A DNA stretch of 64,000 nucleotides, from contig NZ_JAEFCB010000007.1 in assembly GCF_016405905.1 (NCBI RefSeq), positions 107,024-171,023 of the forward strand. Direction: 5' to 3'. The position numbers were made by a program, and so were the translations under genes. Under the pieces are notes generated by a model, which had not been told where the DNA came from, ran no database searches, and saw only the letters and a program-made list of their open reading frames with translations. Within the stretch, counting starts at the first letter, position 1. Each line of letters starts with the position of its first letter. The DNA is from Variovorax sp. IB41. Lineage in GTDB: Bacteria > Pseudomonadota > Gammaproteobacteria > Burkholderiales > Burkholderiaceae_C. Shown here piece after piece: positions 1 to 64,000 of this stretch.

Positions 1-869
1 GTCAGCGCAGGCAACACCAGTCCCATGATGTTGACCGGTACATCCATGATCTTGAAGTCTTGCGCAATCGGTCCGAGCTGCGCGGTGGCCATCAAGCCGC
101 CGGCCGCCACCATCACGAACATCGCGTACATCACCCAGAAGATGGGCGAGCGCAGCACTTCGGAAGGCGAATAGTCGCGCTGCGACTGCTGAACGTTGCG
201 GCTGCTCGACGCCGCCTTCACGTGATCGGGTGCGCGGGTGAGCAACCAGGCCAGGGCGAAGACGATCACGCCCTGACCGATCCCAAAATACAGAAACGCA
301 GACTCGTAGCCGCTGGTCTTGATCATCACGGAGATGGGGATGATCGTGAGGGCCGAGCCGGCGCCGAAGCCCGCGGCGGTCATGCCCGCTGCGAGCCCGC
401 GGCGATCGGGGAACCACTTGAGCGCATTGCCCACGCAGGTGCCGTACACAGCGCCTGCGCCGATGCCGCCGACGGCCGCCGCGATGTAGAGCATCGGGAG
501 CGAGGCAGCGAACGAATTCAGCACCCAGCCCAGGCCGCAGAGCACGCCGCCCACGAGCACCACGGGGCGCGGGCCGAAGCGGTCGACCAGATAACCCTCG
601 ATGGGCACGAGCCAGGTCTCGGTAAGCACGAAGATGGTGAAGGCCACCTGGATGGCGGCGCGGCTCCAGCCGTGCTTTTCAGCGATGGGGTTGACGAAGA
701 GGGTCCAGCCGTACTGCAGGTTCGCGATCATCGCCATGCAGACGATGCCGATCAGCAACTGTCCCCATCGGTACGCCTCGGAGCGTTTGGCGGTGACACC
801 GTAGGTGGAATCCGAAGGTGGATACATCGCGGGGTTGGAACCCGCAATCGTGGTGGTTGGCCGAGTCAT
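1..869 (-). CDS. oxlT: OxlT-type oxalate/formate antiporter (MFS), C-terminus beyond the window
   Basis: This is a major facilitator superfamily permease; the family exchanges oxalate for formate across the inner membrane. About 289 N-terminal residues are visible, with a roughly 40-residue cytoplasmic leader and then successive hydrophobic helices. The first helix contains NLQYGWTLFVNPI, which is characteristic of the OxlT branch, followed by the loop motif VDRFGPRP. The gene starts at an ATG whose upstream region carries an FNR-like box at 1000-1013. It lies near oxalyl-CoA decarboxylase and two formyl-CoA transferases, so oxalate import coupled to formate export is the natural role. Substrate specificity is inferred from family and context. 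The gene is cut by the window edge and is not necessarily broken. Confidence 0.82.
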   Translation of the reverse strand, partial: MTRPTTTIAGSNPAMYPPSDSTYGVTAKRSEAYRWGQLLIGIVCMAMIANLQYGWTLFVNPIAEKHGWSRAAIQVAFTIFVLTETWLVPIEGYLVDRFGPRPVVLVGGVLCGLGWVLNSFAASLPMLYIAAAVGGIGAGAVYGTCVGNALKWFPDRRGLAAGMTAAGFGAGSALTIIPISVMIKTSGYESAFLYFGIGQGVIVFALAWLLTRAPDHVKAASSSRNVQQSQRDYSPSEVLRSPIFWVMYAMFVMVAAGGLMATAQLGPIAQDFKIMDVPVNIMGLVLPAL

Positions 870-999
870 GGAGTTGTCCTTAATGTTTTGATGAGTCCGA
901 CGGTCTCGGGAAAGACGACGCAATCAGAGTGAAAAAAAGAGAAATGAATCACTTGTTTTTGCGCGTGGATGACTGTCGGACTGCACGACTCAAAAACTC

Positions 1000-1013
1000 T
1001 TGACCGCAGTCAA
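1000..1013. promoter_or_regulatory. FNR-like box TTGAC-N4-GTCAA upstream of oxlT
   Basis: TTGACCGCAGTCAA is a perfect dyad with 5-base half-sites and a 4-base spacer, the geometry of Crp/Fnr-family operators. Its centre is about 137 bp from the oxlT start codon. At class II spacing downstream lies GACAGT (minus strand), a weak -10 candidate. It matches three other boxes in this locus. Confidence 0.65.
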
Positions 1014-1114
1014 GTTCACACGAATCGCGCTGTGTTGAGACCCCCGTGATATCCCTATGCGGAACACGTGTTGCGTTGAATTTTTTCGGGATGTTTGCGC
1101 GGGTGTTCGGGGCT

Positions 1115-1210
1115 GCACTCGCGCCGACGGTGGGCTCTGTTTCGCGAGTGTCCCCCGGCTTCGCCTCCTCCTTGATTTCGCGAAACAGAGCCCACCATCA
1201 GCGCGAGTGC
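1115..1210. repeat. Palindromic intergenic repeat, family 1, copy A
   Basis: Two arms of about 33 bases (1115-1147 and 1178-1210) are complementary with two mismatches. They flank a core containing GTGTCCCCCGG and CTCCTCCTTGATTT. The core matches copies at 1255-1352 and 14460-14557, while the arms differ in sequence yet still pair, so structure is conserved over sequence. No coding sequence is present. Confidence 0.75.
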
Positions 1211-1254
1211 CTCAGAGCAGTCGTTGATCGGCCGTTCACTAAGAGCGTGCCCAG

Positions 1255-1352
1255 GTGCGCAGGGCATCGGGTGCTTCCCGCAGCGAAATCAAGGAGGAGG
1301 GGCGAAGCCCCGGGGGACATTCGCGGAGGGAAGTACCCGGTGGCCTGTGCAC
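1255..1352. repeat. Palindromic intergenic repeat, family 1, copy B
   Basis: The core AAATCAAGGAGGAGGGGCG followed by CCCCGGGGGACA is flanked by arms beginning GTGCGCAGGGC and ending GGCCTGTGCAC that largely pair. It lies in the opposite orientation to copies A and C. Only 44 bases separate it from copy A. Confidence 0.75.
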
Positions 1353-1408
1353 ACCCCACAGACCTGCACTTGCACCCGCACTCGCACGCCCATTTGCAAG
1401 GAGAAAAA

Positions 1409-1422
1409 TTGACCTAGGTCAA
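1409..1422. promoter_or_regulatory. FNR-like box TTGAC-N4-GTCAA upstream of the 57-aa gene
   Basis: TTGACCTAGGTCAA is fully palindromic, including the spacer. It lies 97 bp before the ATG of the small gene at 1520. No good -10 hexamer is seen at class II spacing, so its mode of action is unclear. Confidence 0.6.
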
Positions 1423-1451
1423 GAAACGCGAAATCAATGTTTGCGTCCGTC

Positions 1452-1465
1452 TAGGGTAAACCCTA
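1452..1465. promoter_or_regulatory. Short palindrome TAGGGT-AA-ACCCTA
   Basis: A 6-base inverted repeat with a 2-base spacer lies between the FNR-like box and the start of the small gene. It could be an operator or part of the core promoter. It is supported only by symmetry and position. Confidence 0.35.
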
Positions 1466-1519
1466 AAATTGCGGGTAATCCCTTCAGTCTTTTTGATTCA
1501 ACTTTTCAGGAGCATTTCC

Positions 1520-1693
1520 ATGAGCAACACCACCCTCGATTCCCGCGCGATCCGCACCGCCCCGCAGTCCACCGCCAACGACGAGGCGCTGCGCGACCTG
1601 GTCGCCGCGATGCCCATCGTGATCATGTACAAGGCCGCTCGCGCCGCACTCGTGCAACACCGCAAGAGCATCCGCAGCGCACTGACCAACTGA
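1520..1693 (+). CDS. 57-aa hypothetical protein with its own FNR-like box
   Basis: Not recognised. The gene starts at an ATG preceded by CAGGAG at normal spacing and ends in a strong terminator 20 bases after its stop. The protein is polar at the N-terminus (Thr, Ser and Asn rich). A short hydrophobic stretch, MPIVIMY, follows, and then a basic helix-like tail rich in Ala, Arg and Lys. It could be a small peripheral membrane or nucleic-acid-associated protein. Its promoter region carries the same FNR-like box as oxlT and oxc, so it is probably co-regulated with oxalate metabolism. A conventional Shine-Dalgarno, own terminator and regulated upstream region argue that it is real. Confidence 0.6.
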   Translation: MSNTTLDSRAIRTAPQSTANDEALRDLVAAMPIVIMYKAARAALVQHRKSIRSALTN

Positions 1694-1713
1694 TCGTGCA
1701 CCGCCCCAAAGAC

Positions 1714-1746
1714 AAAGAGCGCTTCATGCGCTCTTTTGTTTTTTCA
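1714..1746. terminator. Bidirectional intrinsic terminator
   Basis: AAAGAGCGC and GCGCTCTTT form a 9-bp stem with a 5-base loop, followed by TTGTTTTTT on the plus strand and preceded by an A-containing run that serves the minus strand. It separates the convergent 57-aa gene and the LysR gene. Confidence 0.8.
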
Positions 1747-2691
1747 GGCCTCTGATTCGAGTGGCTTGAGCGGTTTGAACGGCACGATCTGCGAGATCAG
1801 CGATGCGCCATCGCTCAGCAGAAAGTCCTTGAAGGCCTGCGCCACCGGCGGCAGGCGCTTGGTGCGGCGATGCACCACGTACCAGTTGAGCATCAGCGGA
1901 AAACCTTCCACATCGAGCACGCAGAGACTGCCGGCCTTCAGCTCCTGGCTGATGGTGTGCGCCGAGACGAAGCTCACGCCCATGCCCGCGATCACCGCCT
2001 GCTTGATCGTCTCAGTGCTGCGGATTTCCATCGCGATGTTGATGTGCTCCAGCTCGCGCCCGAAGCCGTCTTCCATCGAGTGCCAGGTGTCCGAGGCTTT
2101 CTCCCGCACCACGAACGGCTCGCGCATCAAGCGCTTCAATGGAATGCCCGGCACGCCCACCAGCGGATGCGTTGGCGGCGCGACGATCACGTAAGGGTGC
2201 GGTGCAAAGGCCTGGTTCGCGGTGTCCAGATCGGTGGGCGGCCGCACCATGATCGCGAGGTCGGTGAGGTTCTCCGCGATGTGGGTCAGGAGCCCCTCGC
2301 GGTTGTGCACGGTGAAGTTCAGCGTCACGCCGCGGTGTCGGCTCGCGAACTCCACCAGCAGGCGCGGAAAGAAGTAGTCGCCCGCGCTGATGACACCCAC
2401 GTTGAGCTTGCCGCCCGAGACGCCCTTGAACTGCATCATCGCGTTCTCGGCCGCCTCGAACTGCTGGATGATCGCGCGGCTGATCTGCAGCAGCTCGGCG
2501 CCTGCGGGGGTCAGGAAAATCTTCTTGCCGAACTGCTCGAACAGCACGTTGCCCGCGTGCTCCTCGAGCTTGGCGACCTGTGTGGAGACGGCGGGTTGCG
2601 TGAGGTGAAGTTCCTCCGCCGCGCGCGAAAAACTCAGGAGCCGCGCAACCGCCTCGAAGACCTTCAATTGGCGCAGGGTCGCGTGCTTCAT
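1744..2691 (-). CDS. LysR-family transcriptional regulator, CbbR-like
   Basis: 315 residues, normal for the family. The N-terminal winged helix-turn-helix is clear (residues 1-60, RQLKVFEAVARLLSFSRAAE then LTQPAVSTQVAKLE), followed by a periplasmic-binding-protein-like effector domain. The sequence style, including the start MKHATLRQLKVFEAVAR, resembles CbbR-type regulators of carbon fixation or one-carbon genes. It is the last gene before the left intergenic region and reads in the same direction as pyk, from which a palindromic repeat separates it. Target genes cannot be read from the sequence. A role in oxalate, formate or glyoxylate control is possible from context only. Confidence 0.85.
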   Translation of the reverse strand: MKHATLRQLKVFEAVARLLSFSRAAEELHLTQPAVSTQVAKLEEHAGNVLFEQFGKKIFLTPAGAELLQISRAIIQQFEAAENAMMQFKGVSGGKLNVGVISAGDYFFPRLLVEFASRHRGVTLNFTVHNREGLLTHIAENLTDLAIMVRPPTDLDTANQAFAPHPYVIVAPPTHPLVGVPGIPLKRLMREPFVVREKASDTWHSMEDGFGRELEHINIAMEIRSTETIKQAVIAGMGVSFVSAHTISQELKAGSLCVLDVEGFPLMLNWYVVHRRTKRLPPVAQAFKDFLLSDGASLISQIVPFKPLKPLESEA

Positions 2692-2732
2692 CGGGCAGGG
2701 TCGAAAAATCCGGTGAGGTTGAGAACCCCCAA

Positions 2733-2792
2733 CCGTTCGGGTTGAGCTTGTCGAAACCTCGCGCGGCGCTTCGACAGGCTCAGCGTGAACGG
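2733..2792. repeat. Palindromic repeat, family 2, copy 1
   Basis: CCGTTCGGGTTGAGCTTGTC on one side and an inverted GACAGGCTCAGCGTGAACGG on the other form a long imperfect hairpin around a GC-rich loop. A second copy is at 17627-17686. This is a widespread intergenic repeat in Comamonadaceae and Xanthomonadaceae genomes. It lies between pyk and the LysR gene and may act as a transcription end or spacer. Confidence 0.75.
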
Positions 2793-2826
2793 TGGGTGGG
2801 GCAACATTCCTCCCAGGCGATCGACA

Positions 2827-4248
2827 TCAGTTCGGTATCCGCGCGACGTGCAACAGGTTCGTCGTGCCCGACAAGCCGAAGGGCAGCCCCGCCACCACCA
2901 CCACGTCGTCGCCCGCTTTCGCGAAGCCTTCGGCCCGCGCGGTGCGACAAGCGCAGTCGATCATCTCGGCCACGTCGTGCACATCGTCCACGAGCGCCGC
3001 GTGCACGCCCCAGACCATCGCCATGCGGCGCGCGGCGGCCACGTCGGGCGTGAGGCTCAGGATCGGCACCGCGGGCCGCTCGCGCGCGGCGCGCAGGCTC
3101 GTGAAGCCCGAGGAGGTGTAGGTGACAGTGGCGGCCGGCGCGAGCAGCGCGGCCACCTGGCGCATCGAGGCGCACACGGCATCGGCCGTGGTCGAGAGCG
3201 CCGCATCGTGCGTCGCGTCGATGCCGGTGCGGTACGACGGATCGGCCTCCACGCGCGCGACGATGCGGTCCATCATGCCGACCGCTTCGAGCGGGTACTT
3301 GCCCGAGGCCGACTCGGCCGAGAGCATCACCGCATCGACGCCGTCGTAGATGGCCGTGGCCACATCGGACACTTCGGCGCGCGTGGGCACGGGCGCCGCG
3401 ATCATCGATTCGAGCATCTGCGTGGCCACCACCACGGGCTTGCCGTGCTGACGGCATGCGCGCACGATGCGGCGCTGCAATTCGGGCACCTGCTCGGGCG
3501 GCAGCTCCACGCCGAGGTCGCCGCGCGCGACCATGATGCCGTCGGCCAGCGCGACGATGCCGTCCAGGTGCTCGATGGCCGCGGGCTTCTCCAGCTTGGC
3601 CATGATCCATGCGCGCTTGCCGATGATCTCGCGCGCCTCCGTGATGTCCTCGGGCCGCTGCACGAACGAGAGCGCCACCCAGTCCACGCCCATCGAAAGA
3701 CCGAAATCGAGGTCGTCGCGGTCCTTCGGCGTGAGCGGCGAAATCGGCAGCAGCACGCTCGGCACGTTCACGCCCTTGCGGTCGGAGATCGGCCCGCCGA
3801 CGATGACGGTGGTCTCCGCGAAATCGGCGCCGTGGCTCTCCACGCGCAGGCGCAGCTTGCCGTCGTCCAGAAGCAAATCCGTGCCGGCCTGCAGCGCCGC
3901 GAAGATCTCGGGGTGCGGCAACGGCGCGCGGCGGAAGTCGCCGCTCGTCTTCGTGTCCATGTCGAGGCGAAAACGCCGGCCTGCTTCGAGTTGCGCGCGC
4001 CCGCCCTCGAAGGTGCCCAGCCGGAGCTTCGGGCCCTGCAGGTCGAGCAGCACGCCGATAGGCCGGCCGAACTCTTTCTCGAGCCGGCGGATGGCCTCCA
4101 GCCGGCGTGCATGGTCGTGCTGCGAGCCGTGGCTGAAGTTCAGCCGGAACACATCCACGCCACGCTCGAACAGCGCGCGAATGGCTTGCTCGTCGGGGGT
4201 GGCCGGGCCGAGCGTGGCGACGATCTTTGCGCTGCGTGTGCGTCTCAT
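2827..4248 (-). CDS. pyk: Pyruvate kinase
   Basis: Converts phosphoenolpyruvate and ADP to pyruvate and ATP in the cytoplasm. 473 residues, the usual length. The N-terminal barrel begins KIVATLGPAT and has the substrate motif FRLNFSHG. The active-site signature is IMAKLEKPAAIEHLD with the catalytic Lys in AKLEK, and MVARGDLGVELP and LSAESASGKYPLEAV follow. The start is the ATG after which the conserved KIVATLGPA follows at residue 8. It sits 19 bp downstream of a ketopantoate-reductase-like gene and ends the minus-strand run that begins at 8589. In oxalotrophs pyruvate kinase genes often sit with glyoxylate or glycerate pathway genes, which suggests a role feeding C2-derived carbon into pyruvate. 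That role is inferred. Confidence 0.95.
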   Translation of the reverse strand: MRRTRSAKIVATLGPATPDEQAIRALFERGVDVFRLNFSHGSQHDHARRLEAIRRLEKEFGRPIGVLLDLQGPKLRLGTFEGGRAQLEAGRRFRLDMDTKTSGDFRRAPLPHPEIFAALQAGTDLLLDDGKLRLRVESHGADFAETTVIVGGPISDRKGVNVPSVLLPISPLTPKDRDDLDFGLSMGVDWVALSFVQRPEDITEAREIIGKRAWIMAKLEKPAAIEHLDGIVALADGIMVARGDLGVELPPEQVPELQRRIVRACRQHGKPVVVATQMLESMIAAPVPTRAEVSDVATAIYDGVDAVMLSAESASGKYPLEAVGMMDRIVARVEADPSYRTGIDATHDAALSTTADAVCASMRQVAALLAPAATVTYTSSGFTSLRAARERPAVPILSLTPDVAAARRMAMVWGVHAALVDDVHDVAEMIDCACRTARAEGFAKAGDDVVVVAGLPFGLSGTTNLLHVARIPN

Positions 4249-4267
4249 GGTGTGTTGTTCTTTCTTG

Positions 4268-5278
4268 TCATGCCATCTCGCGAAGCCGGACTTGGCCCCG
4301 TTGGTCTTCCATCGTGCGCGCCAACAGTTTCACCAGCGTGTACACGGTGTCGATGTGCGGCGTCGAGGTGTCGGTGAGCCGCGCCAGTTCGACCACCGCG
4401 CCCACCAACGCATCGATCTCCGGCGCACGGCCGGCTTCGACGTCCTGCAGCATCGAGGTCTTGTGCTTGCCGACCTTCTCGGCGCCGGCGATGCGCTTTT
4501 CCAGCGTCACACGGAATTCGATGCCCAGCTTGTGCGCGACGGCCTGGGCCTCGCGCATCATCGCGGTCGCGAGGTCGCGCGAAGGCGGGTACTGGCAGAT
4601 GTCCACCAGCGTCGAATGCGAGAGGCTGCTGATCGGGTTGAAGGTGAGGTTGCCCCAGAGCTTGAGCCAGATCTCGGCGCGGATGTTGTCCAGCACCGGC
4701 GCCTTGAAGCCTGCGCCGGTGAAGCAAGCCGAGACGCGGTTCACGCGCTCGCTCGATGAGCCATCGAGCTCGCCGACCGGGAAGCGATCGCCTTCGATGT
4801 GCTTCACCACACCGGGCGCGATGAGCTCGGACGCGGGATACACCACGCACCCGATCACCCGCTCGGCCGGCACCTTCGCGCTCACCAGCCCTGTGGGGTC
4901 GACGCTGCGCACCGGCGTGCCCGCGAGCGCGCCGCCGTGGTTGTGGAAGTACCAGTACGGAATGCCGTTCTGCATCGTCACGACCATGGTCTCGGGGCCG
5001 AAGAGCTTGGGCACGTCGTTGGCCACGGCCTCGACCTGGTGCGCCTTCATCGCGAGGATGACGATGTCCTGCGGGCCGGCTTCGTCGTAGCTGTCGGTGG
5101 CCTTCACGTTGCGCGCGACCTGCTCCTCGCCCTCGGCCGAGACCAGCTTGAAGCCGTTGGCCCTGATGGCCGAGAGGTTCGCGCCGCGCACGATGAACGT
5201 GACGTCCTCCCCGGCCAGCGCGAGCTTCGCGCCGACCAGGCCGCCGATGGCGCCTGCGCCGATGACTGCAATCTTCAT
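4268..5278 (-). CDS. 2-dehydropantoate 2-reductase family protein
   Basis: An NADPH-dependent reductase of the ketopantoate reductase (PanE/ApbA) family, which reduces 2-oxo acids. 336 residues. The Rossmann motif GAGAIGGLVGAKLA is at residues 7-20, the NADPH phosphate-binding area VRGANL follows, and the C-terminal helical domain has KLWGNLTFNPISSL with the catalytic-type Lys. It lies 61 bp after the FAH-family gene and 19 bp before pyk. It is not next to panB or panC, so pantothenate synthesis is not the obvious role. A different 2-oxo or semialdehyde substrate linked to oxalate or glyoxylate metabolism is possible. Confidence 0.8.
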   Translation of the reverse strand: MKIAVIGAGAIGGLVGAKLALAGEDVTFIVRGANLSAIRANGFKLVSAEGEEQVARNVKATDSYDEAGPQDIVILAMKAHQVEAVANDVPKLFGPETMVVTMQNGIPYWYFHNHGGALAGTPVRSVDPTGLVSAKVPAERVIGCVVYPASELIAPGVVKHIEGDRFPVGELDGSSSERVNRVSACFTGAGFKAPVLDNIRAEIWLKLWGNLTFNPISSLSHSTLVDICQYPPSRDLATAMMREAQAVAHKLGIEFRVTLEKRIAGAEKVGKHKTSMLQDVEAGRAPEIDALVGAVVELARLTDTSTPHIDTVYTLVKLLARTMEDQRGQVRLREMA

Positions 5279-5339
5279 GTCGATCCCCAGTAGTTTTGAA
5301 TGCGTTGTGCGAGGCCGGCAGGGCTGCTTGTTCGTCGTC

Positions 5340-6116
5340 TCAACCGAAGCGGTTGGAGAGCTTGCCGATGCCTTCGATGCCGATCTCCACCTGGCTGCCC
5401 GGCTTCATCGAGCCGACGCCCACCGAGGTGCCGCACAGGATCACGTCGCCCGGGTTGAGCGTCATGTCCTGCGAGATCAGGCTGACCAGTTGCTGCACCG
5501 AAAAGCGCATGTCGCTGATCGGATATTTTTGGCGCTCCTCGCCGTTGAGCACGGTGGTCACGACAAGCGTCGCGGGATCGAGGCCGGTGGCCACCACGGG
5601 ACCCATGGGGCAAAAGGTGTCGAAGCCCTTGGCGCGCACCCACTGGGCGAACGAGGCGTCGCGGTTCAGGATGTCGGCCACCGTCACGTCGTTGGCGCAG
5701 GTGTAGCCGAACACGTGATCGAGCGCGTCGGCCTCGGCCACGGCGGTGGCGGTCTTGCCGATGACGATGCCCAGCTCGCCCTCGAACACCACCTTGCCCT
5801 CGCACAGGGGCTTCCGGATCGCATCGCCGTGCGCCGCGAAGGAGTTGGGCGCCTTCAAGAGATACAGCGGCTCCGCGGGGACCGGCAGGCTCAGCTTGGC
5901 GCCGAGCGCGTGGAAGTTGTTCCACAGCGCGATGACCTTCGTGGGCTCGCTGGGCGTGAGCAGCTTCAGGCCCGCGAGCACGAACACGCGGCCCGTGGGC
6001 TCGCAGCTTCCGTACATGTCGCCCTGGTGCTCGTGCACGGCATCGCCAACGACGGTGCCGAACGCGGCCTTGCCGGCGTCTTCAAAACGGACCCACTGCT
6101 GCGTCTGCTGTTTCAT
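5340..6116 (-). CDS. Fumarylacetoacetate hydrolase family protein
   Basis: A 258-residue FAH-fold enzyme, the family of acylpyruvate hydrolases, oxaloacetate decarboxylases and 2-oxopent-4-enoate hydratases. The metal-binding acidic residues are in FEGELGIVIG and in CANDVTVADILNRD. The family hallmark FCPMGPVV is also present, and CGTSVGVGSM lies near the C-terminus. The predicted start has only a weak ribosome binding site. It lies between sucD and the PanE-like gene. Exact substrate unknown. An oxaloacetate or acylpyruvate substrate would fit a cluster converting C2 to C4 compounds, but that is inference. Confidence 0.82.
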   Translation of the reverse strand: MKQQTQQWVRFEDAGKAAFGTVVGDAVHEHQGDMYGSCEPTGRVFVLAGLKLLTPSEPTKVIALWNNFHALGAKLSLPVPAEPLYLLKAPNSFAAHGDAIRKPLCEGKVVFEGELGIVIGKTATAVAEADALDHVFGYTCANDVTVADILNRDASFAQWVRAKGFDTFCPMGPVVATGLDPATLVVTTVLNGEERQKYPISDMRFSVQQLVSLISQDMTLNPGDVILCGTSVGVGSMKPGSQVEIGIEGIGKLSNRFG

Positions 6117-6167
6117 TTGTTGTGTGCTTTCTTGAAATCTGCGAGGCCATTCGACGGATCGGGGCGA

Positions 6168-7067
6168 TCAGTCGAACGGGAGGTAGTCGGGAATGACGAG
6201 CGAGGCGAGCAGCTTTCCCATCTCCGCCGGATTGCTGGTCACGTGGATGCCGCATTCCTTCATCACCGCGAGCTTTTCCTGCGCGGTGCCGCGCCCGCCC
6301 GAGACGATGGCGCCCGCATGGCCCATGCGCTTGCCGGGCGGCGCGGTGGCGCCTGCGATGAAGCCGACCACGGGCTTGCGCATGTGGTCCTTGATCCAGC
6401 GCGCGCAGATCTCTTCCTCGTTGCCGCCGATCTCGCCGACCATGATCACGGCGTCGGTGCGCGGGTCGTCGTTGAACATCTTCAGCACGTCGATGTGCTT
6501 GAGCCCGCCGACCGGATCGCCGCCGATGCCCACCACCGTCGACTGCCCGATGCCGAAGCGCGCGAGCTGGCTCGCCGCCTCGTAGGTCAGCGTGCCCGAG
6601 CGCGACACCACGCCGATGCGCCCGCGCTGGTGGATGTGCCCCGGCATGATCCCGATCTTGATTTCGTCGGGCGTGATGAGCCCCGGGCAATTCGGCCCGA
6701 GCAGGAGCGTCTTGCTGCCCTCCATGCGGTGGCGCGTGCGGATCATGTCGCGCACCGGAATGCCTTCGGTGATGCAGATGACCAGGTCGAGCCCGGCATC
6801 GACCGCCTCGTCGATCGCGGCAGCCGCGAACGGCGGCGGCACGTAGATCACCGAGACGGTCGCACCGGTCTCGGCCTTCGCGTCCTTCACCGTGCCGAAG
6901 ACCGGAATGCCGTCGAACGACTTGCCCGCCTTGTTCGGGTTCACGCCCGCGACGAAGCACTTCTGGCCGTTGCCGTAGTCGCGGCACATCGCGGTGTGGA
7001 ACTGGCCGGTCTTGCCGGTGATGCCCTGCGTGATGACGCGGGTGTGCTTGTTGACGAGGATCGACAT
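6168..7067 (-). CDS. sucD: Succinate-CoA ligase (ADP-forming) alpha subunit-like
   Basis: The alpha subunit of succinyl-CoA synthetase binds CoA and carries the phosphohistidine. 299 residues from the ATG that precedes SILVNKHTRVITQG; the longer open frame upstream overlaps sucC and lacks homology. The CoA-binding Rossmann motif GITGKTGQFH lies near residues 15-24, and the phosphohistidine loop GHAGAIVSGGRGTAQEK has its His at about residue 250. One base separates it from the sucC stop, indicating translational coupling. A housekeeping sucCD would be expected elsewhere in the genome, so this may be a dedicated paralogue. Malate-CoA ligase is an alternative because the families are homologous. 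Confidence 0.85.
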   Translation of the reverse strand: MSILVNKHTRVITQGITGKTGQFHTAMCRDYGNGQKCFVAGVNPNKAGKSFDGIPVFGTVKDAKAETGATVSVIYVPPPFAAAAIDEAVDAGLDLVICITEGIPVRDMIRTRHRMEGSKTLLLGPNCPGLITPDEIKIGIMPGHIHQRGRIGVVSRSGTLTYEAASQLARFGIGQSTVVGIGGDPVGGLKHIDVLKMFNDDPRTDAVIMVGEIGGNEEEICARWIKDHMRKPVVGFIAGATAPPGKRMGHAGAIVSGGRGTAQEKLAVMKECGIHVTSNPAEMGKLLASLVIPDYLPFD

Positions 7068-7068
7068 C

Positions 7069-8241
<1,173 letters not shown>

Positions 8242-8256
8242 GGGAATTACGCCGAT

Positions 8257-8589
8257 TTACGCGCCGATTTCCGCGCCGTGGCTTTCGGCCCAATTGAAAT
8301 AACGCCGGCTTCCGAGGCCTTCGCTCAATTCGCGCTGCTGGTGGATTTCCTTCTTCTGCTCGATCACCTCGGCCAGCGACTTGGCGTCGTAGGCGCGCAA
8401 TAGATGCGGCTGGTGCGTGCTGAGGTAATGGCACACGCGTTCCGGGCCGTCCTGGGTGAGGCGCAGCAATTGGCAATAGGTTTCGCGGTCCCAGTGCCAG
8501 CGCAGGCCCAGCTCGTGGAAGGCGGCGTTGTAGGCGTTGCGCTCCGTCTCGGAGCTCCAGTATTGAATGGGCGCATCATCGATCATCAT
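8257..8589 (-). CDS. 110-aa protein of unknown function in the oxalate cluster
   Basis: Not recognised. 110 residues, soluble and rich in Trp, His, Tyr and Glu, with no membrane segment or signal peptide. Motifs visible are IQYWSSETERNAYN, GLRWHWDRETYCQLL and HQPHLLRAYDAKSLAEVI. The C-terminal half is probably helical (EQKKEIHQQRELSEGLG). The start is the first of two adjacent ATG codons, seven bases after AGGAG. It is the first gene of the minus-strand run sucC-sucD-FAH-panE-pyk, 15 bp from sucC. The first position and tight spacing suggest a function tied to these enzymes, for example as an accessory or small regulatory protein. Confidence 0.75.
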   Translation of the reverse strand: MMIDDAPIQYWSSETERNAYNAAFHELGLRWHWDRETYCQLLRLTQDGPERVCHYLSTHQPHLLRAYDAKSLAEVIEQKKEIHQQRELSEGLGSRRYFNWAESHGAEIGA

Positions 8590-8815
8590 GAAATTTCTCC
8601 TGGAAATTGATGCCGGGCGACAAATGGATGGCGGGTCGGCATGATCAAAATGTAGCTTCGATGATCGATAAATAATAGTTAAACTATTTTATTGAATGCA
8701 TTTGCCATGCGTTATATGTGAATTGGCAAAAAAGAGCGCAGCTGTCCATTGCAAATGGCTTTCGCCATTTGCAAAGAAAACGCTTTATTTATCGATCGGC
8801 CGGCGTGCTGTTAAT
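8590..8815. promoter_or_regulatory. AT-rich promoter region with two inverted repeats
   Basis: This gap between frc1 and the 110-aa gene is much more AT-rich than its surroundings. It holds the palindrome AATAGTT-A-AACTATT at 8674-8688, about 85 bp before the 110-aa start. It also holds a perfect 11-bp stem with a 4-base loop at 8749-8774 (arms TTGCAAATGGC and GCCATTTGCAA), 43 bp before the frc1 stop-codon end. Neither hairpin is followed by a T run, so an operator or mRNA structure is more likely than a terminator. No FNR-like box is present, suggesting separate control of the downstream run. Confidence 0.55.
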
Positions 8816-10063
8816 TCAAATCACGCGCTCGGTGCGCAGCATGGCAATTTCGTCCACGCCATAGCCCAATTGCCGGAGCACCTCTTCGGTGTGCTCGCCC
8901 AGCAACGGCGCCCGTGTCACCTCGGTCCGGCTGTCGGACATCTTGATGGGGTTGCCCACGGTCAGGTACTTGCCGCGCGTCGGGTGGTCCACCTCGACGA
9001 TGGTGCCGGTCTCGCGCAGCGATTCGTCGGCGGCGATTTCCTTCATCGAGAGAATCGGGCCGCACGGAATGTCGAACTCGTTGAGGATGTCCATGGCCTC
9101 GAACTTCGTCTTGGTCATGGTCCATTGCTCGATGCGCGCGAAGATGGGTTTGAGGTGCAGCAAGCGCGCGGCCGGCGTGGCGTAGGCCTCGTCGGTGATC
9201 CAGCCCTCCTCGCCGATCACCTTGCACACCGCCGGCCACACCGCGCCCTGCGTGATGAAGTAGATGTAGGCGTTCGGGTCGGTCTCCCAGCCCTTGCACT
9301 TCAGGATGGAACCCGGCTGCCCGCCGCCCGATGCGTTGCCCGCGCGCGGCACCGCGTCGCCGAACTTGCCGTCCGGGTACTGCGGGTACTCGTGCATGGT
9401 GCCGGTGCGCTCCAGGCGCTGCTGGTCGCGCATCTTCACGCGGCACAGGTTGAGCACGGCGTCCTGCATCGGCGCGAGCACCTGCTGGCCGCGCCCGGTG
9501 TTGTTGCGCTGGTAGAGCGCCGCGACGATGCCCAGCGCCAGGTGCAGCCCGGTGCCGCTGTCGCCGATCTGCGCGCCGGTGACCACCGGTGGTCCGTCCT
9601 CGAAGCCGGTGGTCGATGCGGCGCCGCCGGCGCATTGCGCCACGTTCTCGTAGACCTTGCAGTGCTCGTACTTGCCGGGGCCGAAGCCCTTGACCGAGGC
9701 GACGATCATCCGCGGGTTGAGCTTCTGGATGTGCGCCCAGGTGATGCCCATGCGGTCCAGCGCGCCGGGCGCGAAGTTCTCCACCAGCACGTCGCAGGTC
9801 TTGATGAGCGTATCGAGAACCTGCTTGCCCTTGGGGTTCTTGGTGTCCAGCGTGATCGAGCGCTTGTTGTGGTTCAGCATCGTGAAATAGAGGCTGTCCA
9901 CACCGGGAATGTCGCGCAGCTGGGCGCGCGTCGCGTCGCCTTCGCCGGCGCGTTCGACCTTGATCACGTCGGCACCGAACCATGCCAGGAGCTGCGTGCA
10001 GGTGGGGCCGGACTGCACATGCGTGAAGTCCAGGATGCGGACGCCTTCGAGTGCCTTGCTCAT
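8816..10063 (-). CDS. frc: Formyl-CoA:oxalate CoA-transferase, first copy
   Basis: A class III (CaiB/BaiF) CoA-transferase moving CoA from formyl-CoA to oxalate to make oxalyl-CoA, the substrate of Oxc. 415 residues. It opens [19 protein letters not shown]. The catalytic-type Asp is in QIGDSGTG (about residue 168) and the glycine loop SGGGQPG is present. The residue aligned with Trp48 of Oxalobacter formyl-CoA transferase is Gln (in [10 protein letters not shown]), as in the second copy. It lies 16 bp after the PAS gene. Sequence divergence from the second copy suggests a different CoA donor or substrate range. Confidence 0.88.
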
Positions 10064-10079
10064 CGTGTGTCTCCTTGTC

Positions 10080-10514
10080 TTATTTGTTCGTCGCGGCTTC
10101 GACTTCTACCAGACGGGCGCGCAATTTGCGCTCCTCGGCGAAGCGGGCGGTTTCGTCGCGCACGATGGCGACGATGCCCGAAACCGTTTGATCGGGGGCG
10201 AACAGCATGGAGACCGTGAAGGCGATGGAAAGGGTATGCCCGTCTTTGTGCAGAGCGGGCACGCGCAGCACGTCGGCACCGTATTTGGTGACCGCCGTTT
10301 CCATCGTCTTGTTGTAGCCATCCCAATGCCGCTGGCGTTGCCGCATGGAGATGATGATGTCCAGCGACTGCCCGAGCGCTTCGGCTTCGGTAAAGCCGAA
10401 GATGCGCTCGGCAGCCTTGTTCCACAGCGTGATCGCACCCTTGGCATCGCAGACCATGATGGCGTCGCCGGCACCGGCAACGAGTTGGTTCAGATCGACG
10501 GTCGATGACGACAA
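10080..10514 (-). CDS. Stand-alone PAS-domain protein
   Basis: 144 residues made almost wholly of one PAS domain. [21 protein letters not shown] begins the fold at about residue 21, and [17 protein letters not shown] and [16 protein letters not shown] form the later strands and the C-terminal helix. No output domain (kinase, HTH or GGDEF) is attached. It is sandwiched between the two formyl-CoA transferase genes, in the same direction. It may sense a ligand or redox state and act through a partner, or bind a pathway CoA intermediate. Nothing in the sequence decides this. The codon style matches its neighbours. Confidence 0.85.
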
Positions 10515-10560
10515 GGTGTGCTCCCGCTTCTTTCTTTCAGTCCGTCTTTTCGCGACGGCC

Positions 10561-11817
10561 TCAGACGGCCTTGGCTTCGCGCAGGTTGCTGATCTGCTCT
10601 TTCGAGTAGCCCAGCTCGGCCAGCACTTCCTCGGTGTGCTCGCCCAGGAGCGGCGATCCGGTGATCTCGGGCTTGAGGTCCGAGAACTTGATCGGGCTGC
10701 CCACGGTGAAGTAGCTGCCGCGCTCCTTGTGCTGCACTTCCACGATCGAGCCGCTGGCGCGCAGCGACTCGTCGTTCAAGAGTTCCTTCATCGTCAGCAC
10801 CGGCGCGCACGGGATGTCGAACTTGCGCAGGATGTCGACCGCCTCGAACTTGGTCTTCTCGGCCAGCCAGCCCTCGATGGTCGCAAAGATGTCGGTGATG
10901 TGCGGCTGGCGCGCCTTGGCGGTCATGTAGTCGGGGTCGGTCTTCCACTCGGGCTTGCCGATGGCGTCGCAGATCGGCGCCCAGGCGTGGCCCTGCACGG
11001 TGAAGTAGATGTAGGCGTTCGGGTCGGTCTCCCAGCCCTTGCACTTGAGCACCCAGCCCGGCTGGCCGCCGCCGCCGGCATTGCCGCCGCGCGGCACCAC
11101 GTCGCTGAACGTGCCGTGCGGGTACTGCGGGTATTCCTCCAGATAACCGAGGCGGTCCAGGCGCTGCTGGTCGCGCATCTTCACGCGGCAGAGGTTGAGC
11201 ACCGCGTCCTGCATCGAGCAGGCCACGCGCTGGCCCTTGCCGGTCTGCTCGCGGCCGATGATGGCCGTGAGAATCCCGATGGCCAGGTGCATGCCGGTGT
11301 TGCTGTCGCCCAGGGCCGCGGCGCTCACGGTCGGCGGGCCGTCCCAGAAGCCGGTGGTCGAGGCGGCGCCGCCGGCGCACTGCGCAACGTTCTCGTAGAC
11401 CTTCAGGTCTTCGTAGTGGTGGCCGTCGCTGAAGCCCTTGACCGAGGCGACGATCATCTTGGGGTTCAGTTCCTGGATGCGCTCCCAGGTGAAGCCCATG
11501 CGGTCGAGCGCGCCGGGGCCGAAGTTCTCCACCAGCACATCCGATTCCTTGATCAGCTTCTCCAGTACCCGCTTGCCCTCGGGCTGCTTGGTGTCCAGCG
11601 TGAGCGAGCGCTTGTTGCTGTTGAGCATGGTGAAGTAGAGCGCGTCCACATCGGGAATGTCGCGCAGCTGCGAGCGCGTGACGTCGCCGGCGCCGGGGCG
11701 CTCGACCTTGATGACGTCGGCGCCGAACCAGGCCAGCATCTGCGTGCAGGCCGGGCCCGCCTGCACGTGGGTGAAGTCGATGATCTTGATGCCGTTGAGG
11801 GGTTTGTTGTCGCTCAT
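10561..11817 (-). CDS. frc: Formyl-CoA:oxalate CoA-transferase, second copy
   Basis: 418 residues, CaiB/BaiF class III CoA-transferase. It shares with Oxalobacter Frc the opening [19 protein letters not shown], the active-site segment [11 protein letters not shown] with the catalytic Asp at about residue 171, and the flexible glycine loop [19 protein letters not shown] that guards the active site. It is the closer of the two copies to authentic Frc and lies 31 bp after oxc, so it is probably the main oxalate-activating enzyme. The position equivalent to Trp48 is Gln. Its product oxalyl-CoA goes to Oxc, and formyl-CoA returns to it. Confidence 0.92.
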
Positions 11818-11848
11818 GTGATATCTCCTGGGATGCTGAAAGTTGGAA

Positions 11849-13672
11849 TTACTTCTTCTTCGCCGTGGCGGGATTCAGGCTCGTGATGCGCCCGCTTTCC
11901 GTGCCCGCGGTCTCGTCGATGACGGCGTTGATCAGCGTCGGGCGGCGCGAGGCGACGGCCTCGGTGAGTGCCTTCTGCAGCTCGTCGGCGGTGGTGGCGT
12001 TGACGCCCACGCCGCCGAAGGCTTCCATCAGCTTGTCGTAGCGCGCGTTCTTCACGAACACGGTGGGCGCCACGTCGGCCGTGCCGCTCGCGTTCACGTC
12101 GGTGCCGCGGTACACGCCGTTGTTGTTGAAGACGATGATGCAGATCGGCAGGTTGTAGCGGCAGATGGTTTCCACCTCCATGCCGCTGAAGCCGAAGGCG
12201 CTGTCGCCCTCGATGGCGATCACCGGCTTGTCGGTGACCACGGCGGCCGCGACGGCAAAGCCCATGCCGATGCCCATGATCCCCCAGGTGCCCACATCGA
12301 GGCGCTTGCGCGGCTCGTACATGTCCACGATGCTGCGCGCGAAGTCCAGCGTGTTGGCGCCTTCGTTCACCACGATGGCGTCGGGCCGCGCCTTCACCTG
12401 GTCGCGGATCACGCTGAGCGCGCTGTGGAAGTTCATCGGCGACGGGCGCGCGGCGAGCGTCACGGCCATCTTGGAGAGGTTCTTGTCCTTGCGCTCGGCG
12501 ATGGCGCCGGTCCACTCGGCGGGCGGCTTGGCCCACTTGGCATCGATGCCGCCCAGGAGCGCCGCGACGCAGGAGCCGATGTCGCCGATCACAGGCGCGG
12601 CGATGGCCACGTTGCTGTCGATCTCGGTGGGTGCGATGTCGATCTGGATGAACTGCTTGGCGCCCTTGTCCTCGGCCCAGGTCTTGCCCTTGCCGTGCGA
12701 GAGCAGCCAGTTCAGGCGCGCGCCGATGAGCAGCACGACGTCGGCCTCTTGCAGCACATAGGAGCGCGCGGCCGCGGCCGATTGCGCGTGCGTGTCGGGC
12801 AGGAGGCCCTTGGCCATCGACATCGGGAGGTAGGGAATACCCGTCTTCTCGACCAGTGCGCGGATGTCGGCATCGGCCTGTGCGTAGGCGGCGCCCTTGC
12901 CCAGCAGGATGAGCGGCTTCTTCGCGCCCTTGAGCAAATCGAGCGCGCGCTTGACGGCATCGGGTGCAGGGATCTGGCGCGGTGCCGGATCGACGACCTT
13001 GATGAGCGATGCCTTGCCCTTGGCCGCGTCCATGGTCTGCGCGAAGAGCTTGGCCGGCAGGTCCAGGTACACGCCGCCGGGGCGGCCCGAGAGCGCCGAG
13101 CGGATGGCGCGGGCGATGCCCACGCCGATGTCCTGGGCGTGCAGCACGCGGAAGGCGGCCTTGCACAGCGGCTTGGCGATGGCCAGCTGGTCCATCTCTT
13201 CGTAGTCGCCCTGCTGCAGGTCGACGATTTCGCGCTCGCTCGATCCGCTGATGAGGATCATCGGGAAGCAGTTGGTGGTCGCGTTGGCCAGCGCCGTGAG
13301 GCCGTTGAGGAAACCGGGGGCCGATACCGTGAGGCAGATGCCGGGCTTTTGCGTGAGGAAGCCCGCGGCCGCTGCGGCGTTGCCGGCGTGCTGCTCGTGG
13401 CGGAACGAAATGACCCGCATGCCTTCGGCCTGCGCCATGCGCGTCAAGTCGGTGATCGGGATGCCGGGCAGGCCGAAGATCGTGTCGATGTCGTTCAGCT
13501 TCAGCGCATCGATGACCAGGTGGAAGCCATCGGTGGTTTCGGCCTCCGGTGCGCCGTCCGTGACCGGTTTGAGGGCTCGCACGACCGCATCGCCGTCAAC
13601 GGCCCGGCTCGTGGGCTTGAGGGCGTCGTCCAGGGTCGTGGATGCCTCTTTGTCCGTTCTTACTGAAGACAT
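11849..13672 (-). CDS. oxc: Oxalyl-CoA decarboxylase
   Basis: A thiamine-diphosphate enzyme that decarboxylates oxalyl-CoA to formyl-CoA and CO2. 607 residues, about 35-40 longer than the Oxalobacter enzyme because of an N-terminal extension of low complexity before [14 protein letters not shown]. The catalytic Glu is in [18 protein letters not shown]. The ThDP/Mg site is [15 protein letters not shown] followed by [12 protein letters not shown]. The start follows GGAGAG at good spacing. Oxc heads the minus-strand operon oxc-frc-PAS-frc. An FNR-like box is centred about 79 bp upstream, with a -10-like CATAGT at class II spacing. Confidence 0.95.
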
Positions 13673-13744
13673 GTCTCTCCTTCTGCTTGGGTGAATGGCC
13701 GAGGCCCGAGCCGGGACTATGATTCGGGGGCATGCTTTCGGGCG

Positions 13745-13758
13745 TTGACCTCGGTCAA
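13745..13758. promoter_or_regulatory. FNR-like box between oxc and the Crp/Fnr regulator
   Basis: TTGACCTCGGTCAA lies in the divergent intergenic region. Its centre is 33 bases from the centre of CATAGT (minus strand, 13716-13721), the spacing expected for class II activation of oxc at -41.5. For the divergent regulator the box lies about 67 bp before the chosen ATG. Confidence 0.7.
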
Positions 13759-13824
13759 CTTTCCGGAAAACGGCACCGGCCAGATGAACCAGAAGTTGTT
13801 GCGAATTCGAGCAAGACGGGACCC

Positions 13825-14433
13825 ATGACGTTGTTGGAAAACCACCCGGAAAAAAACATCATTCGCGCGCAGCTCCGGCAGAACGTCCTGCTCAAGGACC
13901 TGAGCGAGAGCGACCGCGCCGAACTGGAAGCCCACCTCGTGATCGTGGACGGCAACAAGGGCGATTTCCTGTTGCACCAGGGGGTGCGCGAGATGGAGCA
14001 ATACTTCATCCTCGACGGCATCCTCAAACGCGTGGTGAGCAACCCCGAAGGCAAGGAAATGATCCTTCGCTTCGCCGACGAGCACGACATGGAAACGAGC
14101 TACGCGGCGCTGCGGCTGGGCACGCCGACGCCCTACGGCATCGTGTGCGTCACCAAGGCCCGCGTGGCGAGCCTGCCGCTGAAGGAATGGATCACCTTTT
14201 TGAACCGGCACCCCGAGACGAAGGAGCTGTTCGAGTACCTGGTGATGAAGGGGATGAGCGAGATCATGGCGCACACGATCACGCTGCATCTCTTGGATGC
14301 GCCGGGGCGCGTGCACCGGTTCATGCGCAAGCACCCGGAGCTGGAAGACCGGATTCCTAGCAAGGAGCTGGCTTCGTATCTGAACCTCTCCGCAGAAACC
14401 CTTAGTCGGCTGCGCAAGCGCGGGAAGATCTAG
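13825..14433 (+). CDS. Compact Crp/Fnr-family regulator, probable oxalate regulator
   Basis: 202 residues from the ATG at 13825. The longer frame from 13732 is rejected because it would translate the FNR-like box. An N-terminal cyclic-nucleotide-binding-type barrel (about 20-125) is followed by a dimer helix and a C-terminal HTH ([19 protein letters not shown]). The recognition helix has the E..SR triad at 191, 194 and 195, which in FNR proteins reads TTGA-type half-sites. Only one Cys (about 108) is present, so no FNR iron-sulfur cluster is likely, and the cAMP-binding consensus is absent. The protein ends right after the recognition helix with little wing. It is divergent from oxc and flanked by a matching box, so it is the likely regulator. 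Its effector is unknown. Confidence 0.85.
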
Positions 14434-14459
14434 GTTTTTTGCGGGGTCGTTCGGGGCGG

Positions 14460-14557
14460 GTGCACAGGCCACTGGGTGCTCCCCTCCGCGAATGTCCCCC
14501 GGGGCTTCGCCCCTCCTCCTTGATTTCGCTGCGGGGAGCACCCGGTGCCCTGCGCAC
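14460..14557. repeat. Palindromic intergenic repeat, family 1, copy C
   Basis: The core GAATGTCCCCCGGGG then CTCCTCCTTGATTT is flanked by arms GTGCACAGGCC and GCCCTGCGCAC with nearby pairing segments GGGTGCTCCCC and GGGGAGCACCC. It lies between the convergent regulator and kinase-BON genes and could end transcription. It matches copies A and B 13 kb away. Confidence 0.78.
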
Positions 14558-14593
14558 TCGGGCACGCCGCTGGTTTGTTGCGGCTGCCTGAAG

Positions 14594-15430
14594 TCAGGTC
14601 TGCTTGGCTGATGCGAAACGGCGCGACGTGGCCATCAGGCGCAACTGGTTGTGCACGCCGGTGACGCCGGTCACGGCGGCCGCCACCGCTTCGGTCTGCG
14701 CCCGTTCTTCCGAGTTCAAGACGATCCCGCGCAGGATCACTTCGCCCTGGTTCGCATCGACCGTCACGCGGATGTCGCTCGTCTCCACCTGCTCCTTCAA
14801 CGCCGCTTTCACGCGCGCCTGCAGCGCCATGTTCTTGAGCAGCGCGCGCGAGGCGGGCGTTTCCGCGAACTCGGGGCGCGCGACCAGCTGGCGGATCTGC
14901 TCGACGCAGCTGTCGACGGTCACGCGGTCGGTGTTGAGCACCAGGTCGTAGAGCACCGGGTCGCCCCAGGTCACACCGAATTGCGCGTGCATGCGCGCCG
15001 CGTGGGCCTGGTCGCTGCGGCGGATCTCGGCTTCGGCGAACGCGGCGTCGTCGGTTTCCAGGTCGCCCATGAGCCACTCGACGCGCTTGTCGAGCGAGCG
15101 CGTGATGCGCACGCACACCACGTGCGGCACGGGCCGCAAGAGGCACGTTGCGCCCCATCCGCGCAGCACCACGTTGCCGCGGTCGGCGAGCGCGAAGAGC
15201 TCGTCGGCCGTGTAGAGCGCGACGCTGCGCTGGTCGGTCTTCAGGCGCTCCAGCAAGCCGGCCTTGCCGCCGCGCAGGCGCCCGATGAGGCTCTTGGAGA
15301 CCTGCATCTTCTCGGCCACGTGGTCGATGACCTCGTGGCGCATCACGGCGAGCGAGAGCGTCTCCGCGAGCTTGACCGACACGTCCTTGGCGAGGGAACC
15401 CATCTCCTGGGTCAGTGCGATGACTGGCAT
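14594..15430 (-). CDS. Cytidylate-kinase-like domain fused to a BON domain
   Basis: 278 residues. The N-terminal region (about 1-185) resembles the cytidylate-kinase-like family: ALTQEMGSLAKDVSVKLAE in the P-loop position (GSLAK rather than the usual GSGGR), YDLVLNTDRVTVDSCVEQI near the end, and DQAHAARMHAQFG between. The C-terminal part (about 190-265) is a BON domain with DIRVTVDANQGEVILRGIV and VTGVHNQLRLM. The protein looks cytoplasmic; BON domains are usually in periplasmic or lipid-binding proteins, so this fusion is unusual. It is the last gene of the tctC-tctB-tctA run, 22 bp from tctA. True kinase activity is uncertain because the P-loop is altered. Confidence 0.72.
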   Translation of the reverse strand: MPVIALTQEMGSLAKDVSVKLAETLSLAVMRHEVIDHVAEKMQVSKSLIGRLRGGKAGLLERLKTDQRSVALYTADELFALADRGNVVLRGWGATCLLRPVPHVVCVRITRSLDKRVEWLMGDLETDDAAFAEAEIRRSDQAHAARMHAQFGVTWGDPVLYDLVLNTDRVTVDSCVEQIRQLVARPEFAETPASRALLKNMALQARVKAALKEQVETSDIRVTVDANQGEVILRGIVLNSEERAQTEAVAAAVTGVTGVHNQLRLMATSRRFASAKQT

Positions 15431-15452
15431 GTGTGTGCTCCTTTTTTTCCGC

Positions 15453-16985
15453 TCAATCCACCGGACGCTCGACGGCGAACTCGTCGGGCTTCTTGGGCGG
15501 CTTGATGAGGGCGATGCCCTTGGAGATCAGCGGCCAGAACAGGAGCACCAGGGCCAGCGTCGTGATGCCGCCCACCAGCGGGTTGGAGAACATGATCATC
15601 ACGTCGCCTTGCGAGACCAGCATGGCCTGGCGGAACGAGTCTTCGGCCTTGTCCCCGAGCACCAGTGCGAGCACCAGCGGCGCGAGCGGGAAGTCCAGCT
15701 TCTTGAACAGGTAGCCGATGACGCCGAAGCCGAGCATGAACCAGATGTCGAGCATCGCGTTGTGCACGGTGTAGGCACCGATCGCGCAGATCACGATGAT
15801 CACCGGCGCGATGATCGAGAACGGAATGCGCAGGATCGAGGCGAACAGAGGCACTGTGCTCAGCACCACGATCAGGCCCACGATGTTGCCCAGGTACATG
15901 CTGGCGATGAGGCCCCAGACGAAGTCCTTCTGCTCGGTGAACAGCAGCGGCCCGGGCTGCAGGCCCCAGATCAGGAGGCCGCCCAGCAGCACCGCGGCGG
16001 TCGGCGAACCGGGGATGCCCAGCGCCAGCATCGGCAGCAGCGCGCTGGTGCCCGCGGCGTGCGCCGCGGTCTCGGGGGCGACGACGCCTTCCATCTGGCC
16101 GGTGCCGAACTTGGAGCCCTTCTTGGACATCTTCTTCGCAAGGCCGTAGGCCATGAACGAAGCCGGCGTGGCGCCGCCGGGCGTGATGCCCATCCAGATG
16201 CCGATGAGCGAGCTGCGCAGCGACGTGACCCAGTACTGCGGCAGCTGCTTCCACGTTTGCAGCACCACCTTCGGATCGATCTTGGCGCTCTTGCCGGAGA
16301 ACTTCAGGCCCTCTTCCATCGACAGCAGGATCTCGCCGATGCCGAAGAGGCCGATCACCGCGATCAGGAAGTCGAAGCCGCGCATCAGCTCGGGCTGGCC
16401 GAAGGTCAGGCGCAGCTGGCCCGTGACCGTGTCCATGCCGACCGAGGCGAGCGCGAAGCCCAGCGCCATCGAGGCGAGGATCTTGAACGGCGACCCCTTG
16501 CCCATGCCCACGAAGCTGCAGAAGGTGAGCAGGTACACCGCGAAGAATTCGGGCGAGCCGAACTTGAGCGCGAACTTGGCCACCAGCGGCGCGAGGAAAG
16601 TGATCATCACCACCGCGATGAAGGCGCCCACGAACGACGAGGTGAAGGCCGTGGTGAGCGCGGCGCCCGCGTTGCCCTGCTGGGCCATCGGGTAGCCGTC
16701 GAAGGTTGTCGCAACCGACCATGGTTCGCCGGGAATGTTGAACAGGATCGAGGTGATGGCCCCGCCGAACAACGCACCCCAGTAGATGCACGACAACATG
16801 ATGATGGCCGAGGTCGGCGACATCGTGAACGTGAGGGGCAGCAAAATCGCCACCCCGTTGGCGCCGCCCAGCCCCGGCAGCACGCCGATGAGCACGCCAA
16901 GAATGATCCCCACGAACATCAACGCGATGTTCATCGGGGTCAGGATCACTGCAAAGCCCTGCATCAGGGCGCTGATTTCGTCCAT
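15453..16985 (-). CDS. tctA: TTT transporter large membrane subunit TctA
   Basis: 510 residues, the usual length for the 12-helix channel subunit of tripartite tricarboxylate transporters in the inner membrane. Family motifs are present: LIGVLPGLGGANGVAILLPLTF near residue 30, GALFGGAITSILFNIPGEP, and the second-half repeat ALGIPGSPTAAVLLGGLLIWGLQPGP. It lies 19 bp downstream of tctB and is followed by the kinase-BON gene. Substrate cannot be told from the sequence; a carboxylate is expected. The FNR-like box upstream of tctC suggests a link with oxalate-related acids. Confidence 0.94.
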   Translation of the reverse strand: MDEISALMQGFAVILTPMNIALMFVGIILGVLIGVLPGLGGANGVAILLPLTFTMSPTSAIIMLSCIYWGALFGGAITSILFNIPGEPWSVATTFDGYPMAQQGNAGAALTTAFTSSFVGAFIAVVMITFLAPLVAKFALKFGSPEFFAVYLLTFCSFVGMGKGSPFKILASMALGFALASVGMDTVTGQLRLTFGQPELMRGFDFLIAVIGLFGIGEILLSMEEGLKFSGKSAKIDPKVVLQTWKQLPQYWVTSLRSSLIGIWMGITPGGATPASFMAYGLAKKMSKKGSKFGTGQMEGVVAPETAAHAAGTSALLPMLALGIPGSPTAAVLLGGLLIWGLQPGPLLFTEQKDFVWGLIASMYLGNIVGLIVVLSTVPLFASILRIPFSIIAPVIIVICAIGAYTVHNAMLDIWFMLGFGVIGYLFKKLDFPLAPLVLALVLGDKAEDSFRQAMLVSQGDVMIMFSNPLVGGITTLALVLLFWPLISKGIALIKPPKKPDEFAVERPVD

Positions 16986-17004
16986 TTCGCTGTGCTCCGT
17001 GAGT

Positions 17005-17526
17005 TCAGTAGCCGAGGAACCGGAGGGGGTCGAGCGCGCCTTTGAAAAGCGGCACCTTGAACCACACCTCGAACATGCAGAAGAAGACCGTGTTCACGGC
17101 CAGCGCGGCGATCACGCTCTTGCCCCACGAGTACTTGCCCAGCACGATCATGAAAAGAGCGATGTAGATCGCCGATGCGACATACAGCCCCACGAAGGTG
17201 ATCGCCAGCACGTACACGGTGGCCGGCACCAGCACCGAGAGCACGCGTTTGAGCTGCACCGAATCGACGAACACCTCGGTGTTGCGGTTCTTGCCGAGCA
17301 GTGCCTGGTACAGGATGCCCGCGCCCGAGATCGTGATGATCACGCCGATGAAGAACGGGAAGTAGCCCGACCCCGGCCCGTCGCTCGTCCAGCCCGCGCC
17401 GAGCTTGCGGGCCTCGAACACCACCACCAGTCCGATGATCAGCAGCAGCGCCGCCACCACCGCCTCGACCACGTAGGTGGCGACGCCCGTACGCGCCGCC
17501 CCATCGGAAATTTCTTCGTGCTCCAT
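17005..17526 (-). CDS. tctB: TTT transporter small membrane subunit TctB
   Basis: 173 residues with four hydrophobic segments, as in TctB: AVVAALLLIIGLVVVFEA, YFPFFIGVIITISGAGIL, LVPATVYVLAITFVGLYVA and VIAALAVNTVFFCMFEVWF. The N-terminus is acidic and polar. It lies between tctC and tctA. A 190-bp gap with a palindromic repeat separates it from tctC, which may lower expression of the membrane subunits relative to the binding protein. Confidence 0.88.
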   Translation of the reverse strand: MEHEEISDGAARTGVATYVVEAVVAALLLIIGLVVVFEARKLGAGWTSDGPGSGYFPFFIGVIITISGAGILYQALLGKNRNTEVFVDSVQLKRVLSVLVPATVYVLAITFVGLYVASAIYIALFMIVLGKYSWGKSVIAALAVNTVFFCMFEVWFKVPLFKGALDPLRFLGY

Positions 17527-17626
17527 GGAGCCCCCGTCGTATTTGTGTGTGAGAGAAAGAAGGACAGACAGCGCGTTGATCGACGCACGCTGGCAGGCCA
17601 GAGCCCGTTTGCGCCGATGGTCTCAA

Positions 17627-17686
17627 CCCGTTCACGCTGAGCCTGTCGAAGCGCCGCGCGAGGCTTCGACGAGCTCGGCCCGAACG
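17627..17686. repeat. Palindromic repeat, family 2, copy 2
   Basis: CCGTTCACGCTGAGCCTGTC and an inverted copy ending GGCCCGAACGG form an imperfect hairpin around a GC-rich loop. It lies between tctC and tctB inside the operon. It matches the copy at 2733-2792. Confidence 0.75.
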
Positions 17687-17715
17687 GTCGTCAACCGATC
17701 GGCCGCAGATCCGGC

Positions 17716-18744
17716 CTACTTGTTGCTGGCCAGGAAGCCCGCGTCGGACATCAGCGTGCGGTGCGTCGCCTCGGCCGTGGTGAGCCAGTCGGCGAAGGGC
17801 TTGCCGGTCATGAAGGTCGGGTTGAAGGCACCCTTCTCCATGTATTCCTTCCACTCCGGCGTGGCGGCCACCTTGGTCAGGAGGTCCGTGTAGAACTTCA
17901 GCTGCTCGGGCGTGACGCCCGCGGGCATGAAGATGCCGCGCAACATCGTGTACTTGGTGGGCACGCCCGCTTCCTTGCAGGTGGGCACGTCGTTCCACGA
18001 TTGCGTGTCGGTCACCTTGGCCTTGAAGGGCATGCGCTCGTCGTCGAACACGCACAGCGCGCGCAGCTTGCCGGCGCGCCATTGCGCGACCGCCTCGATC
18101 GGGTTGTTGACCGTGGAGTGCACGTGGCCGCCCACCAGCTGCACCGCCACCTCGCCGCCGCCCTTGAAGGGCACGTAGATGAACTTGGTGCCCGTGGCTT
18201 TCTCGAGCGCGACGGTGATGATCTGGTCTTCCTGCTTGGAGCCGGTGCCGGCCATCTTGAACTTGTTGGGGCCCGCGGCCTTGGTGGCCGCGATGTATTC
18301 GCCGGCGGTCTTGTAGGGCGCATCGACGTTGGTCCACAGCACGAACTGGTCGAGCGCGAGCATCGCGACGGGCGTCATGTCCTTCCAGTTGAAGGGCACG
18401 CCGGTGGCCATGGGCGTGGTGAACAGGTTGGACAGCGAGATGATGATCTTGTGCGGATCGCCCTTGGCCTCCTTCACCGCCAGGAAGCCCTCGGCGCCCG
18501 CGCCGCCCGACTTGTTGACCACGATGAGCGGCTCTTTCATGAGCTTGTACTTGATGACGATGCCCTGCAGCAGCCGCCCCATCTGGTCGGCGCCGCCGCC
18601 GGTGCCGGCGGGGATCACGAACTCCACCGGCTTGGTGGGTTCCCAGGCGAACGCAGGAGTGGCTGCGGCCAGTGCCAGCACGGCCGCGCCAATGGCTTTC
18701 GCAGGCCAGCCGCGGGCGCGCGAAGCGATGTTCTTCATCGTCAT
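17716..18744 (-). CDS. tctC: TTT periplasmic solute-binding protein TctC
   Basis: 342 residues with a Sec signal peptide (about 1-33, AIGAAVLALAAATPAFA then WEPTKPVEF). The binding-protein fold has the family motifs VIPAGTGGGADQMGR, VVNKSGGAGAEGFLAVK and FIYVPFKGGGEVAVQL. A GGAG lies seven bases before the ATG. It is the first gene of the operon tctC-tctB-tctA-kinase. Its upstream region carries an FNR-like box at 18844-18857. It should capture a carboxylate in the periplasm and deliver it to TctAB. Confidence 0.93.
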   Translation of the reverse strand: MTMKNIASRARGWPAKAIGAAVLALAAATPAFAWEPTKPVEFVIPAGTGGGADQMGRLLQGIVIKYKLMKEPLIVVNKSGGAGAEGFLAVKEAKGDPHKIIISLSNLFTTPMATGVPFNWKDMTPVAMLALDQFVLWTNVDAPYKTAGEYIAATKAAGPNKFKMAGTGSKQEDQIITVALEKATGTKFIYVPFKGGGEVAVQLVGGHVHSTVNNPIEAVAQWRAGKLRALCVFDDERMPFKAKVTDTQSWNDVPTCKEAGVPTKYTMLRGIFMPAGVTPEQLKFYTDLLTKVAATPEWKEYMEKGAFNPTFMTGKPFADWLTTAEATHRTLMSDAGFLASNK

Positions 18745-18843
18745 GTTTGTCTCCAGTCGGTGTAGGGTGCGCCCTTTGTTATTGTTGGATCTGAGCGGAG
18801 ATACGAACAGGGCGGATGTTGCGCGCAGGCGGGAAGCGCCAAC

Positions 18844-18857
18844 TTGACCGAGGTCAA
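18844..18857. promoter_or_regulatory. FNR-like box upstream of the TTT operon
   Basis: TTGACCGAGGTCAA is the fourth copy of the dyad in this locus. Its centre is about 106 bp before the tctC start. A weak -10-like CAACAT (minus strand) lies at class II spacing. Confidence 0.65.
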
Positions 18858-18998
18858 CTTCTTGGAGATTTCGTATCGGGGTTAGCCCGCGCTGGCCGGT
18901 TTTTTGCGGTGCAGCGAAGCGCCGCCGGGAACCCTATAAAATCGCGGCGCGCACCGGCAACCCCTCGCCGGCCGGGCACCGAGCCCCTCGCGCCAGTC

Positions 18999-19073
18999 GT
19001 CTTCGTAGTTCAATGGATAGAACGGGGTCCTCCTAAGACTCAGATACAGGTTCGATTCCTGTCGAAGGCACCA
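18999..19073 (+). tRNA. tRNA-Arg (anticodon CCT)
   Basis: The acceptor stem GTCTTCG pairs with CGAAGGC, one pair being G-T. The D arm contains AGTTCAATGGATAGA, the anticodon stem GGGTC/GACTC closes the loop CTCCTAA with anticodon CCT, and the T arm ACAGG-TTCGATT-CCTGT is complete. The discriminator A and an encoded CCA end the gene. A TATAAA at 18935-18940 could be its -10. It decodes AGG. Confidence 0.95.
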
Positions 19074-19153
19074 TCCCCACCGATACCCTCCACGGCTTCA
19101 GCCGCGCAGTTGCCACGCGCCTGCGTTGGTGCATGCCATGCCGAAGCCCCCAG

Positions 19154-19179
19154 AAAAAATCCCGGGACCAGCCCGGGAT
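19154..19179 (-). terminator. Intrinsic terminator after metE
   Basis: ATCCCGGG and CCCGGGAT form an 8-bp stem with a 5-base loop. Read on the minus strand it is followed by a run of six T residues. It lies about 60 bp beyond the metE stop. Confidence 0.8.
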
Positions 19180-19237
19180 GTCGAAGGAAGAGAACGCCGC
19201 GCCACCGGAGCGGCGCGCGGCCATGGCGAAGAAAGGC

Positions 19238-21529
19238 TCAGGCCGCAGCGCGCAGCGTCTTGGCGGCCGCCACCATGTTGGTCAGCGCGGGCAGCACTTC
19301 GGCCCACTGGCGCGTCTTCAGGCCGCAGTCGGGGTTGACCCACAGGCGCTCGGCGGGCACGCGCTCCGCCGCCTTCCTCATCAGCTGCACCATGTGTTCC
19401 TGGCTCGGGATGTTGGGCGAGTGGATGTCGTACACGCCCGGGCCGATCTCGTTGGGGTACCTGAAGTTGTCGAACGCATCGAGCAGTTCCATGTCCGAGC
19501 GCGAGGTCTCGATGGTGATGACGTCGGCGTCCATGTCGGCGATCGACGCGATGATGTCGTTGAACTCCGAATAGCACATGTGGGTGTGGATCTGCGTCTC
19601 GTCGCGCACGCCGTTGGCCGTGATGCGGAACGATTCGACCGCCCAGTCCAGGTAGTCCTGCCACTGCGCCTTGCGAAGCGGCAGGCCTTCGCGCAGCGCG
19701 GCCTCGTCGATCTGGATCACGCGCACGCCGGCCTTTTCCAGGTCCAGCACTTCTTCGCGGATGGCCAGCGCGAGCTGCTTGCAGGACGCGGAGCGCGGCT
19801 GGTCGTCGCGAACGAAGGACCAGTTCAGAATCGTGACCGGGCCGGTCAGCATGCCCTTCATCGGCCGCTGCGTGAGCGACTGCGCGTACTGGGTCCACTC
19901 GACGGTCATCGCCTTCGGGCGGCTGATGTCGCCAAAGAGAATCGGCGGCTTCACGCAGCGCGAACCGTAGGACTGCACCCAGCCGAACTGGCTGAAGGCA
20001 TAGCCCTCGAGTTGCTCGCCGAAGTACTCGACCATGTCGTTGCGCTCGGCCTCGCCGTGCACCAGCACGTCCAGATCGAGCGCCTCCTGCTCGCGCACGC
20101 TGCGCTGGATCTCCGCCTGCATCGCCGCCTTGTAGCCCACCGCGTCGAGGCGCCCGGCCTTGTATTCGCTGCGCGCATGGCGGATCTGCGCGGTCTGCGG
20201 GAACGAGCCGATGGTGGTGGTGGGGAACGGCGGCAGCTTCAGCAGCGCGGCCTGCTTGGGCGCGCGCTGGGCGTAGATGCTCTCGCGCCGGCCCAGTTGG
20301 CTGTCGAGCCTGGCCACCGCGGCCTGCACCGCGGGGTTCTTCACGCGCGGCGATGCGCGGCGCGCGGCAAGGGCTGCGCGGTTGGCTGCCAGCTGGTCCT
20401 TTACGGCATCGCGGCCATGGCGCAAGGCAGCGGCCAGCACCCGCAGTTCATCGAGCTTCTGGAGCGCGTAGGCCAGCCACGATTTGACCTCGGCATCCAG
20501 CTTCTGCTCGCTGGCCAGGTCCACGGGCACATGCAGCAGCGAGCACGACGGCGCGATCCACAGGCGCTCGCCCAGGCGCTCGGCCAGCGGCTCGAGCCAG
20601 TCGAGCGTTGCTGACAGATCGCTCTTCCAGATGTTGCGGCCGTTGATCACGCCCAGCGACAGCACCTTGTGCGCGGGCAGCATGCTCAGCAGCGGCACCA
20701 CGTCGTCGCGGCCGTTGATGGCGTCCACATGCAGGCCCGCCACCGGCAGGTTGGCGGCCAGGTACTTGTTCTCCTGCAGCTGGCCGAAATAGGTGGCCAC
20801 CAGGATCTTGACGCGCGCCGCCTTGAGCTGGTGATAGGCCGCATTGAACGCGTGCTGCCAGTCGGCATCCAGTTCGGTGACCAGCACGGGCTCGTCGATC
20901 TGCACCCATTCCACGCCTTGCGCGGCGAGCGTCTCGAGCAGCTCCGCATACACCGGCAGCAGGCGCGGCAGCAGCGCGAGCTTGTCGGAATCGTCCTTGG
21001 CCTTGCCGATGGACAGGTACGTCACCGGGCCCACGAGCACCGGCTTGGCCTTCACGCCCTGGGCCCTGGCTTCGGCCAGCTGCTCCAGGAGGCGCGAGGC
21101 GTCGAGCTTGAACTGCGTGTCCGCGGTGAACTCGGGGACGATGTAGTGGTAGTTGGTGTCGAACCACTTGGTCATCTCGCCGGCCGCCACGCCGCCGCAG
21201 CAACCGGCGTGGTCTTCGGCGCCCTGGGCCGAGCGGCCGCGCGCCACGCGGAAGTAGTTGTCCAGCGCATCGCCATGAAAGCCCTGCACGCGCGCGGGCA
21301 GGTTGCCGAGCGTGAAGCTCATGTCCAGCACCTGGTCGTAGAACGCGAAGTCGCCCACGGGGACGAGGTCCAGGCCAGCCTGGTCGTTCCAGTGGCGCTG
21401 GCGCAACTGCGCGCCCAGGGCCTTGAGCGCATCGCGCGAGGACTCGCCCTTCCAGTACGACTCGAGCGCGAACTTCAGTTCGCGCTTGGCGCCGATGCGG
21501 GGAAAGCCGAGGTTGTGGGTAGTGGTCAT
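19238..21529 (-). CDS. metE: Cobalamin-independent methionine synthase
   Basis: Transfers a methyl group from 5-methyltetrahydropteroyl-glutamate to homocysteine, the last step of methionine synthesis. 763 residues, full length. The N-terminal barrel opens [17 protein letters not shown]. The catalytic C-terminal barrel has [15 protein letters not shown], the zinc ligands in HTHMCYSEF and [11 protein letters not shown], and the substrate motif [11 protein letters not shown]. It is divergent from metR, the usual arrangement for MetR activation with homocysteine. A terminator follows. Confidence 0.97.
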
Positions 21530-21585
21530 GGGGTAGCGGAGCGTCCGGCAGTCAGGGAAAGGAGGAATCGTAGGTTTGCGGACCC

Positions 21586-21623
21586 GTGAAGTAAAATGGT
21601 CTTATTTCACGTATCCATGAAAT
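21586..21623. promoter_or_regulatory. Candidate MetR-binding region in the metE-metR intergenic space
   Basis: Two overlapping dyads are seen: GTGAAGTAA with TTATTTCAC (21586-21610) and ATTTCA with TGAAAT (21604-21623). MetR sites are built from TGAA and TTCA half-sites; the spacing here is wider than in the enterobacterial consensus, so the exact site is uncertain. Confidence 0.5.
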
Positions 21624-21636
21624 CGGCTCATTGATC

Positions 21637-22572
21637 ATGTTGGAGCGCATGCACCTTTCCATCGTCCAGGAAGTGGACAAGCAGGGCTCGCTCACGGCCG
21701 CCGCCGAGGTGCTGCACCTGACGCAATCGGCCCTGAGCCATTCGATCCGCAAGCTCGAGGGCCAGCTGGGCACGGAGGTCTGGCAGCGCGAAGGCCGCAG
21801 CCTGCGGCTCACCCAGGCCGGCCAGTACCTCCTGGCGGTCGCCAACCGCGTGCTGCCGCAACTCTCGCTGGCCGAGGAGCGCCTGCGCCAGTTCGCAGAG
21901 GGCGAGCGCGGCTCGCTGCGCATCGGCATGGAATGCCACCCCTGCTACCAGTGGCTGCTGAAGGTGGTGTCGCCGTACCTCGCGTCATGGCCCGACGTGG
22001 ACGTGGACGTGAAGCAGAAATTCCAGTTCGGCGGCATCGGCGCGCTCTTCGGCTACGAGATCGACCTGCTGGTCACGCCCGATCCGCTCTACAAGCCGGG
22101 CCTGCACTACGAGCCCGTGTTCGACTACGAGCAGGTGCTCGCGGTCGCGCGGGGCCACCGGCTGGCGAACGTGGCCTACGTGAAGCCCGCGCAGCTGACC
22201 GAAGAGGTCCTGGTCACCTACCCCGTGGCAACAGACCGGCTGGACATCTACAACATGTTCCTCATGCCCGCGGGCGTGACGCCCCGGCGCCACAAGGCGA
22301 TCGAGACGACCGACATCATGTTGCAGATGGTCGCGAGCGGCCGCGGCGTGGCGGCGCTGCCGCGCTGGCTGGTGCAGGAATACGCGGACAAGATGGACAT
22401 CGTGCCGGTGCGGCTGGGCGCGCGCGGCATCGCCAAGCAGATCTTTCTCGGGGCACGCGAGGCGGACACCGATGTGGATTACCTGAAGGCCTTCGTCGAC
22501 CTGGCGCGGCAATCGGGCGCGCTGGCCGACAGGAAGAAGCCCGCTCGGCGCGCCCGTCGCTCGGCCGCGTGA
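21637..22572 (+). CDS. metR: LysR-family methionine regulator MetR
   Basis: 311 residues from the ATG of MLERMHLSIVQEVDK, which fits the MetR N-terminus; a TTG six bases upstream is less likely. The HTH is GSLTAAAEVLHLTQSALSHSIRKLE. The effector-binding half includes MECHPCYQWLLKVV, typical of MetR, and GVAALPRWLVQEY. Divergent from metE. In known systems MetR activates metE with homocysteine as co-inducer and represses itself. A basic tail KKPARRARRSAA ends the protein. Confidence 0.93.
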   Translation: MLERMHLSIVQEVDKQGSLTAAAEVLHLTQSALSHSIRKLEGQLGTEVWQREGRSLRLTQAGQYLLAVANRVLPQLSLAEERLRQFAEGERGSLRIGMECHPCYQWLLKVVSPYLASWPDVDVDVKQKFQFGGIGALFGYEIDLLVTPDPLYKPGLHYEPVFDYEQVLAVARGHRLANVAYVKPAQLTEEVLVTYPVATDRLDIYNMFLMPAGVTPRRHKAIETTDIMLQMVASGRGVAALPRWLVQEYADKMDIVPVRLGARGIAKQIFLGAREADTDVDYLKAFVDLARQSGALADRKKPARRARRSAA

Positions 22573-22601
22573 CGCGGTGATGCGCCCGCGCACGCACTGC
22601 C

Positions 22602-23462
22602 TCAGGTGTAGCGCTTCTCCAGCGCGTCCCACTCGGGCTTGCCCACCAGGCGCTGCCGCTCGGCGAAGGTGGCGACCAGGCCGCTCGCCTCCAGCACCTG
22701 CTTTTCGTCGCGCAGCACCGTGAGCGCCTTCTGCATGCCGGCCACGGCGCCCTGCAGCGCGGCGTTGGCGTACAGCACGATGCCGTAGCCCAGCGCGCCC
22801 AGGTCGGTCGCGTTGAAGATCGGCGTCTTGCCGCCGATCACCATGTTCATGAGCTGCGGCTTGGCCAGGCGCTGCGGCAGCGCGCGGATTTGATCGGCGG
22901 TGGTGACGGCCTCCACGAAGAGGATGTCGGCGCCGGCCTCGGCGAATTTCTGCGCGCGCTCGACCGCGGCCTCGAAGCCGTGCACGGCCGCCGCGTCGGT
23001 GCGGGCCATGATCATGAGGTCGGCGTCCTGGCGCGCATCGACGGCCGCCTTGATCTTGCTCACGGCCTCTTCGGTGGAGATCACCTCCTTGCCCGAGAAA
23101 TGGCCGCAGCGCTTGGGCGCCACCTGGTCTTCGAACTGGATGCAGTCGGCGCCGGCGCGCTCCAGCGTGCGCACCGTGTGGCGCACGTTCAATGCGTTGC
23201 CGAAGCCCGTGTCGGCATCCACGATCAGCGGCACCGACACCGCGTCGCGGATGCGCGCCGTGTGGTCGGCGATTTCCGCCAGGCCCATGAAGCCCTGGTC
23301 GGGCATGCCGAACCACATGTTGGTGACGCCGGCGCCGGTGACGTAGATCGCCTCGAAGCCCAGGTCTTCGACGACCTTGGCCGACAGCGCATTGAAGGCG
23401 CCCGGAACGAGCAGGCCGCGGCGGGCCTCGGCGAGGGACTTGAGTTGCTTGCGGGTGGACAT
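22602..23462 (-). CDS. Isocitrate lyase/PEP mutase family lyase, probable 2-methylisocitrate lyase
   Basis: 286 residues. The fold is that of PrpB-type lyases. The metal and substrate motif VDADTGFGN and the catalytic loop PKRCGHFSGK with its Cys at about residue 119 mark an active lyase and not a mutase or hydrolase. Beyond the core, the protein is closer to the oxaloacetate-decarboxylase or dimethylmalate-lyase side of the family than to standard PrpB (for example GAGVTNMWFGMPDQGFMG). It lies 23 bp downstream of prpF in the methylcitrate operon, so cleavage of 2-methylisocitrate to pyruvate and succinate is the contextual role. Confidence 0.78.
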   Translation of the reverse strand: MSTRKQLKSLAEARRGLLVPGAFNALSAKVVEDLGFEAIYVTGAGVTNMWFGMPDQGFMGLAEIADHTARIRDAVSVPLIVDADTGFGNALNVRHTVRTLERAGADCIQFEDQVAPKRCGHFSGKEVISTEEAVSKIKAAVDARQDADLMIMARTDAAAVHGFEAAVERAQKFAEAGADILFVEAVTTADQIRALPQRLAKPQLMNMVIGGKTPIFNATDLGALGYGIVLYANAALQGAVAGMQKALTVLRDEKQVLEASGLVATFAERQRLVGKPEWDALEKRYT

Positions 23463-23485
23463 TCGAAAAACTCCAGATCAATCAA

Positions 23486-24688
23486 TCAGAAACTGTCGCC
23501 GGGCACGCGCACCCAGCCTTCCATCAGCACGCGGGCGCTGCGGCTCATCAGGGCCTTGGTCACCACCCATTCGCCATCGACCCTGCGGGCTTCCGCGCCG
23601 ACGCGCAGCGTGCCCGAAGGATGGCCGAAGCGCACCGCCTCGCGCTCGCCGCCGCCGGCCGCGAGGTTCACCAGCGTGCCGGGAATCGCTGCGGCCGTGC
23701 CGATGGCGACGGCGGCCGTGCCCATCATGGCGTGGTGCAGCTTGCCCATCGAGAGCGCGCGCACGAGCAGGTCGACATCCGCCGCCTTCACGGCCTTGCC
23801 GCTGGAGGCCGTGTAGTCCTTCGGCGGCGCGACGAAGGCCACCTTGGGCGTGTGCTGGCGCCTGGCCGCTTCATCGATGTGCTTGATGAGGCCCATCTTC
23901 ACCGCGCCGTGCGCGCGGATCGTCTCGAACATGGCCAGCGCCTTCGCGTCGCCGTTGATCGCGTCCTGCAGCTCGGTGCCCGTGTAGCCGATATCGGCCG
24001 CGTTGAAGAAGATGGTGGGAATGCCCGCGTTGATCAGCGTGGCGCGCAAGGTGCCCACACCGGGCACCTCGAGGTCCTCGGCGACCTTGCCGGTGGGAAA
24101 CATCGCGCCGCCGCCTTCGTCACCATTGCCATCGCCTTCATCGGCCGGGTCGATGAATTCGAGCGGCACCTCGGCCGCGGGAAAGGTCACGCCGTCGAGT
24201 TCGAAGTCGCCCGTCTCCTGCACCTCGCCCTCGACGATCGGCACGTGGGCCACGATGGTCTTGCCGATGTTGGCCTGCCAGATGCGCACGGTGCACGCGC
24301 CGTTCCGTGGCACACGGGCGCGGTCGATCAGGCCCTGCGCAATGGCGAACGGCCCGACCGCCGCCGACAGGTTGCCGCAGTTGCCCGACCAGTCGACGAA
24401 GGCGCTGTCGATGGCGACCTGGCCGAAGAGGTAGTCCACGTCGTGGTCCGGCCGCGAAGAGCGCGACAGGATCACGGCCTTGGAGGTGGACGAGGTGGCC
24501 GCGCCCATGCCGTCGATCTGCTTGGCGTAGGGGTCGGGGCTGCCGATCACGCGCAAGAGGAGCGCATCGCGCGCCGCGCCCGGCTGCTGCGCCTCCTTGG
24601 GCAAATCCTGCAGGCGAAAGAACACGCCCTTGCTGGTGCCGCCGCGCATGTAGACGGCGGGAATCTTGATCTGGGGAACGGATGCCAT
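23486..24688 (-). CDS. prpF: 2-methylaconitate cis-trans isomerase PrpF
   Basis: Isomerises the product of AcnD during the methylcitrate cycle. 400 residues from the ATG of MASVPQIKIPAVYMRGGTSKG; the longer open frame overlaps acnD and lacks homology. The family motif MRGGTSKGVFFRLQDLP is at the N-terminus, with SSTSKAVILSRSSRPDHDVDYLFGQV and GNCGNLSAAVGPFAI following. The C-terminal half has the matching MGKLHHAMMGTAAVAIG. It lies 28 bp after acnD, the classical acnD-prpF pair. Confidence 0.93.
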   Translation of the reverse strand: MASVPQIKIPAVYMRGGTSKGVFFRLQDLPKEAQQPGAARDALLLRVIGSPDPYAKQIDGMGAATSSTSKAVILSRSSRPDHDVDYLFGQVAIDSAFVDWSGNCGNLSAAVGPFAIAQGLIDRARVPRNGACTVRIWQANIGKTIVAHVPIVEGEVQETGDFELDGVTFPAAEVPLEFIDPADEGDGNGDEGGGAMFPTGKVAEDLEVPGVGTLRATLINAGIPTIFFNAADIGYTGTELQDAINGDAKALAMFETIRAHGAVKMGLIKHIDEAARRQHTPKVAFVAPPKDYTASSGKAVKAADVDLLVRALSMGKLHHAMMGTAAVAIGTAAAIPGTLVNLAAGGGEREAVRFGHPSGTLRVGAEARRVDGEWVVTKALMSRSARVLMEGWVRVPGDSF

Positions 24689-24716
24689 GGCGATGGTGAA
24701 AGTGATGGTGAGGGTC

Positions 24717-27341
24717 TCAGGCGGAGCGCTTGGTCTCCGCCAGGAAGTCTTGCGCAAAACGCTGCAGCACGCCGCCCGCTTCGTAAATGGACACTTCCTC
24801 GGCAGTGTCGAGCCGGCAGGTCACGGGCACCTGCAGCATGTCGCCGTCCTTGCGGTACACGACCAGCGCGAGGTCCGCGCGCGGACGGGGCGCGCCGATC
24901 ACGTCGAAGGTCTCGGTGCCGTCCAGGCCCAGCGTGAGCCGCGTGGTGCCGGGCTTGAATTCCAGCGGCATCACGCCCATGCCCAGCAGGTTGGTGCGGT
25001 GGATGCGCTCGAAGCCCTCGGCCACGACGGCCTCCACGCCCGCGAGCCGCACGCCCTTGGCGGCCCAGTCGCGCGACGACCCCTGGCCGTAGTCGGCGCC
25101 GGCCACGATGATCAGCGGTTGCCTCCGGTTCAGGTAGGTCTCGATGGCCTCCCACATGCGCACGACCTGGCCCTCGGGCTCGATGCGCGCGAGCGATCCC
25201 TTCTTCTGCACGCCGCCGACCACCGCCATTTCATTGACCAGCTGCGGGTTCGCGAAGGTGGCGCGCATGGCCGTCAGGTGGTCGCCGCGGTGCGTGGCGT
25301 ACGAGTTGAAGTCTTCTTCCGGCAGGCCCATCTTCGCGAGGTATTCGCCGGCGGCGCTGTCCAGCAGGATCGCGTTCGAGGGCGAGAGGTGATCGGTCGT
25401 GATGTTGTCCGGCAAGAGCGCCAGCGGCCGCATGCCGCGCAGCGTGCGCGGCACGGCCGCGAGCGCGCCCACGCCCTCGCTGTCCCAGTAGGGCGGGCGG
25501 CGGATGTAGGTGGACTGCGGCCGCCAGTCGTACTGCGGGCTCACCTTCTCGCCGCTGTCCGCGTGGATCGCGAACATCGGCTCGTAGACCTTGCGGAACA
25601 TCTCGGGCCGCACCGAGGCCGCGACGATCGCGTCGATCTCTTCGTCGCCCGGCCACAGGTCGGCCAGGCGGATTTCCTTGCCATCGACCACGCCGAGCAC
25701 GTCGCGCTCGATGTCGAAGCGCATCGTGCCCGCGATCGCATAGGCCACCACCAGCGGCGGCGAAGCCAGGAAGGCCTGCTTGGCATACGGGTGGATGCGC
25801 CCGTCGAAATTGCGGTTGCCCGAGAGCACCGCGGTCGCGTACAGGTCGCGCGCGATGATCTCCTGCTGGATCGCAGGGTCCAGCGCGCCCGACATGCCGT
25901 TGCAGGTGGTGCAGGCGAAGGCAACGATGCCGAAGCCCAGCTGCTCCAGGTCGTGCAGCAGGCCGGCATCGCGCAAGTACAGCTCCACCGTTTTCGAGCC
26001 CGGCGCGAGCGACGACTTCACCCACGGCTTGCGCTTCAGACCCAGCCGGTTGGCGTTGCGCGCGACCAGGCCGGCGGCAATCACGTTGCGCGGGTTCGAG
26101 GTGTTCGTGCACGAGGTGATGGCCGCGATGATCACCGCGCCATCGGGCATGAGGCCCGCAGCCTCCTGCAGCCGCGCTTCGGCCAGGCCCACGGCGATAT
26201 CGCGCTCGGCCAGCTGCGAGGTCGGCAGGCGCCGGTGCGGGTTGGAAGGCCCAGCCATGTTGCGCACCACGCTCGAGAGGTCGAACGTCAGCACGCGTTC
26301 GTAGCTCGCGGTGGCGAGCGCATCGCCCCAGAAGCCGGCGGTCTTCGCATAGGTCTCGACCAGTGCGATCTGCGCGTCCTCGCGGCCGGTGAGCCGCAGG
26401 TACGCGAGCGTCTGCTCGTCGATGTAGAAGAGCGCGGCGGTGGCACCGTACTCGGGGCACATGTTCGAGATGGTGGCGCGGTCGCCGATCGTGAGGCCGC
26501 GCGTGCCCTCGCCGAAGAACTCCAGGTAGGCGCCCACCACTTTTTCCTTGCGCAGGAACTCGGTGAGCGCCAGCACGATGTCGGTGGCGGTGATGCCCGG
26601 CGGGCGCCGGCCGGTCAGCTCGACGCCCACGATGTCGGGCAGGCGCATCCACGAGGCGCGGCCCAGCATCACGTTCTCGGCTTCCAGGCCACCCACGCCC
26701 ACCGCGATCACGCCCAGCGCATCGACGTGCGGCGTGTGGCTGTCGGTGCCCACGCAGGTGTCGGGGAAGGCCAGGCCGTCCTGCACGTAGACCACCGGCG
26801 ACATCTTCTCCAGGTTGATCTGATGCATGATCCCGTTCCCCGCCGGGATCACCTCCATGTTGGCGAAGGCGCGCTTGGTCCAGTCGATGAAATGGAAGCG
26901 GTCTTCGTTGCGGCGGTCCTCGATCCGGCGGTTCTTCTCGAACGCATTCGGATCGAACCCGCCGCACTCCACCGCCAGCGAGTGGTCCACGATCAGCTGC
27001 ACCGGCACCACCGGGTTCACCTGCGACGGATCGCCGCCCTCGGCCGCGATGGCGTCGCGCAAACCCGCCAGGTCCACCAGCGCGGTCTGGCCCAGGATGT
27101 CGTGGCACACCACGCGCACGGGAAACCACGGAAAGTCGCGATCGCGCCGCCGCTCGATGAGCTGCAGCAGGCACTCGTCGAGGATCGCCAGGTCGCAGCG
27201 CCGCACCAGGTTCTCGGCGTGCACGCGCGCGGTGTAGGGCAGCGCGCGCCAGGCGCCCGGGCGCAGCGCATCGACCGCGGCGCGCGCGTCGATGTAGTCC
27301 AGCGCGGTGCCGGGGAGTGGTTTTCTGTGTCGTGGGTTCAT
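24717..27341 (-). CDS. acnD: Fe/S-dependent 2-methylisocitrate dehydratase AcnD
   Basis: An aconitase-family dehydratase acting on 2-methylcitrate. 874 residues, the AcnD length. Iron-sulfur cluster ligands are in AAITSCTNTSNPRNVI and FACTTCNGMSG, the active-site segment VGTDSHTPHVDALGV is intact, and the swivel domain carries ADYGQGSSRDWAAKG. Pairing with prpF identifies the AcnD type over AcnA. It lies 44 bp downstream of the solute-binding protein gene. Confidence 0.93.
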   Translation of the reverse strand: MNPRHRKPLPGTALDYIDARAAVDALRPGAWRALPYTARVHAENLVRRCDLAILDECLLQLIERRRDRDFPWFPVRVVCHDILGQTALVDLAGLRDAIAAEGGDPSQVNPVVPVQLIVDHSLAVECGGFDPNAFEKNRRIEDRRNEDRFHFIDWTKRAFANMEVIPAGNGIMHQINLEKMSPVVYVQDGLAFPDTCVGTDSHTPHVDALGVIAVGVGGLEAENVMLGRASWMRLPDIVGVELTGRRPPGITATDIVLALTEFLRKEKVVGAYLEFFGEGTRGLTIGDRATISNMCPEYGATAALFYIDEQTLAYLRLTGREDAQIALVETYAKTAGFWGDALATASYERVLTFDLSSVVRNMAGPSNPHRRLPTSQLAERDIAVGLAEARLQEAAGLMPDGAVIIAAITSCTNTSNPRNVIAAGLVARNANRLGLKRKPWVKSSLAPGSKTVELYLRDAGLLHDLEQLGFGIVAFACTTCNGMSGALDPAIQQEIIARDLYATAVLSGNRNFDGRIHPYAKQAFLASPPLVVAYAIAGTMRFDIERDVLGVVDGKEIRLADLWPGDEEIDAIVAASVRPEMFRKVYEPMFAIHADSGEKVSPQYDWRPQSTYIRRPPYWDSEGVGALAAVPRTLRGMRPLALLPDNITTDHLSPSNAILLDSAAGEYLAKMGLPEEDFNSYATHRGDHLTAMRATFANPQLVNEMAVVGGVQKKGSLARIEPEGQVVRMWEAIETYLNRRQPLIIVAGADYGQGSSRDWAAKGVRLAGVEAVVAEGFERIHRTNLLGMGVMPLEFKPGTTRLTLGLDGTETFDVIGAPRPRADLALVVYRKDGDMLQVPVTCRLDTAEEVSIYEAGGVLQRFAQDFLAETKRSA

Positions 27342-27385
27342 CGGGGCGAGTCGTGGCGAATCAGGGGAGCGAATCGAAAGGATGC

Positions 27386-28369
27386 TTACTCGGAGCGCAC
27401 GTCGTTGTCTTTCACGACCTTGGCGTAGCGGGGAATCTCGGCGCGGATCAGCGCGCCGAACTGCTCGGGCGTGCCACCGGCCGCGGACACGCCCGTGGGC
27501 TCCAGCTTGGCGTTGAGTTCAGGGGCCTTCAGGCCGGCGTCGAGCGCGCCGTTCAACTTGGCGAGCACGGCGGGCGGCACGCCCTTGGGCGCGATCAGCC
27601 CGTGCCATGCGACCACGTCGTAGTCGGGCAGCCCGCCGGCCTCGGCGATGGAGGGAATGTCGGGGTAGGCCTGCAGGCGCTGCGCGGTGGTGACCGCGAA
27701 CGCACGCAGCCGGCCCGACTGCACGTGCGGCATCAGCGCCTCGGTGCCCGCGATCAGCATGTCCACGTTGCCGGCCACCAGGTCGGTGACCGCCGGGCCC
27801 GTGCCGCGGTACGGCACGTGCGTCGCCTTGACCTTGGCCATGCCGAACAGGTACTCGCTCGTGATGTGCAGGTGGCTGCCGTTGCCCGCCGAGGCGAAGG
27901 TCAGCTTGCCCGGGTTCTGTCGCGCGAAGGCCAGCAGCTCGCGCAGGTTTTTCGCCTGCACCTTGGCCGGATTGACGCACAGCACGTAGGCGCCCCTGGA
28001 CAGCTGGATCACCGGCGTCATGTCGGCGATGGGGTCGAAGCGCAGCTTGTAGAGCGAGGGGTTGACGGTGTAGCTCCCCGCCACCAGCAGCAGCGTGTAG
28101 CCGTCGCCGGCCGTGTGCAGCGCGTACTCGGTGCCCAGCGTGCCGCCGGCGCCCGGTCGGTTGTCCACCACCACCGGCTGGCCCAGCCGCTGGCCGAGCA
28201 CGTTGGAGGCGACGCGCGCGATGAAGTCGGAGCCGCCCCCGGGCGCGAAGGGGCAGACGATCTTGAGCGGCTTGCTAGGAAAGGCCTCCTGGGCCCAGCC
28301 CGTGCGAACGACGGGGAGCGCGAGCCCGGCCAGGGCGGCCGAGGAAAAGGTGCGGCGGTTCAAAGTCAT
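27386..28369 (-). CDS. Orphan TctC-family periplasmic solute-binding protein
   Basis: 327 residues from the ATG of MTLNRRTFSSAALAG, chosen because CTGGAGACA precedes it. The twin-arginine-like signal NRRTFSSAALAGLALPVV ends at WAQE. Binding-fold motifs are IVCPFAPGGGSDFIAR, VVDNRPGAGGTLGTEYA and ATHVPYRGTGPAVTDLVAG. It is embedded between prpC and acnD with no tctA or tctB nearby. It may feed a membrane pair coded elsewhere, and its position suggests a tri- or dicarboxylate of the methylcitrate cycle as ligand. Confidence 0.87.
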   Translation of the reverse strand: MTLNRRTFSSAALAGLALPVVRTGWAQEAFPSKPLKIVCPFAPGGGSDFIARVASNVLGQRLGQPVVVDNRPGAGGTLGTEYALHTAGDGYTLLLVAGSYTVNPSLYKLRFDPIADMTPVIQLSRGAYVLCVNPAKVQAKNLRELLAFARQNPGKLTFASAGNGSHLHITSEYLFGMAKVKATHVPYRGTGPAVTDLVAGNVDMLIAGTEALMPHVQSGRLRAFAVTTAQRLQAYPDIPSIAEAGGLPDYDVVAWHGLIAPKGVPPAVLAKLNGALDAGLKAPELNAKLEPTGVSAAGGTPEQFGALIRAEIPRYAKVVKDNDVRSE

Positions 28370-28529
28370 GCGGTTGTCTCCAGTGTTGTTGTGCATGCGC
28401 CCCGCGACAGCGTGCCATCGCGGTAGCGGACGCCAGTTTGCGCCTGCAGGCCCGACCCGCGAAAACGCTCGGAGACTCGAGACGGTCGAAACACTGGAGC
28501 GCCGTGCGCCTGTCTGCTTCTGTCAGACG

Positions 28530-29699
28530 TCAGACGCGCGCCGCGATCGGCACGAACGCCAGGTCTTCCGGACCGGTGTAGTTCGCGCTCGGCCGGATGA
28601 TCTTGTTGTCCACGCGCTGCTCGATCACGTGCGCGGCCCAGCCGCTGGTGCGCGCGATCACGAAGAGCGGCGTGAACATCGCCGTGGGCACGCCCATCAT
28701 GTGATAGCTCACCGCGCTGAACCAGTCCAGGTTGGGGAACATCTTCTTGACCTCCCACATCACGGCTTCCAGGCGCTCGGCGATGTCGAACATCTTGGTG
28801 GAGCCGGCTTCTTCGGACAGCGATTTCGCCACGCCCTTGATCACCACGTTGCGCGGATCGCTCACCGTGTACACCGGGTGGCCGAAGCCGATGACCACCT
28901 CTTTAGCCTCCACGCGGCGGCGGATGTCGGCCTCGGCCTCGTGGGGCGAGTCGTAGCGCTTCTGGATCTCGAAGGCCACCTCGTTCGCGCCGCCGTGCTT
29001 GGGGCCGCGCAGCGCGCCGATGGCGCCGGCGATGGCCGAGTGCATGTCGCTGCCGGTGCCGGCGATCACGCGCGCGGTGAAGGTCGAGGCGTTGAACTCG
29101 TGCTCGGCGTAGAGGTTGAGCGACGTGTGCATCGCGCGCACCCAGGCCTCGCTGGGCTTCTCGCCATGCAGCAGGTGCAGGAAGTGGCCGCCGATCGAAT
29201 CGTCGTCGGTCTCCACGTCGATGCGCTTGCCCTGCGTGGACCAGTGGTACCAGTACAGCAGCATCGAGCCGAGCGAAGCCATCAGGCGGTCGGCGATGTC
29301 GCGCGCGCCGGGCAGGTTGTGGTCGTCCTTCTCGGGCAGCACGCAGCCCAGCGCCGAGACGCCGGTGCGCATCACGTCCATCGGGTGCGCGCCGGCAGGC
29401 AAGCTCTCCAGCGCGGCCTTCACGTTGGCCGGCAGGCCCCGCATGGCCTTCAGCCGCGCCTTGTAGGCCTTGAGCTCGGCGCGCGTGGGCAGCTTGCCAT
29501 GCACCAGCAGGTGGGCGATTTCCTCGAACTCGCAGACCTCGGCGATGTCCAGGATGTCGTAGCCGCGGTAGTGCAGGTCGTTGCCCGTGCGGCCCACGGT
29601 GCACAGCGCCGTGTTGCCCGCGGTCACGCCCGAGAGCGCGACGGATTTCTTGGGCTTGAAGCCTGCGGGAGCCATGGTTTCGGTCGTGGTGGTGGTCAT
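28530..29699 (-). CDS. prpC: 2-methylcitrate synthase PrpC
   Basis: Condenses propionyl-CoA with oxaloacetate to 2-methylcitrate. 389 residues from the ATG of [19 protein letters not shown]. The PrpC-specific opening [21 protein letters not shown] and [11 protein letters not shown] are present. Active-site regions are [25 protein letters not shown] with the catalytic His, and [15 protein letters not shown] with the catalytic Asp. It overlaps the upstream thioesterase stop by four bases. The motifs fit methylcitrate synthase better than general citrate synthase. Confidence 0.95.
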
Positions 29700-30091
29700 G
29701 CGGTTTCCTTGTTCAGATAAGAGCGATCGATGCCCGTCGGCCGGCCGGCGGCATTGACCGCCACCATCTCGAACACACCCTTGAGGACTTCTTCCGCGGG
29801 AACGCCCGGCATGTCGGCGATGCCGGTCACGCACACGGTCATCGAGCAGCGGCCGATGCGGCTCGCCCATCCGCGCAGCACGAGCTGGTAGCCCACCGGC
29901 ACCGGGGAGAGAAAAGACACACTGGTCACGCCGGCCATCACCACCTCGCGCTGCGCCAGGCCGCGCGCGGCCAGGAAGGCGGCCTTGGTCATCAGCTGCA
30001 GGCCTTGCCCTGCGAACAGCGTGCCGCGGTGGTTCGCATGCACCGGCAGCACCAGTTCGCGGATCTCGGTGGTTCCAACGGGAGTCGTCAT
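29696..30091 (-). CDS. Acyl-CoA thioesterase, hotdog fold
   Basis: 131 residues from the ATG of [23 protein letters not shown]. The hotdog thioesterase motif [25 protein letters not shown] has the expected polar residues and central helix. It is translationally coupled to prpC by a four-base overlap and is the first gene of the methylcitrate operon. Hydrolysis of propionyl-CoA or a related acyl-CoA would fit as a relief valve. Substrate is inferred. Confidence 0.82.
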
Positions 30092-30093
30092 GC

Positions 30094-30184
30094 TTCGCAA
30101 TCTACGCAACACGAGCCCGGCGCGTAAGGGCTGAAAGGGCGTATTCCTGCGAAGGAGGAATTGCGAATCTGCGAACGTTGCGAA
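30094..30184. promoter_or_regulatory. Repeated TTGCGAA motifs upstream of the methylcitrate operon
   Basis: TTGCGAA occurs at 30161-30167 and 30178-30184, its inverse TTCGCAA at 30094-30100, and the shorter TGCGAA at 30148 and 30170. ATTCCT/AGGAAT form an additional small dyad at 30143-30161. These cluster just upstream of the thioesterase-prpC genes and could be operator sites. No prpR-type gene is adjacent. Confidence 0.45.
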
Positions 30185-30201
30185 TCGAACGCCGCGGCGC
30201 G

Positions 30202-30657
30202 CTACCTTGCCGCGAGCGCCCCGGGCGTATTGCGGAAGCTGATCGCCATCCGGTTGTAGACGTTCATCAACCCGATCGCGATGGTGAGGTCCACCAACTC
30301 ACGCTCGTCGAAAACAGAACGCGCGGCTTCGTAGTCGCTGTCGGGCACGCCCGTCTCGGCCACACGCGTCACCGATTCCGCCCACGCCAACGCGGCACGC
30401 TCCCGCGCATCGAAGAGCGCGCCGGCCTCTCTCCACGCCTGCAGCAGGGCGAGCTTTTCAACGGCCTGCCCCTTCTTCAACAGGTCGCGCGTATGCATGT
30501 CCAGGCAGTACGCGCAGTTGTTGATTTGCGAGACACGCAAATACACCAGGTCGACCAGCACGGGCGAGAGGCCGCTCTGCGTGACGTAGCCGTACACGGT
30601 GCCGATGGCCTTGACGCCGGCCGGGGCGATCTGGTTGTAGTCGAGGCGCTGGCTCAT
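30202..30657 (-). CDS. AhpD-like carboxymuconolactone decarboxylase family protein
   Basis: 151 residues from the ATG of MSQRLDYNQIAPAGVKA. The redox motif NNCAYCLDMHTRDLLK holds the CxxC cysteine pair and the nearby His of AhpD-type peroxidase partners. It is helical throughout with no export signal. It lies 28 bp downstream of the secreted cupin gene and reads with it. A peroxidase or alkylhydroperoxide role is likely from the motif; the exact substrate is unknown. Confidence 0.85.
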   Translation of the reverse strand: MSQRLDYNQIAPAGVKAIGTVYGYVTQSGLSPVLVDLVYLRVSQINNCAYCLDMHTRDLLKKGQAVEKLALLQAWREAGALFDARERAALAWAESVTRVAETGVPDSDYEAARSVFDERELVDLTIAIGLMNVYNRMAISFRNTPGALAAR

Positions 30658-30685
30658 GGTCGGACTCCTGAAGATGGGGGATGGG

Positions 30686-31120
30686 TCACTGCGTTGGCGT
30701 CGTGAGCGCGGTGTCGTCGGTGTCCACCACGAACACGGCGAGCAGCTTCGCGGGCCGGGTCTTGCTCGCGTTGCGGCTGACGGAATGCTTCGCGCCGGGT
30801 GGCTCGTAGAAGCTCTCCCCTGCGCGAAGCACTTGCCGCGGGCCATCGTTCACCTGCGATTCGATGGCGCCCGAGACCACGTAGCCATAGATGAACGCCG
30901 ACTTCGCATGCACATGCGCCGGCGAGGCGCCGCCCGGCGGATAGTCGACCACCACGGCGACCAGCGACTTGCCGGGGATGTTGGGAATCGCCTGCCGCAG
31001 TGCCGGTGTGACGCTTTCGGTGGACGCGTGCGCGGCGGCAGGAACGGGCGCGAATGCGCCGAGGGTGCCGGCCGCGACAACTGCGACAGTGGCGGCGACA
31101 GCGAGCCATGACGTGTTCAT
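30686..31120 (-). CDS. Secreted cupin-domain protein
   Basis: 144 residues with a Sec signal peptide (MNTSWLAVAATVAVVAAG to about residue 30, cleavage near AAAHA). The small beta barrel has the two cupin motifs: SPAHVHAKSAFIYGYVVSG with metal-type His residues, and GESFYEPPGAKHSVSRN. A periplasmic metal-binding cupin. It heads a two-gene unit with the AhpD-like gene, suggesting an oxidative or detoxification role. Confidence 0.82.
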   Translation of the reverse strand: MNTSWLAVAATVAVVAAGTLGAFAPVPAAAHASTESVTPALRQAIPNIPGKSLVAVVVDYPPGGASPAHVHAKSAFIYGYVVSGAIESQVNDGPRQVLRAGESFYEPPGAKHSVSRNASKTRPAKLLAVFVVDTDDTALTTPTQ

Positions 31121-31197
31121 GGGCGTTCTCCTTGAAAAAGAAATGACGGTGAATCAGCGAGCGAATGCGTCGCTGAAAGGAAAAATCGGCGCGAAGG

Positions 31198-31941
31198 TCA
31201 GCCCGGAAATCCGAGGAGCCGCGCGAAGTCCTGCACGGGCTCGCGCGGCATCCTTGTCTGGTTGACCTCGGCCTCCGGGTCGCCGTATCCCATCGACATG
31301 CCGAAGGCCGTCACCTCGTTGGGCGACATGTGCAGGTGCGATGCGATCGGCGCATGGAACTGCGCGAACGCGACCTGCGGGCAGGTGTCGATGCCGCGCG
31401 CCTTCGCGGCGATCATCACGCTCTGCGCGAACAGGCCCAGGTCGATCCAGCTGTGCGCCTTCAACCGGCGGTCGATGCTGAAGATGAGGCCCACCGGCGC
31501 GCCGAAGAAGGCGTAGTTGCGCTCGGTCTGGCGCGTGCGCCCGTGCGTGTCATCGCGCGCGATGCCCAGCGATGCGTAATAGCGCGCGCCGAAGTCCATG
31601 AGCCTTGCGCGGTACGTGTCGGGCAGCGGCTCGGGGAAATGCTCAGGCGCCGGCGCGGTGCCGGCGCGCGATGCGGCGACCAGCACGTCGGTCAGTTCGC
31701 TCTTGACCGCGCCGCTGACCACGTACACGCGCCAGGGCTGGATGTTGGCGCCGCTCGGCGCGCACGACGCATCGGCCAGGATTTCTTCCACGATGTCGCG
31801 GCCCAGCGGCTGCGCCTTGAAGGCACGCGTTGCGCGGCGCGAGCGCACGACGGTGGCCACGCATTGCGCGATCGCCTCCTGAGGCCATTCGGCGGTGGGC
31901 TGCACCACTTCCGGTTCTGCGATGAGGGCATCGGCCGTCAT
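31198..31941 (-). CDS. Nitroreductase family flavoprotein
   Basis: 247 residues from the ATG of MTADALIAEPEVV, preceded by GCAGGAGAC; a longer frame starting at 32025 has no RBS. FMN-binding segments are RSRRATRAFKAQ, CAPSGANIQPWRVYVV and GIDTCPQVAFAQF with the C-terminal FGMSMGYGDPEAEVN. The family reduces nitro compounds, quinones or flavins with NAD(P)H in the cytoplasm. It stands alone with 76 bp to the cupin gene start. Substrate unknown. Confidence 0.88.
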   Translation of the reverse strand: MTADALIAEPEVVQPTAEWPQEAIAQCVATVVRSRRATRAFKAQPLGRDIVEEILADASCAPSGANIQPWRVYVVSGAVKSELTDVLVAASRAGTAPAPEHFPEPLPDTYRARLMDFGARYYASLGIARDDTHGRTRQTERNYAFFGAPVGLIFSIDRRLKAHSWIDLGLFAQSVMIAAKARGIDTCPQVAFAQFHAPIASHLHMSPNEVTAFGMSMGYGDPEAEVNQTRMPREPVQDFARLLGFPG

Positions 31942-32082
31942 GGTTTCGTCTCCTGCTGCTGAATGACAGGGGGCGATGATCGGCCAGGCGTGCGATGAAT
32001 GGAACTGATGGTTTTGCAGTTCCATATTGCACGCCGTTCAAGTGCGAACTGCCTCAGCCTGGGCGCTTTCAGCGCCGTTCAT

Positions 32083-32274
32083 TCATCGAGGCTCGGGCAA
32101 CGTCCGCTCTTCGATCCAGTGCGTGCCTTCGCCGAACACCTCGTTGCCCACCTGGACCATGATCTCCAGGTCGCGGCGCAGCAACGCGGTCTCGGGCCTC
32201 CAGCTCGCGGCCGCTTGAATCTGGTGCTTGAGATGGCTGACGTCGAGCGACCAGCCCAGGCGGATCTCTTTCAT
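32083..32274 (-). CDS. 63-aa hypothetical protein
   Basis: Not recognised. From the ATG of MKEIRLGWSLDVSHLKHQI, 63 residues, soluble, with an amphipathic helix (ETALLRRDLEIMVQVGNEVFG) and an acidic-aromatic tail. The ribosome binding site is weak. A longer frame begins at 32310. The codon pattern looks coding, but this call rests on little else. Confidence 0.5.
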   Translation of the reverse strand: MKEIRLGWSLDVSHLKHQIQAAASWRPETALLRRDLEIMVQVGNEVFGEGTHWIEERTLPEPR

Positions 32275-32350
32275 GGCACCCATCATTGAGCAACGCGCGC
32301 CGCAGGGCAAATGCGGGACATGTCCTTGCGAGGGATACCCAAACTAAGGT

Positions 32351-32884
32351 TTACCTGCTGGCATCGGCATGCGTCGTTTCCAGATGCGCCTGCCTGAAGC
32401 GCTCGATGTGACCGAGCAATTCTTCGAGCGTCACGGGCAGCGAGATCTGCGGAATGTTGATGACGAAACCCACCAGCGACGAGTTGGCCTTCATCAGCGC
32501 GCGCTTGAGCGGCGAGGCCTTGGCCAGGTAGTCCTGCGGGTTGCGCAGCGACACCCCGAGAAACTTCTGCCGCTGGAATTTGACCAGCTGCGCATCGACC
32601 ACATCGGACCACGGGATGAAGCCCGCGGACAGGCCGGATGCGTTGTCGGTGATGCCGTTGCGGTCGATCGTGATCGCGGGCTTGCGCGAGACGAGCCGGC
32701 TCAGCGCGAACAGCGCGACCGCGCCGAAGAAGACGATGCTCGCCCAGCCGGTCAGCCACCCCATGGCCTCGTCGCCCTGGATGGGGTGCTGGAGCAGCCA
32801 GATGCCGCCCGCAACGAAGAGCGCCGCGCCCGCGAAGAGCAGGCTCACGCGCAGGCGGCTGGGGTAGATGACGACAGGAGTCAT
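32351..32884 (-). CDS. STM3941-type membrane protein of unknown function
   Basis: 177 residues from the ATG of MTPVVIYPSRLRVSL. Two hydrophobic helices (LLFAGAALFVAGGIWLL and WASIVFFGAVALFAL) are followed by a PH-like region with ITIDRNGITDNASG, FIPWSDVVDAQL and FLGVSLRNPQDYLA. This arrangement is that of the STM3941 family. Function is unknown; it lies between small genes without operon context. Confidence 0.75.
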   Translation of the reverse strand: MTPVVIYPSRLRVSLLFAGAALFVAGGIWLLQHPIQGDEAMGWLTGWASIVFFGAVALFALSRLVSRKPAITIDRNGITDNASGLSAGFIPWSDVVDAQLVKFQRQKFLGVSLRNPQDYLAKASPLKRALMKANSSLVGFVINIPQISLPVTLEELLGHIERFRQAHLETTHADASR

Positions 32885-33114
32885 GGCAAGCGGGTCCATC
32901 CCTGGAAGTGAAAAAACCGAGGCAGGTTAACGCCTGCGCGCGGCAACGCAAAACGCTCGCCTCGCACGCGCCTCACGCGTCGCACAGCGCGTGTTTACGC
33001 AACTAAATATGTTCTTGCAATTGAGACAGCACTTTGCGGCAAAACGTCTCACTTCAAATTCCCCCGCCCCTCACCGCCTCGCCTAGGCTAGGAAAGACGG
33101 GAGGACCACAACGA

Positions 33115-33303
33115 ATGACGAAGAAGAAAAAGGAAACCGAAGAGCGCCGGCGAAGGGGCCGGCCGACGCTGCCGGACGACATGCGCGCGATGCACGGTTC
33201 GATCCGCCTGACGCGCGACCGCTGGGCCAAGCTGAGGCGCCTTGGCGCGGCGTGGCTCGGCAAGGTGGTCGATCGGGCAAAGGAGCCGGCGCCAAGGAAA
33301 TGA
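33115..33303 (+). CDS. 62-aa basic protein, possible ribbon-helix-helix type
   Basis: From the ATG preceded by GGGAGGACC. The N-terminus is a run of Lys, Glu and Arg, then GRPTLPDDMRAMHGSIRLT and RDRWAKLRRLGAAWLGKVVDRAK. The beta strand SIRLT followed by two helices resembles a ribbon-helix-helix DNA-binding core, but no family is recognised with certainty. A good RBS supports that it is a gene. Confidence 0.62.
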   Translation: MTKKKKETEERRRRGRPTLPDDMRAMHGSIRLTRDRWAKLRRLGAAWLGKVVDRAKEPAPRK

Positions 33304-33440
33304 ACGCCGCGTCTCAGGGCGTGTCGTGGTCGATATCAAGACCGCGATCTTCTGAGGCAATTCAGGCGGCTGGAACGATGGGAAAAACATCGAACCAGCC
33401 TGACCACAACGTGCAACCACTCTGAAAGAAACCACACATC

Positions 33441-33776
33441 ATGGCTACCAAGAAGTCTAGCAAGACCCCAACGAAGACCTCCGGCACCGCCGAATCAGTT
33501 CACACGACACCGCAGCCTCCAGCAGAAAAGGACTTTCTCGACGCCGAGCGGCGCGACGTGATCCGCATCGCCTCGTGCGAAGCGCTCGACTGGCTCACCA
33601 TCCTCCAGTCGCTTTCCGAGTCCGACACCTTCGATCCGCCGACGCTGACCCGCCGGCTCCCCGGCATCCTCAAGTGGCTGGAGGAATTGAACGGCATCGT
33701 GCTCTCGGCCATCGATGACCCGAGCGATGAAACCGCATCGCTGCGCCGGCGCCTCGGCCAGGGCGGCGCGATGTGA
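33441..33776 (+). CDS. 111-aa hypothetical protein
   Basis: Not recognised. The N-terminus is a Lys/Thr/Ser-rich disordered segment (about 1-30). A helical acidic body follows with ERRDVIRIASCEALDWLTIL and LPGILKWLEELNGIVLSAI. No signal or membrane segment. A strong terminator follows 24 bases after the stop. It lies in a run of small plus-strand genes. Confidence 0.7.
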   Translation: MATKKSSKTPTKTSGTAESVHTTPQPPAEKDFLDAERRDVIRIASCEALDWLTILQSLSESDTFDPPTLTRRLPGILKWLEELNGIVLSAIDDPSDETASLRRRLGQGGAM

Positions 33777-33800
33777 AAAGAATCGACGGATGAATGAATG

Positions 33801-33827
33801 AAGCCGCTGCCAGTCAGCGGCTTTTTA
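33801..33827 (+). terminator. Intrinsic terminator after the 111-aa gene
   Basis: AAGCCGCTG and CAGCGGCTT form a 9-bp stem with a 5-base loop followed by TTT. Confidence 0.82.
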
Positions 33828-33962
33828 CTGGCGCGCTTCATTCACCCGCCGCGCCGCGTCACATTTGGGAACGGTACTTCACCTTCGCGATGTGAGCGAG
33901 CGCGTGCGAGGGGGCGTTGAACGGTGCATCAGGGCTGTTTCCGGCCCGCTTCAGGAGATGAA

Positions 33963-34334
33963 ATGTTGAATCCCCGAACCGTTCTCAAGCTGGCCGCCGC
34001 AGGCCTCGTCGCCGCAGGTGCCTTGTTCGCCGGCGTATCGGCCAACGCGGAGACCCACTGGTCCGTTGGCGTCAACCTGCCGGGCGTGGTCATCGGCCAG
34101 CCGGCACCGGTCTATTACGAGCCCGCGCCCGTTTATTCGCGGCCGGCGCCGACGTACTACCAGCCTCCGGCACCTGTGTATTCCACGCCCGCGCCCGTGT
34201 ACTACGAGCCGGGCTCGCGCTGGGAAGAGCGCCGCGCGCAGCGTTGGGAAGAACGCCGCGCGGAGCGGCAGGAATGGCGTCGCCGGCAGTGGGAGCGCGA
34301 GCAGCATCGCCGCTATTACGAAGACCGCGATTGA
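33963..34334 (+). CDS. Secreted protein with Tyr/Pro repeats and Arg-rich tail
   Basis: 123 residues from the ATG preceded by CAGGAGATGAA. A Sec signal peptide (VLKLAAAGLVAAGALFAGVSANA) is followed by THWSVGVNLPGVVIGQP. Then come five short units of the form APVYYEP, APVYSRP, APTYYQP, and a strongly charged tail with RWEERRAQ repeated and RRRQWEREQHRRY. Such Pro/Tyr-rich periplasmic or surface proteins are common in this group; function unknown. The repeat and the basic tail suggest wall or nucleic-acid contact, without proof. Confidence 0.78.
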   Translation: MLNPRTVLKLAAAGLVAAGALFAGVSANAETHWSVGVNLPGVVIGQPAPVYYEPAPVYSRPAPTYYQPPAPVYSTPAPVYYEPGSRWEERRAQRWEERRAERQEWRRRQWEREQHRRYYEDRD

Positions 34335-34391
34335 TACTTAAAGGCACCGAGAGAACTATCTTCGGATTGACGAGGGTTGATCGACCGGGCA

Positions 34392-34420
34392 CTCTCCGCG
34401 GCACTCGCATCCGCGGAGAG
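34392..34420 (+). other. Perfect hairpin directly before the SD of the 40-aa gene
   Basis: CTCTCCGCGG and CCGCGGAGAG form a 10-bp GC-rich stem with a 9-base loop. The Shine-Dalgarno AGGAG begins at the very next base, so the stem may limit ribosome access. No T run follows. Confidence 0.55.
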
Positions 34421-34431
34421 AGGAGCTCGAA

Positions 34432-34554
34432 ATGTCGATCAGTCCCGCCCTTCGGAGCACCCGTGCCTTCTTCTTCAGCAAACGCAACGCCGTTGCGTTG
34501 CTGGCTGTGCTGGCTTCACTCGGTTCGTGGCTCGTCTTCTGGTTTGGAGAGTGA
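34432..34554 (+). CDS. 40-aa single-span membrane protein
   Basis: The ATG lies six bases after AGGAG. The N-terminus is basic (LRSTRAFFFSKRN), followed by one hydrophobic helix (AVALLAVLASLGSWLVFWF) and GE at the C-terminus. Its stop is in frame with the protease-like gene that starts 27 bases later. It is not recognised. A strong RBS supports it being real. It could act with its neighbour in the membrane. Confidence 0.55.
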   Translation: MSISPALRSTRAFFFSKRNAVALLAVLASLGSWLVFWFGE

Positions 34555-34581
34555 GCCCCTGGTTGCGCTGCGCGGAGTCAC

Positions 34582-35268
34582 TTGCTCGTCCTCTTGAAGT
34601 TCATCGCGGCCATCGCGCTGCTCGCCTGCATCCACATCGGCACGATGGCCGCGCTGGGCCATGGGCTCGGCATCAAGGTCCGGCGGATTTCAATGGGCTT
34701 CGGGCCGCCACTGTTTTCCTTGGGCGTCTTTCAGTTGCGCCTGCTGCCCATCGCAGGCTCGGTCGCTTTCAAGGACACGCGGACCGAGGACCTGCCCGAC
34801 GACGTTTCGGCCGACGACTTCGACGACGCGTTCGACCACAAGCCGCGTGCCATCCAGGTGCTCTTGCCGCTCGCGGGCGCCGCCTCGCTTGCGCTGGTCG
34901 CGCTGCTGCTGCACCCCGGCTCGGCGCTGGCCAGCATCGGTCATGGCTTCGTGCAGATCGTTGCCGGCGGGCTCTCGCCGCTGGGCACTGCACAGGGGTT
35001 GATCGACGGGGGCCGCGCCTTCGCCGCGCAGCAGGGTTTCGTGCCGCTCGTGGGCATGGTGGCCGCCAAGCTGACGGCGTTGAACCTGCTGCCATTGCCC
35101 GCGATGAACGGCGGCCAGGCGCTTCTTGCGTTGCTGCAGCGCGGCCCGCACGACGACGCACCGCCACGGCTGCAAAGGCTCATCGAATGGGGCCTGTGGC
35201 TCTGGGTGGCACTGGCGCTCTCCTGGCTCGTCGCGCTCGGATTCTTCTTCGTGCAAAGCCGCGGCTGA
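34582..35268 (+). CDS. Site-2-protease-like membrane protein with lost catalytic residues
   Basis: 228 residues from a TTG with CGGAG four bases before it. It aligns to the M50 (RseP) family: the membrane segment then HIGTMAALGHGLGIKVRRISMGFGPP where RseP has HEFGH and the FSIGFG loop. The zinc motif HExxH reads HIGTM, keeping only the first His. The second motif NLLPLPxxDGG reads NLLPLPAMNGG, so its Asp is Asn. No PDZ domain. Four or more hydrophobic helices are visible. It is likely an inactive protease homologue, perhaps a binding or chaperone partner. It follows the 40-aa gene in the same reading frame. Confidence 0.72.
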   Translation: MLVLLKFIAAIALLACIHIGTMAALGHGLGIKVRRISMGFGPPLFSLGVFQLRLLPIAGSVAFKDTRTEDLPDDVSADDFDDAFDHKPRAIQVLLPLAGAASLALVALLLHPGSALASIGHGFVQIVAGGLSPLGTAQGLIDGGRAFAAQQGFVPLVGMVAAKLTALNLLPLPAMNGGQALLALLQRGPHDDAPPRLQRLIEWGLWLWVALALSWLVALGFFFVQSRG

Positions 35269-35375
35269 GCGGCCTTGTAGGCACACACCCACGCGCACGG
35301 ATTGCCTTCTCCCGCAAGCACCGGCCGAATGCGCGGCCAATGTAGAGGCCTACTTACCTCACGGAGACCTCGATC

Positions 35376-35453
35376 ATGAAAAGCATCATCCTTTGGCTCT
35401 GCGGTGTGCCGATCATCGTGATCATCGGACTGAAGGTCTTCGGCATTCTCTGA
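35376..35453 (+). CDS. 25-aa membrane peptide
   Basis: ATG after ACGGAGACC. The sequence MKSIILWLCGVPIIVIIGL followed by KVFGIL is one hydrophobic helix with a single Lys near each end. Similar very small peptides (LWLxGVPIxxII) occur in Comamonadaceae. A double hairpin and terminator follow. Function is unknown; a membrane-regulating peptide is possible. Confidence 0.6.
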   Translation: MKSIILWLCGVPIIVIIGLKVFGIL

Positions 35454-35501
35454 CCACCAGGGCGTACCGCTTCCTCTTCACGGCGCATCCGTGCGCCGTT
35501 C

Positions 35502-35528
35502 AAGCGCCCTTTCGGGGGCGCTTTTTTT
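35502..35528 (+). terminator. Intrinsic terminator after the 25-aa gene
   Basis: AAGCGCCC and GGGCGCTT with a short CG-rich loop are followed by eight T residues. A second hairpin (ACGGCGCA/TGCGCCGT, 35480-35499) precedes it. It also separates the convergent plsC gene. Confidence 0.82.
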
Positions 35529-35546
35529 TGGGGGCGGCTCCATGCC

Positions 35547-36293
35547 TCACAGGGTCTCGCGGCGCAGCTGCTGCACGTCTTCATGCAGCGACTGCGCCCA
35601 GCCGCGGCGCTCGCGGCCGTGCGAATCCTGCGGCTCGCCGAAGCGCACGATGGCCAGCAGGGGCGGCGCGCGCAGCGTGTTCCACAGCGACGTGAGCAGG
35701 TTGTCGTCGTCGATGTAGCGCGGGGCCTGGCTGGTCTCGCCGGTGGCGGCATCGGCGAAGCGCAGCGCGGCGGGGAGCACCGGCGCGCCTGAAGAAATCG
35801 CCGCCTGCAGCAGGTTGGCGTGGAAGGGCAAGAGGCCGCGGCCGTCGCTGGTGGTGCCTTCGGGAAACACCCCGATCATGTCGCCCTCGCGCAGCGCCTC
35901 GGTCATGTGGTGCACCACGCGCAGCGCGTCGCGGCGGCGTTCGCGCTCGATGTAGAGCGAGCCCGCGCCGGTGGAGAGCGTGCCGATCAGCGGCCAGTGC
36001 TTGACGCCCGACTTCGACACGAAGCGCACATGGCGCGCCGCATGGATGGCGGTGATGTCCAGCCACGAGAGGTGGTTGCTGATGATCAACACCGGCCCCG
36101 CAGCGGGCGGCGTGCCCTGCACCTTGAGCGTGACGCCCATGATCTCGAGCATGCGGCGCGACCATTCCTGCACGCGCGCATTGCGCTCGGCCTGCGTGAG
36201 GCCGGGAAAGGTGAAGCGGATCGTCCACCACCCGGCCAGCGCATGCCCCACCGCATGCAGCAGGCGCCAGCAGGCCTTCAGCGAATGAACCAT
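35547..36293 (-). CDS. plsC: 1-acyl-sn-glycerol-3-phosphate acyltransferase family
   Basis: 248 residues. Acyltransferases of this family acylate lysophosphatidic acid at the inner membrane. Motif I is SNHLSWLD with the catalytic His and Asp, motif III FPEGTTS. A membrane-embedded N-terminal helix is present. It is the last gene of the pyr operon on the minus strand, 26 bp after pyrX. It may be a lysophospholipid or secondary PlsC paralogue. Confidence 0.88.
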   Translation of the reverse strand: MVHSLKACWRLLHAVGHALAGWWTIRFTFPGLTQAERNARVQEWSRRMLEIMGVTLKVQGTPPAAGPVLIISNHLSWLDITAIHAARHVRFVSKSGVKHWPLIGTLSTGAGSLYIERERRRDALRVVHHMTEALREGDMIGVFPEGTTSDGRGLLPFHANLLQAAISSGAPVLPAALRFADAATGETSQAPRYIDDDNLLTSLWNTLRAPPLLAIVRFGEPQDSHGRERRGWAQSLHEDVQQLRRETL

Positions 36294-36319
36294 GGCGCGC
36301 GGGTTCTCTTTCTTTTATT

Positions 36320-37606
36320 TCAACCGTGAACGACGCGGCCAGCGACCAGCGTGTGGCGCGCGCGGCCCTGCACCGGGTAGCCGGCGAACGGCGTGTGCTT
36401 GCCCTGGCTCTTGAGCGCATCGGGCTCGACCTGCCATTCGAGCGCCGGATCGAAGATGCAGAGGTCGGCCACGCCGCCTTCGACCAGGCGCCCGATGCCG
36501 CTGCCCGCATCGGCCGTGGCCAGCAGCCGCGCCGGCGCGGAGGTGATGACCTCGATCGCCCGCGCGATGCCCGCGCCGCTGCGCTCGCCCCACTGCAGCG
36601 CGAGCGGCAGCAGCAGTTCGAGGCCGGTGGCGCCGGGCTCGGCTTCGGCGAAGGGCAGCGTCTTGGCATCGGCCTCGACGGGCGTGTGGTCGGACACCAG
36701 CGCATCGATGGTGCCGTCGGCCAGGCCCGCCGAGAGCGCGTCGCGGTCGCCCTGCTGGCGCAGCGGCGGGTTCAGGCGCGCGCGGCTGTCGAAGTAGCCG
36801 ATGTCGGCGTCCGCAAGATGCAGCGAGTTGATGCTCACGTCGCAGGTCAGCGGCAGCCCTTGCGCCTTGGCCGCGCGCACCAGCGCCACGCCCGCGGCGC
36901 TGGAAATGCGGCACAGGTGCACGCGCGCGCCGGTGCTCTTCATGAGCTCCACGATGGTGAAGATGGCGATCGTCTCGGCCGACACGGGCACGCCCGAGAG
37001 GCCCAGCCGCGTGGCGAGCGGGCCGCTGGCGGCCACGCCCTTGCCGAGGTCGCGGTCCTGCGGGCGCAGCCACACGGTGTAGCCGAAGGTGCTTGCGTAG
37101 AGCAGCGCGCGCTGCAGCACCTGGGTGTCGGCCAGCGGCACGTCGGCCTGGCTGAAGCCGATGCAGCCGGCCTCGGTGAGTTCGGCCATTTCGGTGAGCA
37201 CGCCGCCGGCGAGGCTGCGCGTGAGCGCGCCGAGCGGAAAGAGGCGCGCGCACTGCAGCTTCTCGGCGCGGAACTTGAGCATTTCGACCAGGCCCGGCTC
37301 GTCGAGCACGGGGTCGGTGTCGGGCGGGCACACGAGGCTGGTCACGCCGCCCGCGATGGCCGCGGCCATTTCGCTCTCCAGCATGCCTTCGTGTTCGTAG
37401 CCGGGTTCCCGCAAGCGCGCGGCGAGGTCCACGAGGCCGGGCGCGACGACGCAGCCCGCGGCGTCGATGGTGCGGTCGGCCTTGAAGCCGGCCGGGGTGT
37501 GGCCGATGCCGGCGATCTTGCCGTCGGCGATGGCGATGTCGGTCTTCTTGTCGGTGCCCGAGGCGGGGTCGATGACGCGGCCGTTGGTGATCAGTGTTCT
37601 GCTCAT
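36320..37606 (-). CDS. pyrX: Dihydroorotase-like protein lacking zinc ligands (PyrX type)
   Basis: 428 residues from the ATG of [17 protein letters not shown], which overlaps the pyrB stop by four bases. Amidohydrolase fold. True dihydroorotases have a PGLID-HVHLREPG metal motif; here it is [14 protein letters not shown], so both His ligands are missing. Other zinc-site residues are also changed. The family of noncatalytic dihydroorotase homologues encoded beside pyrB is known in pseudomonads, where they are needed for aspartate transcarbamoylase assembly. A catalytic pyrC must be elsewhere. Confidence 0.87.
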
Positions 37607-38565
37607 GCTTCGTTCCCTGCCACGATGCTCATTACCGCCATGCGTACCGCGATGCCGAAGGTGACCTGCGGAAGGATCACGCTTTGCTTGCCGTCGACCA
37701 CGGCGGAGTCGATCTCCACGCCTCGGTTGATCGGCCCCGGGTGCATCACGATCGCATCCGATTTGGCGAGCTGCAGCTTCTCGGGCGTGAGGCCGTAGGT
37801 CTTGAAGAACTCCTGCGACGAGGGCAGCAGCGCGCCGCTCATGCGCTCGTTCTGCAGGCGCAGCATGATGATCACGTCGCAGTCCTTGATGCCTTCTTCG
37901 AGCGTGTGGCACACGCGCACGCCCATGCCGGCCATGTCGCCGGGCACCAGCGTCTTGGGGCCGACCACGCGCACTTCGGCACAGCCGAGCGTGGTGAGCG
38001 CGTGGATGTCCGAGCGCGCCACGCGCGAGTGCAGCACGTCGCCGACGATCGCGACCGTGAGGTTCGAGAAGTCTTTCTTGTAGTGGCGGATCGTGTACAT
38101 GTCGAGCAGCCCCTGCGTGGGGTGCGCGTGGCGGCCGTCGCCGGCATTCACCACGTGCACGTGGGGTGCGACGTGCTGCGCGATCAGGTACGGCGCGCCC
38201 GACTCGCTGTGGCGCACCACGAACAAATCGGCGGCCATGGCGCTCAGGTTGGCAATCGTGTCCAGCAGCGATTCGCCTTTGGTGGCCGAGGAGCGCGCGA
38301 TGTCCAGGTTGATGACGTCGGCCGACAGGCGCTTGGCCGCGATCTCGAAGGTGGTGCGCGTGCGCGTCGAGTTCTCGAAGAACAGGTTGAACACGCTCTT
38401 GCCGCGCAGCAGCGGCACCTTCTTCACCTCGCGGTCGCTCACGCTCGTGAAGTTGGCGGCGGTGTCCAGGATGTGCGTGACGATGTCCTTGGGCAGCCCC
38501 TCGATCGACAGCAGGTGGATGAGCTCGCCGTTCTTGTTGAGCTGCGGATTTCGCTTGTAGAGCAT
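37603..38565 (-). CDS. pyrB: Aspartate carbamoyltransferase catalytic subunit
   Basis: Forms carbamoyl-aspartate from carbamoyl phosphate and aspartate, the first committed pyrimidine step. 320 residues. The carbamoyl-phosphate motif STRTRT with the phosphate-binding [18 protein letters not shown], and [12 protein letters not shown], are intact. Its stop overlaps pyrX and its start overlaps the pyrR stop by one base (TAATG). No pyrI regulatory subunit lies here, fitting the PyrB-PyrX holoenzyme form. Confidence 0.96.
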
Positions 38566-39062
38566 TACTTGCTTTCCTCCACCTTGAGGCTGAAGGCGCC
38601 GTCGTCGGCGCGGGCTAGCGCGAGGAGTTGCGTATCCGGCAGCGTGAGTTTCGCGGCGGCGAAATCGGCCGCGACCGGCAGCTCGCGGCCACCGCGATCG
38701 ACCAGTACGGCGAGCCGCACGCAGGCGGGGCGGCCGAAGTCGAACAGCTCGTTGAGCACCGCGCGGATGGTGCGGCCGGTGTAGAGCACGTCGTCCAGCA
38801 GCAGCACGTCGGTGCCGTTCACGTCGAAGGGCAGCGAAGTCTGCGCGCTGGCCGAGAGGCCGCGGCGCGCGAAGTCGTCGCGGTGCATGGCCGAGGAGAT
38901 GACGCCGGGCGCGCCGGGCAGGCCCAGGTCCTTCTGCAGCCGCTCGACCAGCCAGGCGCCACCGGAGGTGATGCCGACCAGCTTGGTTTCGGGGCGCAGC
39001 AGCGCCTTCACGCCGGCCAGGAGGCCTGTGTAGAGCCCTTCGGCATCAGGTATTGAACTCAC
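38565..39062 (-). CDS. pyrR: PyrR bifunctional regulator/uracil phosphoribosyltransferase
   Basis: 165 residues from a GTG start that overlaps the ruvX stop (GTGA); upstream frame is unlikely because it would read through ruvX. The PRPP-binding motif [18 protein letters not shown] is intact, and [13 protein letters not shown] is typical of PyrR. The family can bind RNA to control pyr operons by attenuation and salvages uracil. No obvious PyrR RNA-binding leader was recognised. Immediately upstream of pyrB. Confidence 0.88.
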
Positions 39063-39517
39063 GGGAGACTCCTCAAAAATTGCTCCAGGATGATGCAGGC
39101 CGAGGCGGCATCGGCATCGCGCGCGCCGGACGACAGCGCCTCGGTGGTGCTGTAGCGCTCGTCCACCTCGAACACCTGCAGATTGAAACGGCCGCGCAGC
39201 TGGCGCGCGAACTTCTGCGCGCGGCGGGTGTTCTCGTGCGGGGCGCCGTCGGGGTGATAGGGCACGCCGATCACCAGCGCGTCGGGCTGCCATTCCTTGA
39301 TGCGCGCCTCGACCTGCGCGAAGCGGGCATCGCCCTCGGCCTTGATGGTGGCCTGCGGCGTGGCCGTCTGGAGCAGGCGGTTGCCGCTGGCCACGCCCGT
39401 GCGCTTCAGGCCGAAATCGAAGGCCAGGAAGGTCTGGAAATGGGACGGGACGGGAACGGGAACGGAAACAGGAGCGGCGGGAACAGGGGCTGGAGCGTCT
39501 GGCATGACGGCGCTCAT
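39059..39517 (-). CDS. ruvX: Holliday junction resolvase-like protein RuvX (YqgF)
   Basis: 152 residues with an unusual Pro/Val-rich N-terminal extension (PAPVPAAPVSVPVPVPS). The RNase-H-like core has FLAFDFGLKRTGVASGN, LVIGVPYHPDG and EVDERYSTTEA, with conserved acidic residues. Its role is thought to be in rRNA processing or recombination. Four-base overlaps join it to algH and pyrR. Confidence 0.88.
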   Translation of the reverse strand: MSAVMPDAPAPVPAAPVSVPVPVPSHFQTFLAFDFGLKRTGVASGNRLLQTATPQATIKAEGDARFAQVEARIKEWQPDALVIGVPYHPDGAPHENTRRAQKFARQLRGRFNLQVFEVDERYSTTEALSSGARDADAASACIILEQFLRSLP

Positions 39518-40113
39518 GCGTGTCCGGCGTCCGGCGAGAGCTTCCAGGCTTCCAGGCCCAGCAGCATCAGCGCCTTGTCGTAGCGCTGCTCGATCGGCGT
39601 ATCGAAGATCACGGCCGGATCGGCCAGCACGGTGAGCCAGCTGTTCTCGGCCAGCTCGGACTCCAGCTGGCCCTCGCCCCAGGCCGAATAGCCCAGCGAG
39701 ACCAGCACCTTGCGGGGCCCCGCGCCGGTGGCCAGGGCCTCCAGCACGTCCTTGGAGGTGGTCATCTCCAGCCCGCCGGGGATGGTCATGGTCGAGGCGT
39801 AGACCGATTCCTCGGGCTTCTCGGCCTGGGTGAAGACCGGCTCGTGTAGCACGAAGCCGCGCTCGGTCTGCACCGGGCCGCCCTGGAAGACGGGGGCGTC
39901 GCCCAGCTCGGGGCGGGTCAGGTGCAGCTCGATCTTCTCGAACAGCACCTTCAGGTTGATGTCGCTGGGTTTGTTGATCACCAGGCCGAGCGCGCCGCGC
40001 TCGCTGTGTTCGCAGAGGTACACGACGCTGCGGTTGAAAGTTTTGTCTTCCATCCCGGGCATCGCTATCAAAAAGTGATGCGTGAGGTTCATCGGGGCAG
40101 AATCGGCAGCCAT
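39514..40113 (-). CDS. algH: YqgE/AlgH family protein
   Basis: 199 residues. Family motifs LTHHFLIAMPGMEDKTFNRSV, VYLCEHSERGALGLVINKP, GDAPVFQGGPVQTERGFVLH and LVSLGYSAWGEGQLESEL are all present. The start at 40113 abuts the photolyase start at 40114. The ATG at 40092 (MNLTHHF) is an alternative that gives more promoter space. It heads the operon algH-ruvX-pyrR-pyrB-pyrX-plsC. Its molecular function is not firmly known. Confidence 0.9.
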   Translation of the reverse strand: MAADSAPMNLTHHFLIAMPGMEDKTFNRSVVYLCEHSERGALGLVINKPSDINLKVLFEKIELHLTRPELGDAPVFQGGPVQTERGFVLHEPVFTQAEKPEESVYASTMTIPGGLEMTTSKDVLEALATGAGPRKVLVSLGYSAWGEGQLESELAENSWLTVLADPAVIFDTPIEQRYDKALMLLGLEAWKLSPDAGHA

Positions 40114-41613
40114 ATGCCACCCATTTTACTGGCCGTCGACAAGACCTACCCCAAGGGGCTCATGTGGTTCCGCCGAGACCTTCGCGTGGACGACAACGCG
40201 GCCCTCTATCGCGCGCTGCGTGCCTGCCGCCAGGTGGTCTGCGTTTTCGTGTTCGACAAGGCGATCCTGGAGGCGCTGCCCAGTGCCGACCGGCGGGTCG
40301 AATTCATCCGCGAATCGCTGCTGGAGCTGCAGGCCGAGCTGGGCGCCCTGGGCGGCGGGCTGATCGTGCGGCACTCCACCGCGGTGCAGGAAATCCCCGC
40401 GCTCGCGAGCGACCTGGACGTGCAGGCCGTGTTCGCCAACCGCGACGACGAGCCCGATGCGCTGGAGCGCGATGCCAAGGTGCTGGGCGCGCTGGCCAAT
40501 GCGGGCATCGCCTTCCACACCTACAAGGACTCGAACGTCTTCGACCGCGACGAGGTCATGACCAAGACCGGCCAGCCCTACACGGTGTTCACGCCCTACA
40601 AGCGCGCGTGGCTCGCGAAGGTGGATTCGTTCTTCCTCAAGTCGTACCCGGTGCGCAGCCATGCCGAAGCGCTGGTGCCGCCGCCGCAGGCCTACCGCGA
40701 GCCGATGCTGTCGCTGGGCGAGCTGGGCTTCGAGAAAACCAACCTGTCGACGCTGGAGATCCCGACCGGCTCGCTCGGCGCCGGCGTGCTGTTCGAGGAT
40801 TTCTTCGAGCGCATCGACCGCTACGACGAAGCGCGCAACTTCCCCGCCGTGCGCGGCCCCAGCTACATGGGCGTGCACCTGCGCTTCGGCACGGTATCGA
40901 TCCGGCAGGTGGCGAGCGTGGCGCACCAGCTCTCGCTGCAGGGCAACGCGGGCGCCGCGACGTGGCTGAGCGAGCTGATCTGGCGCGACTTCTACTTCCA
41001 GATCCTCGCGCACTTCCCGCATGTGTACGAGAACGGCGAATCGAAGAGCTTTCGCCCCGAGTACGACAAGATCCAGTGGCACCACGGCAAGCACGCCGAC
41101 CAGCTCTTCGATGCCTGGTGCGAGGGCCGCACCGGCTACCCGCTGGTGGATGCCGCGATGCTGCAGATCAACCAGAGCGGCTACATGCACAACCGCCTGC
41201 GCATGGTGGTGGCGAGCTTTCTGTGCAAGGACCTGGGGCTGGACTGGCGCCGGGGCGAGCGCTACTTCGCGCTGCACCTGAACGACTTCGAGCTGGCCTC
41301 CAACAACGGCGGCTGGCAGTGGGCGAGCTCCAGCGGCTGCGATGCGCAGCCCTACTTTCGCATCTTCAACCCGGTGACGCAGAGCGAGCGGTTCGATCCC
41401 GAGGGCAAGTTCATCCGCCGCTACCTGCCGCAGCTCGCGGGCCTGTCGAACGCGGCGATCCACGCGCCGTGGATGGCCTCGCCGGTGGAGCTGGAGGCCG
41501 CGGGCATCCAGCTGGGCGAGACCTATCCCGCGCCCGTGGTGGACCATGCCGAGGCGCGCGAGAAGACGCTGCAGCGCTACGGCGTGGCGCGGGCCAAGGC
41601 GCTGCAGAAATAA
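40114..41613 (+). CDS. phrB: Deoxyribodipyrimidine photolyase
   Basis: A light-driven repair enzyme using FAD and an antenna pigment. 499 residues. The N-terminal antenna domain has GLMWFRRDLRVDDNAALYRAL. The FAD domain has GRTGYPLVDAAMLQINQSG, YMHNRLRMVVASFLCKDL and LNDFELASNNGGWQWA with SSSGCDAQPYFRIFNP, as in class I CPD photolyases. The ATG shares the sequence CATATG with the algH start. An internal ATG before WFRRDL at 40162 has AAGGGG upstream and is an alternative start. A bidirectional terminator follows. Confidence 0.94.
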   Translation: MPPILLAVDKTYPKGLMWFRRDLRVDDNAALYRALRACRQVVCVFVFDKAILEALPSADRRVEFIRESLLELQAELGALGGGLIVRHSTAVQEIPALASDLDVQAVFANRDDEPDALERDAKVLGALANAGIAFHTYKDSNVFDRDEVMTKTGQPYTVFTPYKRAWLAKVDSFFLKSYPVRSHAEALVPPPQAYREPMLSLGELGFEKTNLSTLEIPTGSLGAGVLFEDFFERIDRYDEARNFPAVRGPSYMGVHLRFGTVSIRQVASVAHQLSLQGNAGAATWLSELIWRDFYFQILAHFPHVYENGESKSFRPEYDKIQWHHGKHADQLFDAWCEGRTGYPLVDAAMLQINQSGYMHNRLRMVVASFLCKDLGLDWRRGERYFALHLNDFELASNNGGWQWASSSGCDAQPYFRIFNPVTQSERFDPEGKFIRRYLPQLAGLSNAAIHAPWMASPVELEAAGIQLGETYPAPVVDHAEAREKTLQRYGVARAKALQK

Positions 41614-41639
41614 GAAAAGGCCCCGAGGGGCCTTTTCTT
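41612..41639. terminator. Bidirectional terminator between phrB and chpA
   Basis: AAGAAAAGGCCCC and GGGGCCTTTTCTT form a perfect long stem with a 2-3 base loop, with A and T runs on either side serving both strands. It begins within the phrB stop codon. Confidence 0.85.
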
Positions 41640-41673
41640 CTATCGGCGCCGGAGCGCTTCAGGCGAACGGCGT

Positions 41674-44600
41674 TCAGGCCGCAGCCGCGAGCGTCGGCTC
41701 GGTCGTGTACGCACGCACCAGGCGCAGCAGTTCCTCTTCCGAGTAGGGCTTGCCCAGGTAGTGGTTCACGCCCAGCGTGCGCGCGTAGTCGCGGTGCTTC
41801 TCGGCGATGCGCGAGGTGATCATGATGATCGGGAGCTCCGCCAGCGCGGCGTCGGCGCGGATGTTGCGGGCCAGGTCGAAGCCGTCCATGCGTGGCATCT
41901 CGATGTCCGACAGCACCACCGACGGGCGCTCCTGCTGCAGCCGTTCGAGCGCCTGCAGGCCGTCGGCCGCGAGCGACACGCGATAGCCTTCGCGCTGCAG
42001 CAGGCGCTGCGTGACGCGGCGCACGGTGATGGAGTCGTCCACCACCAGCACCAGCGGCACCTGCGGCGCCACGGGGGCCAGCACCGGCATCGGCACCTGC
42101 GGGGCGTCCTGGTCGGCCGAGGCCGAGGCGGTGTGCGCCGGCACCACGAGCGCGGCCGCCTGGCGCAGGCGCGCCTGATCGCCGTGCACCGCCGCCAGCG
42201 CCACCGGGTTGTAGATCAGCGCCACCGCGCCCGAGGCCAGCACCGAGATGCCGGCAAGACCCGGCAGCCGCGCGAGTTGCGGGCCGAGGTTCTTCACCAC
42301 GACTTCCTGGTTGCCCAGCACTTCGTCCACGTGCAGCGCGACGCGCTGTGCCGCGCTTCGCACGATCACGAGGGTGTTGTTCTTGGAGGCGGCGTGGTCG
42401 CTGCGGGTCGAGGCCTGCAGCAGCGCACCGGCCCAGTAGAACGGCACCTGTTCGCTGCCGAACGGATGGCTGTTGTGCAGGTAGGCCGCTTCCAGGTCGG
42501 TGCCGCCCACGCGCTGCACCAGCTCCACCAGATTCGACGGCACGCCGATCGACACCTCGCCCGCGCGCAGCATCACCACGTGCGTCACGGCGGTGGTCAG
42601 CGGCAGCACCAGCTTGAAGGTGGTGCCCTGGCCGGCGGTGCTCTGCGTTTCGATGCGGCCGCCGAGCGCCGCGATCTGCGCGCGCACCACGTCCATGCCG
42701 ATGCCGCGGCCTGCCAGTTCGGAGACCTGTCCGGCGGTCGAGAAGCCGGGCTTGAAGATCAGCTCGGTGGCTTCTTCGGGCGTGAGGTCCTGGTCGCCCG
42801 CCAGGAGGCCGAGGGCGCGGGCGCGCTCGGCGATGCGCTTCTGGTCGAGACCGGCGCCGTCGTCGCGGAAGCTCACCGAAACGTCGTTGCCTTCATGGTG
42901 CAGGTCGATGACGATCAGGCCGCTGGCGTCCTTGCCGGCCTTCTCGCGCGACGCCGCATCCTCGATGCCGTGCGCCACGCAGTTGCGCAGCAAGTGCTCG
43001 AAGGCGGGCGTCATGCGGTCCAGCACGCCGCGGTCCATTTCGATGGAGCCGCCGACGATGTCCAGGCGCACCTGCTTGCCGGTGTCCTTGGACGCCTGGC
43101 GCACCACGCGGTAGAGGCGGTCGGAGATGCCTTCGAACTCCACCATGCGCGTGCGCAGCAAGCCGCGCTGCAGTTCGCGGGTCTGGCGTGCCTGCACGCT
43201 CAGGTCGTCTTCCGTCGCCTGCACCGTCTTTTGCAGCGTGCGCTGCACGGTGGCCACGTCGTTCACCGACTCGGCCATCATCCGCGTGAGTTCCTGCACG
43301 CGGGTGAAGCGGTCGAACTCGAGCGGGTCGAAGCTCTGCTGCGAGTCCTTGGCTTGCGCGAGACGCGACTGCATCTGGCTTTCGGCCTGCACTTCGATGT
43401 CGCGCAGCTGCTGGCGCAGGCGGTCCAGGTTGCCCGTGAGGTCGGAGAGCGAGCCGCGCAGCTGGCCGAGCTCGGCCTCCAGGCGCGAACGCGTGATGAT
43501 GACCTCGCCGGTCTGCGCGACCAGCCGGTCGAGCAGCTGGGTGCGGATGCGCACGGCCTGGCCCGATGCGGCGCGCAGCGGCGCGAGCAACGCGGGCGCC
43601 GGACGCGGCTGCAGCATCGTGACGGCCGGGCTGACGGCTTCTTCCTCTCCGTCGGCGACCGGTGCGGCTTCTTCGTCGTTCGCCGGCACGCCGGCTTCGG
43701 GCGCGACCTGCACCAGCTGGATGGCCGGCGATGGCGCGGTGGCCGCGGCCACGAGCTGGGCCATTTCGACCTGCGTGGCGTCGTCGGCCGCGCGCAGCGC
43801 GTCGAAGGTGGCCTGCAGGGCGTCCAGGCGGGCCAGCAGTTTTTCGATGTCGGCCCGCTCGGCGCCCTGGGAGCCCAGGACTTCGATCTCGGACTCCATG
43901 CGGTGCGCGCGTTCGCCCAGGCGCATGGCGCCGGCCAGGCGCGCACTGCCCTTGAGCGTGTGCAGTGTGCGCAGCACCGAGGCGCGCGGCGCGCTGTCGT
44001 CGGGGTGGTGCGACCACTGGCGCAGCGCTTCGCCCAGCTGGGGCAGCAGGTCGGCGGCCTCTTCCTCGAAGATCGGGAACAGGTCGACGTCGACCGCGTC
44101 GGCCAGGTCGATGGCGTCTTCGGAATCGTCCAGCGCCACGTCGGCCATGCCGTCGCTCGCGGACACGATCTGCTGGAACGGCCGCACTTCGCTGCGCACG
44201 GCGGCTTCCAGCGGCATGGGCGATGCGGCGATGTCGCGCAGCGCCTGCAGCGTGCCTTCGGCCGGATCGCGCAGGAACCCCACGGCGAACTGGTGCAGCA
44301 GGCGGCGCAGCTCGTCGGCCGCGGCGACCAGCACCACGCCCTGTTCACGCGTGCCGCTGCCCTGCATCTGCAGGTGCTGCAGCGCCGATTCGAGCAGGCG
44401 CGCCATGCCCGAGAGGCTGTGGAAGCCCACGGTGGCCGAACTGCCGGCCAGCGAATGCGCGAGCGCAACGGTCGAGTCGGGCAGGCGCTCGTGCGATTCG
44501 AGCGCCCATTCGCCCACGTCGGTGGCCAGTTGCCTGGACCATTCGTCGGCTTCGTTCAGGTAGACGTTGTAGAGCGCGATGCCGATGCGCAGCGGACCGA

Positions 44601-47600
44601 TCACCTTGACCTGGTCTTCGGCGCTGGCGGCGGTGGCGAGTTGTTCTTCCGCCACTTCGGCCACTTCCGTGACTTCCACCGCTTCCACGGTCTCGGTCAC
44701 TTCGATGGCTTCCACCGTCTCGACAGTCTCGTGTGCGGCGACGGGCTCCGGCGTCTCTTCTTCGGCCACGACGGCCGGCGGTTCGGCGGGCACTTCGACC
44801 GGCGCAGCGACCGCAGCCACGGGTTCGGGCGCCGGCTGCGCCTCGGGCTCGGGCGTCAGTTCCAGTTCGGGCAGCGCCTCCAGCGGAGGCAGCGCCATGT
44901 CGTTGGCCTTGGGCTCGTTCGCCGGCACGGGCAGCGGCTCGGGGTCCCAGGCGAAATCGGGCAGCGCGGTGGCGGTCGGCACGGTAGCCTCGATGCCTGC
45001 CTCGGGCTCCGGTTGCGCAGCGACGGGCGCGGCAATGGGGGCTGCGGGCACAGCGGGCGCCTGGGTCTTCGCGGGCGCCAGGAAATCGAACTCCTCGCCC
45101 GCGGGCAGTGCTGCGAGCGGTGAGAGCGGCGCAGGCGACGTGGGCTGCTTGTCGAAATCGATGAAGTCGGTGGACGTGAAGTCGTCGTCGGCGTCCGCGC
45201 CTGCGGGCTTTTGCGGCTCGTCCAGCGCATCCAGCGCGGGCAGTTCGAAGACCGGCTCGGGCGCGGCGCGCGCCGGCGGGTCCGGCAGGAACGACAAGTC
45301 GGGCAGCGGCGGCAGCTCGGGTTCGGCGGCGATGTGGCGGGCGGCCACGGCCAGCTGCTCGGCATCGGCCACGCGCACCGGCGGCGGCACGGGCTCGCCG
45401 GCCATCAGCGCATCGGCCACGCGGCTGAACGGGCCGGCCTGCCAGGAATGGGATTCGCCCGAGGCGATGGCTTCGACCCACTGGCCGAAATCGCGCAGCG
45501 TGCGCTCGGTGGCCGACAGCATCTCCGGCGTGGCGGGACGCTGGTCGGCCAGCCAGGTGTTGAGCACCTGCTCGAGCGACCAGGCGGCATCGCCGAAGTC
45601 GGTGAGGCCGACCATGCGCGAGCTGCCCTTGAGCGTGTGGAACGCGCGGCGCAGGATGGTGAGCTCTTCGGTGTCGTCCGGATGGCTGCCCAGCTCGGTG
45701 ATGGCGGCCAGGCCGTTGTGCACCACCTCGCGCGCTTCGTCCAGGAAGATGTTCTGCAGGTCGTCTTCTTCGAGCTCGGTGACCTCGGTGTCGGGCAGCG
45801 CGCCCGGACCGGTGATCTTGGAGGTCCAGCTCTCGGCCTTGCGGCTGAATTCCTCGAGCGGCGTGGGCTTGGTCTTCCGGGCGGGCGTGGCGAGTGCGGC
45901 GAGCTTGGAGGCGATCTGCGCATCGACTTCCTCGATGCTGAGCACGGGCTCGGCAACGGGCGCCGCGGCTTCGCCTTCGGTGCTGTCGGTGGCCTGGCGG
46001 CCCATCAGCGGCTTGAGTTCGCCGGCCTCGGCGTCGAACACGAACAGGCGCTTGGCCAGCGCGGGCTGGTAGCCCAGCATGTCGATGAGGAAGCCCAGCG
46101 CGCCCAGGTTGTTGCCCAGCGCGTCGAAGCCGGCCATTTCCTCGGCGGGCGAGGTGCTCACCAGCATGGCCTCGACGTCTTCGCGCATGCGCTGCACGGT
46201 GAGCGCGGCCTGATCCAGGCCGAGCACCGAGAACACGCCGCGCATTTGCATCAGTTGCGTCGGCACGGTGCGCAGCAGCCCCTTTTCGGCGGGGCGGCGG
46301 AAATACTGGTCGAGCGACTTCTCCAGTTCGCTCAGGTGGCTGCGCAGCTCGTCGACCACGGTGCCCATGGTCTGGCGGTCGCTCACGCGGCGGTACAGGT
46401 CTTCCATCCACGGCTCGAGCGGCTCGGAATGGCCACCGGCGCGCACGCGCTCGATGCGGCCCGACAGCTGCAGGGTGCGGGAGGTGAGTTGCGGGTCGCT
46501 CGGATCGAGGTCTTCGAGCGCGGCTTCCAGGTACAGCACCGAGGTGGCGACTTCCATCGCCAGTTCGGTGTCGGGCGGCTGGCCCGATTTGACGGAGGCG
46601 TCGACCGCATGCGTCAGCGCCTCGACCATCGGCAGGCTCGGCGGGTGCAGCTTCTGCAGCGATTCGCCCAGCTGCGCGAAGGTGTCGGCCACCTGGCGCG
46701 TGCGGGTGATGTCGCCGCCCGAGAGCGCCGACCACATTTCCTTGGCGGTCTCGATGCGCTTGCGGGCCTGCGTGAGCACCAGCGGATCGAAGCGGCCGAA
46801 CTGCTCGACGGTGTAGTCGATGTGCTGCTCGTGGGCCACGCCCCAGGCGCTGCGCACGGTGCGCAGCGTGGCGGCCTCGTCGCGGGCGGTGGGCACGGCC
46901 TGCGCGCAGAAGAACAGGAGGTCCTGGCCCAGACGGTCGGACACCAGGCTGTCGCCGCGCGCGAGCGTGGCGTACTGCAGCAGCACGCGGGTGGCGGCGC
47001 GCTTCACATACGAATCGGCGGGAATGAGGCCCAGCGACAGCGCTTCGAAGAAGCCCGCGGCCAGGGTCCAGAAGCTGGCGACGCGGGGCAGCAGCGCGCC
47101 GCGTCCGAGCCCCAGGCACAGGCCCTGCAGGCGCTTGGCGGCCTGCATGTCGCCGGCCTTGACCAGCTGCAGCACTTCACGGTCCAGCCGCGAGCGCACC
47201 GACGGGTCATAGGCGACGGCGGCCTGCGTGAGCGCGGGCTTGATCTCGACCCAGCGCCAGGCGGTGCTCCAGAGATCGGCCGGGTGGACGCGTTCGTTGC
47301 CGCCCAGTTCCAGCACGTCGCGGTATTGGGGGAAGAGCGCGACCGACGAGACGGGCTTGCCGGCCAGCAGCGCGGTCAGGAAATCGGTGACGGCGAAGCC
47401 GGCACGCTCGATCTTCAGGACGGCGCTTTCGGTGCAGCGCTGCGGTTCGGCAATGAAGCCCTGCACCGCGAATTCGATGGCGCCGAGCACGAGCGCGGGC
47501 GAGGAATGCCCCACCATCTGCAGCGCGCCGACGGCCTGGTGCAGTTGCTGGCGGGCCATCTGCAGCGGGCCGCTCTCGGGCTCCGTTGCACCGCCCACGT

Positions 47601-47742
47601 CGCGCACGAAGCGCCGCAACGACTTGCCCACACCATCGAGGGATTTCTGGATTTCTCCCAGCACCCAGGCCAGCGGCCCGAGGTCTTCGGTGGCCGGCAG
47701 GTTGCCGGCGATGGGGGCCGTGGCAGGGGTTTGAATCGACAC
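41674..47742 (-). CDS. chpA: Hybrid chemosensory kinase ChpA/PilL type
   Basis: 2022 residues. A type IV pilus (Chp/Pil) chemosensory histidine kinase. Order: a long N-terminal FimL/PilL-like helical region; an Hpt domain with AFHTLKGSSRMVG (His about 702); a long Pro/Ala/Glu-rich linker; a second Hpt-like with ALAHSLAGSSATVG (His about 1096); a third with TLHTLKGSARLAG (His about 1261); the dimer and CheA kinase region with NCVAHGIED and ELAGRGIGMDVVR; a CheW-like domain; and a C-terminal receiver with LVVDDSITVRR and phospho-Asp about 1946 (LSDIEMPRMDG). It is the last gene of pilG-pilH-pilI-pilJ-chpA and should phosphorylate PilG and PilH. Confidence 0.95.
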   Translation of the reverse strand: MSIQTPATAPIAGNLPATEDLGPLAWVLGEIQKSLDGVGKSLRRFVRDVGGATEPESGPLQMARQQLHQAVGALQMVGHSSPALVLGAIEFAVQGFIAEPQRCTESAVLKIERAGFAVTDFLTALLAGKPVSSVALFPQYRDVLELGGNERVHPADLWSTAWRWVEIKPALTQAAVAYDPSVRSRLDREVLQLVKAGDMQAAKRLQGLCLGLGRGALLPRVASFWTLAAGFFEALSLGLIPADSYVKRAATRVLLQYATLARGDSLVSDRLGQDLLFFCAQAVPTARDEAATLRTVRSAWGVAHEQHIDYTVEQFGRFDPLVLTQARKRIETAKEMWSALSGGDITRTRQVADTFAQLGESLQKLHPPSLPMVEALTHAVDASVKSGQPPDTELAMEVATSVLYLEAALEDLDPSDPQLTSRTLQLSGRIERVRAGGHSEPLEPWMEDLYRRVSDRQTMGTVVDELRSHLSELEKSLDQYFRRPAEKGLLRTVPTQLMQMRGVFSVLGLDQAALTVQRMREDVEAMLVSTSPAEEMAGFDALGNNLGALGFLIDMLGYQPALAKRLFVFDAEAGELKPLMGRQATDSTEGEAAAPVAEPVLSIEEVDAQIASKLAALATPARKTKPTPLEEFSRKAESWTSKITGPGALPDTEVTELEEDDLQNIFLDEAREVVHNGLAAITELGSHPDDTEELTILRRAFHTLKGSSRMVGLTDFGDAAWSLEQVLNTWLADQRPATPEMLSATERTLRDFGQWVEAIASGESHSWQAGPFSRVADALMAGEPVPPPVRVADAEQLAVAARHIAAEPELPPLPDLSFLPDPPARAAPEPVFELPALDALDEPQKPAGADADDDFTSTDFIDFDKQPTSPAPLSPLAALPAGEEFDFLAPAKTQAPAVPAAPIAAPVAAQPEPEAGIEATVPTATALPDFAWDPEPLPVPANEPKANDMALPPLEALPELELTPEPEAQPAPEPVAAVAAPVEVPAEPPAVVAEEETPEPVAAHETVETVEAIEVTETVEAVEVTEVAEVAEEQLATAASAEDQVKVIGPLRIGIALYNVYLNEADEWSRQLATDVGEWALESHERLPDSTVALAHSLAGSSATVGFHSLSGMARLLESALQHLQMQGSGTREQGVVLVAAADELRRLLHQFAVGFLRDPAEGTLQALRDIAASPMPLEAAVRSEVRPFQQIVSASDGMADVALDDSEDAIDLADAVDVDLFPIFEEEAADLLPQLGEALRQWSHHPDDSAPRASVLRTLHTLKGSARLAGAMRLGERAHRMESEIEVLGSQGAERADIEKLLARLDALQATFDALRAADDATQVEMAQLVAAATAPSPAIQLVQVAPEAGVPANDEEAAPVADGEEEAVSPAVTMLQPRPAPALLAPLRAASGQAVRIRTQLLDRLVAQTGEVIITRSRLEAELGQLRGSLSDLTGNLDRLRQQLRDIEVQAESQMQSRLAQAKDSQQSFDPLEFDRFTRVQELTRMMAESVNDVATVQRTLQKTVQATEDDLSVQARQTRELQRGLLRTRMVEFEGISDRLYRVVRQASKDTGKQVRLDIVGGSIEMDRGVLDRMTPAFEHLLRNCVAHGIEDAASREKAGKDASGLIVIDLHHEGNDVSVSFRDDGAGLDQKRIAERARALGLLAGDQDLTPEEATELIFKPGFSTAGQVSELAGRGIGMDVVRAQIAALGGRIETQSTAGQGTTFKLVLPLTTAVTHVVMLRAGEVSIGVPSNLVELVQRVGGTDLEAAYLHNSHPFGSEQVPFYWAGALLQASTRSDHAASKNNTLVIVRSAAQRVALHVDEVLGNQEVVVKNLGPQLARLPGLAGISVLASGAVALIYNPVALAAVHGDQARLRQAAALVVPAHTASASADQDAPQVPMPVLAPVAPQVPLVLVVDDSITVRRVTQRLLQREGYRVSLAADGLQALERLQQERPSVVLSDIEMPRMDGFDLARNIRADAALAELPIIMITSRIAEKHRDYARTLGVNHYLGKPYSEEELLRLVRAYTTEPTLAAAA

Positions 47743-47773
47743 GTGGTTGCTCGCCGTTCTTATCTATCGGTTG

Positions 47774-50086
47774 TCAGGCAATCTTGAAACGGGCGACCGA
47801 GCGGCGCAGTTCTTCCGCCATCTGCGACAGTTCGCGCACCTGCTGGGCCGTGGTACGCGTACCTTCTCCGGTCTGCTCGGTCACCGCAAAAATGTGCTGG
47901 ATGTTCGCTGCCACCACGTTGGCCGAATCGGCTTCGCGGGAGGCGGACTGCGAAATCTGCTCGATCAGCTCGGCGAGGCGGCGGGACACGCGGTCAATCT
48001 CGGTCAGCGCGGTACCCGCGTTGTCGGACAGCTTGGCCCCTTCGACCACACCCTGCGTGGAGCGCTCCATGGCGCCCACTGCATCCTGGGTGTCGGTCTG
48101 AATCGCCTTCACCAGCGCCGAAATCTGGCGCGTGGCATCTGCGGAGCGTTCGGCCAGTCGCTGAACTTCTTCCGCCACCACCGAGAAGCCGCGGCCGGCT
48201 TCACCGGCCGATGCCGCTTGAATGGCGGCGTTCAGCGCCAGCACGTTCGTCTGTTCGGTAATGTCCGAGATCAGCTCGGTGATTTCGCCAATTTCCTGCG
48301 ACGACTCGCCCAGGCGCTTGATCCGCTTGGAGGTTTCCTGGATCTGGTCGCGGATGGAGTTCATACCGCCGATGGCGTTCTGCACGGCCTGCAGGCCCGA
48401 TGACGCGGCTTGCAGCGACTGGCGCGCCACCGTGGCGGACTCTTGCGCTTGCGAGGACACGCCGTTGATTCGCTCGGCCATGGTCAGCACCGACTGGCCG
48501 GTTTCGCGAATCTCGCGCAGCTGTTCGGTCGAGGCGGCCAGCAGTTCGGTCGAGGTGCTTTCCACCTGCGACGTCGTCTGCGCCACGCGGGTTGCCGTGT
48601 TCTGCACGTTGCCCACCAGCAGTCGCAGTTCTTCCACCGTGTAGTTCACCGAGTCGGCAATGGCGCCGGTGATGTCCTCGGTCACGGTTGCTTCCTGCGT
48701 CAGGTCGCCTTCGGCCACTGTCTGCAGTTCGTTCATCAGCCGAAGAATGGCGGCCTGGTTGGCGTTGTTGATGCGGCCGGCTTCTTCCGAAGTCTGCTCG
48801 GCAGCCAGACGCTCGCGTTCGGCGTTGGCGGCGCGTTCGCGGCCTTCGCGCACCTGCACGAAACCGATGGCACCGGCCAGCGCCAGGGCGGCCAGCGACA
48901 GCACGAACAGCAACACGATCGTTCCGGCGCCCAGGCCCGTGCGGGCCGAGAGCTTGTCCTGCAGGTCGCCCAGCGACTTACGCAGCGGCTCGCTGTCGGT
49001 CAGGATGGACGCCTGCGCTTCGCGCGCTGCCACCAGGCCCTGCAGGTTGCCCAGAATGGCGGACGCCTGCGTGCGCATCTGCTCGTAGGTCTTCAGGATG
49101 GCTTCGAGCTGCTGGCGCGTCTGCGGGTCTTTCGAGCCGGGGAAGCGCTGTTGCGCATTGCCGTCCAGGAGGCCGCGGGTGGTTTCCTGGAAGGTGTTCA
49201 GGTCCTTGCCCAGCAGGAACACGGCGTCGGGGTTCACGCCCTCGACCGTGAAGAATTCGTTGGTCGACTTGCCGATGCGCTGCGTCAGCATCACCAGTTG
49301 GCCGGCGGCCGAGATTTCGGGCAGCGTGGCGTTCTGCTGCATCTTCAGCGACGCGACGGTTTCCGTCATTTCGAGCAGCGTGGACGACTGCTGGTTGATG
49401 TCGCGCAAGGCGGCACCCACCTGGGTCAGGATCTGGCGCTGGGCCAGCACGGCCTTGGCGCTGGTGTCGGCACGTGCGACGAGAGGATTGATCTTGTTCA
49501 TCTCCTCGTCGTACTGGTTGCCCACGCGCTCCAGACGCAAGGCGTCGTCGCCGTTGGTCAGGCCGGAGACGCGGCGCGAGAGGTCGTCGGCGCTGTCCTT
49601 GACTTCGACGAACGCCGAGGCGCTGCCGACGAGGGCCTGGGAGATCGATTTCGCGAGACGCTGCGACTGCATCAGCGACTGGCCGGTGGCCGCCACCTGC
49701 TGGGCGAGGCGTTCCGCGCGAAGAATGGCGGAGCCGGCCACCAGGAGCAGCAGCAGCACCACGACCGCCAGCATGATCGCCAGGATCCGCTGTTGCCGCG
49801 CGGGGTTGGAACCCGTTCGTCCGACGGGCGGAACGGCTTCGAGGGCCGCAGCGTCGAGCGCGTCGGGCGTCTCGCCGCCGGCAAGGCCATCGGCGAAGCC
49901 GGCGGGCGCGGGCGCCACGGGAGAGGAGCTTTCGCCCCTTCTCACCAGGCGCACGGTTTTCTCGTCCGGAACCTGAACCGTATCGACATCGTCGAGCGAT
50001 ATCGAACCGGAGCCGTCGACGCGGGCCTTGTCGTTCCCGTTGCTCACGGGCAGTAATTTCTTGAACTTGTCGGCGATCGAGCTCAC
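47774..50086 (-). CDS. pilJ: Type IV pilus chemoreceptor PilJ
   Basis: 770 residues. Topology: cytoplasmic N-terminal about 95 residues, first membrane span LAVVVLLLLLVAGSAIL, a periplasmic region, second span IVLLFVLSLAALALAGAIGFV, a HAMP-like linker, and a cytoplasmic signalling tip with VVAEEVQRLAERSADATRQI. Methylation-helix style runs are visible. It signals to the ChpA kinase through PilI. It lies between pilI and chpA. Confidence 0.94.
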   Translation of the reverse strand: MSSIADKFKKLLPVSNGNDKARVDGSGSISLDDVDTVQVPDEKTVRLVRRGESSSPVAPAPAGFADGLAGGETPDALDAAALEAVPPVGRTGSNPARQQRILAIMLAVVVLLLLLVAGSAILRAERLAQQVAATGQSLMQSQRLAKSISQALVGSASAFVEVKDSADDLSRRVSGLTNGDDALRLERVGNQYDEEMNKINPLVARADTSAKAVLAQRQILTQVGAALRDINQQSSTLLEMTETVASLKMQQNATLPEISAAGQLVMLTQRIGKSTNEFFTVEGVNPDAVFLLGKDLNTFQETTRGLLDGNAQQRFPGSKDPQTRQQLEAILKTYEQMRTQASAILGNLQGLVAAREAQASILTDSEPLRKSLGDLQDKLSARTGLGAGTIVLLFVLSLAALALAGAIGFVQVREGRERAANAERERLAAEQTSEEAGRINNANQAAILRLMNELQTVAEGDLTQEATVTEDITGAIADSVNYTVEELRLLVGNVQNTATRVAQTTSQVESTSTELLAASTEQLREIRETGQSVLTMAERINGVSSQAQESATVARQSLQAASSGLQAVQNAIGGMNSIRDQIQETSKRIKRLGESSQEIGEITELISDITEQTNVLALNAAIQAASAGEAGRGFSVVAEEVQRLAERSADATRQISALVKAIQTDTQDAVGAMERSTQGVVEGAKLSDNAGTALTEIDRVSRRLAELIEQISQSASREADSANVVAANIQHIFAVTEQTGEGTRTTAQQVRELSQMAEELRRSVARFKIA

Positions 50087-50128
50087 GGTCGGTCCTTCAG
50101 GTGGTTGCCAGTGCTGCGTGCCAAGGCA

Positions 50129-50662
50129 CTACGCACCAATACTCAAAAACTGGGGTTGCTGCGAAAGCGCTTGCAGGTTGACTTCCTGCCAGCGCTCCCC
50201 TGCTGCGTCGGTGTACAGATGCCCATGCCACGCAGGTGCTTCTGCGCCCGGAGGTTCGGAGGCCGTGAAGGCCTCCGCGCCCCGCAACCCCGCCAGTCGG
50301 TCGACCAGCAATGCGCAGTTGACTTCGAGCAGCTCGTTGAATGCAACGAGCCGCGATTGCATGCGCGCCGCCTCGGTGGCGGCCTGCGTGCCCGGCCCGC
50401 CCGTGGCGAAGCCCGACAACTGGACCACGCCGTAGAGGCCGCCGCGCAGATTGGCGACGCCGAGGAACCACGGCGCCGTGTAGGGCACGGGCTGTGGCGG
50501 CGTCCAGGGAAAGATTTCGCCGGCGTGTCCCAGCGGGAAGAGGTACTTGCCCTCGCCCGCCTCGACGGCAAGCCACGTCGCGGCCACGCCTGTCGTGCGC
50601 GCAGCCTGCAGACGGCTTGCAAGCCGGGACTGGAAGGCTCTCAGTGCGTCGCGATTCGCCAT
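50129..50662 (-). CDS. pilI: CheW-like coupling protein PilI
   Basis: 177 residues, a CheW-type adaptor coupling PilJ to ChpA. Core strands include YTAPWFLGVANLRGGLYGVVQL (about 85-106) and the C-terminal region with HLYTDAAGERWQEVNLQAL. It is larger than CheW, as usual for PilI. It lies between pilH and pilJ. Confidence 0.88.
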   Translation of the reverse strand: MANRDALRAFQSRLASRLQAARTTGVAATWLAVEAGEGKYLFPLGHAGEIFPWTPPQPVPYTAPWFLGVANLRGGLYGVVQLSGFATGGPGTQAATEAARMQSRLVAFNELLEVNCALLVDRLAGLRGAEAFTASEPPGAEAPAWHGHLYTDAAGERWQEVNLQALSQQPQFLSIGA

Positions 50663-50681
50663 GGACTCAGCCGACTCCTGC

Positions 50682-51047
50682 TCAGGCGAGCGCGCTGATC
50701 TTGGACATCAGATCCGCCGCATTGACCGGCTTCACGATGTAGTCGCGTGCGCCCTGGCGCATGCCCCAGACGCGATCGGTTTCCTGGTTCTTGCTGGTGC
50801 ACAGGATGATCGGGATGGCCGCGTACTTCGGGTCGCGGGCGATGGCGCGCGTGAGCTGGAAGCCGTTCTGGCCGGGCATGACCACGTCCATGAGGATCAG
50901 GTCGGGTTGCTCTTCTTCCAGGCGGCGCATGGCGTCGTCGGCGTTTTCGGCCGTCTTCACGGCAAAGCCGTTCTTCTGGAGGAGGTCGGTCAAGAACACC
51001 AATTCAGTCTTGGAGTCGTCGACGACGAGGATTTTTCGAATAGGCAT
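50682..51047 (-). CDS. pilH: Response regulator PilH
   Basis: 121 residues, a single receiver domain from the ATG of MPIRKILVVDDSKTEL. Phospho-Asp lies in LILMDVVMPGQNG, with the conserved Thr/Ser in LCTSK and Lys in YIVKPV. Its start overlaps the pilG stop by one base (TAATG). In the pilus system PilH usually acts on retraction or as a phosphate sink. Confidence 0.93.
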   Translation of the reverse strand: MPIRKILVVDDSKTELVFLTDLLQKNGFAVKTAENADDAMRRLEEEQPDLILMDVVMPGQNGFQLTRAIARDPKYAAIPIILCTSKNQETDRVWGMRQGARDYIVKPVNAADLMSKISALA

Positions 51048-51445
51048 TACTGCGCTTCCTGTTGAACGATGCCAAACTGCTGCACGGCCTGCAGCAGCTG
51101 GTCTTTGGTGAAAGGCTTGGTCAGGTAGTCTTGCGATCCGACCATGCGGCCGCGGGCCTTGTCGAATACACCGTCTTTCGAAGACAGCATGACGACCGGA
51201 ACCTTGGAGAAATGGGCGTTGCGCTTGATGATGGCGCACGTCTGGTAACCGTCGAGACGCGGCATGAGGATGTCGCAGAAAATCAGATGGGGCTTGTGGT
51301 CGTTAACCTTGGAGAGCGCATCGAAACCGTCTTCCGCCAGAAGAACCTCGTGCCCACCCTGCTTCAGAAAAATCTCGGCACTGCGCCGGATGGTGTTGCT
51401 GTCATCGATGACCAGCACCTTGTAACCTGATCCATTCGGGCCCAT
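51047..51445 (-). CDS. pilG: Response regulator PilG
   Basis: 132 residues, a single receiver domain: VLVIDDSNTIRRSAE, phospho-Asp in LIFCDILMPRLDG, VVMLSSKDG and the Lys in YLTKPFTK. First gene of the chemosensory operon. PilG-type regulators promote pilus extension and cAMP-linked output in pseudomonads; here it likely controls twitching. Confidence 0.94.
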   Translation of the reverse strand: MGPNGSGYKVLVIDDSNTIRRSAEIFLKQGGHEVLLAEDGFDALSKVNDHKPHLIFCDILMPRLDGYQTCAIIKRNAHFSKVPVVMLSSKDGVFDKARGRMVGSQDYLTKPFTKDQLLQAVQQFGIVQQEAQ

Positions 51446-51525
51446 TGCAAACGCTCCTGCTCATGAGACTTGGATGCCCGCCGCGCCGTACATCGACGCA
51501 GATCGCGTAGCCCTATGCCAATCTT

Positions 51526-51696
51526 TCAGATTTCAACCATTTCGAAGTCTTCCTTGCGCGCACCGCACTCAGGACAGGTCCAGTTCATCGGAACATCGGC
51601 CCAGGCCGTGCCTGCCGCGATCCCGTCTTCCGGAACACCCACCGCTTCGTCATAGATCCACCCACAAATCAGGCACATCCAAGTTTTCGTATTCAT
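51526..51696 (-). CDS. Rubredoxin
   Basis: 56 residues; too short for many gene finders. Iron is held by two CxxC pairs: [12 protein letters not shown] and [14 protein letters not shown], with the spacer carrying [17 protein letters not shown] of typical rubredoxins. A small cytoplasmic electron carrier. It lies 80 bp upstream of pilG, and its start is divergent from the ThiD-like gene. Confidence 0.95.
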
Positions 51697-51807
51697 CGGA
51701 GCTTAAAGTCCTTGTTCATTAAATGCAACGAGTGTATCTATGCGTATCTCACTGGCGAGCTATAAACGTCGCGCCTATGCCACCATCCAGGAGATTCCGC
51801 CCGGCGT

Positions 51808-52770
51808 ATGACCATCTACTTACATCCAGCAGACAACGCCCGCAAACCGGGCGATCTTAACGACCCCTCGCAGGACGCCGAAGCGCTCGCCGAACGCGAC
51901 CTGAATCCGCCCTGCGTGCTGGTCTTCAATGCCAGCGATCCGAGCGGGGCCGGAGGCCTGGGCGCCGACGCCCTGGCCATGGCGTCGGTGGGCGCACACA
52001 TTCTCCCCGTGGTGACGGGCGCCTACGCCCGGGACACGGCCGAGATATTCGACCATTTCCCGTTCGACGAGGAGGCCATCGCCGAGCAGGCGCGCGCCAT
52101 CCTGGAGGACGTGGAGGTGCAGCTGATCAAGGTCGGTTTCGTCGGCTCGCCCGACGCCCTGAGCACCATCGCCGAGACCGCTTCCGACTATCCCGAAGTG
52201 CCCGTGGTGGCCTACATGCCCAACCTTTCCTGGTGGGACGAAAACCAGATCGAGGCCTATCTGGACGCGTTTCGCGAACTTGTTTTGCCGCAGACGACAG
52301 TGTTGGTTGGAAACCACAGTACGCTGTGGCGATGGCTCCTTCCGGACTGGAGCGGCGAGCGTCCGCCCGGCGCGCGCGACATCGCCAAGGCCGCCGGCGA
52401 GTTCGGCGTGCCCTACACGCTCGTGACCGGCATGGTGCTGCCCGACCAGTTCATCGACAACGTGCTGGCCTCGCCGCAGTCGGTGCTCGCCAACGAGAAG
52501 TACGAGCGGCTCGAGGCGGTCTTCGCCGGCGCGGGCGACACGCTCTCGGCCGCGCTGGCCGCCCTGCTCGCGAGCGGCACCGACCTGGTGGCCGCCACAA
52601 GCGAAGCCCTGGCCTACATGGACCGGTGCCTGGACGCGGGCTTTCGCCCCGGCATGGGCCACGTGCTGCCCGACCGCCTGTTCTGGGCCGAGCCCGAGGA
52701 CGACGACGAAGACGATGACCCCGACGCGCCCCAGGATTTCGCCCTCCCCCCCCACGACACCCGCCACTGA
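51808..52770 (+). CDS. ThiD-like phosphomethylpyrimidine kinase family protein, divergent
   Basis: 320 residues. The ribokinase-type fold of HMP-P kinase: [22 protein letters not shown] at about 41-62, [16 protein letters not shown], and [17 protein letters not shown] with the general base. Differences from standard ThiD are notable: the DPVM motif is YMPN, the NxxE-type motif is VGNHSTL, and the Cys of GSGCTLS is Asp (GAGDTLS). An N-terminal extension and an acidic C-terminal tail ([12 protein letters not shown]) are added. No thiamine genes adjoin. It could act on HMP-P or another substrate. Confidence 0.75.
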
Positions 52771-52778
52771 AATATGTT

Positions 52779-52876
52779 GCTCGCCCCCAGGCTGCCCGCA
52801 CTTCGTGTCGGTTCGCCAACCCCCTACCGGGGGCGGGCCGGCCGCTTCGGGCGGCCGCGCGCGGCGGCCCTCCCCT
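52779..52876. repeat. Palindromic intergenic repeat, family 3, copy 1
   Basis: It begins GCTCGCCCCCAGGCTGC, followed by CACTTCGTGTCG and a hairpin CCCCC-TACC-GGGGG. The 3' part diverges from the other copies and forms another hairpin, GGCCGC-TTCGG-GCGGCC. It lies between the ThiD-like gene and hemL. Confidence 0.78.
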
Positions 52877-52897
52877 GAAACCCACCCCTTCGCTGCG

Positions 52898-54184
52898 ATG
52901 CCTACCACTGACAAGAACGACACCCTCTTCGAGCGCGCCCGCGCCGTGATCCCCGGCGGCGTGAACTCGCCCGTGCGCGCCTTCAAGGCCGTCGGCGGTA
53001 CGCCCCGCTTCATCCAGCGCGCCGAAGGCGCCTATTTTTGGGATGCCAACGGCAAGCGCTACATCGACTACATCGGCTCCTGGGGCCCGATGATCCTGGG
53101 CCACGGCCACCCCGCGGTGGTCGAGGCGGTGCAGAAGGCCGTGCTCGAAGGCTTCTCGTACGGCGCGCCGACCGAGCGCGAGATCGAACTGGCCGAGGCC
53201 ATCCTCGCGCTCGTGCCCTCCATGGAGATGGTGCGGCTCGTGAGCTCGGGCACCGAGGCCGCGATGAGCGCGCTGCGCCTGGCGCGCGGTGCCACCGGCC
53301 GCAAGAGCATCATCAAGTTCGAGGGCTGCTATCACGGCCACGCCGATGCCCTGCTCGTGAAAGCCGGCTCGGGTCTCGCGACCTTCGGCAACCCGACCTC
53401 GGCCGGCGTGCCGCCCGAGGTGGTGCAGCACACGATCGTGCTGGAGTACAACAACCTGCAGCAACTCGAAGAGGCCTTCTCGCTGCATGGCAACGACATC
53501 GCCTGCCTGATGATCGAAGCCATCGCCGGCAACATGAACTTCGTGCGCGCCACGCCCGAGTTCGCCCAGCGCTGCCGCGACCTCTGCACGAAGCATGGCG
53601 CGCTCCTGATCTTCGACGAGGTGATGACCGGCTTTCGCGTCGGCCTGCACGGCGCGCAGGGCGTGCTGGGCATCAAGCCCGACCTCACGGTGCTGGGCAA
53701 GGTCATCGGCGGCGGCATGCCGCTGGCGGCGTTCGGCGGTCCGCGCGCCATCATGGAACAGCTCGCGCCGCAGGGGCCGGTCTACCAGGCGGGCACGCTC
53801 TCGGGCAATCCGGTGGCCACGGCCTGCGGCCTCGCGACGCTGAAGGAGATCGCCAAGCCCGGCTTCTACGAAGCGCTCGGCAAGAAGACGCGCTCGCTGG
53901 TCGATGGCCTGAAGGCCGCGGCGGCCGCCGAAGGCCAGCCCTTCAACGCCGACAGCGAAGGCGGCATGTTCGGCTTCTTCCTCATGAAGGACCTGCCGCA
54001 AAACTATGCCACCGTGATGACAACCGACAACGCGAAGTTCAATGCGTTGTTTCACGGTTTGCTCGATCGCGGCGTGTATATTGCCCCGGCGCTCTACGAA
54101 GCAGGCTTCGTGAGCGCAGCGCACGGGGAGGACGACATCGCAGCCACCATAGAAGCGGCACGAGAGATTTTCAGAACGCCTTAG
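52898..54184 (+). CDS. hemL: Glutamate-1-semialdehyde 2,1-aminomutase
   Basis: Converts glutamate-1-semialdehyde to 5-aminolevulinate for heme synthesis, with PLP. 428 residues from the ATG of [14 protein letters not shown]. Motifs: [46 protein letters not shown], and the PLP Lys in [14 protein letters not shown] (Lys268). The ribosome binding site is weak. A repeat copy precedes it. Confidence 0.97.
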
Positions 54185-54187
54185 TCC

Positions 54188-54676
54188 ATGAACGCCCTGC
54201 GCCTGCTGCCGGTATCGAGCGCTGCCCTTGCTCTTCTTCTACCCGGCCTGGCGCTTGCGCAGTCCTCCTTCGAGCCGAAGAACATCTGGATCAACCCGGG
54301 CTTCTATTCGGCGCACTTCGACGGCGGCAAGCACCTCGAAAACGTCAACCAGGGCCTGGGCTTCGAGTACCCGCTGAGCGACACCTACCGCATCACGGGC
54401 GGCACCTTTCGCAACAGCGACCGCAGGCAGTCGAATTACCTCGGCCTGTACGTGCTGCCCTTCGAGTTCTACGGCGTGAAGTTCGGCGCGGTGGTGGGCG
54501 GCTTCGACGGCTACCCCAACTACCGCAACGGCAACTGGTTCCCGGCCATCCTTCCGGTGGCCGCCATCGAAGGCAAGAACTGGGGCCTGAACATCGCGTA
54601 CGTGCCGACGGTCAAGAACCGCCTCTACGGTGCGATCACCTTCCAGTTGAAGTACCGGTTCGGTACCCACGAATAG
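54188..54676 (+). CDS. PagP-like outer-membrane beta-barrel protein
   Basis: 162 residues. Signal peptide MNALRLLPVSSAALALLLPG to about 24 (ALAQ). The mature part is like PagP (lipid A palmitoyltransferase): GFYSAHFDGG carries the His equivalent to PagP His33, GTFRNSDRRQS carries the Ser equivalent to Ser77 with Asp76 replaced by Asn, and NWFPAILPVAAIEGK then ITFQLKYRF match the last strands. It ends in Phe-type outer-membrane sequence plus GTHE. It lies three bases after hemL. Acyltransferase activity is uncertain given the Asp change. Confidence 0.7.
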   Translation: MNALRLLPVSSAALALLLPGLALAQSSFEPKNIWINPGFYSAHFDGGKHLENVNQGLGFEYPLSDTYRITGGTFRNSDRRQSNYLGLYVLPFEFYGVKFGAVVGGFDGYPNYRNGNWFPAILPVAAIEGKNWGLNIAYVPTVKNRLYGAITFQLKYRFGTHE

Positions 54677-54771
54677 GCTCGCCCCCAGGCTGCGCGCACT
54701 TCGTGTCGCTTCGCCAACCCCCTACCGGGGGCAACACCAGCGGCCCGGCAAAGCCGGTTCCGCGGTGTTCT
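54677..54771. repeat. Palindromic intergenic repeat, family 3, copy 2
   Basis: GCTCGCCCCCAGGCTGCGCG, CACTTCGTGTCGCTTCGCC, hairpin CCCCC-TACC-GGGGG, then AACACCAGCGG with CCGCGGTGTT enclosing CCGGCAAAGCCGG. It is directly after the PagP-like gene and could end transcription before purH on the other strand. Confidence 0.8.
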
Positions 54772-54791
54772 CGAAAAAGCGGAAAAAGCCG

Positions 54792-56426
54792 TCAGTGACG
54801 GAAGTGGCGCACGCCGGACAGGACCATCACCACGCCGCGCTCGTCAGCGGCATCGATCACTTCCTGGTCGCGCATCGAACCACCCGGCTGGATCACGCTG
54901 CTCGCGCCCGCATCCACCACCACATCGAGGCCGTCACGGAACGGGAAGAAGGCATCGCTCGCGACCGCCGTGCCCTTGAGCGACAGGCCCGCGTGCTCGG
55001 CCTTGATGCTCGCGATGCGGGCCGAATCGAGGCGGCTCATCTGGCCCGCGCCGACGCCCATCGTCATGCCGTCGGCACAGAACACGATCGCGTTGCTCTT
55101 CACGAACTTCGCGACCTTCCATGCGAACAGCAGGTCCTGCAGTTGCTGGGGCGTGGGCTGCTTCTTGCTCACCACCTTGAGGTCGCTCTCCGCGAGCTCG
55201 TGGTTGTCGGCGGTCTGCATGAGGAGGCCCGAGCCGACGCGCTTGACGTCCATCAGGTTGCGGCCGTTTTCCCAATCGGTCTTGCCGCCCGGCGGCAGCG
55301 CGATCTCGAGCACGCGCACGTTGAGCTTGACCTTGGTGGCCTGGAACACCGCGAGCGCCTCGGGGGTGTAGCCCGGCGCCATCAGCACTTCGACGAACTG
55401 CTTGGCAATCGCCTGCGCCGTCTCGCCGTCCACCGGACGGTTGAACGCGATGATGCCGCCGAAGGCCGAGGTCGGATCGGTCTTGAAGGCCTTGGCGTAG
55501 GCCTCGTTCGCGTCCTTGCCCACGGCCACGCCGCAGGGGTTGGCGTGCTTGACGATCACGCACGCCGCGGGCCCGACGGGTCCGCCTTCGGCGTACGTGT
55601 CGAAGCTCTTGACGCATTCCCACGCCGCATCGGCGTCGGCGATGTTGTTGTAGCTCAGCTCCTTGCCCTGCAGCTGTTTGGCCGAGACGAGCGAGCCGGG
55701 CGCCGGATGCAGGTCACGGTAGAACGCGGCCTGCTGGTGCGGGTTCTCGCCGTAGCGCAGGTCCTGCACCTTCACGAAGCGGCCGTTGCTCTGCGCGGGG
55801 AAGAGCGAACGCGTCGGCGCAGGCTGGCCGATGCTGGCATCGAAGTCGATGGCCGAGAGGTAGTCGCTGATCGCGCCGTCGTAGTCGGCGATGCGGTTGA
55901 ACGCGGCCACCGAGAACGCGAACTTGGTCTTGTCGCTGAGCTTGCCGCCGGCCTTCAGTTCTGCGAGCGCCACGGGGTACTGCGCCGCGTCGGTGAGCAC
56001 GCCCACGTCCTTCCAGTTCTTGGCCGCGCTGCGCACCATGGCTGGGCCGCCGATGTCGATGTTCTCGATCGCGTCCTCCAGCGTGCAGCCGGGCTTGGCC
56101 ACGGTCGATTCGAACGGGTAGAGATTGACGATCAGGAGGTCGATGGTGTCGATGCCGTGCTCCTTGATCGCCGCCACGTGCGCGGGCACATCGCGCCGCG
56201 CGAGCAGGCCGCCGTGGATCTTGGGATGCAGCGTCTTCACGCGGCCGTCGAGCATTTCGGGAAAGCCGGTGTGGTCGGCAACCTCGGTCACCGGCAGGCC
56301 CGCGTCTGCGAGCAGCTTGGCGGTGCCGCCGGTGGACAGCAGCTTGATGCCCAACGCATGCAGCGCCTGGGCGAATTCGAGGATGCCGGTCTTGTCGGAA
56401 ACGGAGATGAGTGCGGTCTGAGCCAT
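54792..56426 (-). CDS. purH: Bifunctional AICAR transformylase/IMP cyclohydrolase
   Basis: Catalyses the last two steps of IMP synthesis. 544 residues. The N-terminal cyclohydrolase half has [31 protein letters not shown] and [18 protein letters not shown]. The C-terminal transformylase half begins [15 protein letters not shown], with the catalytic-type [11 protein letters not shown] and [15 protein letters not shown]. It lies 15 bp after fis on the minus strand, so dusB-fis-purH could be one transcript. Confidence 0.97.
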
Positions 56427-56441
56427 GGGATATGCCGGTGG

Positions 56442-56678
56442 TTATTTCAAAAGTTTGTGCTCGACCAGCTTCTTGCGAAGGGTGTTGCGATTCAGGCCCA
56501 GCCATTGCGCGGCCTTCGACTGGTTGCCTTCCGCGCGCGTCATCACGACATCGAGCAAAGGCTTCTCGACCACGCGCACGAGCATCTCGTACATGCCGTC
56601 GGGTTCGGTGCCGCGCAGATCGCGAAAGTAGCTGTCCAGACTGGTGCGCACGCAGTCTTCGATGTGTTTCTTGCTCAT
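56442..56678 (-). CDS. fis: DNA-binding protein Fis
   Basis: 78 residues, shorter than enterobacterial Fis as usual in betaproteobacteria. From the ATG of MSKKHIEDCVRTSLDSYFRDL. The C-terminal helix-turn-helix is TRAEGNQSKAAQWLGLNRNTLRKKL. A nucleoid protein influencing rRNA and growth-phase promoters. It follows dusB by 19 bp, the classical dusB-fis arrangement. Confidence 0.94.
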   Translation of the reverse strand: MSKKHIEDCVRTSLDSYFRDLRGTEPDGMYEMLVRVVEKPLLDVVMTRAEGNQSKAAQWLGLNRNTLRKKLVEHKLLK

Positions 56679-56697
56679 TGCTTCTTCTCTTCTTCTC

Positions 56698-57759
56698 TCA
56701 ATCGACGGCGCAGGCCGCCTCCTCTTCTTCACCGGACAGCTCTTCGGCCGCCTGGTGCTCGGGCATGCGTTCCATGCGGTCCGCAAGCCCGTCGAAATAG
56801 TCGCCGACCGCGCGCAGCTGTTCGGCGCAGTCCTCGATGGTGTTCATCGTGGCGCGAAACGCTTCGCCGTCGGGAAGCGTGCGCACATACCAGCCGATGT
56901 GCTTGCGCGCGGTGCGCACGCCGCTGAAATCGCCGTAGAGCGCGTAGTGCTCCACCAGGTGATCCAGCAGCAGGCGGCGCACCTCGGCGACCAGCGGCGG
57001 CGCGCGGTGCGTGCCGGTGTCCAGGAAGTGCGCGATCTCGCGAAAGATCCAGGGCCGGCCCTGCGCGGCGCGGCCGATCATCACCGCGTCGGCGCCGGTG
57101 GCCGCGAGCACGTCGCGCGCCTTCTCGGGCGAGGTGACGTCGCCGTTGGCCACCACCGGCACGCGCACCGCGGCCTTCACTGCCGCGATGGTGTCGTACT
57201 CGGCGTGGCCCTTGTAGCCTTGCTCGCGCGTGCGGCCGTGCACGGTGAGCATCTGCACGCCGGCCGATTCGAAATCGCGCGCGAGCTTCACCGCGTTGCG
57301 GTTGTCCTGGCTCCAGCCGGTGCGCATCTTGAGCGTGATCGGCACGTTGTAGGGCTGCGCCGCATCGACCACGGCCTGCACGATTTCAAGCGCCAGCGGC
57401 TCGTCGCGCATCAGCGCGGAACCGGCCCACTTGTTGCAGACCTTCTTGGCCGGGCAGCCCATGTTGATGTCGATGATCTGCGCGCCGCGCTCGATGTTGT
57501 AGACCGTGGCCTCGGCCATCATGGCCGCGTCGGTGCCGGCGATCTGCACCGCGATGGGGCCCGGTTCGCCGTCGTGGTTGGCACGGCGCGATGTCTTGAG
57601 CGTGCCCCAGAGTTCCTTGCGCGAGGTGACCATCTCGCTGACCGCATAGCCCGCGCCCAGTTCGCGGCACAGCATGCGGAAGGGCCGGTCCGTCACGCCG
57701 GCCATGGGCGCGACGAACAGGCGGTTTTCCAGCGTGTGGGTGCCGATCTGCAAGGTCAT
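56698..57759 (-). CDS. dusB: tRNA-dihydrouridine synthase B
   Basis: Reduces uridines in the tRNA D-loop with FMN and NADPH. 353 residues from the ATG of MTLQIGTHTLENRLFVAPMAGVTDRP. FMN motif VAPMAGVTDRPFR, active-site Cys region NMGCPAKKVCNKWAGSALM, and VVANGDVTSPEKAR with VMIGRAAQGRPWIF. A longer frame upstream lacks homology. Heads the fis-purH run. Confidence 0.95.
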   Translation of the reverse strand: MTLQIGTHTLENRLFVAPMAGVTDRPFRMLCRELGAGYAVSEMVTSRKELWGTLKTSRRANHDGEPGPIAVQIAGTDAAMMAEATVYNIERGAQIIDINMGCPAKKVCNKWAGSALMRDEPLALEIVQAVVDAAQPYNVPITLKMRTGWSQDNRNAVKLARDFESAGVQMLTVHGRTREQGYKGHAEYDTIAAVKAAVRVPVVANGDVTSPEKARDVLAATGADAVMIGRAAQGRPWIFREIAHFLDTGTHRAPPLVAEVRRLLLDHLVEHYALYGDFSGVRTARKHIGWYVRTLPDGEAFRATMNTIEDCAEQLRAVGDYFDGLADRMERMPEHQAAEELSGEEEEAACAVD

Positions 57760-57933
57760 GGGAAAGGAGGCGGTGCGCGTTCGGCTGCTGAAAAATGAGG
57801 CACGATTGTAGCCACCTGCGATTTCAGCGACTGAAACGATTTGCGCCCGCGGGACAGGCGTAAACACCAATGTTTCGCGGGGCCTTCTCCGACGCCGCGG
57901 CGATGTGGGCGCTGCCTATACTGCGCCGACCTT

Positions 57934-58404
57934 ATGCAAGCCTGGCTCGACTCCCTCATGGCGCTGCTGGCGCTGCCGCAGTACGGTCTCTCGACGCTGT
58001 TCGTCGCCGCTTTCGTCTCGGCCACGCTGCTGCCGGTGGGCTCCGAGCCCATCCTCTTCGGCCTGCTCAGGCTCAACCCCGACATGTTCTGGTCCGCCAT
58101 CGCGGTGGCAACGGTGGGCAACACGCTGGGCGGCGCGGTCGACTGGTGGATGGGCTACGGCGCGCACAAGGTCGCTGACAAATACTCGCACTCGAAACAC
58201 CACGTGCGCGTACTCGGCTGGCTCGAACGGCTCGGGCCGAAGGCGTGTCTCCTGAGCTGGCTGCCGCTGGTGGGCGATCCGCTGTGCGCGGTCGCGGGCT
58301 GGCTCAAGCTGCCGTTCTGGCCGTGCCTGGGCTACATGGCCATTGGGAAGTTCCTGCGCTACGTCTGCATGACGGTCGCGCTGATCTACATCTTCCCGAA
58401 CTGA
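57934..58404 (+). CDS. YqaA/SNARE-associated family membrane protein
   Basis: 156 residues from the ATG of MQAWLDSLMALLALPQYG. A DedA-superfamily (YqaA) membrane protein: hydrophobic segments LSTLFVAAFVSATLLPVGSEP, FWSAIAVATVGNTLGGAVDW and LSWLPLVGDPLCAVAGWL with the GDP-type motif of the family. A long upstream frame is not supported. Possibly lipid-flippase-related; function unproven. Confidence 0.85.
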   Translation: MQAWLDSLMALLALPQYGLSTLFVAAFVSATLLPVGSEPILFGLLRLNPDMFWSAIAVATVGNTLGGAVDWWMGYGAHKVADKYSHSKHHVRVLGWLERLGPKACLLSWLPLVGDPLCAVAGWLKLPFWPCLGYMAIGKFLRYVCMTVALIYIFPN

Positions 58405-58411
58405 AGCAACC

Positions 58412-59086
58412 TCAGCTCAACAGGCCGTAGGGACCGCCGCGTTCCAGCGCGCGCTTGTAAGCCGGTCGCGCATGGATGCGCTCGAGGTACCCCATGAGCT
58501 TCGGCCGTTTCGCATCGAGCCCACCGCGCGCCTGCGAGGCCTCGACCACGAAGCTCATCTGGATGTCGGCGCCCGTGAATTCATCGCCGGCGAACCACTC
58601 GCTCTTGCCCAGTTCGGACTCCATGTAGTTCAGGTGGCTCGCGATGTTCGGGTTGATGAACGCCGACTTCGCCTTCGCCGCGATGGCCTTGGCCACCGGC
58701 TTGGCGAAGAAGGGCATCTTGCTCGTCTCGATCCGGTCGAACACCAGCTTGAGCAACAGCGGCGACATCGCCGTGCCCTCGGCGAAATGCAGCCAGTAGC
58801 GATAGCGCAACGCCTCGGGCGTGCCGGCCGCGGGCGCAAGGCGGCCGTGGCCGTAGCGCTCGATCACCGTCTCGATCACCGCGCCCGATTCCGCGAGCGT
58901 GAGGCCGTCGTCCGTCGTCACCACCGGCGACTTGCCAAGCGGGTGAATGGCCTTGAGCGAAGCGGGCGCCAACATGGTTTGCGGATCGCGCTGGTAGTGG
59001 ACGATCTCGTACGGCAGTTCGAGTTCTTCGAGCAGCCAGAGCACGCGCTGCGAACGCGAGTTGTTGAGATGGTGGACGGTGAGCAT
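58412..59086 (-). CDS. Glutathione S-transferase family protein
   Basis: 224 residues from the ATG of MLTVHHLNNSRSQRV. The N-terminal thioredoxin-like domain has the Ser active-site region NNSRSQRVLWLLEEL, and SPVVTTDDGLTLAESGAVIETVIERYG. The C-terminal helical domain has FTGADIQMSFVVEA. Cytosolic detoxification enzyme; substrate unknown. It is convergent with the YqaA-like gene by 7 bp. Confidence 0.9.
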   Translation of the reverse strand: MLTVHHLNNSRSQRVLWLLEELELPYEIVHYQRDPQTMLAPASLKAIHPLGKSPVVTTDDGLTLAESGAVIETVIERYGHGRLAPAAGTPEALRYRYWLHFAEGTAMSPLLLKLVFDRIETSKMPFFAKPVAKAIAAKAKSAFINPNIASHLNYMESELGKSEWFAGDEFTGADIQMSFVVEASQARGGLDAKRPKLMGYLERIHARPAYKRALERGGPYGLLS

Positions 59087-59205
59087 GGGGCGAGCCTTGT
59101 GGGTGAATTCGGGGCGCGCGCAGTCTAACAACAGGGCCGTTGGCAACGGCGACTCAGCGCCATCGCCTACGGCAACCGAAGCGCGCGCTTCCTAGACTCG
59201 GGTCG

Positions 59206-60201
59206 ATGAAGAAATACATCCGGCCTTGCAAGCCCCTGGCAGCCGGCCTCTGGCTCGGCGTGCTGGCCTGTCACGCATGGGCGCTGCAGCCCGAGGAAGT
59301 TTTTCGCAAGGCATCGCCCGCGGTCTGGACCGTGAAGGGCGACCAGGGCAACGACAAGACCAGCGTCGGCAGCGCGGTCGCCGTGACGCCCGCCGCGCTG
59401 GCCACGGCGTGCCATGTGGTGAACGGCGCCATGTCGGCCACCGTGACGCAGGGCCAGGCCACCATCAGGATCAAGAGCATCCTGCGCGACCCCGATCCGT
59501 CGCGCGACCTGTGCGTGCTGATGACCGAAACGCCGCTGCAGTTGCCCGCCGTGCAGATCGCACCGGCCGACCAGCTGCGCGTCGGCCAGCGCGTGTTCGC
59601 TATCGGCAGTCCGCACGGCCTCGAGCTCACCCTGACCGAAGGACTGATCTCCGCACTGAGGCCGAGGGCGCAGGGCCAGTTGCCGATCATCCAGACCTCC
59701 GCGCCGGTGTCCTCGGGCTCGAGCGGCGGCGGCCTCTTCGATGACGAAGGCCGGCTGGTCGGCGTCACCGACAGCGTGGCGCCCGGCGGCGCGAACCTGG
59801 GCTTTGCCTATCCGGCGCAATGGGTGATGGAACTGCCGCCGCGCGTGATCGCGGAGATGACGAAGTGGCGCGAGCTGCTCAAGAACGTCGGCGTGGCGCT
59901 CGGCCCCAACGGCGAGCCCACGCCCTCAGGCCATGCCGACCTGGCCGACGAGGCCGGCCTGCCGGTCGTCGGCACCGACCCCGGGCAGATACGCGCCGCG
60001 TACCGCCAGTTTCTGCTGCAGGCGCGGCCGCGTGCGTTCCTGATCACGAGCGACAACAAGTTCGGCACCGCCACCAATTCGGCCGCGCTGACCGAGCACC
60101 TCAAGGGCTGCGCGGAGCGCAAGGTGGTGTGCGCGGCCTATGCGGTGGACAACACGGTGGTGTGGGGCAAGCAGCAGCCCGCCAAGAGCGCTACGAACTG
60201 A
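59206..60201 (+). CDS. Exported trypsin-like serine protease with unknown C-terminal region
   Basis: 331 residues from the ATG of [16 protein letters not shown] signal peptide ends near [10 protein letters not shown] trypsin-like (HtrA-type) domain has the His of ALATACHVV, the Asp of [10 protein letters not shown] and the Ser of [12 protein letters not shown], with [17 protein letters not shown]. No PDZ domain. The last about 100 residues (from [10 protein letters not shown]) are not recognised. It overlaps ychF by 11 bases at the 3' end. Confidence 0.85.
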
Positions 60202-61282
60202 ACAGGAAGTTCATCACGTCGCCATCCTTGACGACGTATTCCTTGCCTTCCGACCGCATCTTCCCCGCGTCCTTGGCGCCCTGCTCGCCCTTGAACGCGA
60301 TGTAGTCGTCGAACGCGATGGTCTGGGCGCGGATGTAACCCTTCTCGAAATCGCCGTGGATCACGCCGGCCGCTTGCGGGCCGGTGTCGCCGATGTGGAT
60401 GGTCCAGGCGCGCACTTCCTTCACGCCGGCGGTGAAGTAGGTCTGCAGGCCGAGCAGCTTGAAGGCCGCGCGGATCAGGCGATTGAGGCCCGGCTCGTCC
60501 TGGCCGATTTCGGCGAGGAACATCTTCTTGTCCTCGTCGTCCATCTCGGCCAGGTCCGCTTCGATCTTGGCGCAGATGGCGACCACGGGCGCGCCCTGCT
60601 TGGCGGCGTATTCGCGCAGGCGATCGAGGTAGGGGTTGTTCTCGAAGCCGTCTTCGGCCACGTTGCCCACGAACATCGCGGGCTTGGCGGTGATGAGCGT
60701 GAAGCTCTTGACCAGCGGCTGCTCTTCCTTGGTGAACTCGAGTGCGCGCACCGGCGTGTTCTCGTTCAGCGCGGCCTGGCAGCGCTCCAGGAGGCCGACG
60801 AGCTTCTGCGCTTCCTTGTCGCCCGAGCGCGCGACCTTGGTGTGGCGATGCAGCGCCTTCTCGACCGTGGCGAGGTCGGCCAGGCACAGCTCGGTCTGGA
60901 TCACTTCGATGTCGGAAATCGGGTCGACCTTGCCGGCCACATGGATCACGTTGTCGTCGTCGAAGCAGCGCACCACGTTCACCGTGGCGTCGGTTTCGCG
61001 GATGTGCGCGAGGAACTTGTTGCCCAGGCCCTCGCCGGTGCTGGCGCCGGCCACGAGGCCGGCGATGTCGACGAACTCGACGATGGCGGGCACCACGCGC
61101 TCGGGGCCGACGATCGCGCTCAGTTGCGCAAGCCGCGGATCGGGCACTTCCACCACGCCCACGTTGGGCTCGATGGTGCAGAACGGATAGTTTTCCGCTG
61201 CGATGCCGGCCTTGGTCAACGCATTGAAAAGAGTGGATTTACCGACGTTGGGCAGGCCGACGATGCCGCATTGCAAACTCAT
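60191..61282 (-). CDS. ychF: Redox-regulated ATPase YchF
   Basis: 363 residues from the ATG of [23 protein letters not shown], preceded by a good RBS. An Obg-related GTPase-fold ATPase: P-loop GLPNVGKST, the switch region [28 protein letters not shown], and the C-terminal TGS-like domain with [18 protein letters not shown] and [17 protein letters not shown]. It is a ribosome-associated protein in other bacteria. Its 3' end overlaps the protease gene. Confidence 0.95.
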
Positions 61283-61394
61283 GGGAGGTCCTCTTGGGTA
61301 ACCCGCGATTTTAGGCGACCATGGTTTCATGCCCGCGCTTCCGGTCTTCGGCCACTTCCGCCATCGCCCGAAAGCTCAGGGTTAAACCCGATTA

Positions 61395-61418
61395 GCAAAC
61401 GTTTGCGCAAACGTTTTC
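61395..61418. promoter_or_regulatory. Two back-to-back LacI-family operators
   Basis: GCAAACGTTTGC (perfect 12-base palindrome) is followed at once by GCAAACGTTTTC. Both fit the GCAAACGTTTGC consensus of RbsR/PurR/LacI-type repressors. A TAATAT follows at 61425-61430 as a -10 candidate, 53 bp before the binding-protein ATG. The repressor is not in the window. Confidence 0.75.
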
Positions 61419-61482
61419 GTTGGTTAATATCGGAGCCCCCGGCAGAGACCGGCGTACCGCTCAACCACCTCAGGAGACAACC

Positions 61483-62436
61483 ATGAAGTTCACCCGCCGC
61501 ACCCTGCAAAGCGCCGCCGCGCTCACGCTGCTGGGCGCCATCGCCGCCACGCCCTCCTTCGCGCAGGACAAGCCCAAGGTCGCGCTGGTCATGAAGTCGC
61601 TGGCCAACGAGTTCTTCCGCACCATGGAAGACGGCGCCAAGGCGCACAACAAGGCCAATGCCGCCAAGTACACGCTGGTGGCCAATGGCATCAAGGACGA
61701 GACCGACACCGCCGCCCAGATCAAGATGGTCGAGCAGATGGTGGCCCAGAAGATCAACGCGCTGGTCATCGCGCCGGCCGATTCGAAGGCCCTCGTGCCG
61801 GTGATCAAGGCCGCGATCGACAAGGGCATCCTGGTGGTCAACATCGACAACCAGCTCGACGCCGCGGCGCTCAAGGAAAAGGGCATCCAGGTGCCCTTCG
61901 TCGGCCCCGACAACCGCGCCGGCGCCAAGCTGGTGGGCGACGCGCTGGCCAAGGAGCTGAAGGCGGGCGACAAGGTCGGGATCATCGAAGGCGTCTCGAC
62001 CACCTTCAATGCGCAGCAGCGCACCCTCGGCTACCAGGACGCCATGAAGGCCGCCAACGTGACGGTGGTGGGCGTGCAGTCGGGCCAGTGGGAAATCGAC
62101 AAGGGCAACACGGTGGCCGCCGGCATGATGCGCGAGCACCCGGATCTCAAGGCGCTGCTCGCCGGCAACGACAGCATGGCGCTGGGCGCGGTGGCAGCGG
62201 TGAAGGCCGCGGGCAAGACCGGCAAGGTGCTGGTGGTGGGCTACGACAACATCGGCGCCATCAAGCCGATGCTGGCCGACGGCCGCGTGCTCGCCACGGC
62301 CGACCAGTTCGCCGCCAAGCAGGCGGTGTTCGGCATCGAGACCGCGCTCAAGGCCATCGCCGACAAGAAGAAGCAGTCGGAGATGCCCGCCGAAGTGAAG
62401 ACCGACGTGGTGCTGGTCACCAAGGGCTCCAAGTAA
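61483..62436 (+). CDS. Sugar ABC transporter periplasmic binding protein
   Basis: 317 residues, preceded by CAGGAGACAACC. Signal peptide MKFTRRTLQSAAALTLLGA to about 28 (SFAQDKP). The mature part is a type I binding protein of the ribose/galactose group: ALVMKSLANEFFRTMEDG, NALVIAPADSKALVPVIK, FVGPDNRAGAKLVGDALA and LAGNDSMALGAVAAV. It likely binds a pentose or polyol. First gene of an ABC operon under a LacI-type operator; the ATPase follows after a repeat. Confidence 0.92.
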   Translation: MKFTRRTLQSAAALTLLGAIAATPSFAQDKPKVALVMKSLANEFFRTMEDGAKAHNKANAAKYTLVANGIKDETDTAAQIKMVEQMVAQKINALVIAPADSKALVPVIKAAIDKGILVVNIDNQLDAAALKEKGIQVPFVGPDNRAGAKLVGDALAKELKAGDKVGIIEGVSTTFNAQQRTLGYQDAMKAANVTVVGVQSGQWEIDKGNTVAAGMMREHPDLKALLAGNDSMALGAVAAVKAAGKTGKVLVVGYDNIGAIKPMLADGRVLATADQFAAKQAVFGIETALKAIADKKKQSEMPAEVKTDVVLVTKGSK

Positions 62437-62441
62437 ATGTT

Positions 62442-62535
62442 GCTCGCCCCCAGGCTGCGCGCACTTCGTGTCGCTTCGCCAACCCCCTGCCGGGGGCAAC
62501 ACCTGAGGCCCGGCAAAGCCGGTTCCTCGGTGTTT
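62442..62535. repeat. Palindromic intergenic repeat, family 3, copy 3
   Basis: GCTCGCCCCCAGGCTGCGCG, CACTTCGTGTCGCTTCGCC, CCCCC-TGCC-GGGGG, then AACACCTGAGG with CCTCGGTGTT. Compared with copy 2 one stem pair is changed on both sides, so pairing is kept. It is inside the transporter operon, between the binding-protein and ATPase genes. Confidence 0.8.
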
Positions 62536-62559
62536 CTGGAATGAATGAGGTTGCCATCG

Positions 62560-64000
62560 ATGGCTGATAACGATCGCAGCGCGCCGGTGCTCTCGCTGAG
62601 CGCGCTCGGCAAGGACTACGCGGCGCCGGTGCTGGACGACGTGTCGATCGTGCTGAACGCCGGCGAAGTGCTCGCCCTCACGGGTGAGAACGGCGCCGGC
62701 AAGAGCACGCTCTCCAAGATCGTCTGCGGTCTGGTGCAGCCCACGCGCGGCCAGATGCTGCTGGACGGCAAGCCCTTCCAGCCCGCCTCCCGCCGCGATG
62801 CCGAGCGCCTGGGCGTGCGCATGGTGATGCAGGAACTGGGGCTGGTCACCACGCTGTCGGTGGCCGAGAACCTGCTGCTCGACCGCCTGCCCAACAAGAC
62901 CGGCTGGATTCGCAAGGCGAAGCTCCACGAGCTGGCCGCGCGCCAGCTCGCCAAGATCGGCATGGAGAACATCGACCCCGCCACGCCCGTCGCGCGGTTG
63001 GGCATCGGCCAGCAGCAGATGGTGGAAATCGCGCGCAACCTGCAGGACGACACGCGCGTGCTGGTGCTCGACGAGCCCACCGCGATGCTCACGCCCCGCG
63101 AGACCTCGCACCTCTTCGAGCAGATCGAACTGCTGAAGGCGCGCGGCGTGGCGATCGTCTACGTGTCGCACCGCCTGGAAGAACTGCAGCGCATCGCCGA
63201 CCGCGTGGCGGTGCTGCGCGACGGCAAGCTGGTGGACGTGCGCGCCATGGCCGGCGTGCGCGAATCCGAACTCGTGCAGCGCATGGTCGGCCGCGCGGTG
63301 CACGAGCACGAAGGGCGCGCGCGCCGCGTCGCCGGGCCGGTGCTGCTGAGCGCGCGCGGCCTCGGCCGGGCGCAGATGGTGCGCGATGTCGACATCGACC
63401 TGCGCGCCGGAGAAATCATGGGCCTCGCGGGTCTCGTCGGCTCGGGCCGGACCGAGCTGGTGCGCCTCCTGTTCGGCGCCGACCGCGCGGACCGCGGCGA
63501 GATTTCGCTCCACGACCCGAAGTCTGGCGCAGAGCCGGTACAGCGCGTGCGCAAGGGCTGGCGCTCGCCGATGCAGGCGATTCGCGCCGGCATCGGCCTC
63601 GTCACCGAAGACCGCAAGTCGCAGGGCCTGCTCCTCACGCAATCGATCCGCGTCAACGCGACGCTCAGCGACCTGGGCGCGATCTCGCACGCCGGCTGGC
63701 TGCAGCGCGCCAAGGAACGCAGCATCGCGCGGCAACTGGTGGAGCTCTTGCGCATCCGCTCGCGCAGCATCGAACAACCCGTCGCCACGTTGAGCGGCGG
63801 CAACCAGCAGAAGGTGGTGTTCGCGCGCTGGCTGCACCGCGAATGCAAGGTGCTGCTGCTGGACGAACCCACGCGCGGCGTGGACGTCGGTGCGCGCGCC
63901 GATCTCTACGCCGAACTCGACCGCATGACCGACGCCGGCAAGGCGCTCCTGATGGTCTCGAGCGACCTGCGCGAACTGATGGCGATGTGCGACCGCATCG
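62560..64000 (+). CDS. Sugar ABC transporter ATPase, RbsA/XylG-like, C-terminus beyond window
   Basis: About 480 residues visible of a dual-ATPase subunit. First cassette: Walker A GENGAGKST (about 42-50), signature IGQQQMVEIARNL, Walker B LVLDEPTAMLTPRE. Second cassette: GLVGSGRTELVRLLFGA in the degenerate Walker A position, signature LSGGNQQKVVFARWL, Walker B LLLDEPTRGVDVGARAD. This layout fits ribose or xylose-type importers. Cut by the window edge. Confidence 0.92.
   Translation, partial: MADNDRSAPVLSLSALGKDYAAPVLDDVSIVLNAGEVLALTGENGAGKSTLSKIVCGLVQPTRGQMLLDGKPFQPASRRDAERLGVRMVMQELGLVTTLSVAENLLLDRLPNKTGWIRKAKLHELAARQLAKIGMENIDPATPVARLGIGQQQMVEIARNLQDDTRVLVLDEPTAMLTPRETSHLFEQIELLKARGVAIVYVSHRLEELQRIADRVAVLRDGKLVDVRAMAGVRESELVQRMVGRAVHEHEGRARRVAGPVLLSARGLGRAQMVRDVDIDLRAGEIMGLAGLVGSGRTELVRLLFGADRADRGEISLHDPKSGAEPVQRVRKGWRSPMQAIRAGIGLVTEDRKSQGLLLTQSIRVNATLSDLGAISHAGWLQRAKERSIARQLVELLRIRSRSIEQPVATLSGGNQQKVVFARWLHRECKVLLLDEPTRGVDVGARADLYAELDRMTDAGKALLMVSSDLRELMAMCDRI

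What the first reader, a model, noticed from the sequence alone, without database searches (positions are those of the whole stretch)
1000..18857. Four identical-geometry FNR-like boxes define a probable oxalate regulon
TTGAC-N4-GTCAA occurs at 1000-1013 (oxlT), 1409-1422 (57-aa gene), 13745-13758 (oxc/regulator) and 18844-18857 (tctC). Each is in an intergenic space before oxalate genes or the TTT operon, and I noticed no other copy in the remaining 45 kb. The oxc site has CATAGT at class II spacing. A Crp/Fnr protein with an E..SR recognition triad is divergent from oxc. The TTT transporter and a 57-aa protein would then be new members of an oxalate regulon.
Basis: partly seen in the sequence, partly recalled or inferred. 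Interest (0 to 1): 0.8.

Follow-up and report, generated by a model that had tools for sequence, protein, structure and literature searches.

The report
Dedicated Crp/Fnr-type oxalate regulon
A small Crp/Fnr-type regulator beside the oxalate-degradation genes of a Variovorax-like bacterium appears to control oxalate uptake, breakdown and formate oxidation through one DNA box that recurs beside the same genes in many related bacteria and thins out where the regulator is missing.

Summary
TTGAC-N4-GTCAA occurs exactly four times in the window, where 0.04 are expected. The genome holds 11 copies, five within 20.6 kb. The fifth, outside the window, precedes formate dehydrogenase genes. In 109 loci around relatives of the 202-aa protein, TTGAY-N4-RTCAA lies upstream of oxc in 92 of 94 and of tctC in 61 of 61, but of frc1, PAS and tctA in 0 of 69, 53 and 61. 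It is the top inverted repeat found de novo. Five genomes with oxc but no regulator have no box near oxc; of five testable genomes with the regulator on another contig, three keep it at oxc. In the genus sample, genomes with the regulator average 3.5 boxes, those without 0.6. Among 14 cNMP-domain proteins of the genome the regulator is the only one with an FNR-type E..SR helix; orthologs share no cysteine, so an oxygen-sensing FNR is unlikely. An unlinked AAA ATPase gene is a further candidate target. Binding, activation and effector are untested. Ten paper searches listed no report of this regulator.

The parts
1000..1013 (.). box TTGACCGCAGTCAA upstream of oxlT (oxlT runs leftwards, L012:11556-12947); -10-like GACAGT (3 of 6) at 977-972 on the minus strand
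   Evidence: box beside oxlT in the Variovorax loci and upstream of 9 of 15 oxlT homologues in the wider set
1409..1422 (.). box TTGACCTAGGTCAA upstream of the 57-aa gene
   Evidence: box of its own in 13 of 21 orthologs, one box shared with oxlT in 8
1453..1464 (.). second palindrome AGGGTAAACCCT in the 57-aa promoter, 44 bp start to start from the box
   Evidence: at that distance in 12 of the 13 loci with a box of their own; also near the gene in L174, L178, L179, L181 (some with one changed base); binder unknown
1520..1693 (+). 57-aa small protein, core LR-x-L-x-A-x-MPIVI-x-x-KAARAA
   Evidence: orthologs in 21 of 61 genomes of the genus sample, one of them with an internal stop; core median dN/dS 0.40 over 189 pairs
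1744..2691 (-). LysR-type regulator next to the 57-aa gene; role untested
   Evidence: PF00126, PF03466; box upstream in 0 of 14 homologues
8816..10063 (-). second formyl-CoA transferase homologue (frc2)
   Evidence: TIGR03253 719.8 bits, cut-off 504.2
10080..10514 (-). small PAS-domain protein between the two frc genes
   Evidence: PF00989
10561..11817 (-). frc, formyl-CoA transferase
   Evidence: TIGR03253 735.8 bits
11849..13672 (-). oxc, oxalyl-CoA decarboxylase
   Evidence: TIGR03254 1001.9 bits, cut-off 739.4; closest solved chain 7ayg
13716..13721 (-). -10-like CATAGT of oxc, 23 nt from the box
   Evidence: gaps of 22-23 prevail in 42 oxc or TPP-enzyme promoters
13745..13758 (.). box TTGACCTCGGTCAA between oxc and the regulator gene
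   Evidence: TTGAY-N4-RTCAA upstream of oxc in 92 of 94 and of the regulator in 100 of 106
13825..14433 (+). 202-aa Crp/Fnr-type regulator (start inferred from orthologs; the open frame begins at 13732)
   Evidence: PF00027; alignments A1, A2; recognition helix aligns with DNR and CRP
14594..15430 (-). cytidylate-kinase-like/BON protein after tctA; not a separate target (box in 0 of 54)
15453..16985 (-). tctA, large membrane subunit of the TTT transporter
   Evidence: PF01970
17005..17526 (-). small membrane subunit (tctB), assigned by position only
   Evidence: open frame between tctA and tctC; not scanned against a family library
17716..18744 (-). tctC, periplasmic binding protein of the TTT transporter
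   Evidence: PF03401
18844..18857 (.). box TTGACCGAGGTCAA upstream of tctC; -10-like CAACAT (3 of 6) at 18821-18816 on the minus strand
   Evidence: box upstream of 61 of 61 tctC genes examined

Best explanation
The 202-aa Crp/Fnr-type protein is a dedicated regulator of oxalate use. As a dimer it binds the palindrome TTGACC-N2-GGTCAA (with some variation) centred near -41.5 and activates transcription class-II style at the oxc-frc operon, oxlT, the TTT transporter, the 57-aa gene and, in this genome, the nearby formate dehydrogenase operon; an unlinked AAA ATPase gene is a probable further target. Shown here: the sites, their conservation and spacing, and the co-occurrence of regulator and sites. 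Inferred: binding by this protein, activation rather than repression, and an effector from the pathway (oxalate, oxalyl-CoA or formyl-CoA) rather than oxygen.
For: 5 of 11 genome copies in 20.6 kb. In 109 loci: oxc 92 of 94, an alternative TPP enzyme 10 of 10, tctC 61 of 61, oxlT 9 of 15, against frc1 0 of 69, frc2 3 of 70, PAS 0 of 53, kinase-like 0 of 54, tctA 0 of 61; five control palindromes gave one hit in all (at a tctA). Dereplicated to 44 regulators: oxc 34 of 36, tctC 12 of 12. De novo the top of 1024 x 13 inverted repeats, in 33 of 43 promoters; the first clearly different repeat has 4; -10-like hexamers mostly 22-23 nt on. Regulator in 54, oxc in 51, both in 46 of 300 genomes, Fisher p 5e-40. 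oxc without regulator: 0 of 5 have a box in about 18 kb; regulator on another contig: 3 of 5 testable genomes have the box at oxc. Genus: 35 genomes with the regulator average 3.46 sites, 26 without 0.58. Only FNR-type E..SR among 14 cNMP-domain proteins. The box at fdsG is in 13 of 30 loci, all 13 from genomes with the regulator and 12 of them showing oxlT or the second LysR gene of the cluster in the same 3.4 kb.
Against: No binding or expression data. L142 has regulator and oxc but no box; of five testable genomes with the regulator on another contig, G180 and G052 have no box upstream of oxc. Six of 15 oxlT homologues lack it, and 14 genomes with the regulator have an fdsG homologue without it. 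Five other exact genome copies have no evident oxalate link, though they score lower (16.9-19.0 against 20.4-23.1 bits). Of 26 genus genomes without the regulator, seven have one site and three have two or three. In this genome the -10-like hexamers of fdsG, oxlT and tctC match only 3 of 6. No shuffled control was run for the spacing. The genomes are related, so the p-values overstate independence.
Confidence: 0.86

Rival explanations
1. The boxes are ordinary oxygen-responsive FNR/ANR/DNR sites, and the oxalate genes belong to a global low-oxygen regulon run by another protein.
For: The half-site and 4-bp spacer are those of FNR-type sites (recalled); the recognition helix of the regulator aligns with that of DNR (3dkw).
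Against: No other FNR-type E..SR helix among the 14 cNMP-domain proteins found in this genome (a divergent paralog could be missed). Site counts fall to about the control level in genus members lacking this regulator. 30 orthologs share no cysteine and 18 have none.
Confidence: 0.06
2. The regulator binds the boxes but acts mainly as a repressor that oxalate or a CoA ester relieves.
For: One palindrome per promoter as a rule; box also upstream of the regulator's own gene in 100 of 106.
Against: The gap of 22-23 nt to a -10-like hexamer fits class II activation; weak -10 hexamers at several targets suggest need of an activator.
Confidence: 0.13
3. The box only serves the regulator gene and its divergent neighbour; the other copies are chance or inheritance.
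For: Most copies lie beside the regulator gene in related genomes; two of five unlinked oxc genes lack it.
Against: In L043, L049 and L051 the box is upstream of oxc and not of the regulator; tctC 61 of 61; three oxc genes on other contigs carry it.
Confidence: 0.02

Closest known systems
DNR / FNR / ANR subfamilies of Crp/Fnr regulators
   Same: E..SR recognition helix (aligned with DNR); TTGAC/T-N4-A/GTCAA sites and class II promoters (recalled for the known families)
   Different: No shared cysteine, protein ends 7 residues after the Arg of the triad, targets are one catabolic pathway
Local metabolite-responsive Crp/Fnr regulators such as CprK (recalled, not tested)
   Same: A Crp/Fnr protein dedicated to one catabolic pathway with FNR-like boxes
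   Different: Other pathway; orthology not tested; effector unknown here
3dn7, a cyclic-nucleotide-binding-type regulatory protein in the PDB
   Same: Best PDB match (E 6e-14); the alignment runs almost to the chain end, as here
   Different: Distant; function not given by the call
oxc loci without the regulator (five genomes of the order sample)
   Same: oxc, with frc homologues nearby in all five and oxlT in two
   Different: No 202-aa regulator match and no box in 17.6-18 kb

Membership tests
Crp/Fnr superfamily | N-terminal cNMP-binding beta-roll | tested here: met
   PF00027 E 2e-9, 37.7 bits, cut-off 27.5
Crp/Fnr superfamily | C-terminal helix-turn-helix | tested here: met
   Profile aligns through the recognition helices of CRP and DNR; but no Pfam helix-turn-helix model reached E 0.001
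Crp/Fnr superfamily | Beta-hairpin wing after the helix-turn-helix | tested here: not met
   7 residues after the Arg of E..SR here, 7-13 in 30 orthologs, too few for a hairpin of the usual length (judged from recall)
FNR-type DNA specificity | E..SR triad with TTGA half-sites | tested here: inconclusive
   E191, S194, R195 invariant and TTGAC spacer 4 is the top de novo repeat; binding itself not testable here
Oxygen-sensing FNR | Cysteine ligands of a 4Fe-4S cluster | tested here: not met
   One cysteine in this protein; none shared by 30 orthologs, 18 of which have none
DNR (heme/NO sensor) | Heme binding | not testable with these tools
   Needs spectroscopy
cAMP-CRP | Arg before the recognition Glu (R-E) and TGTGA sites (recalled) | tested here: not met
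   Ala precedes Glu here; L018 and L021 have R-E
Class II activator promoters | Site centred near -41.5 | tested here: inconclusive
   -10-like hexamers at gaps 22-23 in 39 of 50 placements over 42 promoters, ties counted more than once, no shuffled control; no transcription start measured

The most novel reading that the evidence does not exclude
An undescribed subfamily of wingless, cysteine-free-in-most Crp/Fnr activators senses an oxalate-pathway metabolite and defines an oxalate-to-formate regulon across Burkholderiales relatives. Its box also marks a second, non-orthologous oxalyl-CoA decarboxylase: in 7 of 8 sampled genomes that have the regulator but no TIGR03254 oxc, a 2-hydroxyacyl-CoA-lyase-like TPP enzyme with an frc homologue takes the oxc position behind the box.
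Probability: 0.4. Interest if true: 0.75.

Novelty: new member of a known kind. Interest (0 to 1): 0.6.

Why it matters
Oxalate is common in soil and around plant roots and fungi, yet the papers I could search described no regulator of the oxc-frc pathway of this kind. One regulator and one box would say when such bacteria degrade oxalate, point to the TTT transporter as an oxalate-linked uptake system, tie formate oxidation to it, and give leads on a 57-aa protein, an AAA ATPase and an unassigned TPP enzyme. All of it can be tested in a laboratory Variovorax.

Tried and rejected
Chance was rejected. A global FNR regulon was considered and held unlikely: no second FNR-type helix among the 14 cNMP-domain proteins found, and site counts follow the regulator. 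One-mismatch sites as extra targets: no enrichment genome-wide, 74 against a control of 78. The other five exact genome copies (two in a TetR/SDR gap, one each near a relaxase, a metallophosphatase and a methyltransferase gene) were set aside for lower matrix scores and unrelated neighbours. Sites in genomes without the regulator: the four examined (G322, G355, two of three in G323) are each spanned by an open frame of 100 aa or more, but so are two of the AAA-gene sites, and in a G+C-rich genome that says little. The structure model of the regulator has mean pLDDT 70.9 with residues 51-55, 70-91 and 99-111 under 50; it was not used and no fold search was run.

Literature: ten accepted searches, seen as listings and abstract starts; three lists were cut (20 of 47, 12 of 13, 20 of 96). 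Six papers were searched for passages only: PMC12927642, PMC3886118, PMC9476978 ('regulator' 0 times in each) and PMC4764995, PMC5209427, PMC5987411. PMC5209427 suggests a LysR regulator for a gene cluster with a putative oxalate-acting cupin; [quoted passage not shown] The library lacks most subscription journals, so absence there is weak.

Full report
What was checked. The four boxes are real and are the only exact matches in the window. The genome, 6.87 Mb in 49 contigs, has 11 exact copies against 2 for the reversed pattern. The window is C47:107024-171023, and five copies lie between C47:105306 and 125880. The extra one sits outside the window between a LysR gene and a leftward run of FdsG-, NuoF/FdsB- and molybdopterin FdsA-like genes, that is an NAD-type formate dehydrogenase (FdsG by its match). 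Formate is what the Frc-Oxc pathway yields. By regulator identity the nearest named genomes are Variovorax boronicumulans CC172 and V. paradoxus MEDvA23 (100%).

The protein. The 202-aa product has a cNMP-binding domain. In NCBIfam its only match is a weak one to an encapsulin model far under the cut-off. With a profile of 28 orthologs the best solved matches are 3dn7, then CRP and DNR; its S-A-E-T-L-S-R aligns with Q-P-E-T-F-S-R of DNR. It ends 7 residues after that Arg, and 30 orthologs end 7-13 residues after it, so the usual wing seems absent. The 30 orthologs share no cysteine and 18 have none. Of 14 cNMP-domain proteins found in the genome it is the only one with this triad; L018 and L021 carry Arg before Glu, as CRP does, and the others have different helices or none. 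A divergent paralog without a recognisable cNMP domain could be missed.

Conservation. In 300 genomes of the order the regulator has a match at E 1e-20 in 54. Thirty stretches were fetched, this genome's own among them; 28 hold TTGAY-N4-RTCAA, and the two without (L055, L056) come from genomes whose oxc is on another contig. A genome-collection scan found 540 relatives, of which the best 80 were kept. For the 29 foreign stretches and these 80, upstream regions of at most 350 bp gave: oxc 92 of 94 (80 exact TTGAC/GTCAA), an alternative TPP enzyme 10 of 10, tctC 61 of 61, oxlT 9 of 15, regulator 100 of 106; frc1 0 of 69, frc2 3 of 70, PAS 0 of 53, kinase-like 0 of 54, tctA 0 of 61, FdsA-like genes (internal to their operons) 0 of 14, fdsG 0 of 1, the two LysR genes 0 of 14 and 0 of 4. 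Genes under a set identity, with less than 250 bp of room, or whose match began after residue 60 were dropped before counting. Of the two oxc misses, L040 has its box just beyond 350 bp (found with 400 bp) and L142 has none. With one regulator per 88% identity group (44) the counts are oxc 34 of 36, TPP enzyme 7 of 7, tctC 12 of 12, oxlT 5 of 8.

Without assuming the motif, all 1024 half-sites with spacers 0-12 were counted in 43 oxc or TPP-enzyme promoters: TTGAC with spacer 4 came first with 33. TGACC spacer 2 (27), GACCG spacer 0 (10) and the NTTGA spacer 6 forms are the same palindrome shifted; the first clearly different one has 4. For tctC it also led, 8 of 12. In 42 promoters aligned on the box there are conserved columns 22-28 nt beyond it, and xAxxxT hexamers with at least 3 of 6 matches fall at gaps 22-23 in 39 of 50 placements (ties counted more than once; no shuffled control). 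That is class II spacing, as recalled for FNR; no start site was measured.

Natural experiments. Among the 300 genomes 54 have the regulator, 51 have oxc by TIGR03254 over its cut-off, and 46 have both. Five have oxc and no regulator match; none has a single TTGAY-N4-RTCAA in 17.6-18 kb around oxc, although two of them have oxlT there and one has tct genes. Six of the 46 have the regulator and oxc on different contigs. Three keep a box just upstream of oxc (G002, G008, G057), two do not (G180; G052, whose one site lies at the far end of oxc), and in G144 oxc meets the contig end and cannot be judged. In the genus sample of 61, TTGACYNNRGTCAA occurs 3.46 times on average, at least once, in the 35 genomes with the regulator, and 0.58 times in the 26 without (16 with none, 7 with one, 3 with two or three); the reversed control gives 0.80 and 0.42. 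Shared ancestry makes the p-values too good.

Targets beyond the finding. fds: of 31 close fdsG matches in the genus the best 30 were fetched; 13 have the box upstream, all from genomes with the regulator, and 12 of the 13 show oxlT or the second LysR gene of the cluster in the same stretch. The other 17 have none directly upstream; 14 of these come from genomes that do have the regulator, and one (L194) lies in the oxalate cluster behind the first LysR gene. The operon thus seems to gain the box, mostly, where it joins the cluster; linkage was judged within 3.4 kb only. In G007 a box precedes a TPP-enzyme gene followed by fdsGBA. AAA ATPase: the unlinked copy at C11:1103689 scores 22.1 bits against 20.4-23.1 for the five clustered copies and 16.9-19.0 for the other five, with a matrix of 116 rows (each box in both orientations) from other genera. 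The gene has matches in 8 of 61 genus genomes, all 8 with the regulator (chance 0.008), and 7 of 8 have a box about 52 bp before the matched start; the eighth match is partial and its stretch has almost nothing on one side.

57-aa gene. Matches in 21 of 61 genus genomes, in 20 of them between oxlT and the LysR gene; the stretch of the other (L166) is short and shows only the LysR gene. Most are 46-58 aa long, with the core LR-x-L-x-A-x-MPIVI-x-x-KAARAA; one has an internal stop. Thirteen have a box of their own and eight share one with oxlT. The palindrome AGGGTAAACCCT follows 44 bp on in 12 of the 13, and appears near the gene in four of the eight others. Membership is likely, but a second regulator probably acts there too.

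How it probably works. A dimer reads the two half-sites and contacts RNA polymerase at the downstream -10, turning on uptake (TTT, OxlT), activation and decarboxylation (Frc, Oxc) and, where linked, formate oxidation. The signal is unlikely to be oxygen through an iron-sulphur cluster. Oxalate, oxalyl-CoA or formyl-CoA are natural candidates, since the box precedes both oxc and the alternative TPP enzyme; this is inference. Confidence is 0.86 for regulator and regulon, about 0.75 for activation, low for any one effector.

Novelty. Ten paper searches, three with cut lists, listed no report of this regulator; only listings, abstract starts and passages of six papers were seen (calls named in Tried and rejected). 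It is a new member of a known kind, a Crp/Fnr regulon, with an unusual short regulator.

Noticed in passing
L120:4586-6280 (-); L212:705-2399 and 17114-18808 (+): A TPP enzyme about 23-29% identical to Oxc stands in the oxc position behind the box, with an frc homologue, in 7 of 8 sampled genomes that have the regulator but no TIGR03254 oxc. In the PDB it is closest to 2-hydroxyacyl-CoA lyase 7pt3 (4e-80), then to 8vza, named lyase/synthase or oxalyl-CoA decarboxylase (3e-73), and farther from Oxc 7ayg (3e-52); no listed NCBIfam equivalog reaches its cut-off, and the Oxc stretch GDYEEMDQ is not kept. Candidate second oxalyl-CoA decarboxylase or a formyl-CoA-releasing lyase.
   Followed up: partly
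1453-1464: Perfect palindrome AGGGTAAACCCT in the 57-aa promoter, the only match in the window at up to one mismatch, kept in most orthologous promoters and, as AGGGTTAACCCT, in a Rhizobacter locus (L127:234).
   Followed up: partly
L129:12180-12773, L130:13813-14415, L147:4201-4755: A second regulator paralog beside oxlT, 48% and 46% identical in Caldimonas and Methylibium, 35% in L147.
   Followed up: no
G000:C16:31086-31121 (L015:6087-6122): Two tandem TTGACA-type palindromes 8 bp apart at the divergent start of a TetR-family gene and a short-chain dehydrogenase gene, perhaps that repressor's own operators.
   Followed up: no
8816-11817: Two full-length frc homologues flank a small PAS-domain gene on one strand, an arrangement seen in many of the 80 relatives; why two are kept is unclear.
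   Followed up: no
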